A stretch of DNA of 64,000 nucleotides from Owenia fusiformis. Its lineage: Eukaryota > Annelida > Polychaeta > Sabellida > Oweniidae. Numbering within the stretch: the first letter of the stretch is position 1; each line of letters opens with the position of its first letter. This document shows, piece by piece, positions 1-64,000 of the stretch. Position numbers and translations under genes: made by a program. The stretch spans positions 16,287,754 through 16,351,753 of the forward strand of contig CAIIXF020000011.1 of NCBI GenBank assembly GCA_903813345.2, read 5' to 3'. Under the pieces are notes generated by a model. It had not been told where the DNA came from and made no database searches. It worked only from the letters and a program-made list of their open reading frames with translations.

Positions 1-473
1 CCCGAATCAGTTCGGATTAATCCGGATTTTCTGACCTACTTTATCTACCGAGATTTAACGAGTTAACATTCGTCTCATTTCGGAATCCTGGTGACAATTT
101 TATACTCCATTGGAGTATTTTTGATCTACTTTTTCTGGATTTTGCCCTACTTATTATAAGTTGACAGCAAGCAAATCAAAAAGTTCGCCATGAACGGGTT
201 TCGATCGACTAACCTAGAGAGTGGAAGCTAAACACGCTAGCCATGAGGCTAACGTTTACCTGTGTGAGATGATAAAAGTATCATATATTTATACCGAGCG
301 TCAATTTAGAATGATCTTCGCTTTTGACTCCACTTAGATACAACTCGTCAGTTGTATCCAGAATAGGTGAACGCCTATGGTGTTAGTGAATAACCAAATC
401 CCAGGCGAGTGGTTCGTATCCCACCGTGATATGTTATTTTTGCATAAATTAATACGACAGAAAGGAGCAAGGT
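1..473. repeat. Left arm of a long inverted repeat
   Basis: This segment is a diverged reverse complement of 8058-8520, with a few substitutions and small indels. Matching landmarks include the GGATTAATCCG box, the TACTCCATTGGAGTA palindrome and the CGACAGAAAGGAGCAAG end. Similarity stops after about position 473. The first 130 bases are part of the 147-bp unit that is tandemly repeated beyond the right arm, so this arm probably continues off the window. The two arms with about 7.6 kb between them could be the ends of one large transposon, or two inverted copies of a repeat. No transposase is recognisable between them. Confidence 0.85.
403..437 (+). promoter_or_regulatory. tRNA-like B-box motif in the inverted-repeat arm
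   Basis: GGTTCGTATCC at 411-421 is close to the RNA polymerase III B-box consensus and lies in a short T-arm-like context (GTGG...CCAC). The opposite arm carries GGTTCGCACCC on the minus strand near 8109-8119. I do not see a convincing A box or a full cloverleaf, so this may be a tRNA-derived SINE remnant or chance. Confidence 0.25.
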
Positions 474-879
474 GTAGGTTTGAAAACAAGACGTACGTTT
501 ATTTCAATACAGTTTTAGAAACATTAACCTCTGATAATTGAAGGATTTCCACTTCTGAAGCGCGACTAGATCTAAGAAGTTCATTAATCAAGACAGTGTA
601 AACCTTTTAGATATATGTTAGACACAATGTACACGCCCCGTGTGGAATCAACTAAATGTTACATTTTGGATTTCATTGAGATCCTGTCATAGTCCTAAAA
701 TTTATTTTTCTGGAACATCATTTTTTCAACACTGATACAAATTTCCCTGACATTTCCATGACATGTCTACAGTTTCAAAATTCCCGGACTCTTTGGCCCT
801 TTTTGACCTTATTTTAAAATTCTCTGACATTTCAGGCACTTGGAAAATTAAATCAAAACCCTGACATTTCCAGGTGTGT
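474..879. other. No gene seen; short CTGACATTTC motif repeated
   Basis: No coding region is supported. The phrase CTGACATTTC recurs three times between about 747 and 872, just before the target-site duplication of the next element. It looks like a worn repeat tail. Confidence 0.5.
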
Positions 880-888
880 ACGAACGCT

Positions 889-1722
889 TAGCCTTGCCCA
901 AGTCGGTCTCTTTTACTATCTTGATTTCTATTATGACCGCCTTGTACCAAAGAGAAAGCCACGTGCTTTACCGACTCAATGTTTATGTCGGTAAAATTTG
1001 ACCAATCAACGACGGCCCTACAGCGTTAGCTCATTATTATGCACGGTCAAAAACAAGTACACTTTTTACTTTTCGCCGGGACTTTTCACGAACAAACTTG
1101 CATGAATTCATCATGAAAATACAAATATTTTATCAGATAAATATCAATCAGAGTTTAGTGGATGCCGGAGCATCGATCGGTAACCGGAGGTGAAAAGATT
1201 TCAACAATAAACGTTGAAACGATCGCTGAATTCAAATGAACATGTAGGCTGAGACCCCGGCTGAGATTCAATCACTGACTACATGACCAGCTACATTGGA
1301 CTCGGTCTTGCATTTATATCGCGAAATCAGTTTTAAATCTATTGCATGATTTAATTTATATTAATGACTCTTACATTCCCTATGTACATTTAATTACATA
1401 ATATATTGTAACTCTAAAGAAACAATCCATCAGATCATCGGCATTGAATTTCAAATCGGGAAGATTGCTTTGCTTATGCAGGTCAACCTGATAACGTTTT
1501 TGATTGGTCAATCAGCCTGAAGTCACACGTCGTGTCCAGACTGTCCACGCGTATTATTGTTAATCAATAAGGTTTCGCGATACCCCTGATAGCGTAGGTA
1601 TTATGGAAATCTCGAAACCGTTGAATAACTCTGCATAATATCAGCGTAGGTGTATTGGATTGTACAAGGCGGTAATAATTCAAGATCAGATAAGTAAAAA
1701 AATACCGACTTGGGCAAGGCTA
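889..1722. mobile_element. Non-autonomous TIR element with 9-bp target duplication (Mutator-like)
   Basis: The ends are TAGCCTTGCCCAAGTCGGT and its reverse complement, and looser similarity continues inward for about 60 bases (both include ACCGCCTTGTAC). The element is flanked by ACGAACGCT at 880-888 and 1723-1731, a 9-bp direct repeat. A 9-bp target duplication with long TIRs is typical of Mutator-like elements. No transposase ORF is present in its 834 bp. Confidence 0.75.
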
Positions 1723-1731
1723 ACGAACGCT

Positions 1732-2352
1732 GGAATTATTCTTAAAATATCCTTCAAACAAAAGGGGAAAATGCTATGCACAAATACTCTAATTTAGTTT
1801 GTATTGTAATGCGTTGTATTACATTGCATTGCATTGTATTGTGTATTTATTTGAGTGTCCGTTGACGGTAAAGAAGGCATTTAAAAGTTATTTGTGAAAC
1901 TTAATAAACTTAATAAACAATACTTTAACAGTATTCTGTTATGGCAAAGTATATTTCATTTTTTCTCTTGTTCTCTACAATCTGCGTTGAGGACACTGAA
2001 GCATATGTCTGTATTTTGTTGGTGGGGAACAGCGTATCCTATCGTCCACGGAGCAAATTCAACTCTCGTTCACGAGTACCTTGTTTTTGGGCTCTTGTCC
2101 CAAAGATAACGATTGTATAAGGTTGCATAATCAGGATTATGAGCTTTCATGTTCTCATAGTTACATCTGTTGTAAAACGAATCTTGTCGCAACCTCTGCG
2201 AATCACGACAGCATAACATTTGAATCACGTTGACATCATTGCAAAATTAGGCTAAATATGCTAAGTCAAGACGTTAATTAGCCCACGAAAGTTCATGGGT
2301 AACTTGAGAACTACAAAATACAACCAAATACTTTTCGAACGTACAATAGCAA
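1732..2352. other. No gene seen
   Basis: AT-rich sequence with a short ATTG/GTATT microsatellite-like stretch near 1800-1850. A 71-codon open frame at 1894-2109 starts in low-complexity sequence and has no recognisable domain; I treat it as chance. Confidence 0.5.
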
Positions 2353-3265
2353 TGACGTGTCGCAAAAAGGTGGCGCATTTGTTTTTAAGGGTATCGCGTG
2401 AATGTAACTTTGATTCCCCGAATTATAAGATAATATTCTAATTAAAGTTATATATCATTTTAAAGCTGTTTCGATGAAGATTTTAGATCAACTACACTCC
2501 GTTCACGATTCTTGCGCGTTCGTTTTTAAAAAAGAGTTTTTTACCAAAACATCTGGCAAATATCCCATGTTGACACGTTACATTTTGAATTATTTTTCGT
2601 CTTTAAACGCTCATAACTCAAACAATATATGACTATTATACTTATTTTTCGTCTTGATAAAGGTAGATAGAAGTTTTATTTCAAAGGATGAATTTTAGTA
2701 AGCGTCCCATATTGTGACGTCATAGAGTCTGAAAAATAGAATCTGTTGACAGCGACCTTTTTTGCTCATTTTTTGCTACCTTCAACTTTTCAGGTGTACA
2801 TTAAACAAAAAATACGAGATCAATTTTTAATAAATCATACATGATTATTTTGCTCCTAAACTCTAGTTTATTAATAAATAGTTGATTATGTTCACAAAAG
2901 TATGTGTTTTCTGTTGTATGTGGAAAAGTGGAGGACGAAAGGTTTTCAAAATTCATTAAAATATGGCTAATTTACGCCATTCGCCTATTTTCAAGCACAG
3001 CAACACGTATATTTATTTCACCTAAAATATCAATTGATTCGTGTTTTATGATGCTCCTAGCCCATTAACAATATATATATATGATATCAGAGTTATTCGT
3101 CTAAAATGTTTTGAGATATAGAGGTAAATGTGGAGGACGAAAGGATTTTCATGTGTGTACATTTTTCTCAAAAACGTCACATTCTATCATGTTAAAAGCG
3201 AGGATCCTCTGGATTACGCCACAAAATGTGTAACAATGCGTGCGCGAGCATTTTGCGACACGTCA
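2353..3265. mobile_element. Non-autonomous TIR element, TGACGTGTCGCAAAA ends
   Basis: TGACGTGTCGCAAAA at the left end is matched by TTTTGCGACACGTCA at 3251-3265. The interior repeats the phrase GTGGAGGACGAAAGG (near 2929 and 3130). No clear target duplication is visible and no coding region is present, so superfamily is undetermined. The total of 913 bp suits a MITE or a deleted transposon. Confidence 0.65.
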
Positions 3266-4194
3266 ATATTTCTCACCTAACGTCTTCATAGTTTTAGGAA
3301 CGTATTTTAAACGCATGATAGCCAAATATATCAAGATACTATATCTGCCTAAATGAAGTTATCTAGTGTTTACAAAGTTTTGAAATATATTATATCCAGA
3401 TCCATCAGAAATTAACTTATCCATTTACATTACTTTACTAGTTCTAGTATCTTGCATGACTCGTTCATAAGAATTCTTTAATTCTACCTCGTTCCCAATA
3501 CGTCCTCAGACAGACAAGAAATTGAAGTCACACTCGTTTGTTTGCGTGGCATATTTATACGTATACGCACTTTCTCTGATTATTGTCAAACAAATACATT
3601 TCAGGAGAAGAACATAAAAAACAAATGCCTGAAACGAATGCCGAAACATAAATCCCAAGTGATTAAGTATAGAATGTTTTATTCTTTTACGATTTGATAA
3701 GAGACCGAGACTAAGAAATTAAATGCGACGAAATATTTTGACAACGTAATTTGTATACTGTTTTATTCTTAAAGTTCTATGCGATAAATTATTTTATCTG
3801 TTTCAAAATGTTTCATTTTATTTTGCCTATATAAAAGAGATTGAAGAAGATAAGATAAACTGTTCCGTAATATATATTGTGTTTTAATAACCTTTTTTTT
3901 AGAATCACAATGTAAAATAAATCTCCCGTTCCTGCCATTCTGGTAACGCCATGCAATGGATGCAATTCAAAGTGAGAGAGAGATCTATGAATAACAGAAT
4001 GCGTCCATGCCATTAATTTGGCCAAATACATGGCATGAAACTGACGTAAGTTTAAGTAAGCTACGCCCCCCGCTTTCTCTGGTAAATTATGACTTTATTT
4101 TTCGGAGTAATGGGTTTCGGACAACTGGGTTTCGGAGAACTGGGGTGTACCCGATTACGCTTTGCACGCCGCTTTAAAATCCCGATGCCTCCAG
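3266..4194. other. No gene seen
   Basis: AT-rich non-coding sequence. Open frames here (for example 3813-4031 minus) are short and domain-free. Confidence 0.5.
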
Positions 4195-4620
4195 AGGTAG
4201 TTTAATCCGGTAGCCGACAGGCGTTTCTTGCATTATTGAATACAAGCTAACCTTATATTCGCGAATGCAACTAACGCCTTCCGGCTACCTGATTAACGCA
4301 GTATAATATGACCAAGTCATTTAAATATGAATGGAATAGTGGCAGGTACTATTCGTATTGACATGAGTTTCCAGTAAAATAATAGGTTAATCCGGTAGCC
4401 GACAGGCGTTAGTTGCATTTGCGAATACAAGCTAAGACTATGATTTGGGAATGGAAGATTTCAGCTTCCGGATTAACCTACCATTCTATGGGCGACTCAT
4501 TTAAATATGAAAAGAACCTGACAATATTCCATTAATATTTTAATGAATTGCCCATAAAATAGTAAAGTAGGTTTATCCGGTAGCCGACAGGCGTTAGCGG
4601 CATTCGCGAATACAAGCTCC
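4195..4620. repeat. Tandem array of about 187-bp foldback units
   Basis: TAATCCGGTAGCCGACAGGC recurs at about 4202, 4389 and 4576, giving a period near 187 bp. Each unit contains an inverted partner of that motif (for example AACGCCTTCCGGCTACCTG near 4273), so every unit can fold back. A related fragment occurs at about 12940-13020, inside the GPCR pseudogene flank. The array probably arose by tandem amplification of a small TIR element. Confidence 0.75.
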
Positions 4621-5452
4621 TTTATTTCATAATTTGGGAAATATATATTTTCACAATATTGAAATAGATGGTGGTTCAAAGTGGAATACATATCATACAA
4701 GTGTCACAGATATTTTTAGTGCATATATGGTCTTTCTTTGCATGACTTTGTAGAACATATCAAAACCCTGGGATCCACAGGGTAACAGTAAGTACATTTC
4801 GTTAGATCTTCCGAAGTTCATGCTTCAAAGTTGTCAAAGTTGTAAAAGGGTAATCCTTTTTTGAGTACGAAAGCGTACTTTTTGTTCAATAGCCTTTCCC
4901 AGCTGCTAATCTTTTGAGTGCATCGTGCATTCAACGAATTGTATTCACTTATTAACCAATCAGTGCCAGGAACAAAATGCACGCTTACTTTTTGGGCTAA
5001 GTTTAGTGTTTTATGAAGCATGCTACATACAAATGTTACGCTTTTGCTCATTTACTTTGAGAACTATCTATAGGTACACATTACCAATTGACCTAATTGA
5101 CCTAGATTTGAGTGAACAAGTACCTCGTATTTTTCATTTTTCGATATTTTGAGATTTGTTGGCTGATGAGTAACTTGATATTTTATGTCTAAATATATTA
5201 AAGTGGTTAATAGTAATAGTTTTATTGTACACCATAAACTGTTAACGTTTTAGAATTGGGACACAATATATGATTTGATAATAGAACAATACATGTATAT
5301 GTCTTACTCTAAACTCGGTGGTTTGTTTGTTAGTATGTTTTCTTAACAGCTCAATAACTGTTGTATTAATAAGGCGTTATACTATGAAAAAAAGATTAAA
5401 CGATGTAGGCATAGGCAGAGGGAGTATCACACTACCCTACCACGTGAACACA
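4621..5452. other. No gene seen
   Basis: AT-rich non-coding sequence. Overlapping short open frames on both strands at 4818-5152 lack any recognisable domain. Confidence 0.5.
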
Positions 5453-5653
5453 TTTAAAAAGAATACAGGGTACAGTTAAGTTGCAAATAGAGCGGGTATT
5501 CTTTGTCCTTTTCCATAGGACTTTTCTGGTGATAGTGCGTTGCAAACTGCTCGATGAATCTATACAATGTAAAATCTAGTATTCCTCCAGAACTATGGAA
5601 ATAAACAAAGGTCCTCCATTTGCAACTTCACTGTAGCCTGTATTCCTTTTAAA
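5453..5653. mobile_element. Small foldback MITE
   Basis: About 36 bases at each end are imperfect reverse complements: AAAAAGAATACAGGGTACAG on the left, and on the right a segment ending in CTGTATTCCTTTT. Pairing continues inward (TTTCCATAGGA against a TATGGAAA segment). At about 200 bp with no coding capacity, it fits a MITE. Confidence 0.65.
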
Positions 5654-7825
5654 GAAATACGGGCTACAGTATTGGGGTATAGTAGTTTGATTTTTCAATA
5701 TATCACTAATCTAGCTTCTTTCCTTGAAAAAACATGAGTTTTGATGTACGTATATCAAACATGGGCCACTGCACTATATTGAACCAGGGTGCCGGTGTTA
5801 CATAATGTGATTTTATGGGCCATCATACAACCACCTCTTGCCCACTTTATTCATGTTTTGGATTACAGTTTATACACAATGCATAAACAGCATGAAACAA
5901 TCATTTCTACTTGTGGATTAGATTTGTATACATCTCTTTGTGAACTGAGTGTTATGTTCAATATGTGAAAATATCATGGACTTAAATTGTACTTATATTT
6001 ATAACCTGACCACATTTGCATATGTTCAACAACTGACTGAGTGATCGAGTTCATCAAACAATGTTCGTAATAGAGGTCATGAACTTTGCTTTATTCATAA
6101 TCCTATTTCTGCAACTGACTCATATTATGCATCTTATTATATAATATTATATGATTTATTTTGATTAGCAGTGTCTCATAAGCCATTGGTGGCTCGAGGC
6201 TTTTTGGATGATTGTACAGATGTATATGTATGAAATTAAGCATGCGACACTTAAATAAAAAACAATACAATATTAAGCTTATAAACTTGCTGATCATATT
6301 ATGATTTTAATATTTTAATACTACATGATACTCATATCAAAATACCAATGTATTTGTGAACAACTCTTACGTTTGATATTGTACGAATTTTCTGATTTGC
6401 TGTAGTAGTCGTAAATGCAACATATAACAATGTTATGTTACTTTGTGTCATATGAAAAATAAATTCGTACAAAGATGAGTTTTATTTCGTTTGTTATTCA
6501 ATGTAGAATACACGTTGTACATTATTTCATGTATAGGATATTGACAATAATCAGACTATCGTATTACAATACAGAAGAATAAAAGAGAGAATAAAATAAT
6601 GATATATGCATTCTAATTTGAGATTGACATGCGTAAAGGTATCAATATTTTATCTAGTATTTCATTTTATCCCTCCCATCCCATCCCACCCGCTCATCAG
6701 CAATCCCCAGAAAATTCGTTCGGTGCTTTTAAATGTTAATAGTTCGGTTGAATTTTAAAAATAAATCTTAAGCACTTTAAATCTAGATAAAATATTCATG
6801 ATTTGATTGTGATTATCATTTCTAATTATTACATGACGGTTCCATTACATTCAATGCGTATCTAATCCTCATAGTTTATACTCGATTTTCGACAGGTAAA
6901 GGTAATATATCAACCCTCGGTCCCTACTATTTCTCGTGTAGATATATTGCATAACTTTCTCAGATATATCCTGTATATTAAATACATTAAATAACATTAT
7001 ATATGTTAGTCTCAGCCTAGACAGTATATATATCAATTTTATTGGATAATGCCATGGGCTTTCCCACGATAATGCGTAAATTCGAATGAACTTGAAATGA
7101 AATTCAACATCCAAAATGTGTTAATTTGATCATCCACCGTGTAACTAAAAGCATATTCATGGCCTATTTGCCTTAAAATACGATTGTGATTATGATTTCG
7201 AATTCTGTTCTCCATATGTAAAATCTAGAAACATAACAGAGTTAAGTTACACGAAATTCAGCCAACTTGAACATGAAGTCTTGTCAATTTACTTAATCGT
7301 TGATTGATTTCTAGGTTTATTAGAATTAAAAGAACGAACGTTTCATCAAACGAGTCCTATATTCAATATATATTCGTTGGGCCCATTCTTTAAATGTAAC
7401 TATATTCTTTTAACTTTAAAAGTATCTGTTTAGTGCTACATATATTCATTATTTTTATCCGCACAACAGTATCAAACGTTAATGCACAACTATTTTTTTG
7501 TTTTAAAGTCACTTATAGCAAACCTAATCTAACAATTATCTCACTATATGCTTATGACATATTCATGTATACGTTGTTTGTCTTTTTTTCAAATCAACCC
7601 ACGGAAATATGCAATACACCAAGTTAAAAAAGTGGTACGAATCATAAAAGCGACGTTGGGTGTTTCACTAGTAATTTTTATATGAAAAATCTAGAAATAT
7701 TACCCAAATTAAACTATGACTATTCAAAAGAAGACATTCAAATCTATATTATGTAAAAAAATCAAATTTGTCCGAAGCAGGGATAACGCTCAATTAGAGT
7801 GACGAACTTTGTTCTCCAAACCGAG
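5654..7825. other. No gene seen, long AT-rich stretch
   Basis: About 2.2 kb without a supported coding region or a repeat I can pair. The longest open frame (6869-7114 minus, 81 codons) has no recognisable motif. Confidence 0.5.
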
Positions 7826-7965
7826 AATGGTCTTTTATGAAAAAAGTTATGAAAACACATCACCAGATCATGTAAAGCTGTTTTACCTAAAAGATCGTTT
7901 TATCTTCACCCTTCGATTGGATTTCATGAAAAAATATTTTTATGAAAAAATAGGATTTGTAGGAT
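7826..7965. repeat. Diverged interspersed repeat, copy 1
   Basis: The segment (GTTATGAAAACACATCA, then CGTTTTATCTTCACCC, then GATTTCATGAAAAAATA) recurs in the same orientation at about 9085-9210. The two copies lie on either side of the right arm of the long inverted repeat. Origin is unknown. Confidence 0.55.
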
Positions 7966-8057
7966 ATCGACGCTCTAACATGTAGTTTTAATCACACGCA
8001 GGTATCTGGTTTTATTGCGTGTAGAATGTATCGATATCAGGACCGCTACATGCCAGT

Positions 8058-8520
8058 GACCTTGCTCCTTTCTGTCGTATTAAAAAAGCAAAATAACATA
8101 TCACGGTGGGGTGCGAACCACTCGCCTGGGACTTGGTTATTCACTAGTACCATAGGCGTTCATCTATTCTGGATACAACTGACGAGTTGTATTTACGTGC
8201 AGTCAAAAGTGAAGATCATTTTGAATTGACGCTCGGTATAAATATATAATACTTTTATCCTTTCGTATCGGTTGCACGTTAGCCTCATGGCTAACGTGCC
8301 TAGCTTCCATGCTCTAGGTTAGTCGATCGAGACCCGTTCATGGCGAATTTTTTGATTTGCTTGTTGTAAAGATATAATAAGTAGGGCAAAATCCAGAAAA
8401 AGTAGATCAAAAATACTCCAATGGAGTATAAAATTGTCACCAGGATTCCGAAATGAGACGAATGTAAACTCGTTAAATCTCGGTAGATGAAGTAGGTCAG
8501 AAAATCCGGATTAATCCGAA
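8058..8520. repeat. Right arm of the long inverted repeat
   Basis: This is the diverged reverse complement of 1-473. The inner boundary is near GGTCACTGG at 8052-8060 and the outer side runs directly into tandem 147-bp units. A palindrome (TAGCCTCATGGCTA) lies at about 8280-8293 and has a counterpart in the left arm. Confidence 0.85.
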
Positions 8521-8840
8521 CAAGGTTCGGAAATCTTCGTCATAAGAAGTAGATCAAAAATACTCCAATGGAGTATAAAATTGTCACCAGGATTCCGAAA
8601 TGAGCCGAATGTAAACTCGTTAAATCTCGGTAGATGAAGTAGGTCAGAAAATCCGGATTAATCCGAACAAGGTTCGGGAATCTTCGTAATAAGAAGTAGA
8701 TTAAAAATACTCCCAATGGAGTATAAAATTGTCCCCAATATTCCGAAATACGACGAATCGAATCGGCAAACTTCGGTAAAATAATGAAGTGCATAAAAAC
8801 CGAAATGATCCGATGAACGTTCGGATAAAATCGTGAACAG
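8401..8840. repeat. 147-bp tandem repeat, three units
   Basis: AGTAGATCAAAAATACTCC starts at 8401 and 8548, and a variant starts at 8695, so the period is exactly 147 bp. The first unit belongs to the inverted-repeat arm; the third is the most diverged. Each unit contains short palindromes (ACTCCAATGGAGT, GGATTAATCC). Minus-strand open frames here follow from the repetition. Confidence 0.85.
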
Positions 8841-9631
8841 GTGTCAGGGGTTTCCCCTCATCTTTCCCCACATTGTTCTAAAAGCCTTATATGGATTTAT
8901 CACGTAACATTCAAAATGACGTTCCTATATGGTTCTATGGGTTCGAACACGTGACCAAATATACCAAATAAAAATTTTACCTTGACCACTGGATGGGATT
9001 TCATAGAAAATATCCAAGAAAACCTATCCTCGTGATCCTTAAATCACTTAAATTCGATCATTTTATTTTCACCCCTTGATGGAATTTTATGAAAGAAGTC
9101 ATGAAAACACATCATCATGTAAGGGTTTTCACCTAAATTAGCTCGTTTTATCTTGAGCCTTCAATTGAATTTCTTGAAGAAATATTTTATGAAAAAATAT
9201 CATCATGTTATGATTTGTATTTAAATAAGACCGTTTCATCTAAATACTTGGATAATATTTCATAAAAAATGCACTTTAAAATTTTTCAGAATTTGCCTTA
9301 ATTTATCAATGTAATGAAAGTATAAGATTAACTCTCAAATAGCGTTCTATTTTAACCTTTTTATTGAAATCAATACAGGACTCGCTCTCTAAATATCCAA
9401 TAAAAATTCAACCCTTGGATGTGATTTCGTTGGAAAAAAAATATGTCAAGTCCAGAATCAAATGATTTGTCCAGAACCTCTTAAGATCCTGTTATAATAT
9501 CATGAAAAATACGCAGCGTGGGCAATGATGGAATGAGAAACATCATTCAAATGTGTATGGTTATGTGTCGGGCATGGAAATAAAAAGAAAGCATAGCATG
9601 TTGAATAGAAATGTAAAGGTTACATGCATCG
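8841..9631. other. No gene; diverged repeat copies
   Basis: Contains degenerate, loosely tandem copies (about 8985-9270) of the repeat seen at 7826-7965, recognisable by TTTTATGAAA, ATGAAAACACATCA and GTTTTATCTTGAG. No supported coding region. Confidence 0.5.
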
Positions 9632-10425
9632 CTATTCAAGAACATTTTCTGCATCAAAGAAAATCAGGAACATGGTCTTCTTTGTGGATGTTCTTTGAAA
9701 ATTGGGCTTACTCCACACGGGAGAGTCCATAGCAAACCAGCCCATTGATTCTTTCTTACTCTGGCTCATAGTTATACACCCAGACCCGATCCTCTGTAAG
9801 GATGTTGAAGAGCCATTCATCTCCGTGTCTGCGATATCTGTCCAGGAACTGGGTAGAGCCCTCAACTCGAGCTTCCTTTTGTTCCCTCTTTAGGTATCGT
9901 GGTATCCATTTGGAGGCCACACAGTTTCTTCAGCACTGGTGATTATGGTTTGACCATAGATCCCGGCCAGATTCTTTTGTAGTAGGATCAGTAGCTCAAT
10001 AAATATTCCTCAAGATCTTGTGAATTATTCTTTGAGCCTATGAGATCCTACTACAAAACGATCTGGCCAACATTTGTGGGTTTGACAAGAACCAAATTAG
10101 ATATCCAGTATTTTACTGATTTCGTCAATACTAATATGTCTATCCTGTTCAATAAGTTCATTGATTCTTCTAGAGTTCTCTCCAGTTAAAGATGTCTTAG
10201 GTCTATCTTTCCGTGACTTATCTGAGAGAGTTTTACGCTTTCCACTTTTGAAGCCATTATACCACCTCCACGCTGTAGTATAGTCCTTGGCCTAGCCTCA
10301 TCACCAAATGCACCTTTGACAATGTCATACGTCTCTTTAAGAGTTTTTCCATTGTTCACCATGCATTCAATTAGGTTTCTGTGTTTCCATTTTTGAAGTT
10401 TACTTGGTGTAGACGTATCAGTCAT
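9632..10425 (-). pseudogene. Mariner-family transposase pseudogene
   Basis: This is a broken transposase of the Tc1/mariner superfamily, mariner branch. Reading on the minus strand from 10425, an N-terminal helix-turn-helix region appears (HRNLIECMVNNGKTLKETYD). The frame shifts near 10270 into RWYNGFKSGKRKTLSDKS and DRPKTSLTGENSRRINELI, ending at a stop at 10097. After an interruption, reading resumes near 9930 with SKWIPRYLKREQKEARVE and WLFNILTEDRVWVYNYEPE, then shifts frame near 9765 to SKKESMGWFAMDSPVWSKP and IFFDAENVL. The first catalytic-site region (TED) is present; the second and third catalytic aspartates and the C-terminal third are missing. It has at least two frameshifts, one insertion and a truncation, so it cannot be active. 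The family call rests on the order and spacing of these motifs. Confidence 0.88.
9965..10068. mobile_element. Mini-foldback inserted in the mariner pseudogene
   Basis: GGCCAGATTCTTTTGTAGTA (9965 on) pairs with TACTACAAAACGATCTGGCC (10049-10068); arms are about 25 bases with two mismatches. It lies where the transposase needs only about 50 bases between its helix-turn-helix region and catalytic core, but about 175 are present. This suggests insertion of a roughly 100-120-bp foldback. No clear target duplication was found. Confidence 0.6.
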
Positions 10426-10496
10426 TGTCCATTAGCAGAAAGAGAAAATTTACTTGAAACAAAATGGCTGCCAGAATTCACAGGTTCTCCCCACAA

Positions 10497-10965
10497 GGTA
10501 TGAGGTTCCATATCCATCCGCCAAAAGGTATGACCCCTATATAGTCCATTTAAAAACTCGTGGTATTGTTCTAAATAACGCCATAGTTGGCTTCTAGGGT
10601 ACCTAGTATGCCACTATTTGGTATAAAAATAAAGAGGAGGAGTTCAACTTTCATTTGAATTACGAAAATAGCGATGTAGGTCAAAAATAGTTCCGACGTG
10701 AGCATGTTTACTACGCGTTTGCCCATCATATCAGAATTGAGGAAGTGGTAGCAAACGCGAGTCACAATAAATGGACGCTGATATCTCAAAAAGTAACCTG
10801 ACTCCCTATAATTTGATGTAGATCAATCGAACCCCTATATGAACAGGTACATTTTGATATATAGCACTATGGGGGGTAAGCGTTTTATAGTTGGTCACGA
10901 ACGCCATATGTGCAAAGTAATGTTATGAATTTTCGAATTTGGTGTTGGATTACGGTACTCATACC
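10497..10965. repeat. Left 469-bp direct repeat of the composite element
   Basis: Starts GGTATGAGGTTCC and ends GGTACTCATACC; the first and last 8 bases are inverted repeats of each other. Its left flank is ACAA and its right flank TTAA. A 33-base match to its first bases occurs alone at 44408-44440, so the family exists elsewhere. Confidence 0.85.
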
Positions 10966-11756
10966 TTAATATGAGGCCTAAAATTGTCTGCTAGTTGGCC
11001 AGAGACCAATATTCTAGCAGAATTTGAGAACAGAATCGATTTTTTCGTTCTGCGTAGGGCAAACAATGATTTGAAATCACTTTCAACCATTCTGTGAGTA
11101 TAAGAATGGTCATAAGAGGCCCGTAGAGGGTCATGAATGAAAGAAAGCCCTCTGAAATTCCATCAAAATTGCAGGTTATTTCTTCATTTTTTTCTAAAAT
11201 TACATGATTTTCAGGGCCCATATCTCAGTGAAATTGCTACAATGTAGCGATTTTTCATTTTTACAGGCTAGATACACGTGTCAGGTCGACAGAAACAGTA
11301 AGCATGTGTGATTTTTAAATTGCTACATTGTAGCAATATTTATTTCAAAATACAGGTGTGAGGGAAACTGCAATTTAGTTAGATTTGGACGAAAATGGCC
11401 AAATTTCAGTCAAAATCCTCGGGACACGGGGCCTTTGTCTTAGATTTAGTCAATGATGCAACTCTTAGTAGAAGGTGTGCCATATAGGGAATGAAAGCTG
11501 TTTGTCAGACGTATCATTTTCTTCAATAAACTCAGAGATAGTCAGGTTAGATTTGTGACGTCACAGTGGCAAAGTTAGACTAGCATATTTAGACGTATTT
11601 GGGGTAGGGCAAATTAACCCTTTCTAGCCTAAATGGATAACTTTTTCACATATTCAGCCAGTTCCGACGTTTTTATGCATTTTTGAACTAGAAATGATAT
11701 TTTCTGCCAAAAAAAGTTGCAGAGACAAAAATCAGTGTGATGTCATAACACATTAA
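10966..11756. other. Internal segment of the composite element
   Basis: The 791 bp between the direct repeats begin and end with TTAA. No gag, pol or transposase motif is visible. It contains GCTACAATGTAGCGATTT near 11233 and GCTACATTGTAGCAATA near 11320, a pair of similar palindromic cores. The 76-codon minus-strand frame at 10991-11221 shows no domain. Confidence 0.6.
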
Positions 11757-12225
11757 GGTATGAGGTTCCATATCCATCCGCCAAAAGGTATGACCCCTAT
11801 ATAGTCCATTTAAAAACTCGTGGTATTGTTCTAAATAACGCCATAGTTGGCTTCTAGGGTACCTAGTATGCCACTATTTGGTATAAAAATAAAGAGGAGG
11901 AGTTCAACTTTCATTTGAATTACGAAAATAGCGATGTAGGTCAAAAATAGTTCCGACGTGAGCATGTTTACTACGCGTTTGCCCATCATATCAGAATTGA
12001 GGAAGTGGTAGCAAACGCGAGTCACAATAAATGGACGCTGATATCTCAAAAAGTAACCTGACTCCCTATAATTTGATGTAGATCAATCGAACCCCTATAT
12101 GAACAGGTACATTTTGATATATAGCACTATGGGGGGTAAGCGTTTTATAGTTGGTCACGAACGCCATATGTGCAAAGTAATGTTATGAATTTTCGAATTT
12201 GGTGTTGGATTACGGTACTCATACC
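11757..12225. repeat. Right 469-bp direct repeat of the composite element
   Basis: Identical to 10497-10965 over its whole length as read. Its left flank is TTAA and its right flank ACAA, the mirror image of the left copy's flanks. Confidence 0.85.
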
Positions 12226-12229
12226 ACAA

Positions 12230-12594
12230 TCTACATCGCAATGTAAATCCATATGTCATAAGTCTTGTGTGATGTCATCAGAACAATAAGAAATAGAAAA
12301 AGGGGAATGAAAAGACACACAAACCTGTCATTTTGGTGACTGAATCATAATAATAACAGAATATAATAGAATTTAAAATTAACATATTCTAGGTGGAACC
12401 GAGTAGCATCGGGTCCCATTACCAGATAGCAACCATATCTTTTTAACCAATCACAGATGAACAGCCAAATCGTGTCACATTATGTATAGATATATGATCT
12501 ATAATTGTGCCAAATTTCAAAGCAAAGCTAAATGTATATTGTAGAACTTGAGATAGTGTCAAAATTGCAAAACGTTTTGATGCACCCAAGTAAT
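12230..12594. other. No gene seen; breakpoint side of the GPCR duplication
   Basis: No coding support. Homology to the intact GPCR stops abruptly near 12595 and the sequence below it is unrelated, marking the duplication or deletion breakpoint. Confidence 0.5.
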
Positions 12595-12870
12595 ATGAGC
12601 TATTGAAAGGTTGATAAATAACACATAGATAGCACTGTAATTTCTCACTACCCGATTTATCACGATTATGCTGACAATGTGAATAAAAAATACACAACCG
12701 CACAATAAACCGGCAATAACTCCAAAAGTCACTGCCGATGAAAAATCCTCGACGCAAGAGCGTTTGGTGTCAAATTATGGTTGAAGCTGGTAAAATTGAA
12801 CTCTGGGTCGAAGCAATCCATTACATTAGTTTCAATGTTGTCGTGACTTTTAATTATTTTGGTACCCCAT
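12595..12870 (-). pseudogene. Truncated GPCR pseudogene, paralogue of the gene at 20148-21275
   Basis: The minus strand from an ATG at 12870 aligns closely with the first ~87 codons of the intact GPCR: the N-terminal tail, TM1 and the first half of TM2. Shared stretches include TTATGGTTGAAGCTGGTAAA and CGCACAATAAACCGGCAATA. It is broken three ways: an in-frame stop at codon 7, a one-base deletion at the CTCGACGCAAG site (near 12755), and loss of everything after TM2. Upstream flank is also homologous, so this is a segmental duplicate rather than a processed copy. Confidence 0.88.
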
Positions 12871-13374
12871 GACTTAGATTTATTATCCAGAGAGTAAACG
12901 TTCAAAATTCAAACAGCTATGGCTGACGGCTACCGGATTACCCTTCTTTTTATGGACAACTCTTTTAAATATGGATAGTACCTGCCACTATTCTATTCGA
13001 GTTGGTCATGAAATAATAGGTTACACCGCAAGTCAAGAGTCGAAAGTTCCAATCGCAAATACAAGCTTAATCAGCCTATAGTTAAAGCTAGACGCTCTCA
13101 ATTGTAGCGTTCATTTATAATCCTGTTCTTTCAACAACACTGTGTAAATCTCCTGCAGCATCTACAAACACGGATATGAAAAATTCATTCGCCTGAATTT
13201 ATGATCATGGTCATGAATTCCTGAAAATCCAATTAACTTAATCAGCGAACTGTCTGAGTAATCAAAACAATGCTGTTTCACCCACACGTATCTTACACAC
13301 CGTGTACAACAGGTATGAATCTTATTCATTCTGCGCCTATAATCACATACTATCGATGACTTAAAGCGATTTAT
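12871..13374. other. Upstream flank homologous to the GPCR 5' region, with MITE fragment
   Basis: ATCCAGAGAGTAAACGTTCA, GCATCTACAAAC and ATTCTGCGCC occur in the same order as at 21280-21560 upstream of the intact gene. About 12930-13030 is extra relative to the other copy and resembles the foldback units at 4195-4620 (CGGCTACCGGATTA, TAAATATGGATAGTACCTGC). Confidence 0.7.
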
Positions 13375-13879
13375 CCGATGGATACTAAATAATTATATTA
13401 TATGGGGATAACGACACAAGATAATTTTTGTATGCGCCACTAAAATCGTATCCGATTCATATGGCGTCTTAAAAAAAGTATCCGTCGGATACGATTTTTT
13501 CATTAGTTTTGAATTTGGTGCCAAATAATCACTTGTCTGTTTGATCTGTAACAATATAGTTCCACGATAATTTGCTCAGTAAAATTGAGTTAAATTTTTA
13601 TTTGCTCAGTGAGTTAAAAATGTCCATGCAATCATTTAGTAAAATAAGTTCACAGAAAATAAAATGAAAAAATTAGAAAAAATTAAAAAACAACAAATCA
13701 AATTATTTTAAGTCCATACAAAAAGCGACCATAGGATAAATATGACATCCTATGATTTTCTCGGGCTATCATTTTTATCCACTTTTGGATATCGCTGTTA
13801 ACCACTCATTCGCTGGGCGATGGGCGATATCCACTCACGGATAAAAATGGCATCCCTCAAAAATCATAGGATACCCTCT
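13375..13879. mobile_element. Insertion in the duplicated flank, ATTTAT target duplication
   Basis: The intact-gene flank reads GATTTATTAAATC without interruption at the equivalent site, whereas here 505 bp separate ATTTAT at 13369-13374 from ATTTAT at 13880-13885. Inside are a GTATCCGTCGGATAC-type hairpin (about 13445-13495) and a larger foldback (about 13748-13870) with paired CATCCTATGATTTT and AAAATCATAGGA arms. It inserted after the GPCR duplication. Superfamily unknown. Confidence 0.75.
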
Positions 13880-13885
13880 ATTTAT

Positions 13886-14421
13886 TAAATTTAGATACAC
13901 TCGTCCCTTTAATTACATCTATGAAACCAACAGCTCTAAACACGATCATGCTGATAGGCCTATATTCTTACACCGTTCTTCTCCAATAATTTCATTGCGG
14001 AATCAATATAACAAACACACTCATATTATGCATAAATCAATCAATAACAAAAAGCGACGTGCAATAAACCGAAGAGATATATTACAGACGGGATTCGATG
14101 CAATCAGCATGAAAAACTATCTTTATGACATTTATAGTCATTCACTGAGACCATGACACACTTAATAGAAGAAATACAAAGATGTAGGTTATCACAATCT
14201 AGAAAATGTAAACAAATATGTACAGAACTGGACGGATAATTTATTTACCAATAGAGAGGTTAAGCAAGACGATTTTTATGACGTGAACCGCAAATGTTAA
14301 CCTTTACGTTCCCGTTTACGTTCTATGAACAAAAGTGCTTTAAGCTCAGCACTTTAGACCTAATGTAAACGCAAACCTCAAAATGATTTTTTTTATTAGC
14401 GGCTTTTCGTTTTATTTTCTA
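13886..14421. other. Remaining duplicated flank and unannotated sequence
   Basis: Homology to 24278-24430 runs to about 14070 (TCATTGCGGA, ACAAACACACTCATATT), after which nothing recognisable follows. No gene is supported. Confidence 0.55.
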
Positions 14422-14690
14422 CTTCTACGACACGAGGGATAAACGCCATATCCAAACTGACCGTACATAACTGCTTTATCCTATACCCAGTATCACTTTT
14501 TAAAAAGTTTTTTCTAATCTTTTTCAACATTTTTCATCAACATTTCTTTCAATGATTCTTTCAATTTTTTAAAGCGGGAAGCTTTGACCTGGAGCGGGAT
14601 ATATGGAGGTTTTGGATGTGGAAACCTCAAAATCAGGATACGAGATATAACACATCTCCCTTAACTCTACTTGGCATAAACAGTTAGATT
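14422..14690 (-). repeat. Interspersed repeat, minus copy of the family at 49150-49510
   Basis: CCGTACATAACTGCTTTATC and AACCTCAAAATCAGGATACG match the reverse complement of the copy at 49150-49510, in matching order. Between them is a T-rich (TTTTTCAA)n stretch. It has no coding capacity and is probably a non-autonomous element. Confidence 0.7.
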
Positions 14691-16598
14691 ACTTTATAAA
14701 TGATTCTCATCAATCATTATCGATGTCGTCGGTTTGAATATAGATTAATAAAGATATCAAAGTTATATTAACCACTTGGTGCTTCTGTATATTTAATTCC
14801 ATTTCACTTTATCCAGGACTAATGAGTATTTTTGGAAAGCAATATACCAAACAGGATTCTGCGTACAAAACATTTCCTTCGTATCTATATGTTCTTCATT
14901 TATATTCATCATAGGTTGCATCATTTGTGACTATTGTAATTTGTTTTGATATTCTATTCAAGCCAAGTACCTTGTTTATGAATGTCTGAATCAAATTCAC
15001 GTAAGTCTCAACTCGTGTTTTTCTTGAAACAGCAATTATTGCAAGGCTACGTCACCTTTTCAGTGAACAGATGATTAATACATTACCTTAATGTCTTTTA
15101 TTACCAGGAATAAAAGCTAATAAACAAAACACGAGCATTTGAGTTAAGTAGATGTTTTATTTCAACAGTTTAACATGTAAAACCACCCTTTAAGTATGAT
15201 TGAAACTTATAATAGTTAATTGTAATAATTAATTGTAACATCCTGTTACTGGAAAGCCAGTCAGTCACAAGCAAATACGAGCGTATATCCAGCAACCGTA
15301 AATAGAATGAGAATTCCCTCACTAATGAAGAGTTGACACTTGGCAAGCTATCCAAAACAAGTGTGGCATAAAAGACGATTGTCTGTCACATGCAGGGCAC
15401 TAAAACTGAACTAATTACACCATATGTACTCATTCAATGGTGGAATAGTTTAAGAAATCAAATGTTCAACTGTACCTGGTCTGTTATGTTATAGAGAACA
15501 CTTTTTCAATAAACATAGTGATAAACCAAATGAAATAGCATTCAGTTAATCAATTAACCCTTGCTCCCCTGAATTTCAAAAATGTGTAATCTTTACATAT
15601 AAGAGTATTACTTTAGAAATGACTCTCACCGATCATCATCCCCTGGGATAGCCAATGAATGACAATTTCCGTGGTAACACGTGGCCTTTGATTGAATGTC
15701 TTTAACTGGTGAATAGGGTTATTACGAAAGGCACTGACTTGCTCAGTTCGTGTTCAACTAAAATACCCGGATGCGACAGGTGGAATCGGTTCCAATAAAA
15801 TCGAAGATTTATAAAGTTGTGACAACTTTTCTATTTTTACGTTTTGGCGAATTCAAACAAAGGAGGTCACTGGTATTTTTTACTTTCATTGGTTTTATGT
15901 GATCATAACCTACTGACGAATCTTTGAGGTAGATGTCCTTCTTCTTGTGTCACTTTTTCAGATATATACTATGTTGAAAATTGTCAGTTAGTTTTTAAAA
16001 TGAATATGCTGGGATTTTGGTTTGCTAAACTATGATCTATTTCAGTAAAATAGTTATTGATTTCATTATCATTTTGTAATAGTAAAACGAATCTTTGAAA
16101 TTCGACCAAATTATCTTAGAATAGTGACCAGTCACTTTTTATATTTATTTTTGCAACATTAGAGACACATTGCATATACATAGACAATCCTAATGGAATT
16201 CATGATTATTTTATAAAATTACAACAAATGACTTTTTTCTAGCCATGTACATACATATTCACCTAGTCCACGTGCCTGAGGTACGTGACATCGCAGACCT
16301 ACAGTACACATACTTAAATCAAATGGATGGTGCAGTAGGTCTAATGACACAAAAGGGAAACGTTTACTAATGGGTACTTAGGATTTTAAGGAACATATTA
16401 TCCTAGATGTAGAATGAAAACAGTTAGTGGCAATCTCTAGCTCTTTTATTGCCTTGTTTATGAAATTCGCACAACTTCATTGTATTTCTTTATCATGAAT
16501 GTGTGGAAATGGCTGATTAGTGTGTACAAAAAACAGTTCTTAATCGTAGTGTACACAATTTATATTTCTTTTATGTACTTTCTCCTGTTTTTGATTAA
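14691..16598. other. No gene seen
   Basis: About 1.9 kb of AT-rich sequence without a supported gene or a repeat I could pair. A 61-codon minus frame at 15170-15355 has no recognisable feature. Confidence 0.5.
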
Positions 16599-17131
16599 TA
16601 CACTCTCCTCCATAAGTTTGGCTAAGCTCTCACATTGAACGTCACGTGTAAAAGCCTCTTTACCTTGGAATTTTTATTTACTTAACCAATGGGAAATGGT
16701 AGGTTTGCCGCAAGTCATATTACAGAATATCAATCCATCCGAGTCATTACAAAAATACGAATTAGGTAGGCAATTGAATTTGCCAACTTTACTTAACAAA
16801 AAAATGACACGTTTCTTCAGGTTCAACAAAGTTCTTTAAAGTCAAAATTGTTTTTCAAAAATCCTATCCCATTGAAATAACAAAGGAGGCGAAAAATGAT
16901 TTTCAAAAATGACTTTGAAGCTCTGTAACTTAGTATTCATCAAGTAAACTAAACACCTTGTGTACAAAATAGTTAGACAATTCAATTTTCTAAATAGAAA
17001 TATTTTTAGCTGAATATTTTACTGAATAGATATCATGATTTCTGATTTGTACCGAACCCACCATTTCCCATTGGTTTACATAGGAATGACGATTTTCAAA
17101 AATTCATCAAAATCATAAATTTTTGACCTAT

Positions 17132-17815
17132 CTGCTAGCAGTATCCCTTCCATCTGATGCATATGTTAAAACAAAACTATGCAACTTTCTTCGGAATGGC
17201 AAAAGAGATAAAATTTCAAAAAAAGTACAGTTAGAACTGATCAAAGGAGGACTAGAAATGGTTAACCTAAAAGCCTTTGCCAAAAATGCAAAGGTTAAAT
17301 GGTTAAGAAAATATTTCAATACAGATGACCAAGGTAAATGGAAAACTTTATGGAAAATAAAGCTAAAACTATGATAATAAGGAAAAATGGAATTGTAATG
17401 CTATATGGACCCAAAAACATTAGAAGACAAGGTAAACATTACAAGCATCTATGAAATACTAAAAATATGGTGTGAGCTACACTACAAAGTAGCAAATGAA
17501 ATTGTCACGAAGGAAGAAATAAAACAACAAATTATATGGAATAACATCTGCATTCGTAACAGAAAAGAAACTATTAACAACAATGAATGGGAATCTAAGG
17601 GAATAAGGCATATACATCAGTTATATAAAGAGAACAAATTATTAAGATTCCAAGAACTGGAAATCAAATATAATGTAGCTCACCAAACATTCTTAGACTA
17701 TAACAAAATTGTACTATGTATACCATTATCATGGAGACAAAAAATGGTGGAAGGGGGAGAAACTCGTACAAACTGGAAACCACTCAGAAAATCAATTGCC
17801 AAACATCTCAAATAA
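17132..17815 (+). pseudogene. LINE ORF2 C-terminal region, upstream part
   Basis: Two open segments (to 17374, then 17405-17815) in different frames resemble the region just after the reverse-transcriptase domain of L1/Tx1-type ORF2 proteins. The first has FLRNGKRDKISKKVQLELI then KGGLEMVNLKAFAKNAKVKW. The second has a YEILKIWCELHYK helix and IIWNNICIRNRKETI, then a GIRHIHQLYKENKLL region. That order is typical of ORF2 thumb and post-thumb regions. The polymerase core with its YxDD site is absent owing to 5' truncation. Frameshifts and stops make it non-functional. Confidence 0.78.
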
Positions 17816-17836
17816 AAGCACTTATAGGATGTTTAA

Positions 17837-18487
17837 CCCTAGAAGCCCTAAGGGGGGGGGGTCAAAATGACCCCCCCCTGTTAAGTTTATTCCCCATAAC
17901 TTTTTATTGGCATCTGGTAGGGTCTTCAAATTTTCAGTAGCTGAAGCTACAGATATAAGACATGTTTTCTGAAAAAATCAGCAGAATTGTCCATAGGGTT
18001 ACTGATTAATTATGATGTAATCATCAGCTGCAATAGACAAAATCGGAAAAAGCTAGCACTATTTCTACCATACATGTTATCTTTCGAATGAGATTACACA
18101 ATCTTCCATCATCAAAGTTGTTAAAGTTATTACACCAAGTTGTAGATAATTGAATGAAGTATATTTTGGTAAAAGTTTGAACATCCTAGCTTTACTAATT
18201 TGTTATTTATTTATTATGATGTAATCATCAGCTCCAATAGACAAAATCAGAAAAAAGCTAGCACTAATTCTACCATACGTGTTGTCTTAAGAATAAAATT
18301 ACGCAATTTCACATCATCGTAGTTGTTAAAACTTTTATACCAAGTTGTAGATAATTGAATGAAGTATATGTGGAAAAAGTTTGAACATCCTAGCTCTACT
18401 AATAAAAATTTTACAAGGGGGTGCCCTTTTGACCCCCCCCCCCTTAGGTGTTCGTGTGACTATTTTTACCTTAAAGGGCTTCTAGGG
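17837..18487. mobile_element. piggyBac-like MITE with TTAA target duplication
   Basis: Terminal CCCTAGAAGCCC and GGGCTTCTAGGG are perfect inverted repeats, flanked by TTAA at 17833-17836 and 18488-18491. TTAA duplication and CCCTAG-type ends are hallmarks of piggyBac. Subterminal G- and C-runs (about 17851-17878 and 18417-18447) can also pair. The interior holds two diverged copies of about 180 bp (GATGTAATCATCAGCT at about 18014 and 18221). There is no transposase. Reading across the empty site rejoins LINE coding sequence, so it inserted after the LINE. A partial relative lies at 50738-50898. Confidence 0.88.
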
Positions 18488-18491
18488 TTAA

Positions 18492-19110
18492 AAGACAGAA
18501 AAAAATACAACCAATAAAAGCACAAGACAGGTGGCTTAGGGAGCTAAAATTTAAATGAGGATAACTATAAAGAATGGGCTGAAATATACACCACTTATAA
18601 AATGATAACAGAAAATGCGAAACTTAGATACTTCCAGTTCAGATTATTACACAGAACAATTTACTTCAATAAAATGCTAAACAAAATGAATATATAGGGA
18701 AAAACACGCCAATGTGTACAATTTTCAATGAGAACCATATAGATAGCATCGAACATGGATTCCTAAATCCTAGAATGTACAGCCACAAAGGACTTCTTGA
18801 GAATGTGCTATGACGAAGCTGGTGAAAATATACCAGAAAATAAAGACATTATTTTCGGATACAGTAGAGAAAAAAGACAACAAAATAAGCTACTGATTCA
18901 TATAAAAAAATTCATATACTTAAGAAAATTAGGAGACAATAGACCATAACTAGGTCCTTTTAAAAAATACCTCCAGAGTCAAAAAGAAGAAGGAAAATAC
19001 ATAGCGAAGAAAAACAACAAAATGGAACAACATGAGACACTATCGAATATCTGTAACAGACTTTTGCGTTCGTTAATATCACCATTTATAAGTGACAAAA
19101 ATCTTTCCTT
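18492..19110 (+). pseudogene. LINE ORF2 C-terminal region, downstream part
   Basis: Continues the ORF2 remnant beyond the MITE. Readable pieces include DRWLRELKF, KLRYFQFRLLHRTIYFNKML and ENKDIIFGYS, interrupted by stops and frameshifts. The F-Q-F-R-L-L-H-R pattern is common in the C-terminal segment of L1/Tx1-like ORF2 proteins. Confidence 0.7.
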
Positions 19111-19111
19111 T

Positions 19112-19129
19112 CTCTCTCTCTCTCTCTCT
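19112..19129. repeat. CT microsatellite at the LINE 3' end
   Basis: About nine CT dinucleotides, directly followed by AATAAA and an A-rich tail. Confidence 0.8.
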
Positions 19130-19333
19130 AATAAAGATTTATTAAAAAAATTTCCACCTATTGTAATTGAGGAAAATAATTGGGAAATATTGGAAACAAA
19201 GTCAAGTTACGTTTCCACTAATATAATACTGTAATTGTAATCAGTGATAAAATATGATATTTTTGACAAAGTTTCACTTAACCATAGCATACGGTGTCTA
19301 AGCCATGACATACGGCGCCGTATGCTATGAATA

Positions 19334-19827
19334 ACACCCCAGTCACATTTGTCGTACGTGCGTGCGTGCGTCGACCGCAGATCAATTAAATCAGTGTATT
19401 TCTGCGGCGAGCGCAGGAAAACTACGCTCGCCTTGCGGCCTCCGTACGGCGTATCCAGTTTTTTACAGGCCGCAGGGTCGCCGTAGAAATTATAACTCGG
19501 AGTTATAATATTTGTTCATTTCTGAGGTCCCCGTAGAAATCAACTGGCTCAACAAGATTGAATCATTATTTGTCAATGTTTCACGATCACTTTTCATTTG
19601 ATATTACATCCTAGCACTATGAATAACATTTATAAATTGCCCTGATGTAAATAAAATGAAAAAAAGTATTATTTATCAACAGAAATTTAAAATTCACCGT
19701 GCGGCTGCCGTGGTAAATGTGACTGCAAAAGTATGAGAGCGCAGAAATTCCACGGCGAGCGTAGAAAAGCTACTGGCCGCAGAAATGATGGACCGCAAGG
19801 TCGCCGTAGGAAATGTGACTGGGGTGT
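19334..19827. mobile_element. MITE with ACACCCCAGTCACATTT TIRs and TA target duplication
   Basis: ACACCCCAGTCACATTT at the left end is exactly inverted at 19811-19827, and TA flanks both sides (19332-19333, 19828-19829). The 494-bp interior is richer in CpG than its surroundings (repeated GGCGAGCG, GTCGCCGTAG, CCGCAG) and shows further inverted pairs. It has no coding capacity, which fits a Tc1/mariner-type MITE. Confidence 0.82.
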
Positions 19828-20147
19828 TAATGTAAAACATCCATCAAGCTTTATCATGAGGTTCTTGATTAATCATTTTTTATTTATATACACATAGTTA
19901 AAAAGAATGAGATCCAGCGACTAACTAAAATTGTTTCTATTTTTGAATGTTTTTGGCTCATATCTGTCCTTATAAGGTATATTTTGAAAACTAAGAGTTC
20001 CACAGTGATGTATTATTTTTCTATGATTATGGTATACAAGTATACAAGTATTGTGTTTGAGATCATAATAAGGAATAGATTTTTAGGCCAATTATATTCT
20101 ACGTGTTGCTTGCCATTTCGCCACTCCCTATAAAACTGATTTTGCCT
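19828..20147. other. 3' flank of the GPCR gene with a possible poly(A) signal
   Basis: On the minus strand AATAAA reads at 19879-19884, about 265 bases after the GPCR stop codon. That is a plausible polyadenylation signal, but such hexamers are frequent in AT-rich DNA. Nothing else is seen here. Confidence 0.35.
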
Positions 20148-21275
20148 TTAACCTGAAGATATATGTATCGCGTCCGTGTTTGTATTACAAGTCGCCAGTG
20201 GAATTGCAACTTGATTGTCCCGTTTATCATCCACACGACGATTAACCTTAGAGTACAAAGTGTCGTGATCACTATTCCTGTTAAAGTCCAAAGTGGTACC
20301 TGGTAGTCGTCCGAAACATCCCTTCAGAAGCCTCGCGTATCCCTTCTTTATTTCTCCTGTTCTCCGTCCATATATGATCGGGTTTGTTATAAAGTTCACA
20401 TAGGGGATATAACATATCAGATTATTGTAAAGCTTTTGTAAAGATGCACTCCAGTAATCGTAGCGTATTAACTTCACTGTTATGTATGGTACGGCGGTAA
20501 GGATGAGCATCGTCATGAGTATGACGCTCGTGGCGAACGCCTTGTGGTTTTCCTTGACGTTGGTGCATGATCTTCTCCCATTCGATAATCGCAAAAGACT
20601 AATCGACACTTTAATATACAACAATATAACAATTACGTAGATTGTTCCGAGGAGACATGGCCAGACTTGGTCCCATAAAATGTTCACGTCTTGACCATGG
20701 AGAAAGGCGGCGACTCCCGGGAGGCTTATGAGGAAAGATACCAACCATGCCAAGGCGATGTAACCTCGCATATGCCACTTCTTGGACACATTAGCGTATA
20801 GTGTCGGTTGAGAAATAGCGATATATCGCAGAACTGCGAGGATAAGTAACAGCGAAGCGCTTGTACAGTAGAACGTGGCAAACAAGATGACGCTGACCGC
20901 GTGACAATGAGCAGAGAATGTTAAATGATGCAGCGTGTACCAGGTTGCACCTCCAATCATCAGCCGAGGAAAGATTTCTAAAGATGTCGACAAAGCACAT
21001 AACATATCAGCTATTGAAAGGTTAATAAATAACACATAAACAGCATTGTAACTTGTCACCCTGTTTATCACGATTATGCTGACGATGTTAATAAAAATTG
21101 CACAAACGCACAATAAACCGGCAATAATTCCAAAAGTCATGGCCGATGAAAATTCCTCGACCGCAAGAGCGTTCGGTGTAAAATTATGGTTGAAGCTGGT
21201 AAAATTAAACTTTAGGTTGAAGTAATCCAAAATGTTAATATCCATGTTCTCGTTGCTTTTATTTTGAAACTCCAT
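20148..21275 (-). CDS. Class A (rhodopsin-like) G protein-coupled receptor, orphan
   Basis: A 375-residue, single-exon seven-transmembrane receptor at the plasma membrane, expected to couple ligand binding to heterotrimeric G proteins. Approximate helices: TM1 46-70, TM2 78-100, TM3 122-151, TM4 170-192, TM5 206-229, TM6 246-270, TM7 283-303. Class A landmarks are the LSIAD motif (D90), C124 at the top of TM3 and C207 in the second extracellular loop (predicted disulfide), W177 in TM4, P263 in TM6, and NPIIY at 298-302. Two motifs deviate: the TM3 end is LRY rather than DRY, and TM6 has TAVPY rather than CWxP. There is no cleavable signal peptide; the N-terminus has potential N-glycosylation sites at N5, N24 and N31. 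The tail is about 72 residues. The ATG has A at -3 and G at +4, a strong context. Ligand unknown; it may belong to a lineage-specific orphan expansion. A broken paralogue lies at 12595-12870. Confidence 0.95.
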   Translation of the reverse strand: MEFQNKSNENMDINILDYFNLKFNFTSFNHNFTPNALAVEEFSSAMTFGIIAGLLCVCAIFINIVSIIVINRVTSYNAVYVLFINLSIADMLCALSTSLEIFPRLMIGGATWYTLHHLTFSAHCHAVSVILFATFYCTSASLLLILAVLRYIAISQPTLYANVSKKWHMRGYIALAWLVSFLISLPGVAAFLHGQDVNILWDQVWPCLLGTIYVIVILLYIKVSISLLRLSNGRRSCTNVKENHKAFATSVILMTMLILTAVPYITVKLIRYDYWSASLQKLYNNLICYIPYVNFITNPIIYGRRTGEIKKGYARLLKGCFGRLPGTTLDFNRNSDHDTLYSKVNRRVDDKRDNQVAIPLATCNTNTDAIHISSG

Positions 21276-21605
21276 CGTTTATTGTTATCCAGAGAGTAAA
21301 CGTTCAAAAAATCAACCAGCTGTGATTTAATCAACCATTGTTATGTAACATTTGTAGTGCTAGTGTTCAATTCCGTAATTTCTTAAACACAGAGTAATTA
21401 AATTATCTGCATCTACAAACGTAGACGTAATAATATACATCAACAAATCCATTCAACTAATTTCCTCTCAGTTATCGAACTGCTATTACTTCTCAGGCGT
21501 CTTTAGAACTGTCGATCTGCAAGCGCTACAGGTTTGAATCTATTCTGCGCCGAAAATTACTACTATCAATACCTAAGGATTGAGGGGATTTATTAAATCT
21601 AGACA
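21276..21605. promoter_or_regulatory. Upstream region of the GPCR gene, conserved with the pseudogene flank
   Basis: Homology with 12871-13374 continues upstream of the start codon for about 300 bases, in patches (GAGAGTAAACGTTCA, GCATCTACAAAC, TTCTGCGCC). It must include 5' UTR and possibly promoter, but I see no decisive TATA box or splice site, so boundaries are unknown. Confidence 0.45.
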
Positions 21606-21960
21606 TACACTCCCCTCCATAAGTTTGGCAACCTTTGCTCCCCATTGAAGTTCGTGTTAAAGCCTCTTTACCTTCGCTGGTGATCCGCTCGATTACGCTG
21701 GTAACAAAATGTCGGAACGTCGACGGTACGATTTTTCTTTTTTTCCTTATTTCATGCGTTGTAGGCAGAATCCCCACGACATTTTTTCACACAAACGTGT
21801 ATCAGTATCATATGTTTTAGAAAAGGTACATGTTTGCGAAAAATAGCTCAGAAGACAACATAATCGTCAATTTAATTCCTCACTTAAGTTACAGAAACGG
21901 TATGGGTTAAAAGTACAGATCTTAACTGTTTTTCGAAATATCGTTTCTGTAACTTATTTC

Positions 21961-22470
21961 CAATACCTCCAGATTTGCTCAATTTTTTCCTCAATTACAA
22001 TAGGTCATTCCCAATTCAGGATATCCATTTAGTTAAAGATTCAGCAAAAATATTTTTATATAAAAAGTTGAATTGTCTAACTTTTTGTACACTATGTGTT
22101 TAAGTTTACTTGATGAGTACTAACATTACAGAGCTTCAAAGTCATTTTTGAAAATCATTTTTCGCCTCCTACGTTATTTCATTGGGAGAGGTTTTTGAAA
22201 AACAATTTTGACTTTAAAGTCCTGTAACTTTGTTGAACCTGAAGAAACGTAAACATTTTTTGTTAAATAAAGTTAGCAAATTCAGTTGCCTACCCAACTT
22301 GTGTTTTTGCAAGGACTCAGATGGATGGATTTTCGGTCATATGACTTACGGTAAACCTACCATTTCCAATTGGTTAACATGGGAATGTCAATTTTCAAAA
22401 ATTCATCAAATTCATCAATTTTCGACCTATTGTAATCGAGGAAAAAATTGAGATAATTTGGAGGTATTAG
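21961..22470. repeat. Internal foldback of the TA-flanked element
   Basis: The left edge (CAATACCTCCAGATTTGCTC, then TCAATTACAATAGGTCA) is the imperfect inverse of the right edge (TATTGTAATCGAGGAAAAAA, then TTTGGAGGTATT). It matches 16640-17125 plus 19156-19200 of copy 1 in part, partly in inverted order, so this block may have changed orientation or be a nested element. Confidence 0.6.
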
Positions 22471-24141
22471 AGTTAGTTAGTTAGTTATATATTTATTAGA
22501 GTCTCACGCTGAAATTTTTACAATCATATAAAATCAATAAATAATTAAAACAGCAGCGCAGCCGGCATCGGCTTATGAGAGACTTAAAACTTGTAATTAC
22601 TAAAATAATTCTCTTCTTTTCCTTATCATGTGTCCAATGGTTTTAGCAAGTAATCGTTGTAAAGAAGTGGTAGTTAGTATTACACAATATTTAACAAGTG
22701 TTGGTAGTGAATCGACATCGTGTACAGTCTGTTTTGCTTTTTCAAAGAGTGTTGTTCTTAAATCAGTATAAAAGTCACAGGAAGTGCATCTCGTCTTCGA
22801 CAGCATTTCTATTACAACAAGTACACAGTCGCTCATTAAGGGGGATACCGCTATACCGTCCGAGTTCAACGTTAATGGGAAGAGTGCCTGTTCTTAACTT
22901 GGCTAGATTGCTCCGTTCATGTTTATGCATAGGAATTCTAACATATTCCTCCGCCGTTACCATTTGTGTTTTATGTAATCGGTAAGTCCTGTGTTTATTA
23001 CCGTTTTCAGGATTATGACGGTCGTTCCAAAGTGCGGCATGCCATTCGTCGGCTTCGACCTCAATACGATGGTCTTTAAGTGATTGTAGTATAGATCTTA
23101 CACCGGAGATTTCACCATCAGTGATAAGATTTGGTTTGTTGTTATCTCGTAACAAACGCTGCATTTTATATTCCCACGAGTTATGCTGCGTCAGAGACCA
23201 AAGGTGAATTTTCTTTGTTATTCTGTGTTCTGACATGTTTTTGAGCCGACACCACAATCTCGTTGCTTCCACTTGCTTAGTGTCAACTGAGACCCAACAC
23301 ATATCTCCTTGTGTAGCTATGTTTGACGCGTGTTGGCCGACACCTAAGTAGAAACGCCGGGCTTTGTTCTGTACAATAGTTGCGGCTGCGCCTACTGTTT
23401 TGTTTGTTCCCCATACGCCGGCACTATAATGTAACACTGGTGCAACTAGACAGTCAAATAAATGGGTGTAAACCTCATAGCTTAAACCACCGTTGGCTCG
23501 TGATTTTGCCATTATTGCTCCCAAGGCCCTTGATCCTGACTTTGCAAGGATTGTTGCAGATTTCGTCATGTCCATGTGTTCATTGAGCGTCAATCCCAGA
23601 TATTTATATTGCGTCGCGTACTCTAGGTTAAGGTGGCCACAGCTAAAGTTGAAATTAGATTGACGGATGGTGGTAGGGCGGTGGTGTATTATCTTAGTCT
23701 TAAGCTCATTGATTGTAATGCGCCATTTACAACACCACTTATCCAGGGTGTCTAACATACGCTGGAGGTTGTTTTCCGTGGGTGCTATAAGTACCACATC
23801 GTCCGCGTACATTAAAATTCCAATGTGTGTATCTCCTACTTGTATACGCCGCAGTGCAGTGCGGAAATTTCCTCGGCCAAGTCGTTTGCATACACTGCGA
23901 ATAGGGTCGGACTCAGCCTACAGCCCTGTTTTAATCCAGAGTTTACGTCAAACCAAGATGTAAGCGTTCCATTAATGCGTACCGAGTATTGAACTCCGAC
24001 GTAAAGGGACTTAATGGCACGTAAAATGCGACCCTTGACACCCGTCATAGCAAGTTTATAATACATACATTCCCTATTGATGGAATCAAAACAACGTTTT
24101 GCGTCGACGTATGCTACGAACGTGGATGCGTTATAACACGA
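22470..24141 (-). mobile_element. 5'-truncated CR1/Jockey-like LINE insertion
   Basis: The LINE runs on the minus strand. Its 3' end carries a short tandem tail of TAAC units (22473-22490), as in LINEs that lack a poly(A) tail. Host-element sequence resumes at CGAAATAAAGTCAAG near 24142, which marks the 5' truncation. No clear target duplication could be identified. Confidence 0.8.
22600..24137 (-). pseudogene. Non-LTR retrotransposon ORF2 (reverse transcriptase and C-terminal region), frameshifted
   Basis: Reading on the minus strand from about 24137: FVAYVDAKRCFDSINRE (the RT motif with the first catalytic aspartate), GRILRAIKSLYVG, then SGLKQGCRLSPTLFAVYAND, and MYADDVVLIAPTENNLQRML with the catalytic YADD. 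Next come the thumb (YKYLGLTLNEHMDM), then PVLHYSAGVWG and a long C-terminal region ending in a CTCCNRNAVEDEMHFL zinc-knuckle-like motif and DFYTDLRTTLFEKA. There are frameshifts near 23835 (just before YADD) and near 22790 (just after MHFL). Palm motifs A to D are present, but the N-terminal endonuclease and RT start are missing. Motif style suggests the CR1/Jockey/L2 group; the exact clade is uncertain. Confidence 0.88.
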
Positions 24142-24277
24142 AATAAAGTCAAGTTACATTTCCATAAATAGTATATTGTATTTTCATCGGTTAAGTAAAT
24201 AAAATTCAAAGGTAAAGATACTTTAACACGTAGTTCAATGGGAGAGCAAAGGTTGCCAAACTTATGGAGGGAGTGTA

Positions 24278-24478
24278 CGTGTCCCTTCAATCTAATATAA
24301 AGTCGCTAGCAGCTGTCGATGCCACGTTCGAGATAATACAGTTACACCATCCTTCCGCACTTTAATTCATTGCGGATACAAGAACAAACACATTCATATT
24401 GCCTAAGTCGATTAATGACTCACATAAATATTACATGCAATCTTAAGGAGGCCCCCGTAGGTGCGTTTGATAATGTGA
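24278..24478. other. Duplicated flank beyond the insertion
   Basis: Resumes the homology with the pseudogene locus (13890-14070): TTCATTGCGGATACAAGAAC and CACATTCATATT have counterparts there. No gene is seen. Confidence 0.55.
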
Positions 24479-24507
24479 AGGTCAGTCAAAGGTCAAATCT
24501 AAGGTCA
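24479..24507 (+). promoter_or_regulatory. Nuclear-receptor half-site cluster (DR5-like)
   Basis: AGGTCAGTCAAAGGTCA (24479-24495) is a perfect direct repeat of AGGTCA with a 5-base spacer, followed after 6 bases by a third AGGTCA (24502-24507). DR5 is the classical retinoic-acid-receptor element arrangement. The sequence lies in a degenerate repeat family also seen at 41620-42050, so the motif may be repeat-borne and non-functional. Confidence 0.35.
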
Positions 24508-24819
24508 TATTGCAACTCCTGACAACGTGTAGATAATGTCTAAGATTCGATCAATTTTTAGCAAGTTGAAGTCATTTTTGATCTTCAATATCTCAAAATT
24601 GGTGTAAATTGTTATATATGATTAATTCTAATATGCGTAGAACCGTTGATGAATGTATATTTGATTTGTAGTCTGAAACTTTGAAGGTCAAATCCAAGTG
24701 CATATAACCTAAAAATGGTGAAATTGAAAGCAAGTTAAAAATACATTTCTTTAATATTTTCTTTCTTTAAGCACACATGATGCATCATCGGACGTTATCA
24801 ACAAAAGTAAGGCCACCTT
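24508..24819. repeat. Degenerate GGTCAAAT repeat sequence
   Basis: Phrases such as AAGGTCAAATC and AGCAAGTTGAAGTC recur here and at 41620-42050, indicating a shared worn repeat family. No gene is seen. Confidence 0.5.
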
Positions 24820-25320
24820 AAAGGACAACTGAAATAGCTTTTCTCAACTTGCAGCTACAAAAATGCGGTTTTCTCCATTGTAAGCCCAACGTAGAGTTCT
24901 TGCGATAGCCATTATAAAATAAATGTTAGATAACTGCTAACGGTCATAAATAACGAAACAAAACTAACTGATCAATCAAATTGGCCCCCACGTGATAAGT
25001 AACGTCATATACAAAATATAGCTTTGGTTTGTTGGTTCCTTAGTAATCACAACGTCACGGCAACCATAGGATTGTAGTGTAAATCAAAACAAAACATTTA
25101 GGCATTATGACGTTATGGGCCACGTGGGGACCAGTGAGAGATCACGTGGGGGCCAATAACGTCACAACCAATTCGAATATTGCTTATTAAGCAGCTATAA
25201 CGATCGTTAGAGTGAAATAGTTTTCGCACTACTGATGAGAAAACATGTCCAAATACATTTATCAAAAAATTATATTGATTCCTGTAGGTTAAAAATACCA
25301 TTTCATATCTGCTTTAAAGG
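24820..25320. repeat. Foldback cluster around CCCCCACGTGAT
   Basis: AATTGGCCCCCACGTGATAA (about 24977) is inverted at about 25141 (ATCACGTGGGGGCCAATAAC), and a third related box with GGGCCACGTGGGGACC lies at about 25117-25132. Each contains CACGTG and an adjacent AACGTCA or GACGTTA. It is probably a non-autonomous foldback element; its exact ends were not determined. Confidence 0.55.
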
Positions 25321-26150
25321 TTGGAAGGGCAGAAATTCAAGAAATCAGTTTTCATCTTTTAGTTTATTTTAAAATATTATTTAGTTACAAGACAGAGCAT
25401 ATTCATCACTTTGTTTTAATAATAAAAAATACATATAGTGCTGGCACTGAAAAGCATCAAAAGTATTTTGAAATTTAGTCTAAAAAATGAAAAACTATTC
25501 AAAATGGAGAAAGTTTCCGCTAGTAAAAATTGGGGTGAGTGAATCTAAGAAGTAAATTTCATGTTTGTCCACTATTTATAATATTTCCTTATATTTAAAA
25601 TATGTTGCTACATATGAATTTGATAAATTAAACCATGTATCAAAACTAAAGCAATTTGTCAGATGTTAAATCATCAGTTGACTGGCTTCGTTCACAATTT
25701 TTTTAAAACTCGTTTTTATTGTTTTTAGGACTCGTTGCTAATCCTCCTGACCAAATTATACATTTTATTCGATTTTCCCCTCGTATTTGTCTTACTTTCT
25801 CAGCATGGTTGACATTTTGATTACAGTTCTCTTATGTCCAATCATCAAAACACACCAAAACAATAACAAAGATGACCACAAGGCTGTTTCCTGAATCAAT
25901 TTCGATCAATACTATAATGTTGTTCAGAAAAACAATTGAGGTTGTTGACCTGATGTCCCCACAATGGATACCTTGTTTTTCAGTTCGTCGTCGAAAACAT
26001 ATCTAGCAGTAAGTTTATTGTTAAAAAATATTGTTATGCATCATTATGCCAAATAAGCCATAGGCAAATCTTTATTTACATTTTGGAAAATTTTTACTCA
26101 ATAACATTGAAGTCAAAATTTTATGACAAATATGATGATTTTATTTATCA
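25321..26150. other. No gene seen
   Basis: AT-rich, no paired repeats or coding support noticed. Confidence 0.5.
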
Positions 26151-26154
26151 TAAA

Positions 26155-26660
26155 CATAAACACGCGTCTTATAAGGGATTGGTATTGTCCAGCGGAAGAG
26201 AGACACTGGGGCTCTTTAATATATATTTCAAAACATAAACACGCGTCTTATAAGGGGTTGGTATTGTCCAACAGTGGTAAAGAGACGTTGGGGCTCTTTA
26301 TTCTTGTATATTTCAAACATAAACACGCGTCTTATACGGGGTTGGTATTGTCCAGCAGCGGAAGAGAGACGCCGGGGCTTTTTATTCTTGTATATTTCAA
26401 AACATAAACACGCTTCTTATACGGGGTTGGTATTGTCCAGCAGTGGAAGTGAGACGCTGGGGCTTTTTATTCTTGTATATTTCAAACATAAACACGCGTC
26501 TTATAAGGGGTTGGTATTGTCCAACAGTGGAAAAGAGACGTTGTGTCTCTTTATTCTTGTATATTTAAAACATAAACACGCGTCTTATAAGGGGTTGGTA
26601 TTGTCCAACAGTGGAGGAGGGACATTGGGGTTCTCTATTCTTGTATACTTAGCAAACCAA
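26155..26660. repeat. 84-bp minisatellite, six units
   Basis: CATAAACACGCGTCTTATA-type unit starts lie at about 26155, 26234, 26318, 26403, 26487 and 26571. The period is mostly 84-85 bp, with a shorter first unit. Because 84 is a multiple of 3, the array produces overlapping open frames of about 94 and 145 codons that repeat GLVLSSSG; I regard these as by-products of the array. Confidence 0.85.
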
Positions 26661-26961
26661 GTTAAACCGATAAATACACACAAGGAATTCGATCTGTTTT
26701 TGTTGATTTGACCAATTTTAGTATGTGGGTAAAACAAGATTATTAACAACACTAGTGCACCGCCTCAAGATATGCCGTAGCTTGAAGTAAAGCCTGCTAT
26801 CAATTTACAAAATAAGTTAACTTTTCTTGCGGCTTGGGATTCGACTGAGTTGACGAAATAGGCAACTACAAGATCCATTCACTAGCTGTTGGATTTCATT
26901 AATGTTGGACTAATTAATCACATTTAATGCGATGCGAGGTCATCAGTTGTACCGAAATGTG
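26661..26961. other. No gene seen
   Basis: Non-coding spacer between the minisatellite and the next MITE. Confidence 0.5.
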
Positions 26962-26963
26962 TC

Positions 26964-27269
26964 AAGGAGGATTGGCTCCCAGGGACGCCATTCGATATTT
27001 TCCAACAATGAAAATGTGAGAAGGTCGTTATTTTCTGATATTATAATTGACTATAAATTCATGATCGACAGTCGAAAATATCCGAACTAATATCTCGATC
27101 GCGTCTTGTGTGTTTTTGAATTTTTTGTTTGAAAATAAGACCAAAACTCTCGATTCAAATTCTGAAGGGAACAAAATGGATGCTGTTTGAATTCGAATTT
27201 GTTATAACGACATCTATATATTTTGCAGAATATCGAGTTGGAACCCTGGGAGCTAAGCCCATCCCCTTG
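26964..27269. mobile_element. MITE-like element, copy 1 of the GGATTGGCTCCCAG family
   Basis: The left end AAGGAGGATTGGCTCCCAGG is loosely inverted at the right end (CCCTGGGAGCTAAGCCCATC). The first ~100 bases match the reverse complement of 33715-33812, including ATTTTCCAACAATGAAAA and GTCGTTATTTTCTGA. It is about 300 bp and non-coding. Confidence 0.65.
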
Positions 27270-27739
27270 CGAAAAAAGGTTGCAGACATTCGGTTTAATA
27301 AACAAGTCAATCTATGATTTGATCAAAGGCACTCTACACGGGAGAAAGCACATTGTTTAATAAACTCCTGTTCAACTTCACTTCATCTTCAATCTCTCCT
27401 CCTTCGAATCAAACAGGCGAGTGGATGTATTCAGCGCTTTTTAGGTCTCATGCACTTTATTTACAGCTGAAAGTACAAAATATCCATTTTTCTGCACACG
27501 AAGAAAAAACCTCGTAAATCAAGCTTGAAATGTTAAGGTGACCGGTAGAAATTCTATTATATTGCTGCAAATAAAACGTTCTACACATAAATAAATTATT
27601 GCGAGATACAGTAATAGATTAATCTGTCAATAGCCAAGAAATTGTGATTTCAAATGGAAATCCCTCTGTGGTTTATTTTAATAATACCACAATTGGATTA
27701 AAATGACTATAATAAGGCGCATACAAAATAAAATACTTG
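27270..27739. other. No gene seen
   Basis: AT-rich non-coding sequence. Confidence 0.45.
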
Positions 27740-28063
27740 TATGATTGTATCGTTGCTAGGTATTCCCTTCGGTCAGAATCTACGACCAGGCAATATAGAT
27801 GACAAATAGGACGATAAAAGTTGAGAGCTGTGAAATGACTAGACTACTAGAATCCTAGCCATAATATTGTAAGATTTATTGTTTAACCATTTAATCCTAT
27901 ACTGATGTAAGCCCAAGACCCAGTGAATGGAAATTGAAAGTGAACTTGCATACAGTAATGTGATGTAATTGATGTAAACATGTATTGTTATATTTGTAAA
28001 ACTATGGGCCTGAGGCCTTTTATTTGTTTGAAATAAACTAAACTAAAAAAAAAAAAAAAAAAA
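27740..28063 (+). mobile_element. Poly(A)-terminated retroposon 3' end
   Basis: AATAAA at 28032-28037 is followed 7 bases later by 19 uninterrupted A residues (28045-28063). The phrase GGGCCTGAGGCCTTTTATTT just upstream is of the type found in LINE 3' UTRs, where a short stem precedes the tail. I see no ORF2 homology upstream, so the start coordinate is a guess. It could also be the 3' end of a processed transcript. Confidence 0.6.
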
Positions 28064-29107
28064 GTGGTTTAAATTTAGCATTTAGAATCAACTAATTGGT
28101 TCAATTGTGCAACTCAAAGAAATTAACAATAAATATGTCAATTGTTGCTTCTTTTAAAGTGTCTAACATTTGGTGATGCACGGATTTTTCACAAGCGGAT
28201 TTAAGAGTTAGTTTTTTAAATGGGTGCAGAAGCTCATCAATTTCAGCGTTGTTTGGTTCAGTACGGTGCCGTGGTAATATTAGCAGGGAATTGAGTAAAT
28301 CAATGTCATCTTGATTGTTTTTCTTGATATTTATCGATGGCTGCACAAATAGCAGAATAATTGGTAAACAGAAAATGCAGCGTTGCTGGATAATTTTAAT
28401 AAACACATTTGACATACGGTACAACAAAAATACATTTGCAAGTATAGTGTAAATATTTTTTTCGAAGACCATGATTTAATAGGGCACTATGCCCCAATTA
28501 TAATAGTTATTGTTTTTGATACAGCATTATGCTATGTGTGCTCGTGTACAATGTAATTACAAAAAACAAGAGTTCGGATACAAAACACGGTACTCATGAT
28601 ATAACAAGCTGTATTTCATACCTGATGAGATTTCAGGGACATATTAACCGGGAATATATTCTATATCCAGTTGAATATATTTCATATGTCCCGCTCCAAC
28701 GAGGATTCGGGATATAATAAATCATGTACCCCGCTCAAGCCGTTCCCGGGACGTACGATGGCCATCCCAAACCGGGAATTCCCACCATTCTATATTATTT
28801 CATACTGAACTAAACAAAAAACAAAGATGGCAGACGAAGGAAGTGTTACTGTTAACAGTTTTATCGTCCCATTATTTCCACTATTGCCACAATTGCATTA
28901 AGCTGGTATTGAGAAATCAGAAGTTGAAGATTTGGGACTTCATAAGTGTTGAGTAGTAATTTTTAAATGCTTGTTTTCGTATGGGTAATCATGTGTATAT
29001 GTTGGCCTTGTAGAGCAAAAATCACTGATGAACAAATAAAACACATCTTATTTATGGTTTCCTGTTTTTGAAATATCAAAATAATCCCGAAAACTGAATT
29101 TTTATTC
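28064..29107. other. No confident gene; one unassigned minus-strand frame
   Basis: A 123-codon minus-strand frame (28101-28472) contains the polar stretch KKNNQDDIDLLNSLLILPRH and a LDTLKEATIDIF segment. It has no family I recognise and no supporting context. Sequence at 28640-28790 (AACCGGGAATATATT, ATGTCCCGCTCC) resembles that at 30440-30600 and 49480-50090, probably a scattered repeat. Confidence 0.35.
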
Positions 29108-29923
29108 ACGCAACCCAAAGAAATCGCTATATCTTGAAAAATACTGGTTCAGTTATGTTCAAATTTTCAGGAAATAAAGAAGAGCCTATGTATGTATAGC
29201 TCCTCCTGTAAATGGTTAGTTGTAAAACATGATGCCTTGGACACCTGCTCAAAAGACAGTTGTACTAGGAAAATACGAAAAACGCAGTCAGGGGTGACTG
29301 CAACCACAAAAAAACTAAATAGCTTCCTAACCATAGTGTTTTGGCTCTTCAAATTTGGCACAGATCATCTTCATTCACTGTATGGTAAATCTGTAGAGTG
29401 AAATCAAAATCACTTCAGGGACTTTACAGTCATGGTCGAAATGCTTTCAAATCGCAGTCAAACGCCCTGGTTCAGGGAGACTTAAGAAGGCATTTTGACC
29501 ATGACTGTAAAGTCCCTGGAGTGATTTTGATGAAACTCCACTTTATCAAACATTGATTGAAAATAATTTGTGCCAAATTTGAAGTGCCAAAACACTATGG
29601 TTAGAAAGTTATTTGGTTTTATTGCTGTGGCAGTCACCTCTGACTGCGTTTTCATATTTTCGTAGTATAACTGTCATTTGAGCAGGTGTCCAAGGCATCA
29701 TGTTTTACAACTTACTGACAACAGGAGCTACACATGTAAGACTCTTCTTTCTTTCCTGAAAATATGAACATAATTGAATTAGTATTAATTTTTCACGATA
29801 TTGTGATTTTCCGTTTGCGTTTTTCGTATTTTGCTAGTACAACAGTGTCTTTTGAGCAAGTGTCCAATAATTGGATAATTGGATTAGTATTTTCCAAGAT
29901 ATAGCGATTTCTTTGGGTTGCGT
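29108..29923. mobile_element. Long foldback element
   Basis: An imperfect palindrome of about 816 bp centred near 29465. The outer arms are ACGCAACCCAAAGAAATCGC at the left and its inverse at 29904-29923. Inner arms pair CAGGGACTTTACAGTCATGG (29416 on) with CCATGACTGTAAAGTCCCTG (29499-29518), and GCCTTGGACACCTGCTCAAA with TTTGAGCAGGTGTCCAAGGC. Part of the right arm is duplicated (about 29795-29870). It has no coding capacity and no target duplication identified. Confidence 0.8.
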
Positions 29924-31695
29924 TTTTTTAACACCCTGTGTACTATTGTTTTGCCCATCTAATTACAAAATATGACCCATGTTCCATTTGACTGGAAATG
30001 GTGAAGTCGGCAATTGATAAAGTTCAATGAATGAACTTTTATTTTTGTTACACATAATGTCAAATCTGCTTTCTTTTGTTTGTACTACATGTATAGTGTC
30101 ATTACTAATGATCTCCTTTCTTTAATTACCTGCAAAGTACCTTTTAAGTGATTGTCCCATTATTTCAACATTACGTTATAACTATTAGTCACATGATCAA
30201 AATTATGTAATATAATCTTATTGGGTCTGCAGCCTACCCAAACGGATGTGACAAGGTGGGCCTAATTGTTTCCTCATTTTGCACTGTGGCACTGGATATA
30301 TCCAAAAGGAGATTAGATCCATTGAAATGAATTCTTCATGAACATTGAGAAAGATGGTATACTTACCTCAAAACCTGCAAAAATTGAGTTATAAAAAATT
30401 AACAATGTTGAAATAATGGGACAGTATATGTTGGAAGTTAACAGGATATGGGATACATTCTTATTATTTCAAACCTCGACATGTACGGAATACATAATGC
30501 ACGGTCGGTTTTTACACAGGGAATATCCCTTGCGATATGCAATATATCTTCCATTGGTCCCTTCGGGCCCTCGGACAGATATATTATCTCATAGTCGCAT
30601 TTTTTAGGTCAGGTCACCATTCTCCCTTGGGAGCCTCATATTTATGTGTGTAGTCGAATAACGAATCATTCTTTCTTGTTCATAATAGCCATAAGATGGA
30701 TTAGAAAGTAACATGACTCCATGCTTAATATCACACCGATTCTCTACCAATAACTATGTCTAAACGAAATAAGTATTCATTCATTTGAATTAAACCGCAC
30801 TTCGCCCCCTGTACTGGCTATTATTTATTAATCCCCAAGACTCATTGTTTATCCATTACACAAACAATGTTGAGGGATTCGTAATTAAATGGATAGAGCT
30901 GCGCAACATGTGATGGCATAGTACCCACACGTTATACGTTATAATCATAAGGGATTTATAAGTGCAGCTGGGAAATCTCTCAGCATCTGCAAAGTATTGC
31001 CCAATGTTACGTTAACAGTCATTTGTAATTTATCCTTATAGATTATCAACGCATACGCAGTGTTTATAATCTTTCGAGCATTCTTTCGCCATGGTAAATT
31101 TAGAATTGCGGTCAATTGTAAAATTGATTTTTTTGTTAAGATTGCTATCTTAGATTCTTGAAGTCAACACTTTATTGAGTCCATAACAGAGGCGTATCAA
31201 GGTCACTTTGCCACTACACGAGTATCAGCTGTTTTATTTGAAATCTAATGATCTCTAACAACTCATCCAGAAATTATGATATTTAAGATTTCATTCTTGT
31301 GCATCATGTCCATAAAATATGTAATAAAGTAACACAATACAAAGTCGATAAGAATGGAGAATTAAAGAAGAAAATCATTTATGGAAACGAATGACATGAG
31401 ACAGTTACTAGTATATGTTATAATTATAAGCAAATAATGTAAAATTTTTATTTAAACACATCAAATATGGTGGATGAAATAAATAAAAAAAGGTATCTCG
31501 TTTCATTCAATAGTGATGCCGGTGATTGAAATTACGATGTAAAAATAAAACTGCAATGAAATATTTGTAGATTTCTTTGAAAAACTAAGAAAATACATCA
31601 CGTATAATTTTCCGAAACAGAAAAACATGTACAATAGTAAGGCCTACGAATGTGATTTTAAGCGATCTGTCTGCATGGGGAGGTCACTTACCCCC
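29924..31695. other. No gene seen; scattered repeat pieces
   Basis: 30440-30600 carries GGGAATATCCCTTGCGATAT and TCCCTTCGGGCCCTCGGACA, related to the 49480-50090 family. The rest is AT-rich without support for genes. Confidence 0.45.
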
Positions 31696-32265
31696 CTATC
31701 ACACCAAACTAGTTCTTACCCGTTCTTGCCAGTCCTACGAAAATGTCGTAAAACGGGCTCAATCTGGCTGCGGTCGGGATATATGTCTAAAATAATTAAC
31801 TACTTCGTTCATAAACAGTCTTCAATACGTCCATCTCATTCGCAGTTCGTTCAGGTCGCACCACGTCGTTGTGCAACGTAGTATAAACCGTCCCTTAGTC
31901 TAGAAGGTCATCATGACCTGATTACAGAACGGTATGGTTGCCATCGAATTTTGAATCGATTCAAAATTCTAAATCACATACCCCGTCCGGGAAAGTCCAT
32001 GAAGTTCGTAAACAGACCGTAGAACGTTGTAGCTACGTTCATTCAGTTCGCACACAGTTTAAAACCGATTCGGCAACGTTTTGACGATCACCAGAAAATT
32101 TTGAGCATGCTCTAAGTGCTGGAAGACCTACTCGTTCTAGTAGTTTCATGAAGTTTGTAAACAGATCCCAAACGGTTCTTAGTGGGTTCTTAGTACGTCA
32201 AATCCGTTCATGCACAGTTTAAGCCTGTTTTCGAGATCGTAGTGAGAACTAGTTTGGTGTGATAG
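31696..32265. mobile_element. TIR element of the CTATCACACCAAACTAGTT family, left copy
   Basis: Begins CTATCACACCAAACTAGTT and ends with its inverse (32247-32265). The interior is unusual: AACG- and CGTT-containing boxes recur every 10-20 bases. It contains the palindrome GAATTTTGAATCGATTC near 31948. No coding capacity. It lies 13 bases from a second element with the same ends. Confidence 0.75.
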
Positions 32266-32278
32266 TACGGTGACCCTA

Positions 32279-33068
32279 CTATCACACCAAACTAGTTTTC
32301 ACTACGTTCTCGAAAACGGGCTTCAACTGTGTACGAACGGACTGGACGGACCGTTTGGGGTCTATTTACAAACTTCATCGAACGTACTCGAACGGGTAGG
32401 TCCTCTAGAACTTAGAACATGCTCAAAATGTTCTCGTGGTCGATACGTTCTACAATAAGAACGAGTGACAACGTACTAACGACGAGCTGGACGTACTACG
32501 AACGGAACCGTCGTACTTCAATCCTACTAGGGACGTTTTACAACGAGTTGAACTGCCTGAGGACGTATTGAGAACGAGGTAGAACTAATTGAAAACGGGT
32601 TTAAACTGATTAAGAACGTATTTAAGACTGCTTTTGAACGAGTTAGCAAAAATATAGCTATCACTCCAAACAAGTTGCCACTGCGTTCTTCAAAACTGGT
32701 TTTAAACTGTGTGCGAACGGAATGAACGTAGTTGCAACTTTCTAAGGTCTATTTACGAACTTCATGAACGTTCTCAGACGGGAAGGTGATTTTAGAATTT
32801 TGAATCGATTCAAAATTCGATGGCGACCATACCGTTCTGTAATCAGGTCATGATGACCTTCTAGACTAAGGGACGCGTTCTACGACGTTGCACACCGACC
32901 TGGTGCGACCTGAACGAACTGTGAATGAGATGGACGTATTGAAGACTGTTTATGAACGAAGTAGCTAATTATGTTAAACATATTTCCCGACCACAGCCAG
33001 ATTGAGCCCGTTTTACGACGTTTTAGTAGGACTGGCAAGAACGGGTAAGAACTAGTTTGGTGTGATAG
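32279..33068. mobile_element. TIR element of the CTATCACACCAAACTAGTT family, right copy
   Basis: Begins with the same 19-base TIR and ends with its inverse at 33050-33068. Its last 43 bases are a perfect inverse of the first 43 bases of the left copy. The two arms also share GAATCGATTC and the ATCAGGTCATGATGACC segment in inverted order. The pair can therefore be read as two head-to-tail elements or as one 1.37-kb foldback. No target duplication could be defined. Confidence 0.75.
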
Positions 33069-33530
33069 GGAGGTTAGGAGGAGATATCTATAGCATTTAC
33101 TTTAGTGCAAATAGATTGTTTTACAACCTGTCGATCATCACCCTAAAAGTGACAATTACCATAACAGTGTTAATAAAGAATGCAGAAAAGGCTTATAAAC
33201 TTGCAAAATGGGCAATTACTACACATTAAGTAATTGCCATTCGGTAAAAATTGTATTGTGTGCCGGAACAATTAGTCGATGACGAAAAAAGTCCACTTTT
33301 GGTGATGACATATACAGTGTGAAACTTAAATATCGACAGACTTGTTGCATCGACATATATTCGTCATTGAACTTCAGCGATCTGTGTAGGATCTGCTGGG
33401 ATTAACAGTTATTGTTAAATAATGATTTTCTTTCCAAGCCTGTGAATGCTTTCATCTGTGTCAAGGATTCATTTACAATAAATTGATAAACGAGGTGCGT
33501 CTCGGTGATTAGGAGAATACAATATTGAAA
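33069..33530. other. No gene seen
   Basis: AT-rich non-coding sequence. Confidence 0.45.
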
Positions 33531-33532
33531 CC

Positions 33533-33812
33533 GAGGATTGGCTCCCAGAGTGCAACATCTATATTCTGTCCCATATATGGGCATGTCGTGATACAAAATT
33601 ATGAATCAAACAGCCACCATTTTTTTACATCAACATATTTGAATCGTGAATTTTGGTCCAAAACTTACAAGAAATGATCGAGATATTGGTTCGAATAATT
33701 TGAACTGTTTATTCTGAATTTATCGTCGGTTATAATTTCAGAAAATAACGACATTTCAACGTTTTCATTGTTGGAAAATAGCGAATTTCGATCCTGGGAA
33801 CCAATCCTCCTT
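33533..33812. mobile_element. MITE-like element, copy 2 of the GGATTGGCTCCCAG family
   Basis: GAGGATTGGCTCCCAG at the left end is inverted near the right end (CTGGGAACCAATCCTCC). The right ~100 bases are the reverse complement of 26964-27062. About 280 bp, non-coding. Confidence 0.7.
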
Positions 33813-34312
33813 GATTGAAACTAAATGTATCTGATTGCTTCGATTCGCGATCGATCAATGAAATTACGTGTACAATTTCAGCATTCCAATAAACCATACT
33901 GATGATATCGTTCGTGAGATCATTGCGGAAGTAATAACATTGTGTCAATCAATTTGATTAGGAAATATATGAGCAAATCTAGGTGAATTAATCCATTAGA
34001 CTCAATCTCATCAGATTAGCTCATTCCAAAGGTTTCAAGTTCAATTCTCTTTATTGAACTTACCGTTTTGGCTTGAAATGTTTACATCTTACCTCTAGAT
34101 AAATATTTAACTCTAAAGATCTACAGATTAAGACATTCAAATGCGACTTGTCTCTGTTTAAGTGTAATAGTGTGTGTTTAATGCAATGTAATATTCTCTG
34201 AAATACTGCTACGATGAGCATTATATATATTATGAACAAGGTGCAATAGTATTGACTCAATACTATTGAGTCTGAACAATTACCTGGTAATAAATAATTG
34301 TTCAGGTTATAC
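33813..34312. other. No gene seen
   Basis: AT-rich; short domain-free frames on the minus strand only. Confidence 0.45.
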
Positions 34313-34314
34313 TA

Positions 34315-34762
34315 CACGGGGGATAAGCAAAACGAGGGCGAAGCCACGGACTGCGACTCGCGTAATTCAAAACGAGGTTACAACGCATTGTAACTCATCG
34401 AATTATACTCGGAGCCTCAACTAACCTTTAGATATCAGAAACGTGTTAAAACTCCTTTCAAATGTATAGTAAATTAAATAATATGCACATATTTTACAGG
34501 TAAAATCAGAACTTTGCTACTGTTTTAGCTTCGATCTGGGCAACTGCTTATTTTCTTATCTACAGACCAACAGTAGATACAGAGTAATATTTTGGTCACC
34601 GATTAGACACTACGATAGCATTTAAAATACCTGGATTTCTCTATTTTGTCGGAAGAAGCAGAAGGCACTGCCGGATGTCCCTCCATTTTGGCGCTGGGCT
34701 GCGGTGTAAAGTTACGCGAGTCGCAGTCCGTGGCTTCGCCCTCGTTTTGCTTATCCCCCGTG
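34315..34762. mobile_element. MITE with 51-bp perfect TIRs and TA target duplication
   Basis: The first 51 bases (CACGGGGGATAAGCAAAACG onward to CTCGCGTAA) are exactly inverted at the right end. TA flanks both sides (34313-34314 and 34763-34764). The 448-bp interior has no coding capacity. TIRs are GC-rich against an AT-rich core. Perfect 51-bp TIRs suggest recent mobility; a Tc1/mariner-type origin is likely from the TA target. Confidence 0.9.
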
Positions 34763-34764
34763 TA

Positions 34765-35139
34765 CTAAGAGTTGCTAAGACAACCGCAGTTTTTTAATTG
34801 TAAACATATTTCAACACAAGTCTACAACTCGATACTTTAATTAATGCTTTAATAATGGGGAGGTTAAGCTATACGTTTAATTTTGAAACTTGCATGCGAA
34901 CGTGTAAATTTATTATCCCCTATTTTTAAAAGAATCTGTACGTGAGCGTGTAATATTTCGATCCCCGGGATTACTGTCTCGCTCAATTCACTTTTCCAGG
35001 GACCTAATTACAATTTTCACGTATATTTTTATACTCAATTGGCCAAGTAAATAGTACAAATGGGAGAACTTATCCACAGAAGACCATAATTCTTGTACAA
35101 GCTTTTTTATCGCACCCTAAGGTGCTATATTGTAATCAG
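34765..35139. other. No gene seen
   Basis: Non-coding spacer between the MITE and the split satellite. Confidence 0.45.
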
Positions 35140-35228
35140 TTTACCGGGCGGGCGTCCCGAGTAATCTTGTCTACAGGTTACCAGCCAAACCGTTTGAGGG
35201 ATTCATTTGAAATTCTCAGGGTTGTTTC
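35140..35228. repeat. Left fragment of the split 162-bp satellite
   Basis: CTTGTCTACAGGTTACCAGC, CAAACCGTTTGAGGGATTCA and AAATTCTCAGGG match the satellite unit at 40171-40850 and stop exactly at the edge of the TG...CA element. Joined across the insertion, the unit continues at 40176, with GTTTC as target duplication. Confidence 0.85.
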
Positions 35229-35280
35229 TGTTACGTGGTAAACACGATACACAGTTGGACGGCACATTGCCTTAACCCAT

Positions 35281-37869
35281 CAGCTTTATGACGTGCACTT
35301 CCGCGTGGGACTATATCTTTACAACGGGAATTTCAAGTTTTTGTCAGTGTAGACATAAAAAGTTGCGGTCCTCTTACTCGCGCAGTTTTTAATATTTTCA
35401 TTTGAAACTTGCAGGAACGGTGCTTTGAATCTAGTTCTCTACTCTTTGAAAACGTCATGTAGAATCAAAACAGTTGAACTATTTATTTTTTGTCGTGAAA
35501 ATATTATTTTTTTAGTTTAATTTTATTTTACAAATTTTTGTGAAAAAATGTAACAAATTTTTATTTCTTGTCATATTTATCCGATATTTTGTCATCATGA
35601 AATTCGAGATTCCTTTTAATGATGGTGCAAATTTCATAACAATTGATGAATTTCTATTATCAGTGTTATGTTTTCCAAAAACGGTATACCACTGTGCATG
35701 TTTCTTTAATTGACGGCACATTTGCCTTTAATTGGGCGAACGTACAGGTCCCGACGCAATATAATAAGCTTTATTTGATTTAATACACTCAAAAATAAAG
35801 TTTGCTATCAAATCAGAATGTTCATAAAACATAAACCTTGCCTTTGTTTTCCCAATTCTAAAAGCAGGCCAAATAAACAGATAATCATAATATGATAATC
35901 ATTTGACTCTCGAGACTACAGAACTTGAACTTGAACATGCTAAAATCGAAGTTACCTATAGTTACGCTTGTAAAGTTAATTATATGTTTAACGGCGTGCT
36001 GAGCGAATGTATCTAATCAAATTTGTGACATATACCCATAAGATCGTAGATCACAATTCTAAGTTTAATATGTAATTTGGATTTCTGTTTTAAACTTACC
36101 TTTGCTGTCTGAAAAAGATCAATATTCATAGACGGGGATGTTGTAACCTACATTTCCTTTGAATGACCTGCATTTGTACTACGAAATGATCCTGTGGGGA
36201 AAAGTTGATGAATTCAAAACAGCTAGTTCTTGCAAATCTACTTACACATCGCACGAAACTGGGGACAATTAGAGTAACATTATGGCGTCAAAATACCAAA
36301 ACAATACAATGGGCAGTATAGGGCGCAATCAGCATTATAACGTCAAAAACGACAAACGTTACATTTTGTCAAGTTTAGTCAACCTAAAAATAAGATGCTT
36401 TATTCTTATTCAATCCTGGTAAAATTAACAGAGCAACAAGATCTCGAGGACAATATTTCTAAAATGTTTTTGATTTTTGAAAAACGGTCAGGAAGTCCAC
36501 TCGGGGCGTTAGTAAAAATTGATATGTATGGAATTTGTGGTAAAAAATCGATGCGTTACATTTTTTCAAGTCTCTAAAAGCAACTCTTATTCTCTTATTA
36601 TTTGAAAAATAAAGAAATTGGTTATTGTTTTGTAAATTTCGCCATGACAATATTGTGCAGTTAAATTTTTTTTGAAATCAGACCTAAATTAGAAGGTTAA
36701 ATAAAGGTAAACTTATTGCTTGTCTCCTTCGCCTTCAAAACCTTACACAATTTTGAAAATCTTAAAAGCGTTCATATAAGACGATTTGAACTGTAGCCGC
36801 TAGGCAATTGTGACGTCATGAAAGCACATGTTTCAATGAATAAAATGTGAAATTTTAGTAAAATTCTGATCAGTATTTCAAAAGTTATCCCGATTTCAAC
36901 GAACCGTGTAAGCTTGAAATGTTACGCCTTACAGCGTATTTGACGATGTCGGAGTACATTAAACTTCAAAAATATGGTAGATTCTATCACACTTTCCATG
37001 GAAAAATAATTTCAGTGAAATGCGAATAAAAAAATACTTCAAAATGATATATAATGCACATAGTTAGCTTTTTAAATAAGGCAGATATTAACGCTTAAAG
37101 CTTAGATTACCCCGTATTTCCCGAATTGTCCCCAGGTCCATGCACGTCATAACTAGTATAAGCTTACTTTCTAAAAATATTTCAATGTTAAACATATCTA
37201 TTGATATGTTTCATTTTTAAAATGATCTTTTGCTTCCCTTAACTTATATGTGTGACTTAGTGAAGAATGCTGTTTACCACATCAAACTTAAGACGTAAAC
37301 TTGGCAATTACTCGATGCATAACGCGATTTTCTTTCATTTTCTACAAAAATGGTATGTTTTCGAACGGTCACTTATGTTAATCTATGACCATGGTATGAT
37401 TGAAAATGAAAGAACTGAACCAAGTATTGTCGACTCGGTTGAATCATAAGATTTATTTTGATTGATTTAATCTCTTCTTGAATTTTAAAACCTTTGTCCG
37501 AATTACATCTGCTATGGAATTAAAGTTCAAATATACCTCAGAATTGCTTATTGAAGCAATTAATTTGAAAATAATTCTTTACATAGGTTATATATCATAG
37601 ATCATAGATATGTAAAAAATAAAATTGTGTTTTGAAAGATGAATTGGTAACAAACGTTTTCGTACACGTGCCATTCTTCACCTTCAGCCCACTTAAAGCA
37701 CGAAATCCCGTATGACGTAATATAACGAAAATGCGCAGATAATTGATATTTTTTTAATTTCAATTCAACTCACATTGGCCTTTCTTATTTAGAACGTGTT
37801 TAAAGTTCTCATGTTAAGAAAATAAATAAAGCTTATGAAATTGTCAAAATCATAATTCAGTTTTTAAAA
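35281..37869. other. Left interior of the 4.3-kb element, no gene seen
   Basis: AT-rich with only short domain-free frames (longest about 69 codons at 35512-35721 minus). Confidence 0.45.
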
Positions 37870-39075
37870 TAAGATATTGACATGCATTCACGCACATGTG
37901 ACATTATCTCTTTTTGTGCGATTCAAACATAAAAATCTCATTACAGTTATACATATGAACCAATCTTAGCCATGCCTTTCTAATAGAAGGGACTAAATTT
38001 GAATCAAAAAATAATTCTGTGTAAAGATGATTCCCCATAGATATAATAAATGTAAAAAATGTCAAAAAGTTATCAAAAATTAAATACTCACACGCTTTTA
38101 AGCACACATGACCTTTTCCAGTTTTGCTCATTTCATTTACCTTGAAAACCAAGGAGACCGAACTTAATTGCTATATACAACCTTGATACGTGTACCAGGT
38201 CTATAATTGCATTTTCTCATGGAAGGAACCAAGCAAAAATTATAAAAATAATTCTGCGTAGAGGTGATGCTTCACAAATAATATTAATGTCAAAAAATTA
38301 ATTAATTTCTTCAAAATTAAATAATGACACACATTTACGCACACATGACCTTTTCCAGTTTTGCTTATTTCATTTACCTTGAAAACCAAAGAGACTGGAC
38401 GCAATTGCCAGATACTTCTTTGATACGCGTGCCAGGTCTATAATTGCATTTTCTCATGGAAGGAACCAAGCAAAAATTATAAAAATAATTCTATGTTAAG
38501 GTGATGCTTCACAAATAATATTAATGTCAAAACTTTAATTCATTTCTTCAAATCCAAATACTGACACGCTTTTACGCACACGTGACCTTTTCTCCTTTGC
38601 TCATTTTATTCATCCTAAAAATCAGTGAGCCTTAATACATTGTCCGATACTTCTTTAATACATGTCGGGTCTAAAATTGCAGTTTATCATGAAAGAAATC
38701 GAGCAATTATTATAAAAATAATTATGTGTAAAGGTGATGTTCTTCAGATCATATAAACATCAAAGTTGTAATTCATTTATTGAAAGTTTAATATCCACAT
38801 GCTTTACCGCACACATAACCCTTTCCCTTTTTTGTTCATTTCATCTATCTTAAAAATCATTGAGCCTGAACTCATTGCTAAATAATTTTTGATATGAGTC
38901 AGCTGAAGGTCTAAAATTGCATTTTATCATGGAACAAAACGAGCCATCATTATGAAAATAATTTTGTGTAAAGGTGCACGGTGTTCCAAAGACAATATAT
39001 ATGTCAATTTGATAATTCAGTTACTCAAAATGAAATATCCACATGCTTTTACGCACACATGATAATTTTCTGAAT
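37870..39075. repeat. Tandem repeat of about 237 bp inside the 4.3-kb element
   Basis: The landmark GCACACATGACC and close variants occur at about 37892, 38102, 38339, 38576, 38809 and 39053. Spacing is 210-244 bp, mostly 237, giving about five to six diverged units. Other unit landmarks are TTCATTTACCTTGAAAACCA and TTGCATTTTCTCATGGAAGG. Central units are most alike; outer ones are worn. Confidence 0.8.
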
Positions 39076-39560
39076 GACGCTACTTTTTGGATTCAACCAT
39101 GCATATAACGTCGTAAAATACACATTTCTACCGAAATTATGCCCAACCGTTTTCGCAGAAAATGTAACAAATGAAGGCATTTTATCGGAACTGATTGATA
39201 TTTGGTACTTATAAAATATCGTATTTACTCTAACTTTTAAGCGATTCAGACATTAAAAAAACGATGTTTAATCAATGTTAATTTCGCACGAATATAGGGT
39301 ACAAAATGAGTGAAAGTCTCACGTGTTTGATTGCATTTTACTCCCATTCATGTGCATTTTTCTAACATTAAAATGAGATAGTTCGAAAGAAGAGATCAGT
39401 AGAATTCTATCCGTCACTTTCATTTTTAAATGTTTAAATGTTTACCATTTCAATGGACCTCATAAAGATGGTAGCCAACGGACCAGAAACAAGTAGTGCG
39501 ATGACGTCATATATCTCTACACCACTTTGATATAAAGTTTGGTAAACAACAATGGGTTTT
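39076..39560. other. Right interior of the 4.3-kb element, no gene seen
   Basis: Non-coding sequence ahead of the right TIR. Confidence 0.45.
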
Positions 39561-40170
39561 TTCAATGTGCCGTCCTACTGACAAAAATATGGCATATTCC
39601 GCAACGAATATGGCATATTCACCTGCGGTATATGGCATACACACTAACCAATGAGAACGTGATACGGAAGTGCGCAATTGACAATTGCATAGATTGAACG
39701 AACAAGTAAAACGTTATAAATTATTATAATGATTACTGAATTAACAGTACTGTCTATCGAATATATTAACTTAGCAGAAGTTTCAGTCTCCAATCTCGCG
39801 TAATAAACTTACTCAATCAATACAGGATTCATATATTAGTACTCGACGCACTAACTATCATTGGTAATTCAGCGTAGTTTTACATTTAGAGTCGATTCTC
39901 GCAACCAATCAAATTGAGGCTTTCTGTATCACGTTTTCACCTGCGGTATATGGCATATTCACCTGCGGTATATGGCATATTCCACAAGTGAGTATGACAT
40001 ATTCCGCAGGTGAGTATCGGGTATTCACTGAAATCAATGTATCGCATATTCCCTGCGGAATATCGCATATTCACCTGCGGAATATGCAATATACCGCAGG
40101 TGAGTATGGCATATTCACCCGTATCACAAATACCGTGCAACCATGAATGTATGCCATATACCGCGTAACA

Positions 40171-40850
40171 GTTTCTACCTATTTTGGATTTTCCGTCCTA
40201 AAATCTTGTCTGACAAGGCTTGTCTACAGGTTTCCAGCCAAACCGTTTGAGTGATTTATTTGAAATTCTCAGGGATGGTTCTACCTATGAAAGTTTAGAA
40301 CTGATTAGTTTTTCGGCATTCTGGGTAATTGTTAAGGCGGCCATTTTGGATTTTCCGTCCTAAAATTTTGTCTGTCAAGGCTTGTCTACAGGTTTCCAGC
40401 CAAACTATTTGAGGGATTCATTTGAATTTCTCAGGGATGTTTCCACCTATGAAAGTTTAGAACTGATTAGTTTTTCGGAATTCTTGGTAGATGTCAAGGC
40501 GGCCATTTTGGATTTTCAGTCCTAAAATCTTGTCTGACAAGGCTTGTCTACAGGTTTCCAGCTAAACCGTTTGAGTGATTTATTTGAAATTCTCAGGGAT
40601 GGTTCTACCTATGAAAGTTAAGAACTGATTAGTTTTTCGGCATTCTGGGTAATTGTCAAGGCGGCCATTTTGGATTTTCCGTCCTGAAATCTTGTCTGTG
40701 AAGGCTTGTCTACAGGTTTCCAGCCAACCATTTGAGGGATTCATTTGAATTTCTCAGGGATGTTTCTACCTATAAAGGTTTAGAACTGATTAGTTTTTCG
40801 GCATTCTGGGCAAATGTTAAGACAGCTATTTTGGATTGTTTAAACTTGTA
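40171..40850. repeat. 162-bp satellite, about four units (right part of the split array)
   Basis: The landmark CCGTCC (or CAGTCC) occurs at about 40193, 40355, 40517 and 40679, an exact 162-bp period. Each unit carries GGCTTGTCTACAGGTTTCCA, GAACTGATTAGTTTTTCGG and GGCGGCCATTTTGGATTTT. The array continues to the left only as the fragment at 35140-35228. Confidence 0.9.
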
Positions 40851-40940
40851 TCTTTCTTAACCTCCAAAATATTACACGGTCACGCACAACTAGTGGCTTG
40901 ACCTCTATTACAAGGCATTAACGTGACAAAATGTCACCAC

Positions 40941-41571
40941 TGTTACGCGGTATATGGCATACATTCATGGTTGCGCGGTATTTGTGATACGGGTGAATAT
41001 GCCATACTCACCTGCGGTATATTGCATATTCCGCAGGTGAGTATGCGATATTTCGCAGTGAATATGAGATACATTGATTTCAGTGAATACCCGATACTCA
41101 CCTGCGGAATATGTCATACTCACTTGCGGAATATGCCATATACCGCAGGTGAATATGACATATACCGCAGGTGAAAACGTGATACAGAAAGGCTTGATTT
41201 GATTGGTTGCGAGAATCGACTCTAAATGTAAAACTACGCTGGATTACCAATATAGTTAGTGCGTCGATTACTAATATATGAATCCTGGATTGATTGAGTA
41301 AGTTTATTACGTGAGATTGGTGACTGATACTTCTGCTAAGTTAATATATTCGATACACAGTACTGTTGATTCAGTAATCATTATAATATTTTATTAAGTT
41401 TTACTTGTTCGTTCAATCGATGCAATTGACAATTGCGTACTTCCGTATCACGTTCTCATTGGTTAGTGTGTATGCCATATACCGCAGGTGAATCTGTCAT
41501 ACACCGCAAGTGAATATGCCATATTCGTTGCGGAATATGACATATTTTTGTATCGTGTTTACCGCGTAACA
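40941..41571. mobile_element. TGTTACGCGG family element, copy B (complete, 631 bp)
   Basis: Begins TGTTACGCGGTATATGGCAT and ends TACCGCGTAACA, with a 5-bp duplication ACCAC at 40936-40940 and 41572-41576. Two clusters of alternately oriented boxes (CACCTGCGG or CCGCAGGTG joined to ATATGCCATA) occupy both subterminal regions. The AT-rich centre is unique. No coding capacity: the 83-codon frame at 40923-41174 translates the repeat cluster. Confidence 0.88.
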
Positions 41572-41619
41572 ACCACCAAGTTGCTCACAATATCATTATT
41601 TCAATTTTAAATTAGATTT

Positions 41620-42050
41620 GAATTCCTGAGAAGAAAAATGGTCAATTTGAAGCAAGTTGAAAAAATACCTTTTTGACCTCGAGAAGGCCATTGAAGGTCA
41701 AATATTGTTTTTGACCTTGAGAATGTCATTGAAGATTGAATCTATAGTCAGAGTTGAACTTTTGAGAACTTGTAGATGATTCTGAAAAAAAATTGTCAAT
41801 TTGAAGCAAGTTGAAAAAATACCTTTTGACCTTGAAAAGGTTTTGAAGGTCAAATCTCAAATCTCAAATCAGATTTGAACTTATAATAACTTGAAAGATG
41901 ATTTTGAAAAAAAAATATTGGTCAATTTGAAGTCGAAAGAAGACCTTTTTGACTTTTGTTAACCTTTTTGACCTTGAAAAATTCATTGAAGGTCAAATCT
42001 TAAATATGAACTTGAAGAAAATTTTGAAAAAGTCATTCTAAACATCATTT
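41620..42050. repeat. Degenerate tandem repeat with TGACCTTGA / AGGTCAAAT boxes
   Basis: Blocks such as TTTTTGACCTCGAGAAGGCC, TTGAAGGTCAAAT and GTCAATTTGAAGCAAGTTGA recur four or so times with irregular spacing. Related sequence is at 24508-24740. Confidence 0.65.
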
Positions 42051-42077
42051 GTTAAATAATTGGAAGTTTTTGTTACA

Positions 42078-42145
42078 GACGCCAACCGACGATCGCCAAC
42101 CACCAACCGCCACCCGCCGATCGCCAACCACCAACCTCCGCCACC
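42078..42145. repeat. CCAACCACCAACC minisatellite
   Basis: Short variants of CGATCGCCAACCACCAAC repeat in a compact C-rich block, immediately next to the degenerate tandem repeat. Confidence 0.75.
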
Positions 42146-42334
42146 ACAATATGCCAACACTTTTCGGTGGTGACATAATAAATAATATTATTATTTCTCT
42201 GTACTGATAATCAGCATGTTATTGATCAGTCATGTACCATATGACTAAAAATATCACAAGGTATTCCATTCATGTGTAAGTCATCGATATGAAAGGTGTA
42301 TTTTTAGAAAAATAAATATAGGTATTCTGTTTTC

Positions 42335-42427
42335 GTGCAATACCTGTATATATTTCCGGGGGATGTATTCCACTTGCCCTTCGGGCTACGTGGAATACAC
42401 CCTCAGAAATATATACAGGTATTGCAC
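42335..42427. repeat. Strong hairpin / mini-foldback
   Basis: GTGCAATACCTGTATATATT is inverted at the right side ending in GCAC (42427), and the inner ATGTATTCCAC pairs with GTGGAATACA around a CCCTTCGGG loop. The 93-bp palindrome resembles those at 54991-55103 and in the 49480-50090 region. Confidence 0.8.
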
Positions 42428-43470
42428 TCAACATCACTCAATATTTGTATAGTATCATTGTATCGCTTATATATCGAATATGCTACATGATCCAACACAG
42501 ATTCTATCAGGGAAGCCAGATTTTCTGGGATAGTGCTATGCAATTAGTAAGAGTTGGATATGATATTTTACAATTAGTTAGAGTGGGATTGTTTTATACC
42601 ATGCAATTAGCGGGGGTTTGAGGAGTCTTTTATATCAGCAGTTTTGTTTTCACTCAATATGAACAGTTACTTGCTTTCCTTTATTGTCGCGGCCATTTTC
42701 TGCAATTTTCTCAAAAAGGTTTTTAAGAGGGGATATATTTAAGCTTCAAAATGGGACAGAACCTTTTATATTGCGTCTATCCGTATCCGCAAACAGATCA
42801 TTTTTATATATGCATTATATCTCGATATTGTCAAACACAATATATATAGCTGTATTACACTTCAAATCATTCAATAACTAATAATCACACTGGTCCATCT
42901 TATCGGGGTGTATCAACACCATTTCGCCCCGCAAAATCGTTAATTTGAATTTTAAATCTACTGGGTGTTTGAAAAACAAGGATTATGAGTCTCACACTGC
43001 ACCATTTTTCTTCAAACTTGTTCCATTATTGACAGCAAAACAAAAATACCTTTCTGTCGGTACGTCATTGTTTTATTGTACAGAGTCCCTCGTTTTAGCA
43101 ACGTTTTTGGTCGCCAGTTGTGAGATCACGCACATTTTCACAGCAGCAGATTCGAAATTACCCTGCACATCTGTTCAAAAAGGATCAATAATTTAAGTCC
43201 AGTCGTCTTTCACTAGGCTCCGTCGAGTCTTTGACTATGACAAACGTAGTTTCATAGTTTCCATCATTATATTTACCATGGTCGATTCTTAATACCGATC
43301 GACTTGTGTTTTAAGATTTACCTTAATAATTGTCTTGTCCATGAATACCAAGTCTCAGTCTCATAAGTTATAGCTTACGATTGTAGCTTGGTAAAGCTGA
43401 TCATACAAATGTGAAACTGTGGAACTTCTATAGACTTAACATTCCGTGGGACCTTGTGAGACATCATGGG
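42428..43470. other. No gene seen
   Basis: 42530-42610 contains three diverged copies of TGCAATTAG(T/C). An 83-codon frame at 42945-43196 has no recognisable domain. Confidence 0.4.
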
Positions 43471-43775
43471 ATTTTGCCCCATGAACCCAGTGGGCTTCCG
43501 TCGGTCGCTGCCTCGTCTATGCCTCATCGAGTCCTATGAGGCCCAACGTCACAGGACTCGATGGATTCGATGGCGCAATATGGGACAAAGTTCCACGAAG
43601 CCCCATCGAGAAGGAACATGGTTATTCTTTCCATGGGGCATCGTGGGTCTTTTGATCACACGACGTCAGTGTCAGGTGTTTTGGGATCAAAATGGCAGCG
43701 ATAAAACCTTCTAAACTACATGTTAATTACATCATTTCTTTGGGACTCGATGGAGCATGGCAGAGGCGTAGCTAA
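43471..43775. repeat. Possible foldback with CATCGAGTCC boxes
   Basis: CTCATCGAGTCC (about 43523) has inverted partners GGACTCGATGG at about 43555 and GGGACTCGATGGAGCATGG at 43742. The 82-codon frame at 43466-43714 crosses these boxes, and I regard it as non-coding. Confidence 0.45.
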
Positions 43776-45108
43776 GCCATTTCATCAGTGCACCCACTAC
43801 GCACGCAGTTAGAATAGCATTTTTATTTCAAAGTTGAACGTGCCGTTTCGAACTGCTACTTTGTTTGTGGCATGTAAATGGATGCATGTATACTACGTGA
43901 CAAGTTGCACCACATAGATTTTCATGCAGTGTCCCAATCTTCACCGATGAAAATAAACAAATAAAGTAGTTCCAGTTTACAGGACTATATTCTTGCGATT
44001 CTTTTCTAAGAATGGTACATTTAGAAAGTACTTACCCCAAGCTTTACATACATAGCTCAAATGGCCACTGTACATACACTTAAACTTACTATCACACCAT
44101 TGGATTTGGCATGGTTTCGCATTCTCAAAATTCATTTCGTTCGTTGCGTACCTTCACTACCTCTCTGACGTTGTTAAAATTGTTCTAAAATTCCCGGGGC
44201 ACGATCTGAGAAAGCTTCAGAAATTAGTACAATCTGTAATACTTTATCAGACAACGTCGAAATTTTAATATAACATAAATTATAATGCTTACAAATGATT
44301 TGACCGTCGAAATTGGTAATCTACGTTGTATTTGATGTGTGTTCAGGTAAGAATCTCCGCGGAGCAACAAATTGTAAAATGTCAAGATCGATAATCCCTG
44401 GGATCAAGGTATGAGGTTCCGTATCCATCCGCCAAAAGGTTTTGATTCCAAAGTATATTTTGGGGGAAAAGTCAATATTATGAAAGATATTGAACTTTTT
44501 GTAACTGTAACATTTTTTGAGACACACTGTAGTTTTCATAGAGTAACTTCTATTAACATTCGTGTCGCTGCATTTCAGTGAAATCGAGATGTTCCCCTGT
44601 ACCATCTATTCTCATCCTTGGTTCCGAATCATTTCAACCACAATGCATTACTGTAATAGTTTAGTTATATAATTAACATGCTTTTACAAACGATCTGATT
44701 GATTCATTTCCTGCATTGGTTCACCCTTTGCAAAACTTATAAAAACAGCCTTAAATCATGCAATAAGCGGCTCAATCCAAGAGTGAATTACTCGTTTTTG
44801 AGGCCAGGGTATTTTTTATTTACCAAATCGTATTTCAAGGACATGTACTGACTATATCCCCGATATCGTGATAAAATCAGAAAGGACTCTAGGATGCATT
44901 GAAAGCAAAATTACCAGGAGCATAGTATTCAATAGATATGAGTATAATGATTCCCGTTGACACCAATGTGAAATTTCAAATTTCCCGTTCTAGACACGCA
45001 ACACTGACGCTGAACAGGTACAGTATTGAAGCGCATACAAAGGTATACAGCTAATTCCTATGTTGAATTCACGCTTTCGCTTAAATCTTCCCGTTCACGT
45101 TTACATTG
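43776..45108. other. No gene; short match to the composite element's repeat
   Basis: 44408-44440 matches the first 33 bases of the 469-bp repeat (GGTATGAGGTTCC onward) with one difference, then diverges. I found no clear right end. The rest is unannotated. Confidence 0.5.
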
Positions 45109-45110
45109 TA

Positions 45111-45729
45111 CAGGGTGGGCCAAAAAAAACGCCACTTTTTTTCAAGACGCTACAACTTTTTTATTTTCCAACCTACATACCCCAAATTTTGCAGTTATAT
45201 AGTGCCAGGGTTTTTAGTAATAATATAATGTAAAAAGTCCTTCAACTTTGATTATATTTGATCTAAAAGAGGAGTTCAATTGGTCCCCCATTCTATTTGA
45301 TGATATATTTTAGTTTTAGTCGCCTTGCTGATATAGCAGTATCAATGAAAGGTTAGCTAAGTTTTTTCAACCTGTCTTAATTGCCAACTTTAGTTAAGCA
45401 ATTTTCTAGATTAGGTGCCTTCATACAATCTCCTGGAGACCTTCCCATACCCTATACTCACTGGAGTTTGCGTCAGGGCTATAGGCTTGGCGATCATCAG
45501 GTCGAATCACTTCAGGAATATTTTGTAAATTATGCTTATTTCTCATGGCACACCACATGTTTAAGTGTGACGCTGGTGACATATTTTATTCATGTAAAAG
45601 TGTATAATTCATGATCTATGGCTAGATAACAACCTCAAGTTTCATTAGGTATGCAAATTATGATTTTGTATCAGAAATTAAAAAAGTTATAGCACTTTGA
45701 AAAAAAGTGGCGTTTTTTGGACCACCCTG
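45111..45729. mobile_element. MITE with CAGGGTGGGCC ends and TA target duplication
   Basis: CAGGGTGGGCC, then an A-run and CGCCACTTTTTTTC, is inverted at the right end, which finishes GGACCACCCTG. TA flanks both sides (45109-45110, 45730-45731). CAGGGTG-type ends with TA are common among mariner/Tc1 MITEs. The 619-bp interior is non-coding. Confidence 0.85.
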
Positions 45730-45751
45730 TACAAACATAACCTCTCTTGTA

Positions 45752-47378
45752 ATGCCTGGGTCACATAGCCGCCGGGCGCCGGCCGATGAGTAGTCATCTG
45801 CCGATTTATAAATCGACCGGGCGCCGGTGACTTTTCACCGATGTCTTGATCTAATCGTGAGTATGGTCACATTAGTACAGGCATCGTACGGCGCCCGCAA
45901 TCAATTGAATCTGAAAGACATCGCACGGGTATCGCAAGGCTATCGGCCGATGGCCGTACGGGACCCGCCAGGACATCGGTCGATTTACAGGCCTCTAGAT
46001 TTATACTTAATCCCTGAATGACCCAGTGTGACTGTTCCACATGGCGTGAATGCAACATTTGAAAACGAAATACTTTGATAAACAGGACTTCCAGGATAAT
46101 AATGTTTTCATGCAATAAAAATCAGAAAAAGAAGATGCTCTTTTGAGTAAATAGGTTCAATATTTAGAAAAAATGTTGACATGGGGTCCCTATTCATTAT
46201 TTTTCGAATTGTTTGATTGATATTTTTATCATCATGGGTACTTCAATTGAAAGAAAACATATTGTTTTAATAAAAACACTCTATTTGTGCCCAGAAGGTA
46301 CTCATGGTGAAAGATATGACCGTCTAAAATCACTTGCCATACTGGACGTGGTCTTTTCATCAAAGTGCACCCTGATCTTAATTCATTTTTAGATCTTTCA
46401 TATAAAACAATACTATGTCTACCTGTCCATCCGATGCTATTAGCAAAATTCCCTATTTCTCCATCTTTCTTTCGTCTGTTCTTGTAAAGAGAATTAGTTT
46501 GGTCATAAAGATATGGCTTCGAAGAAATTGGCATATTTCTTCTGTTTCAAGTGGAGTACCCGCTTCCCTATAGACACATCTAAATCTTCATCATCCACCA
46601 GCTCAGTAGCATTGTTATTTTCTTTTTCCACCTGTCTTCCCAAGGCCTTCCTCATATATGGCCCATTGGCCTTATCCCCTCTATCCTTAGCCTTTGGCAT
46701 ATTACGTTGTAATTGAGACGTAATTAATCGTAGTAAAATTGTGACCCTTGAAATTACTGTACTCACAAAAACATTCCGAAGGTTTTTAAATGCATGAGTG
46801 AATATACGCATAAAAATGTAACACTCTATTCAATGTGTATGACAGACATACACGATTAATGTCAATATAAGAACGACTAGATCAACCCACCCACCCAGCC
46901 ATTCAAATGTGTGCCATTGTTTTACATGTATATACAGTAAGCTTAATCGTTCCATTTATGTTTTATAAAAATCTCTGACAGTGTGTAGTAATTATAATTC
47001 CTTACCTCATTATTTTTAAAACCTTTATATCACTTTATAAGTAATCATTATTAAGATTTATCCAACAAATCAGCACGCAAAATCCAAAGATGACCGTGCG
47101 ATGCCACCGGGCGCCGTAAGATAATCGTACGATGATCGGGCGGGACACGGCCGGGTAGGTACCGATGAGTTTGGTTGAGAAAAAATCGCCAAGACATCGG
47201 CAACTTTTATCTCCGCGATAAAACTCTGCCGGCGCCCGTACGATGTCTAAAAATCGGCCGATGAGTGGCGATCATCGCCCGGCGCCCGTACGATGCCCGG
47301 GCTCGCCGGCCGATTTTGAACAAAATACTCATCGGCCGGGCGCCGCAGTGAAAATCGGAGCCTATGTGACCAAGGCAT
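45752..47378. mobile_element. 1.6-kb TIR element with GGCGCCCG-rich subterminal repeats
   Basis: ATGCCTGGGTCACATAG at the left end is inverted at the right end with one mismatch (CTATGTGACCAAGGCAT). Both subterminal regions (45765-46000 and 47085-47365) are dense in CCGGGCGCC, GGCGCCCGTACGATG and ATCGGCCGATG boxes in both orientations. These GC-rich blocks contrast with an AT-rich centre that holds minus-strand ORF remnants. The target duplication was not resolved because the flanks are themselves partly palindromic (TTGT/ACAA). Superfamily unknown. Confidence 0.75.
46232..46811 (-). pseudogene. Unassigned ORF fragments inside the GGCGCCCG element
   Basis: Two minus-strand frames overlap. 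One (46503-46811) has a basic-then-acidic stretch with MPKAKDRGDKANGPYMRKAL, then ELVDDEDLDVSIGKRVLHLK. The other (46232-46534) contains KKDGEIGNFANSIGWTGRHS and RPRPVWQVILDGHIFHHEYL. Composition looks more protein-like than neighbouring chance frames, and a frameshift near 46510 could join them. I do not recognise the family. They could be a decayed transposase or a captured host gene fragment. Confidence 0.35.
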
Positions 47379-49149
47379 AACAAATCGAACGAACTGTTGC
47401 GGATAGATATGCAGAGTTCGATGTCTGCAGCTGATATTTTGTCAACTGTTTCTATCGACTACTCTAGTCAATTGATATATCTGTATCACATTTCGGAAAT
47501 GAACGGTATATAATATCGTGACAATACGATGGCGAGAAGCCTATTTCATTGATAATGGGGCGAATTCGATAGGAAATCTGATCGGAAATTGAATTTTTTC
47601 GATTTTCAGGTAGGCTATCCCCGAGCAATACGTTCAGTGCTTGGTAAGACATTGACAATAATATAACCTAATAATATGGTAGTGAATAGCTTATTCCATT
47701 TATTATGGCAGAAATTCAATCAGAAATCTAACAGGAAATTGAAATAGTTTAATTTTTAAAGATAAGCAACACTATTCCGTCCTTCCCAAGGTTCTTGACC
47801 GTTTCTGACACCGTGATCAGTTCAGATATAGTCCCTGTCAATAGCTCTATTACTTTGCATGCGAATCCATTTGAGTGACATTTTAATGAAAGTATGCCAA
47901 TGACGATATATGTCACGTGACTGTGGATTTACTTATTTATCATATGGATTATTTTACAAACCAATATGCAATTATCAACTGCATTGGTGTATTATTACAC
48001 CATAATTATTCCGAGCTTTTAACTTCTAGTTATCATCATTTATTGTTATTGTTATTGTGAAAACTACTGAACGACAGGGTGATCCATAATTTATGGTACA
48101 AATTACATAGAATAGAATAGGATAAAAGATGTTATTTCTTGTGAAAACTGTTTAATTGTTAAGAATTATAGATGTATTATCACTTATGATTACCATTGTT
48201 TTCCCACATCAAAGCACCTATAGCTTCTGAGCCCTTTGATATTTTTCTGATTAGCAAGCTTTAATCTGTCATATGATATTATCTATTAATATTCTTATTT
48301 TTTGTTTATCTTAAAAAGCGCAAAGCGACCTTTCAAATGAGCCATGACTTATGTTTTAACAATTTTTCCTTGCATATATAGACCAAAATGTCGGATTTGA
48401 ATTTAGTACATTTCCCTCTTAATCTTGGGCACACTTTTGACTCTGTAGAATAATTTAAATTTTTGTGATATGACCGGTTTTCCTATGGCCATGCTTTATC
48501 AAAGCACCTAATATCTGCAAGGGGGGGGGTCAATCCGAAATTATATTGGAACAATACCAATACATACATTCATACATCTGAATACTAAATCACTAATTGG
48601 CATTTGTTGCACATCCGATCTTGTAATATGAATTATAAAGACAAAAACAAGTTAAACTTGAAATTGCTGACTATTCAATATCACGTTACATTGATTTCAA
48701 TGATATTTTGCGATACCTGCTATCTTTGAAAGGGTATACATTAGTTCCAGAAAAACTTTCACCATAGTTTTATTTGAAAGATATATGAAATAGATGCATT
48801 TTTTGGCACTAAAAATAATTGTGAAAGAAAAACGACAATTTATCACAAAATGTCAAAAATTGACACCCCTGAGGTCATGTTGACCTAGATTTGATCCTTG
48901 TTGACCTAATTAAAAATATTCTGTAGAGGTTATTGAATAAGGTTTACAACAATACCAACAATATTGAAATCAGACAAGTATATAGAAAATCGCAGAGGAG
49001 GGGGGGGGGTTGACCCCTCTTGTAACTTAGCGTTATAACAAAGGTTGCAGACATTAGGGTTAACCTGCCATATCTATTGATGTACATGTATCAAAGTTTC
49101 TACTGGGCGCTTGATGTATCATTTAGCACCTACTGAGCGCCTGGATATT
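47379..49149. other. No gene seen; possible worn piggyBac-type relative
   Basis: G-runs at about 48521-48530 and 49001-49009, both followed by (T)TGACCCC-like or GTCAATCC sequence, and an AGGGTTAA at 49056-49063, recall the MITE at 17837-18487. A left end could not be found, so the relationship is unproven. Confidence 0.35.
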
Positions 49150-49620
49150 AACCTGTCTTATCCTATGCCAAGTAGAGTTTTAGGGAGATAAGTTGGTAAG
49201 ATATATCCCGTATCCTGATTTTGAGGTTTCCATATCCTGAACCTCCATATCTCCCGCCATATCTCCCGCTCCAGGGCATATCTTCCCGCTTCGAAAAAAA
49301 TTGAAAAAAAATTGAAAAAAAGAAAAAATGTAAAAAAAATTGAAAAAAATAAAAAATTGAAAAAAATTTGAAAAAATTGAAAAGAAATTAGAAAAATGTA
49401 AAAGAAAATTGAAAAAATTGAAAAAATGAAAGAAAATTAGAAAACCTTACTTGGTATAGGATAAAGCAGTTATGTACGGTCGGTTTGGATATTGGGTTCA
49501 TCCCTCGTCAGATATGCACATCTACCTTCGGTCCCTACGGTCCCTCAGGTAGATATGCATATCTCCCTCTGGATAAACCCCATATCCAAAACCTCCCAGT
49601 ACATAACCCTTATTTATCCC
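49150..49620 (+). repeat. Interspersed repeat with foldback, plus copy of the family at 14422-14690
   Basis: CGTATCCTGATTTTGAGGTT and GATAAAGCAGTTATGTACGG match the reverse complement of the 14422-14690 copy. Between them lies a low-complexity GAAAAAATT tract (about 49287-49440). The right side folds back: GTTTGGATATTGGGTTCATC against GATAAACCCCATATCCAAAA, around an AGATATGCACATCT-like core. Confidence 0.7.
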
Positions 49621-50737
49621 ATACTTGGACGTGTTTCAGGTACATAAAGCCGGTTTGTAAAAACTTATATTTTCATCAGCGGACAGATATACGTGTAGCT
49701 TTACGTCCCGCTCCGAGCGGGCAGATATAGTATATCTGCCATCTACGTCATAATCGCCGTTCCCATATTGGTTCATTTTTTGTAATGTTCGCATACTGTA
49801 AACGACAATGGAGACAATCGCGATCTGTTTGATGCTTCAAAGAAGGCCAAGGAGCAGTATGCCCTGTTAATAATCAAAGATTCGAACAGGATTGAAATAA
49901 TTCCACGGTTGGTTGCAACGTTTCAAAGACTGTGGCCAATTGAACAATGTGAACCAAATGACCAAGATTGGTATGGGATGAACAGATCATCCTATAGTCG
50001 GTTCAGGATATTGGGATTATCCCGAGGCTAATATAATATATCTGCCCGAGGACCGTAGGTCCCGAGGGTAGATATTGGCCAAGGGAACCTCATAAAGGAT
50101 AATCTCTATATACAATTAAACCTTGCCCAGTGTTATTTTATTCTTGTAAGTTTGATCGGTTTATTCCAAATGGTCGTGTTTTTATGACCATTTTGCAAAA
50201 CAAACGCCAAAGCACACCAAAATAACCCAATATGTACCCCAATAATTTTATACTTGGGGGTATTTAAAAGGTCATGTGTACACTGACAATCCAAGAACCA
50301 TCAAAGTTGAAACAAGAGATTAAAAAGGAAAATGAGAGCCATTACACAAGGTATATATTATCGTGTTTTTAGAAAATTATTGCGAAACACATAATTGTCT
50401 CCCAACAATGGATGTACAATAGATAGTCATGTTTACAAGGTAAACGACTTACAGAATTCCTTACAGCGATTCAAATACAACCATTTCAAGTCAATGCTAC
50501 ATGGCAATTAAATTGAGTAATTGCCACGTTTCATGTTCAATAATATGTTATTTCCGAACTTTTCTTTAATGATTGTCCTGAGATTTGACTTAAATGATTA
50601 TATTCATGCTTAAGAAAAATAGATGGAAATACGAGGGATGATCATGAAGTTATCATAACATTAACATAATCATAACATCTCTCTGTAGACATGGAGAAAT
50701 CCTCTATGACATCACACAATTCAAATGATCAATTCAT
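49621..50737. other. No gene; further copies of the AGATAT/TCCCGAGG palindromes
   Basis: 49680-49740 and 49995-50085 contain paired boxes such as ATATCTGCCCGAGG and CCCGAGGGTAGATAT, similar to 28640-28790 and 30530-30590. No supported coding region. Confidence 0.45.
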
Positions 50738-50898
50738 TTAACCCTAGAAGCCATAAGGACGTGCTCTCTTGAGAATAAAATCACGCAATCTTATATAATC
50801 ATAGTTTTTAAAGTTGTTACGCCACAGTATATACTTGGATGAAGTATATTGAGGAAATTTTCAACATCCTAGCTTTACTAATAAATATTCTACAGGGC
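50738..50898. mobile_element. Truncated piggyBac-like MITE fragment
   Basis: Begins TTAACCCTAGAAGCC, as at 17833, and continues with homologous internal sequence (AATAAAATCACGCAATCTT, then CATCCTAGCTTTACTAATAA). It has lost the G-run and the right end. Confidence 0.75.
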
Positions 50899-51819
50899 CT
50901 CTTTAGCTAGAGGGGACAGCATTTGTTGCACAAAGATAAAATTCCCTATACTGAAAATGTGCAGTTATAACTTATAAGGGAGATACAACGTGACCTGTCA
51001 TATGTTGTACTCTTTATCCAAGAAAATGCCATGTTAATGAAAAACGAGTATTAGCGACTGACAATAAAATACAAAGACATAACGGACCCAGATGACTGGT
51101 TAATGCAGACTGGGAATACTTAACCAAATTTAATTATTCCAAGATACAGAGTGCAATCAGATCGTCGCTTTCTCGTTAATATATGGTGGATGGTAAATTT
51201 AAACGTTTGGACATCTTGAGCTAGCGGCATTTTCAGAGCTGGGTAAATATGCCAATCCATTTCTAATTTCTGTAAAACATCATAAATAAATAGAGGAGTT
51301 TCTAAATAATTTTGAAATCTCGCTAATTCTCGTTTTTTCATGAGATTTTAAGAGATTTGCACATTTTACCTCTAATGACTTACTTTTCTTTCTTTTTAAA
51401 ATTCTTTAAAATCATGGTTTAATCGTATGACAACCAACATTTTCATGTTTAATCACAATATGTTCATTGACAGGATCATTTAATAGTATGCCATTCAAGT
51501 TTCAGACAGATTTAACTAGCACTCTTTAAATTTGATAAATCATGAAATTAAGTGACTATTGCAAGCTTTTAGCATAGAACTCAAAGGAAGGTTGGCCCAA
51601 GATGAACAACGGTGACATCTATTATGTCAGCTTTATTCAGCTTTATTTAGCTATTTAGAAACTATACTATTGAACGTCAGTATTGGCTCTCTTAACGGTG
51701 TCTTAAACAAAACTTAATCGCAATTTAAGTGTAAAGTTGATGTCTTTTACAAACATACATGTGTGATTTCATCAAATAAATCATTCCATCCAATGCATAA
51801 ATAACTAGATAACGGCAAC
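50899..51819. other. No confident gene
   Basis: A 73-codon minus frame at 51120-51341 (with FQNYLETPLFIYDVLQKLEM) has a plausible composition but no recognised family or supporting context. Confidence 0.4.
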
Positions 51820-52595
51820 TCCGCGGAGTAGCAAATCGCAACGAACAAAATATCAATTACCGAATTCCAATCAATTATACTCATTACTTTGGTTAAAATT
51901 GAAAAATTTAAATTTTAGAATTGTGAATTCCTGCAAAGCAGCCATTTTGAAATATCTGACGTACAAATCTGAAAAATAATACCATAATTGTGATCTACTC
52001 CAAAATTCCTTCAATTTGAGTATAATATAGCCATACTTTGAAGGGATCGAAAAATTATTGCGAAATCGAACATTAGACGACCATTTTGAATTTTACAAGG
52101 CTCGAATCAGAAAAAAAGATACAATATCTGCAATCTACTCTTAATTGCCTTTCATTTGAGTATAATAAAGCTATACTTCAGAAAGATCTAAAAATTAGCG
52201 ACAATTTCTGTTTTCCTGACCCCCCCCATACACGGCCCCTGGGGGTCAGGGTGAAAAACACGGAATATATGTGAAATAGATAGATGTTGCGAATATACTA
52301 CCAACATTTCCAACAATAATATTGATTACTTTGGTTTAGAATGAAAAATTTATGATTTTTGCGAAAAAGTCCCGTCATTTTTAAAGCGGCAGCCATCTTG
52401 AAAAAAACTATTCATCAATATACATCTTTCCACCAAATATGAAGAAAATCCGTCAACTAATATTTGAGTTATCTTCCGGACAGACGGACGGACTGACTGA
52501 CTGATTGACGGACTGACGGACGGACGGACGGACGGACAGACGGACGGACGGAGGGCTTCACTATATCCCTACCGAACTTTGTTCGTTGGGATAAT
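51820..52595. repeat. Interspersed repeat ending in a GGAC microsatellite
   Basis: Two diverged tandem blocks (AATCTGAAAAATAATACCAT... and AATCAGAAAAAAAGATACAA..., each followed by an ATTTGAGTATAAT box and GCTATACTT) lead into a GACGGACGGACGGACG-type tract at about 52485-52552. The element then ends in TATCCCTACCGAACTTTG and TTCGTTGGGATAATTA. An ordered repeat-plus-microsatellite tail like this suits a non-autonomous transposon end. Confidence 0.6.
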
Positions 52596-54732
52596 TACAG
52601 TTCAGAGATTTGTGTCTCGAAGTCCGCGCTTTACGTATTTTATCTGAATGTTCTTCAATCAATGTAAAAAAGGAGTGTCATTCATTGATCATAGATACGA
52701 GTTGTTAAAGCCCTCTGAAATCAGCTATGGATCTCTGGGTTATTCATTACGTATTAACCCGTTGTGCGAAACCTCCATTGTCTAAAATACTAGTGGTAAT
52801 TTTGCCTAATCATTTCATTTGCCTATTGCCTAATTTTAACCAAGTTCAGAAAATTAAATGTCGGAAATCCTATCTTCATAAATTGTTATCCAATGGGAAG
52901 TTTCTTGTTACTTAGGAAAATTTAAATTAGGAAAATGATAAAATTTGACCATTCGGCAAATTAACCACTCGGATTAAATACTACAGTACTGCGCAATATC
53001 AAATTGTTTTTAAGGGACTCAGGTGCTACATTCATCCCTCAGAATATTTTTCATTTTTCTAACTACTGTTTGATACACTTAACGACCTCATTTATCATGC
53101 AGTCACTTATGGGGCCAGTTAAGCTTCTAAATATGACGCTCCATCTGTGTGAGAATTGATTAATTTTTGAACTCTAAACTTATGGTCATGATAACTGGAA
53201 CTTATGCTATGCAAATCCACGCAATATTGCATTAAATCATATCCATGGAGTATTGTATAAGGGAGCATCTCAAAAATTCAATGTTGGATTATATTATAAA
53301 CTGTATTTGCACAGTTGATCTGTGACCCCCCTCCCCCTCATAACTGTGTTTGAGAAATGTTGATATGCGTTATTTCAAAAGTCACACTTTATCTAACATA
53401 AAATGTAAAATATAATAATTTCTATAACTATTCAAATATGTATTTTTGTACCTTATCAGAAGTGCACTGGACAAAAAGGTCACTAGGAGTCTAGGACTAT
53501 GTATTATATTGATTCTGCCTCGACTTTGGAATATCATTTATGATACTTCGAAGATAAGTCTAGAAACCACTTGTTGATCTGCATGATCTTCAGAGATGAC
53601 AAAGAAACATAGACCATGTCTAGACAGAAGATGAATTTTCTTAAAAAACACTATTTGCACATTGAACAATCGATAAAATGTCAGAAATACCTTGATTGAT
53701 TAAGATGGGAAGTATCTTACAAGAGAACCTTATATTTAGCTGTCAAGACTTGTAAGTCTCAAACATCAATAGTTTAATCGAATAAATCTCACTCATTCCA
53801 TACCAAATCTCACGAATCATCATCACCATTGTTTGAATCGTGTAACTATGCCCTACATTGAATCTGTCTTGACTTTGACATATCATATGATAACATTTGA
53901 TCGTTTAATAACGTCATTTCAAAGGGCAATAGTGAAATATTGGACCTTCAATATTTCACTTTTTTGCCCGCAATAATTACTATTATTACCACCGTTAATG
54001 CTCAGGGCTGAAATAGAAAATTTGAAATAGAAAATCTTACGCACTGAACGATATCACTTTTCCCGGGAAACATAGCCGGGCGGATAATGTCATTATTGCC
54101 CGACTAAAGTCATTAACGCCCGACACAATATTGCTCACGTCAATATAGCAATTTAAATGCCTTCTCACTTAGTACTAAAACCCATAGAACAGGCCCTAAA
54201 TAATATTCCTTGTTTATCAACATGTTCTGACAGAGATGGAAAAAAGACCAACCTTATTTTAAGCTCGCATTTTGAACAACTTGATGCAAGAAAAAGAAAA
54301 TGATTTTCCTTAAATCTAGAAAATGTTCAAGAGACGATAAATCACCCTCTATTTGCTGAACAACTTTAAATCTGGATTCGAAGCCTTTAGATCTGGTTTG
54401 GAATTGACAAATCATCATACACCATAATTTGGTTCCCAGCATTAAATTAAAGGCTCAGTCTGATCCATTGAGCAACCTTTACAAAAATGGTCTTACTTCA
54501 GAATTTTATTCTCTAAAAACAAACATTTTTAGTTTATTGCAGGTTTTTGAATTTTTCTACTTTTTTTATTGTGCTTAATGCAAGTTTTTTCGTGTCTATG
54601 TTATTTATTACCCTTGGCCAAAGATGGATGACACTTTTGGCGTAAAAATCAAAGTGAATGAAAGTAAAGGGGAAGAGTTATGATAGTCGGAAGTTGATGT
54701 CAATAAAAATGAATTTCATTAAATATTGATAG
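52596..54732. other. No gene seen
   Basis: AT-rich; a short perfect hairpin lies at 53933-53962 (AGTGAAATATTG, loop, CAATATTTCACT). Open frames are short and domain-free. Confidence 0.45.
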
Positions 54733-54985
54733 TTATAACATACCTATGATGATGTATAGTGCAAAGTGTACACAAGACAGCGGGCCAATATAAGTTTTGA
54801 AAAGCCCGCGCCCGCTAACTTTCTGATTGGTCAAGGCGCTGACGTCATAACCAATCAATCGAAGATAAAACTGCGCGAGCAATTTTTATAAACTCATTTC
54901 AATCATTTTCAAACCATTTGTTTGTCAATTCTATAAGAAAAACGGTACTCTCTGACCAGTCTACATCATCATAGGTATGTTATAA
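54733..54985. mobile_element. Small MITE, TTATAACATACCTATGATGA ends
   Basis: The 24-base left end is exactly inverted at 54962-54985. The 253-bp interior is non-coding. The element abuts a separate hairpin on its right. Confidence 0.8.
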
Positions 54986-54990
54986 ATCGT

Positions 54991-55103
54991 TTATGTCACT
55001 ATCGTGGCACATATGCCCTCGGTTCTCAGAGATCAATGTCCCTCCCAAGGTCGGGCCATATATCACTGAGACCTCGGGCATATATGCCACGATAGTGACA
55101 TAA
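54991..55103. repeat. Strong hairpin / mini-foldback
   Basis: TTATGTCACTATCGTGGCAC pairs with GCCACGATAGTGACATAA across a loop containing GGTTCTCAGAGATC. The 113-bp palindrome has an architecture like the one at 42335-42427. Confidence 0.82.
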
Positions 55104-55500
55104 CCTCTAATTACTTATTTTTTATACTGTAGATAAATGGAAAGTGATCATTATTGCTCGGTTTGATAGCTAAACATTTAGCATATTGAAATTACAATAT
55201 GATTTATTTCATGGAAATCAAGCCACTGTTGACTATCTCATGATTTTTTAAGGCTGAGATACAGGTATTCGCGAATTGCCTTCTCTTCACGAATTTGGAA
55301 GAAAAACGTTTTTTTACAAAAAGTACTTGGGAAATACCTTTGAAATTTGTTTGCATGTTTTTGAATATATGTGCAAATTGTTTTCGGAGAATTATGATGA
55401 AAACATTATCAAAATTTGGGATATAATTTTCGTTCTCCTCTTCCCTAGATTTTAATTTCACTAATTCGCGATTGATTTACACATGCTTTTGGTTGGTGGT
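55104..55500. other. No gene seen
   Basis: An 85-codon minus frame (55204-55461) is lysine- and asparagine-rich without recognised motifs. Confidence 0.45.
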
Positions 55501-56008
55501 TGTTACGCGGTAAACAAAATACAAATATATGCCATATTCCGCAACGAATATGGGATATTCACTTGCGGTGTATGACAGATTCACCTGCGGTATATGTCAT
55601 ACACACTAACCAATGAGAACGTGATGCTGAAGTACGCAATTGTAAATTGCATCGATTGGACGAACGAATAAAAGTTTATAAATTATTATAGTGATTACTG
55701 AATCAGCAGTACAGTGTATCGAATATATCAACTTATGCCGAGGTATCACTCACCAATCTCACGTAATAAACTTACTCAATCAATCCAGGATTCATATATA
55801 AGTACTCTACGCACTAACATTATTCGTAATCCAGCCTAGTTTTACATTTAGAGTAGATCCTCGCATCCATTCAAATCAAAACTTTCAGTATCACGTTTTC
55901 ACCTGCAGTATATGTCATATTCATATTTGTGATACGAGTGAATATGCCATACTCACCTGCGGTATATGGCATATTCCGCAGGTGAGTATGTCATATTCCG
56001 CAGTGAAT
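55501..56008. mobile_element. TGTTACGCGG family element, copy C (truncated)
   Basis: Starts TGTTACGCGGTAAACA and follows the inverted orientation of copy A, but stops at CGCAGTGAAT (56008), missing about 120 bases of the far end. The left flank is GGTTGGTGGT; no right target duplication remains. Confidence 0.82.
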
Positions 56009-56245
56009 GGCGTCATTTTTTGCGACCAGATTGCCTGTTTTCGTGGGCTTATTGTGTGAAAATATGTATGATGTGATATCCTCTTTGAGTTTCCTTTTCT
56101 GTGGGGTCCAGTACCCCGGCATCAGTGCAGAACTACCGCTCAAAATCATCATGGTTAGATCTAACGTATTAGGAACAAATAACAACTCTGCACTTGTATT
56201 TTTGAAGGAGTTGCCTGTCTCTGGAGGAAAGATGGTGATCCCCGT
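55991..56245 (-). other. Possible orphan exon or gene fragment
   Basis: On the minus strand a TTGTCTGTTAG sequence (a plausible splice acceptor ending at 56246) precedes an open frame of about 85 codons. It reads GITIFPPETGNSF, then SGSSALMPGYWTPQKRKLKE, then DITSYIFSHNKPTKTGNLVA, and runs into copy C, where it ends. Composition is more protein-like than neighbouring frames. I recognise no family. It may be the remnant of an exon cut off by the element, or chance. Confidence 0.3.
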
Positions 56246-56249
56246 CTAA

Positions 56250-56710
56250 CAGACAACTGTGTCACTGGGTCAATTTATGATTTTTATTTTCAATATTACA
56301 CCAAAACTAACAAATAACAAGTTTTTTTTATCTTGTTGGATTTTATTAAGTAGTATTGTAACTACATATTAAGATGATTAGAAGACCTGACATTATTTCT
56401 GCTTTAAGAAAGGCGACAACTTGACCCTACAGATTGAAACTGATGTTTTGCTCACTTGACCCTTGCAAAAAGTTTCATTGAACATATGTTATTTTTGTGA
56501 TTACGTATTTTTTAGGTGATTTCGAAGAATATATGTTGCAATGTGTGAAAATAATTTAAACCCAAGACCTACATTGTGGCTGATTCATTCCACTCGGGCG
56601 TTGTTTCCTTAACTTAATTCTCGATTCTGCGATTTTCATGCAACGTTTGAAAGAACACCTTAGAGGAATGATAATCAGTCCACGAAACTCTGAGTCCCAG
56701 GGCTTAAATC
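56250..56710. other. No gene seen; left flank of the satellite
   Basis: AT-rich sequence leading to the 70-bp array without an obvious boundary motif. Confidence 0.45.
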
Positions 56711-59700
56711 CCTCTTAACTCTTCTGGTTCCTTTATCACGATGATCAAGTCTTAATAGTGGAGATTGTTCCGGACGTGTTTCTCTTAACTCTTCTGGTTC
56801 CTTTATCACGATGATCAAGTCTTAATAGTGGAGATTGTTCCGGACGTGTTTTTCTTAACTCTTCTGGTTCCTTTATCACGATTATCAAGTCTTAATAGTG
56901 GAGATTGTTCCGGACGTGTTGCTCTTAACTCTTCTGGTTCCTTTATCACGATGATCAAGTCTTAATAGTGGAGATTGTTCCGGACGTGTTTCTCTTAACT
57001 CTTCTGGTTCCTTTATCACGATGATCAAGTCTTAATAGTGGAGATTGTTCCGGACGTGTTTCTCTTAACTCTTCTGGTTCCTTTATCACGATGATCAAGT
57101 CTCAATAGTGGAGATTGTTCCGGACGTGTTTCTCTTAACTCTTCTGGTTCCTTTATCACGATGATCAAGTCTTAATAGTGGAGATTGTTCCGGACGTGTT
57201 TCTCTTAACTCTTCTGGTTCCTTTATCACGATGATCAAGTCTTAATAGTGGAGATTGTTCCGGACGTGTTTCTCTTAACTCTTCTGGTTCCTTTATCACG
57301 ATGATCAAGTCTTAATAGTGGAGATTGTTCCGGACGTGTTTCTCTTAACTCTTCTGGTTCCTTTATCACGATGATCAAGTCTTAATAGTGGAGATTGTTC
57401 CGGACGTGTTTCTCTTAACTCTTCTGGTTCCTTTATCACGATGATCAAGTCTTAATAGTGGAGATTGTTCCGGACGTGTTTCTCTTAACTCTTCTGGTTC
57501 CTTTATCACGATGATCAAGTCTTAATAGTGGAGATTGTTCCGGACGTGTTTCTCTTAACTCTTCTGGTTCCTTTATCACGATGATCAAGTCTTAATAGTG
57601 GAGATTGTTCCGGACGTGTTTCTCTTAACTCTTCTGGTTCCTTTATCACAATGATCAAGTCTTAATAGTGGAGATTGTTCCGGACGTGTTTCTCTTAACT
57701 CTTTTGGTTCCTTTATCACGATGATCAAGTCTTAATAGTGGAGATTGTTCCGGAGGTGTTTCTCTTAACTCTTCTGGTTCCTTTATCACGATGATCAAGT
57801 CTTAATAGTGGAGATTGTTCCGGACGTGTTTCTCTTAACTCTTTTGGTTCCTTTATCACGATGATCAAGTCTTGATAGTGGAGATTGTTCCGGAGGTGCT
57901 TCTCTTAACTCTTCTGGTTCCTTTATCACGATGATCAAGTCTTAATAGTGGAGATTGTTCCGGACTTGTTTCTCTTAACTCTTCTGGTTCCTTTATCACG
58001 ATGATCAAGTCTTAATAGTGGAGATTGTTCCGGACGTGTTTCTCTTAACTCTTCTGGTTCCTTTATCACGATGATCAAGTCTTAATAGTGGAGATTGTTC
58101 CGGACGTGTTTCTCTTAACTCTTTTGGTTGCTTTATCACGATGATCAAGTCTTAATAGTGGAAATTGTTCCGGACGTGTTTCTCTTAACTCTTCTGGTTC
58201 CTTTATCACGATGATCAAGTCTTAATAGTGGAGATTGTTCCGGACGTGTTTCTCTTAACTCTTCTGGTTCCTTTATCACGATGATCAAGTCTTAATAGTG
58301 GAGATTGTTCCGGACGTGTTTTTCTTAACTCTTCTGGTTCCTTTATCACGATGATCAAGTCTTAATAGTGGAGATTGTTCCGGACGTGTTTCTCTTAACT
58401 CTTCTGGTTCCTTTATCACGATGATCAAGTCTTAATAGTGGAGATTGTTCCGGACGTGTTTCTCTTAACTCTTCTGGTTCCTTTATCACGATGATCAAGT
58501 CTTAATAGTGGAGATTGTTCCGGACGTGTTTCTCTTAACTCTTCTGGTTCCTTTATCACGATGATCAAGTCTTAATAGTGGAGATTGTTCCGGACGTGTT
58601 TCTCTTAACTCTTTTGCTTCGTTTATCACGATGATCAAGTCTTAATAGTGGAGATTGTTCCGGAGGTGCTTCTCTTAACTCTTCTGGTTCCTTTATCACG
58701 ATGATCAAGTCTTAATAGTGGAGATTGTTCCGGACGTGTTTCTCTTAACTCTTTTGGTTCCTTTATCACGATGATCAAGTCTTAATAGTGGAGATTGTTC
58801 CGGAGGTGTTTCTCTTAACTCTTCTGGTTCCTTTATCACGATGATCAAGTCTTAATAGTGGAGATTGTTCCGGACGTGTTTCTCTTAACTCTTCTGGTTC
58901 CTTTATCACGATGATCAAGTCTTAATAATGGAGATTGTTTCGGACGTGTTTCTCTTAACTCTTCTGCGGTTTCTTTATCACGATGATCAAGTCTTAATAG
59001 TGGAGATTGTTCCGGACGTGTTTCTCTTAACTCTTCTGGTTCCTTTATCACGATGATCAAGTCTTAATTGTGGAGATTGTTCCGGACGTGTTTCTCTTAA
59101 CTCTTCTGGTTCCTTTATCACGATGATCAAGTCTTAATAGTGGAGATTGTTCCGGACGTGTTTCTCTTAACTCTTCTGGTTCCTTTATCACGATGATCAA
59201 GTCTTAATAGTGGAGATTGTTCCGGACGTGTTTCACTTAACTCTTCTGGTTCCTTTATCACGATGATCAAGTCTTAATAGTGGAGATTGTTCCGGACGTG
59301 TTTCTCTTAACTCTTCTGGTTCCTTTATCACGATGATCAAGTCTTAATAGTGGAGATTGTTCCGGACGTGTTTCTCTTAACTCTTCTGGTTCCTTTATCA
59401 CGATGATCAAGTCTTAATAGTGGAGATTGTTCCGGACGTGTTTCTCTTAACTCTTCTGGTTCCTTTATCACGATGATCAAGTCTTAATAGTGGAGATTGT
59501 TCCGGACGTGTTTCTCTTAACTGTTCTGGTTCCTTTATCACGATGATCAAGTCTTAATAGTGGAGATTGTTCCGGACGTGTTTCTCTTAACTCTTCTGGT
59601 TCCTTTATCACGATGATCAAGTCTTAATAGTGGAGATTGTTCCGGACGTGTTTCTCTTAACTCTTCTGGTTCCTTTATCACGATGATCAAGTCTTAATAG

Positions 59701-61546
59701 TGGAGATTGTTCCGGACGTGTTTCTCTTAACTCTTTTGGTTCGTTTATCACGATGATCAAGTCTTAATAGTGGAGATTGTTCCGGAGGTGCTTCTCTTAA
59801 CTCTTCTGGTTCCTTTATCACGATGATCAAGTCTTAATAGTGGAGATTGTTCCGGACGTGTTTCTCTTAACTCTTTTGGTTCCTTTATCACGATGATCAA
59901 GTCTTAATAGTGGAGATTGTTCCGGAGGTGTTTCTCTTAACTCTTCTGGTTCCTTTATCACGATGATCAAGTCTTAATAGTGGAGATTGTTCCGGACGTG
60001 TTTCTCTTAACTCTTTTGGTTCCTTTATCACGATGATCAAGTCTTAATAGTGGAGATTGTTCCGGAGGTGCTTCTCTTAACTCTTCTGGTTCCTTTATCA
60101 CGATGATCAAGTCTTAATAGTGGAGATTGTTCCGGACTTGTTTCTCTTAACTCTTCTGGTTCCTTTATCACGATGATCAAGTCTTAATAGTGGAGATTGT
60201 TCCGGACGTGTTTCTCTTAACTCTTCTGGTTCCTTTATCACGATGATCAAGTCTTAATAGTGGAGATTGTTTCGGACGTGTTTCTCTTAACTCTTCTGCG
60301 GTTTCTTTATCACGATGATCAAGTCTTAATAGTGGAGATTGTTCCGGACGTGTTTCTCTTAACTCTTCTGGTTCCTTTATCACGATGATCAAGTCTTAAT
60401 AGTGGAGATTGTTCCGGACGTGTTTCTCTTAACTCTTCTGGTTCCTTTATCACGATGATCAAGTCTTAATAGTGGAGATTGTTCCGGACGTGTTTCTCTA
60501 AACTCTTCTGGTTCCTTTATCACGATGATCAAGTCTTAATAGTGGAGATTGTTCCGGACGTGTTTCTCTTAACTCTTCTGGTTCCTTTATCACGATGATC
60601 AAGTCTTAATTGTGGAGATTGTTCCGGACGTGTTTTTCTTAACTCTTCTGGTTCCTTTATCACGATGATCAAGTCTTAATAGTGGAGATTGTTCCGGACG
60701 TGTTTCTCTTAACTCTTCTGGTTTCTTTATCACGATGATCAAGTCTTAATAGTGGAGATTGTTCCGGACGTGTTTCTCTTAACTCTTCTGGTTCCTTCAT
60801 CACGATGATCAAGTCTTAATAGTGGAGATTGTTCCGGACGTGTTTCTCTTAACTCTTCTGGTTTCTTTATCACGATGATCAAGTCTTAATAGTGGAGATT
60901 GTTCCGGACGTGTTTCTCTTAACTCTTCTGGTTCCTTTACCACGATGATCAAGTCTTAATAGTGGAGATTGTTCCGGACGTGTTTCTCTTAACTCTTCTG
61001 GTTCCTTTATCACGATGATCAAGTCTTAATAGTGGAGATTGTTCCGGACGTGTTTCTCTTAACTCTATTGGTTCCTTTATCACGATGATCAAGTCTTAAT
61101 AGTGGAGATTGTTCCGGACGTGTTTCTCTTAACTCTTTTGGTTCCTTTATCACGATGATCAAGTCTTAATAGTGGAGATTGTTCCGGACGTGTTTCTCTT
61201 AACTCTTCTGGTTTCTTTATCACGATGATCAAGTCTTAATAGTGGAGATTGTTCCGGACGTGTTTCTCTTAACTCTTTTGGTTCCTTTATCACGATGATC
61301 AAGTCTTAATAGTGGAGATTGTTCCGGACGTGTTTCTCTTAACTCTTCTGGTTTCTTTATCACGATGATCAAGTCTTAATAGTGGAGATTGTTCCGGACG
61401 TGTTTCTCTTAACTCTTCTGGTTCCTTTATCACGATGATCAAGTCTTAATAGTGGAGATTGTTCCGGACGTGTTTCTCTTAACTCTTCTGGTTCCTTTAT
61501 CACGATGATCAAGTCTTAATAGTGGAGATTGTTCCGGACGTGTTTT
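56711..61546. repeat. 70-bp satellite array, about 69 monomers
   Basis: The unit (TCTCTTAACTCTTCTGGTTC, then CTTTATCACGATGATCAAGT, CTTAATAGTGGAGATTGTTC, CGGACGTGTT) is exactly 70 bp and almost invariant over 4.8 kb. Sparse variants (GGAGGTG, GGACTTG, CTTTTGG, and a 2-base insertion giving CTTCTGCGGTT) recur in ordered blocks at offsets of 1122, 1332 and 2172 bp. These equal 16, 19 and 31 monomers plus 2 bases. That pattern indicates recent unequal exchange or block duplication. Open frames inside it are artefacts: 70 is not a multiple of 3. Confidence 0.95.
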
Positions 61547-61775
61547 TCACACGATTTGGACTTGTTTTGTAAGAATATGGAATACGATATCCGTTAGAAT
61601 GGAGCAAAAAGGTAAGAATATTTTACAAACTAACTTGACTTCTACCTAAGATGTTCTTCATCATATCAACGGATCTATCGTGGGGATCATTCCATTATAC
61701 TTCATAGTAATCGCAATTGTATACAAAAACGCAAGAAATATGTACTAAATCTGCATTAAGTGTTATTTAATTAAC

Positions 61776-61885
61776 GATTCCTGCAAATAACGCGTTTGCA
61801 GGTACCTGAAGTTAGGATTTGTAGTATGGTAAGCAATATAAATTACATAGATTTACATTAAGTCAAGTGACAGCAATTTCATAAC
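61776..61885 (+). repeat. Direct repeat, copy 1
   Basis: CTGCAAATAACGCGTTTGCA, then CACCTGAAGTTAGG-like and GTCAAGTGACAGC segments, recur in the same orientation and order at 62231-62347. Confidence 0.8.
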
Positions 61886-62230
61886 AAACAATACATTCTA
61901 CAACGTGGAATAATATTCACTCCTCTAAAGATCGTGTTTATATTTTAACTATCTTTATCTTGAAATTGCAATAAATAACCGTAAATGTAGAGAGTGGAGT
62001 TAACGATGGATTAAGGATATTTTTAACACGTCCAAACAGTTTCGTCTAGTTCTTTCCTTATCAATTGATGTATCCATTGAATACAAGCCAGGCTAATCAT
62101 ATTCAGCCAAAAATATGTGTTACACTGACAGAATCGCTCACTTTTTTATTATTTTTTTATCTATTAAAATCATATTAACATATTTACAAAGTAATGATAA
62201 AGACACCGATATAACAACACTATAGCATAG

Positions 62231-62347
62231 GATTCGTGCAAATAACGCGTTTGCGGGCACCTGAAGTTAGGATTTGTATTATGGTAAGCATTACGCAATA
62301 TAAATTACATACATTTACATAAAGTCAAGTGACAGCTATTCCATAAC
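62231..62347 (+). repeat. Direct repeat, copy 2
   Basis: Second copy of 61776-61885, about 455 bases downstream, with several substitutions and a short extra GCATTACG-type insertion. Confidence 0.8.
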
Positions 62348-62425
62348 CAAATTTATCAACCTACATCTCAAGTTTTCTTAAAAGGTCCAAATCGTGTAAA
62401 ATAACACGTCCGGAGCAATCTCCGC

Positions 62426-62846
62426 TGTTAACACTTGGGCACCGTGTTTATTGAAGGCAGAGAAAAACAACGCATTTGAATGCCGATGACATAAAATACA
62501 ATTGTACAAGAGGAGCTCTAATAGGTTCTTAGGAAGTATAACGAACGTATAATAGGTGTATAATTATAGAGGTTGTGATTGAAGCGGCAATTACACCATG
62601 TTTTATTGTATTGCACTTTAAGTTTTCACATCCCATTCCCCTTTTATTAGAAATCTGTGTGCACGGGGCTAATGATTAAAGTAATGAAATGGCTTTAAAG
62701 AATACTTACTACGTAGAATACCTTCACTATTGATGCTATCTTGTTAAAACAACTCTCGACAGGAGACCCCAACACACAACACTTTATTTTAATTTCAGAA
62801 TTGTTTTCAAACGATTCTTTATTCAAATATGCCATATTAATACATG
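62426..62846. other. No gene seen
   Basis: Non-coding spacer before copy D of the TGTTACGCGG family. Confidence 0.45.
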
Positions 62847-62851
62847 ACATC

Positions 62852-63482
62852 TGTTACGCGGTATATGGCATACATTCATGGTTGCGCGGTATTCGTGATA
62901 CGGTTGAATATGCCATACTCACCTGCGGTATATGGCATATTCCGCAGGTGAGTATGCGATATTCCGCAGTGAATATGCGATACATTGATTTCAGTGAATA
63001 CCCGATACTCACCTGCAGAATATGTCATACTCACTTGCGGAATATGCCATATACCGCAGGTGAATATGCCATATACCGCAGGTGAAAACGTGATACAGAA
63101 AGCCTTGATTTGATTGGTTGCGAAAATCGGCTCTAGGTGTAAAACTACGCTGGATTACCAATATAGTCAGTGCGTCGAGTACTAATATATGAATCCTGGT
63201 TTGATTGAGAAAGTTTATTACGCGAGATTGGTGACTGATACTTCTGCTTAGTTAATATATTCGATACACAGTACTGTTGATTCAGTAATCATTATAATAA
63301 TTTATAACGTTTCACTTGTTCGTTCAATCGATGTAATTGACAATTGCGTACTTACGTATCGCGTTCTCATTGGTTAGTATGTATGCCATATACCACAGGT
63401 GAATCTGTCATACACCGCAAGTGAATATGCCATATTCGTTGCGGAATATGACATATTTTTGTATCGTGTTTACCGCGTAACA
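62852..63482. mobile_element. TGTTACGCGG family element, copy D (complete, 631 bp)
   Basis: Same length, ends and orientation as copy B, with a 5-bp duplication ACATC at 62847-62851 and 63483-63487. The central AT-rich region and both motif clusters align with copy B with few differences, so both copies are fairly young. Confidence 0.9.
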
Positions 63483-63487
63483 ACATC

Positions 63488-64000
63488 AACAATCCGCTAG
63501 ATGTATTACTTTGTTTCCCAAAAACGAATTCAATCATACCCTTGAAATGTGACATCAGATTTTTGAAATGTTGCAAGGCCAAACAATGATTTGATTTAAC
63601 ATTTCAGAGGCTGACAGTTTTATCTTATTAAATCGTATTTTGTGGGAGAATATTACTCGCTTTCCAGTTAAAACGACTAAAAATTGTTCTATGTCATAAT
63701 GGTAGCTATTCGGTGATTCTGACTGCCATTTCATTATAACTTTCGATAGATGTTCAGACATTAAGTTTATATTCTCCTTTCTATATTTTCATTTTGAAGC
63801 ACTACTTTGAAAGCGGCACATATACTTCGAAAAATAAGCATTATTATTCCCCTCAAAATGGAATAATTAGCCAGAATACATGTGTATATTTACACTATGG
63901 TGGAACTCTTCAAACTGGTAACAAAAAGGATGCCTGTCGGTAACAAAATGGCACAGCCTCGGAGGTATGATTTTTCTGTTTCCAGTCCAATAATTAAGAC
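63488..64000. other. No gene seen
   Basis: Short minus-strand frames only; no recognisable repeat or domain up to the end of the window. Confidence 0.45.

Follow-up and report, generated by a model that had tools for sequence, protein, structure and literature searches.

The window, meaning the whole stretch of DNA analyzed here, comprises 64,000 nt of the Owenia fusiformis genome (assembly GCA_903813345.2, contig CAIIXF020000011.1, positions 16,287,754 to 16,351,753, forward strand), and all genome-wide counts refer to the 498-Mb host genome. Four copies of a repeat, designated A to D, were found in the window and most likely represent one recently spread family of short, non-coding MITEs. 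Divergence between many of the genome copies compared is low. The features, in window coordinates, are as follows:

35224..35228, no strand: 5-bp duplication GTTTC, left of copy A (flank reading)
35229..35251, minus strand: tip of copy A with the TGTTACGTGGTA end, equivalent to B positions 609-631 (95.7% over 23 bp)
35252..39580, no strand: foreign 4,329-bp repeat inside copy A, outside the element proper (alignment)
39581..40170, minus strand: main part of copy A, 590 bp, equivalent to B positions 1-611 (92.2% identity)
40171..40175, no strand: 5-bp duplication GTTTC, right of copy A (flank reading)
40936..40940, no strand: 5-bp duplication ACCAC, left of copy B (flank reading)
40941..41571, plus strand: copy B, complete 631-bp element (alignment, genome search)
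40941..40952, plus strand: 5' terminal inverted repeat of copy B, TGTTACGCGGTA (12/12 identical to the opposite end)
40947..41168, no strand: left array of copy B, 12 matches to the box GCGGTATATGGCATA in both orientations, mostly at a 22-bp pitch
41471..41544, no strand: right array of copy B, four box matches (box scan)
41560..41571, minus strand: 3' terminal inverted repeat of copy B, reading TACCGCGTAACA (end comparison)
41572..41576, no strand: 5-bp duplication ACCAC, right of copy B (flank reading)
55501..56008, minus strand: copy C, truncated (matches B 162-631 at 86%)
62847..62851, no strand: 5-bp duplication ACATC, left of copy D (flank reading)
62852..63482, plus strand: copy D, complete 631-bp element (alignment)
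63483..63487, no strand: 5-bp duplication ACATC, right of copy D (flank reading)

A first-pass annotation had described the four copies as sharing ends and architecture, with GTTTC, ACCAC and ACATC duplicated around three of them. Our analysis bears this out: copies B and D are 631 bp each and 95.7% identical, copy A is split by an insert, copy C is truncated, and the three duplications are seen at the flanks of A, B and D. The ends of copy B are inverted-identical over 12 of 12 bases, with a partial match continuing to base 22. Pieces of the insert in copy A, which has an apparent 3-bp duplication (ACA), are 90-93% identical to the insert of another genomic copy, L011. The final 85 bp of copy C (55924-56008) align to B 39-123 in opposite orientation at 94%, so that this copy may be rearranged as well as truncated; inspection of its flanks revealed no target duplication. 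As the annotation had also held, the window contains no internal coding part of the element. A stop-to-stop scan found no open reading frame of at least 150 aa within the copies, and the three such frames in the window, a 7tm_1 receptor, a reverse-transcriptase fragment and a frame inside a tandem-repeat stretch (26220-26711), all lie outside them. An Rfam search gave 11 matches, all to microRNA families and all under the gathering score, which were probably caused by the internal palindrome, and a tRNA scan of the window found none.

With copy B as the query, the best 40 of 1,116 first-look candidates match over 629-631 positions at 97-100% identity. The genome contains 806 occurrences of the 12-base end TGTTACGCGGTA, compared to 40 of a reversed-pattern control. 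Target duplications were scored in 72 full copies, reduced to 70 by removing exactly repeated flanks; some flank pairs among the 70 are still near-identical (e.g. L033/L051 and L099/L107). Exactly 631 bp was the length of 45 of these 70 copies. The 5-bp duplication is exact in 55, has one mismatch in 10, two mismatches in one, and four to five mismatches in four. No exact match was found in any of the 70 for 5-mers one step further out or for the 4-bp and 6-bp registers, and the latter two also gave 0 of 58 in a set reduced by a loose near-duplicate filter. In that set of 58, 45 duplications are exact and nine have one mismatch. Chance does not explain the family, given the excess of ends (806 vs 40), the 40 of 40 scored matches and the exact duplications. 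Two copies, L005 and L027, are nested within other family copies with TATGT and TATGG, respectively, on both sides. TGTTA is the terminus in most copies, and the TGTTACGCGGTA ends of the 631-bp element are its true termini. The first-pass definition of the element, which hinged on 5-bp duplications at most copies and on true ends, therefore holds.

The positions just outside the duplication display a weak, palindromic target preference, GTN-5-NAC. On the left, G is found in 31 of 70 copies (p = 3e-7) and T in 37 (p = 3e-4); on the right, A is found in 32 (p = 0.012) and C in 36 (p = 2e-10), all one-sided and against window composition. The respective counts in the filtered set of 58 are 24, 32, 27 and 32 (p = 2e-5, 3e-4, 0.016 and 2e-10). 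With G or C as the next base, TGTTACGCGGTA is present eight times, compared to 15 for the control; thus, there is no large second family with the same 12-base end in that form.

Copy L015 is a longer form of 847 bp with both ends present and GATAT on both sides, and comparison of the two sequences suggests that the 631-bp form probably derived from an older form of ~850 bp by loss of ~230 bp. A 115-bp deletion form, L084, had no second full-length match among the best 40 of 1,482 candidates, and as a single copy it does not demonstrate that the tips alone suffice.

The family carries box arrays near both of its ends. The first-pass annotation had noted subterminal zones dense with oppositely oriented boxes, and these proved real: copy B contains 16 matches, 12 on the left and four on the right, compared to a mean of 0.4 in Markov-shuffled sequences. 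Across the 70 copies the mean is 15.8 per copy, with 825 matches falling within 235 bp of the left end, 277 within 115 bp of the right end and three between. The most frequent spacing of boxes on the same strand is 22 bp. To our knowledge, box arrays mirrored at both ends are not a feature of LTRs. Arrays of such regularity constitute a putative transposase binding site, which could be tested given a candidate enzyme.

We somewhat favor the interpretation that the family is a 631-bp non-coding, non-autonomous cut-and-paste MITE moved in trans by an integrase-like transposase of the Ginger2/TDD type or a relative. The transposase would be encoded elsewhere and supplied in trans, would bind the box arrays of both ends and then pair the ends, and would cut at TG...CA in what is presumably a cut-and-paste movement. 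Joining to target positions staggered by 5 bp would give the 5-bp duplication. That the mobilizing enzyme is of the integrase type is, taken by itself, about an even call; the TGTTA...TAACA ends, the 5-bp duplication and the weak GTN-5-NAC target fit it. If it is integrase-like, the family would be another case for the link between Ginger and LTR elements, bearing on the origin of LTR integrases.

The likeness to known integrase-type transposons is partial. A TGTNR terminal rule holds for Ginger1 and Ginger2 as well as for most Gypsy elements, and TDD-4 and TDD-5 make 5-bp duplications (PMC2836005); the TGTTA ends of the Owenia family conform to the rule, and its duplication has the length seen in TDD-4 and TDD-5. 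It also resembles, as a short family of many copies, the 252-bp Ginger2-1N1_NV of Nematostella with its more than 50 copies (PMC2836005), which we take from its name and size to be non-autonomous. The animal Ginger2 elements described in the same source have 4-bp duplications, an RTATAY preference and inverted repeats of ~50-180 bp, with Table 2 giving 45-297 bp for Ginger2/TDD (PMC2836005), whereas the Owenia family, a candidate relative, has 5 bp, GTN-5-NAC and 12 identical terminal bases with boxes beyond. In Tn7 the target duplication is 5 bp, and transposase sites lie in arrays that are unequal between the ends, those of the right end being 22 bp long (PMC11406308). This likeness to a TnsB-type element is one of anatomy only; Tn7 is bacterial, and no kinship is claimed. 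The termini of Tn7 are TGT...ACA. IS3EU and GingerRoot are integrase-like; IS3EU ends in TA...TA and typically makes 6-bp duplications, with TG...CA occasional in GingerRoot (PMC10045372), in contrast to the 5 bp and TG...CA of the Owenia family. Within the literature text searched, TGTTACGCGG appeared only under unrelated titles, and no text was found that combined subterminal repeats, MITE and a 5-bp target site duplication.

A realistic, though not a favored, possibility is that the MITE is moved by another or an undescribed superfamily that makes 5-bp duplications, for instance a new group or an atypical relative of hAT or Transib. In Transib the ends open with CAC and the duplication is 5 bp, and in hAT the ends open with YA; TGTTA fits neither, and TGTNR ends indicate the integrase group. 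Consistent with another superfamily are the differences in end length and duplication from the animal Ginger2 elements described, and the outcome of the profile searches (PF00665, PF24764 and PF09299), which gave no candidate near the ends, with no PF09299 signal in any control either. With 150 of 782 candidates scored, the integrase core PF00665 gave a single match within 12 kb of any of the 199 young ends listed, and this match is part of a Gypsy element that has inserted into a copy. PF24764 (rva_4) gave no match near the listed family ends. An rva_4-core transposon, possibly IS3EU, occupies 15 places in the genome with identical score, three of which, on C1, have no listed TGTTACGCGGTA end within 130 kb. 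The Mu/TnsB C-terminal domain, PF09299, had no match in this genome, and no control genome gave one either.

The first-pass annotation had also proposed looking for a longer element that has these tips at its ends and encodes a transposase between them. None was found among the 99 C1 ends and part of the young ends genome-wide. All 49 unpaired C1 ends were read over ~690 bp (four over 5-8 kb) and held no transposase; of the young 5' ends, 100 of 122 were listed, and the 46 unpaired, otherwise unexplained ends that were probed gave no autonomous copy. The reading covered 20 of the 25 C1 pairs (the other five have spacings of 590-638 bp), a minority of the 27 ordinary-length young pairs and of the older ends outside C1, and, of the unpaired young 3' ends that lie neither on C1 nor in the best-40 set, 12 of 43; beyond it lay two odd-length young C3 pairs (461 and 577 bp) and the inserts in L146 and L152. 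The seven C1 pairs longer than 700 bp (L009-L015) were rejected as parents, appearing to be copies with foreign inserts, nested or neighboring copies, or the 847-bp form; the two longest frames of the 9.4-kb insert in L012 had no Pfam match. A 6.0-kb pair on C6 (L110) contains a LINE encoding endonuclease and reverse transcriptase, L111 contains a Gypsy element, and the additional DNA of L074/L097, considered as a longer subfamily, is an LTR-type repeat. The frames adjoining L170 and L171, a GDPD domain and a 7tm_1 receptor, are probably host genes, and L174 contains a LINE remnant (zf-RVT, under the cut-off). L172 adjoins a long frame that has no Pfam match and is cut at the locus end. L173 and L175 contain inserts or neighboring DNA.

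We regard as unlikely the proposal that integrase-type DNA transposons have an undescribed animal branch of which this family is the visible part, one with TGTTA ends, duplications of 5 bp and multiple sites at each end on a 22-bp pitch, as in Tn7, or, more boldly, that a resident LTR retrotransposon supplies the integrase that moves the family in trans without reverse transcription.

The first-pass annotation had left two options, a MITE or solo LTRs, with either perhaps a new family. Under the latter, elements of BEL or Gypsy type would have undergone LTR-LTR recombination, leaving single 631-bp LTRs with the original 5-bp duplication. LTR retrotransposons are indeed typified by TG...CA ends and duplications of 4-6 bp, which include the 5 bp seen here, and integrase-core matches abound in this genome (at least 150, many in open frames of >1,000 aa). 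A longer older form is not in itself decisive against LTRs, since LTR families also vary in length. The two options were compared by a pair test, which scored direct-repeat copies 1-15 kb apart in lists that are parts of the family. No direct pair was found among the 40 best copies, compared to nine pairs in 40 places for a control repeat of LTR type from this genome. The young ends gave one pair in 100 listed 5' ends and one in 99 listed 3' ends, and neither qualifies as an LTR pair: in one (L144) the partners are 5.8% apart, where the copies compared average 6.0%, and one partner is flanked on the right by family interior; in the other, the partner L037 has its own AGTAG duplication. The Owenia family differs from Gypsy and BEL elements in being unpaired in the lists examined, in its mirrored boxes, which are not known from LTRs, and in that no internal part was found. 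The MITE option stands, with its boxes real and LTR-like pairs absent, and the solo-LTR option has become very improbable. We are confident that the family is a DNA transposon rather than an LTR. With its LTR-like ends it could easily be misfiled among solo LTRs, and the pair test with an LTR-type control from the same genome offers a cheap discrimination of solo LTRs from such transposons.

That each copy is one unit within a larger repeat, 5-bp flanks included, merits next to no credence and is refuted in general by the 58 copies whose flanks differ after loose filtering, 45 of them with exact duplications, and it is true of a few copies inside other repeats: flanks are common to two of 72 copies exactly, and to up to 14 of 72 under the loose filter, which also merges chance likeness. 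One such flank is common to L058, L059, L062 and L080, head-to-head doubles that share their outer flanks and are carried within another repeat. L096 is a further head-to-head double, its kinship to these four being judged by eye.

The 631-bp repeat with TGTTA...TAACA ends is a real, young, multi-copy family. The window spans C11:16287754-16351753. In the 498 Mb of genome searched (525 contigs), its 12-base end TGTTACGCGGTA occurs 806 times (416 + 390), compared with 40 times for the reversed pattern. The copies described in the first-pass annotation of the window are all present, with minor corrections for A and C:

35229-40170, minus strand: copy A, split by a 4,329-bp insert
40941-41571: copy B
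55501-56008, minus strand: copy C, truncated as described, but it may be rearranged too
62852-63482: copy D

Among the loci read there were 72 full copies, and dropping two with exactly repeated flanks left 70, a sample that leans young because some of its copies were taken as the closest matches to B and the others were chosen by intact end. On average, copies in this sample diverge from one another by 5.4% and from the column majority by 3.2%. Length is exactly 631 bp in 45 of the 70 copies, and the 5-bp duplication is exact in 55, with one mismatch in 10, two in one and four or five in four. As register controls, 4-bp and 6-bp comparisons matched in 0/70, as did the 5-mers one step further out. 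A loose near-duplicate filter, which removes 14 of the 72 copies, leaves exact duplications in 45/58 and one-mismatch duplications in 9/58. Insertions into other family copies were found at two loci (L005 and L027), where TATGT and TATGG flank them on both sides. Outside the duplication, the target shows a weak preference for mirrored bases, GTN-[5 bp]-NAC, as would be expected if two enzyme units approach it symmetrically.

The TG...CA ends and 5-bp duplications had suggested solo LTRs in the first-pass annotation, with a DNA-transposon MITE as the other option. Provirus LTRs form direct pairs, which were sought as same-strand neighbours 1-15 kb apart. There were no such pairs in the 40 best copies, one in the 100 young 5' ends listed (of 122 genome-wide) and one in all 99 young 3' ends. 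Neither is acceptable as an LTR pair: the 5' partners are 5.8% apart, against a mean of 6.0% for 31 copies compared, and one right flank is family interior, while one partner of the 3' pair has its own AGTAG duplication. In contrast, a control repeat of the same genome, from the interior of locus L097, had 18 of 40 places in 9 direct pairs, 2.65-4.58 kb apart (one short piece among 41 matches was omitted). On the copies and ends listed, we reject the LTR reading with high confidence, and the family is most likely a MITE. The control repeat behaves as a true LTR, an identity taken from pair arrangement alone; it is matched over up to 633 bp and is perhaps a small non-autonomous LTR element.

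The inverted repeat of the family is 12 bp, with partial likeness onward to base 22. A box, GCGGTATATGGCATA (up to four mismatches), has 16 matches in B versus 0.4 in Markov-shuffled versions and a mean of 15.8 across the 70 copies, although separate sites are fewer than these match counts because the boxes are part-palindromic and many score on both strands. Across these copies the matches crowd at the two ends, with 825 inside the opening 235 bp, 277 inside the closing 115 bp and 3 in the interior; boxes on the same strand most often stand 22 bp apart (519 times), and the first box is at position 7-21, within the terminal repeat region. An older, longer form is seen at L015, which is 847 bp long with both ends present and GATAT on either side. 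About 230 bp of its interior is common to three further loci (L064, L095 and L105), and since B lacks this save for a short stretch, the young 631-bp form probably arose from the longer one by internal deletion. A genome search with this interior stretch gave 146 first-look candidates, of which 40 were scored, with 41 matches. The longer form is apparently non-coding too.

Transib and hAT ends are not known to fit those of the family. Our best guess for the mobilising enzyme is the integrase group, because of the TGTNR ends, the TDD-type 5-bp duplication, and the poor fit of Transib and hAT. TGTNR ends are the rule for Ginger1, Ginger2 and most Gypsy elements, and TDD-4 and TDD-5 duplicate 5 bp of target (PMC2836005). 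Animal members of Ginger2 in that paper duplicate 4 bp and carry longer inverted repeats, whereas the family has 5 bp and 12 bp, and filing it as Ginger2 fails on inverted-repeat length. IS3EU usually has a 6-bp duplication, unlike the 5 bp here, and TA ends (PMC10045372). In its working the family would also resemble Tn7, which has a 5-bp duplication and unlike transposase-site arrays at the two ends, but only by analogy (PMC11406308).

An autonomous partner was sought around the family ends. On the large contig C1, the 99 listed ends comprise 49 singles and 25 pairs. Each single was read over ~690 bp, and 48 belong to the family, with L086 outside it; four singles extended to 5-8 kb contained no transposase, and no transposase frame was recognised in the 20 of 25 pairs read whole or in part. 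Genome-wide, the listed young 5' and 3' ends form 34 pairs, 27 of these with ends 600-660 bp apart. Among unpaired ends probed over 601 bp (46 5' and 10 3'), 38 of the 46 5' ends are ordinary copies to position 594 or further. The odd ends followed, L172, L173 and L175 aside, led to LINE, Gypsy or other inserts, or to probable host genes. When 150 of 782 candidates for the integrase core (PF00665) were scored, the single match within 12 kb of the 199 listed young ends was a Gypsy in L111, and all 17 scored matches on C1 were at least 14.9 kb away from the listed ends. Any autonomous element may have altered tips, lie in the unread part or have been lost from this individual.

A transposon with an rva_4 core (PF24764) and a 309-aa frame has the same score at 15 places. 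The five loci read (L177-L181, on contigs C10 and C11 of the host genome, G000) are near-identical: three of four are 99.5-99.8% identical to L177 over the full 3.5 kb read, and L179 is identical in two pieces; these reads stop short of the element ends. On C1 this transposon is not found near family ends, its three copies there lying over 130 kb from every listed one.

The insert in copy A (window 35252-39580) is a 4.3-kb repeat that has CAGTTGGACGGCACATTG...CAATGTGCCGTCCTACTG as its ends and is apparently flanked by a 3-bp duplication, ACA; a 5.7-kb relative with an internal tandem of ~237 bp sits in another family copy (L011). Tandem repeats of ~162 bp lie immediately beside copy A (40181-40837), with a related stretch on its other side (35166-35229). 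Between copies C and D is a satellite array of ~70-bp units, ~97-98% identical (56712-61548). A pair of direct repeats at 10497-12223, each 471 bp long and 100% identical to the other, lie 1.26 kb apart. The pair, with ACAA on its outer sides and TTAA on the inner ones, has the look of a small, young element that is LTR-like in structure but has GG...CC ends. Frames in the window include:

20148-21278 and 22775-23917, minus strand: 7tm_1 receptor frame and reverse-transcriptase fragment

The receptor and LINE frames suggest an animal host.
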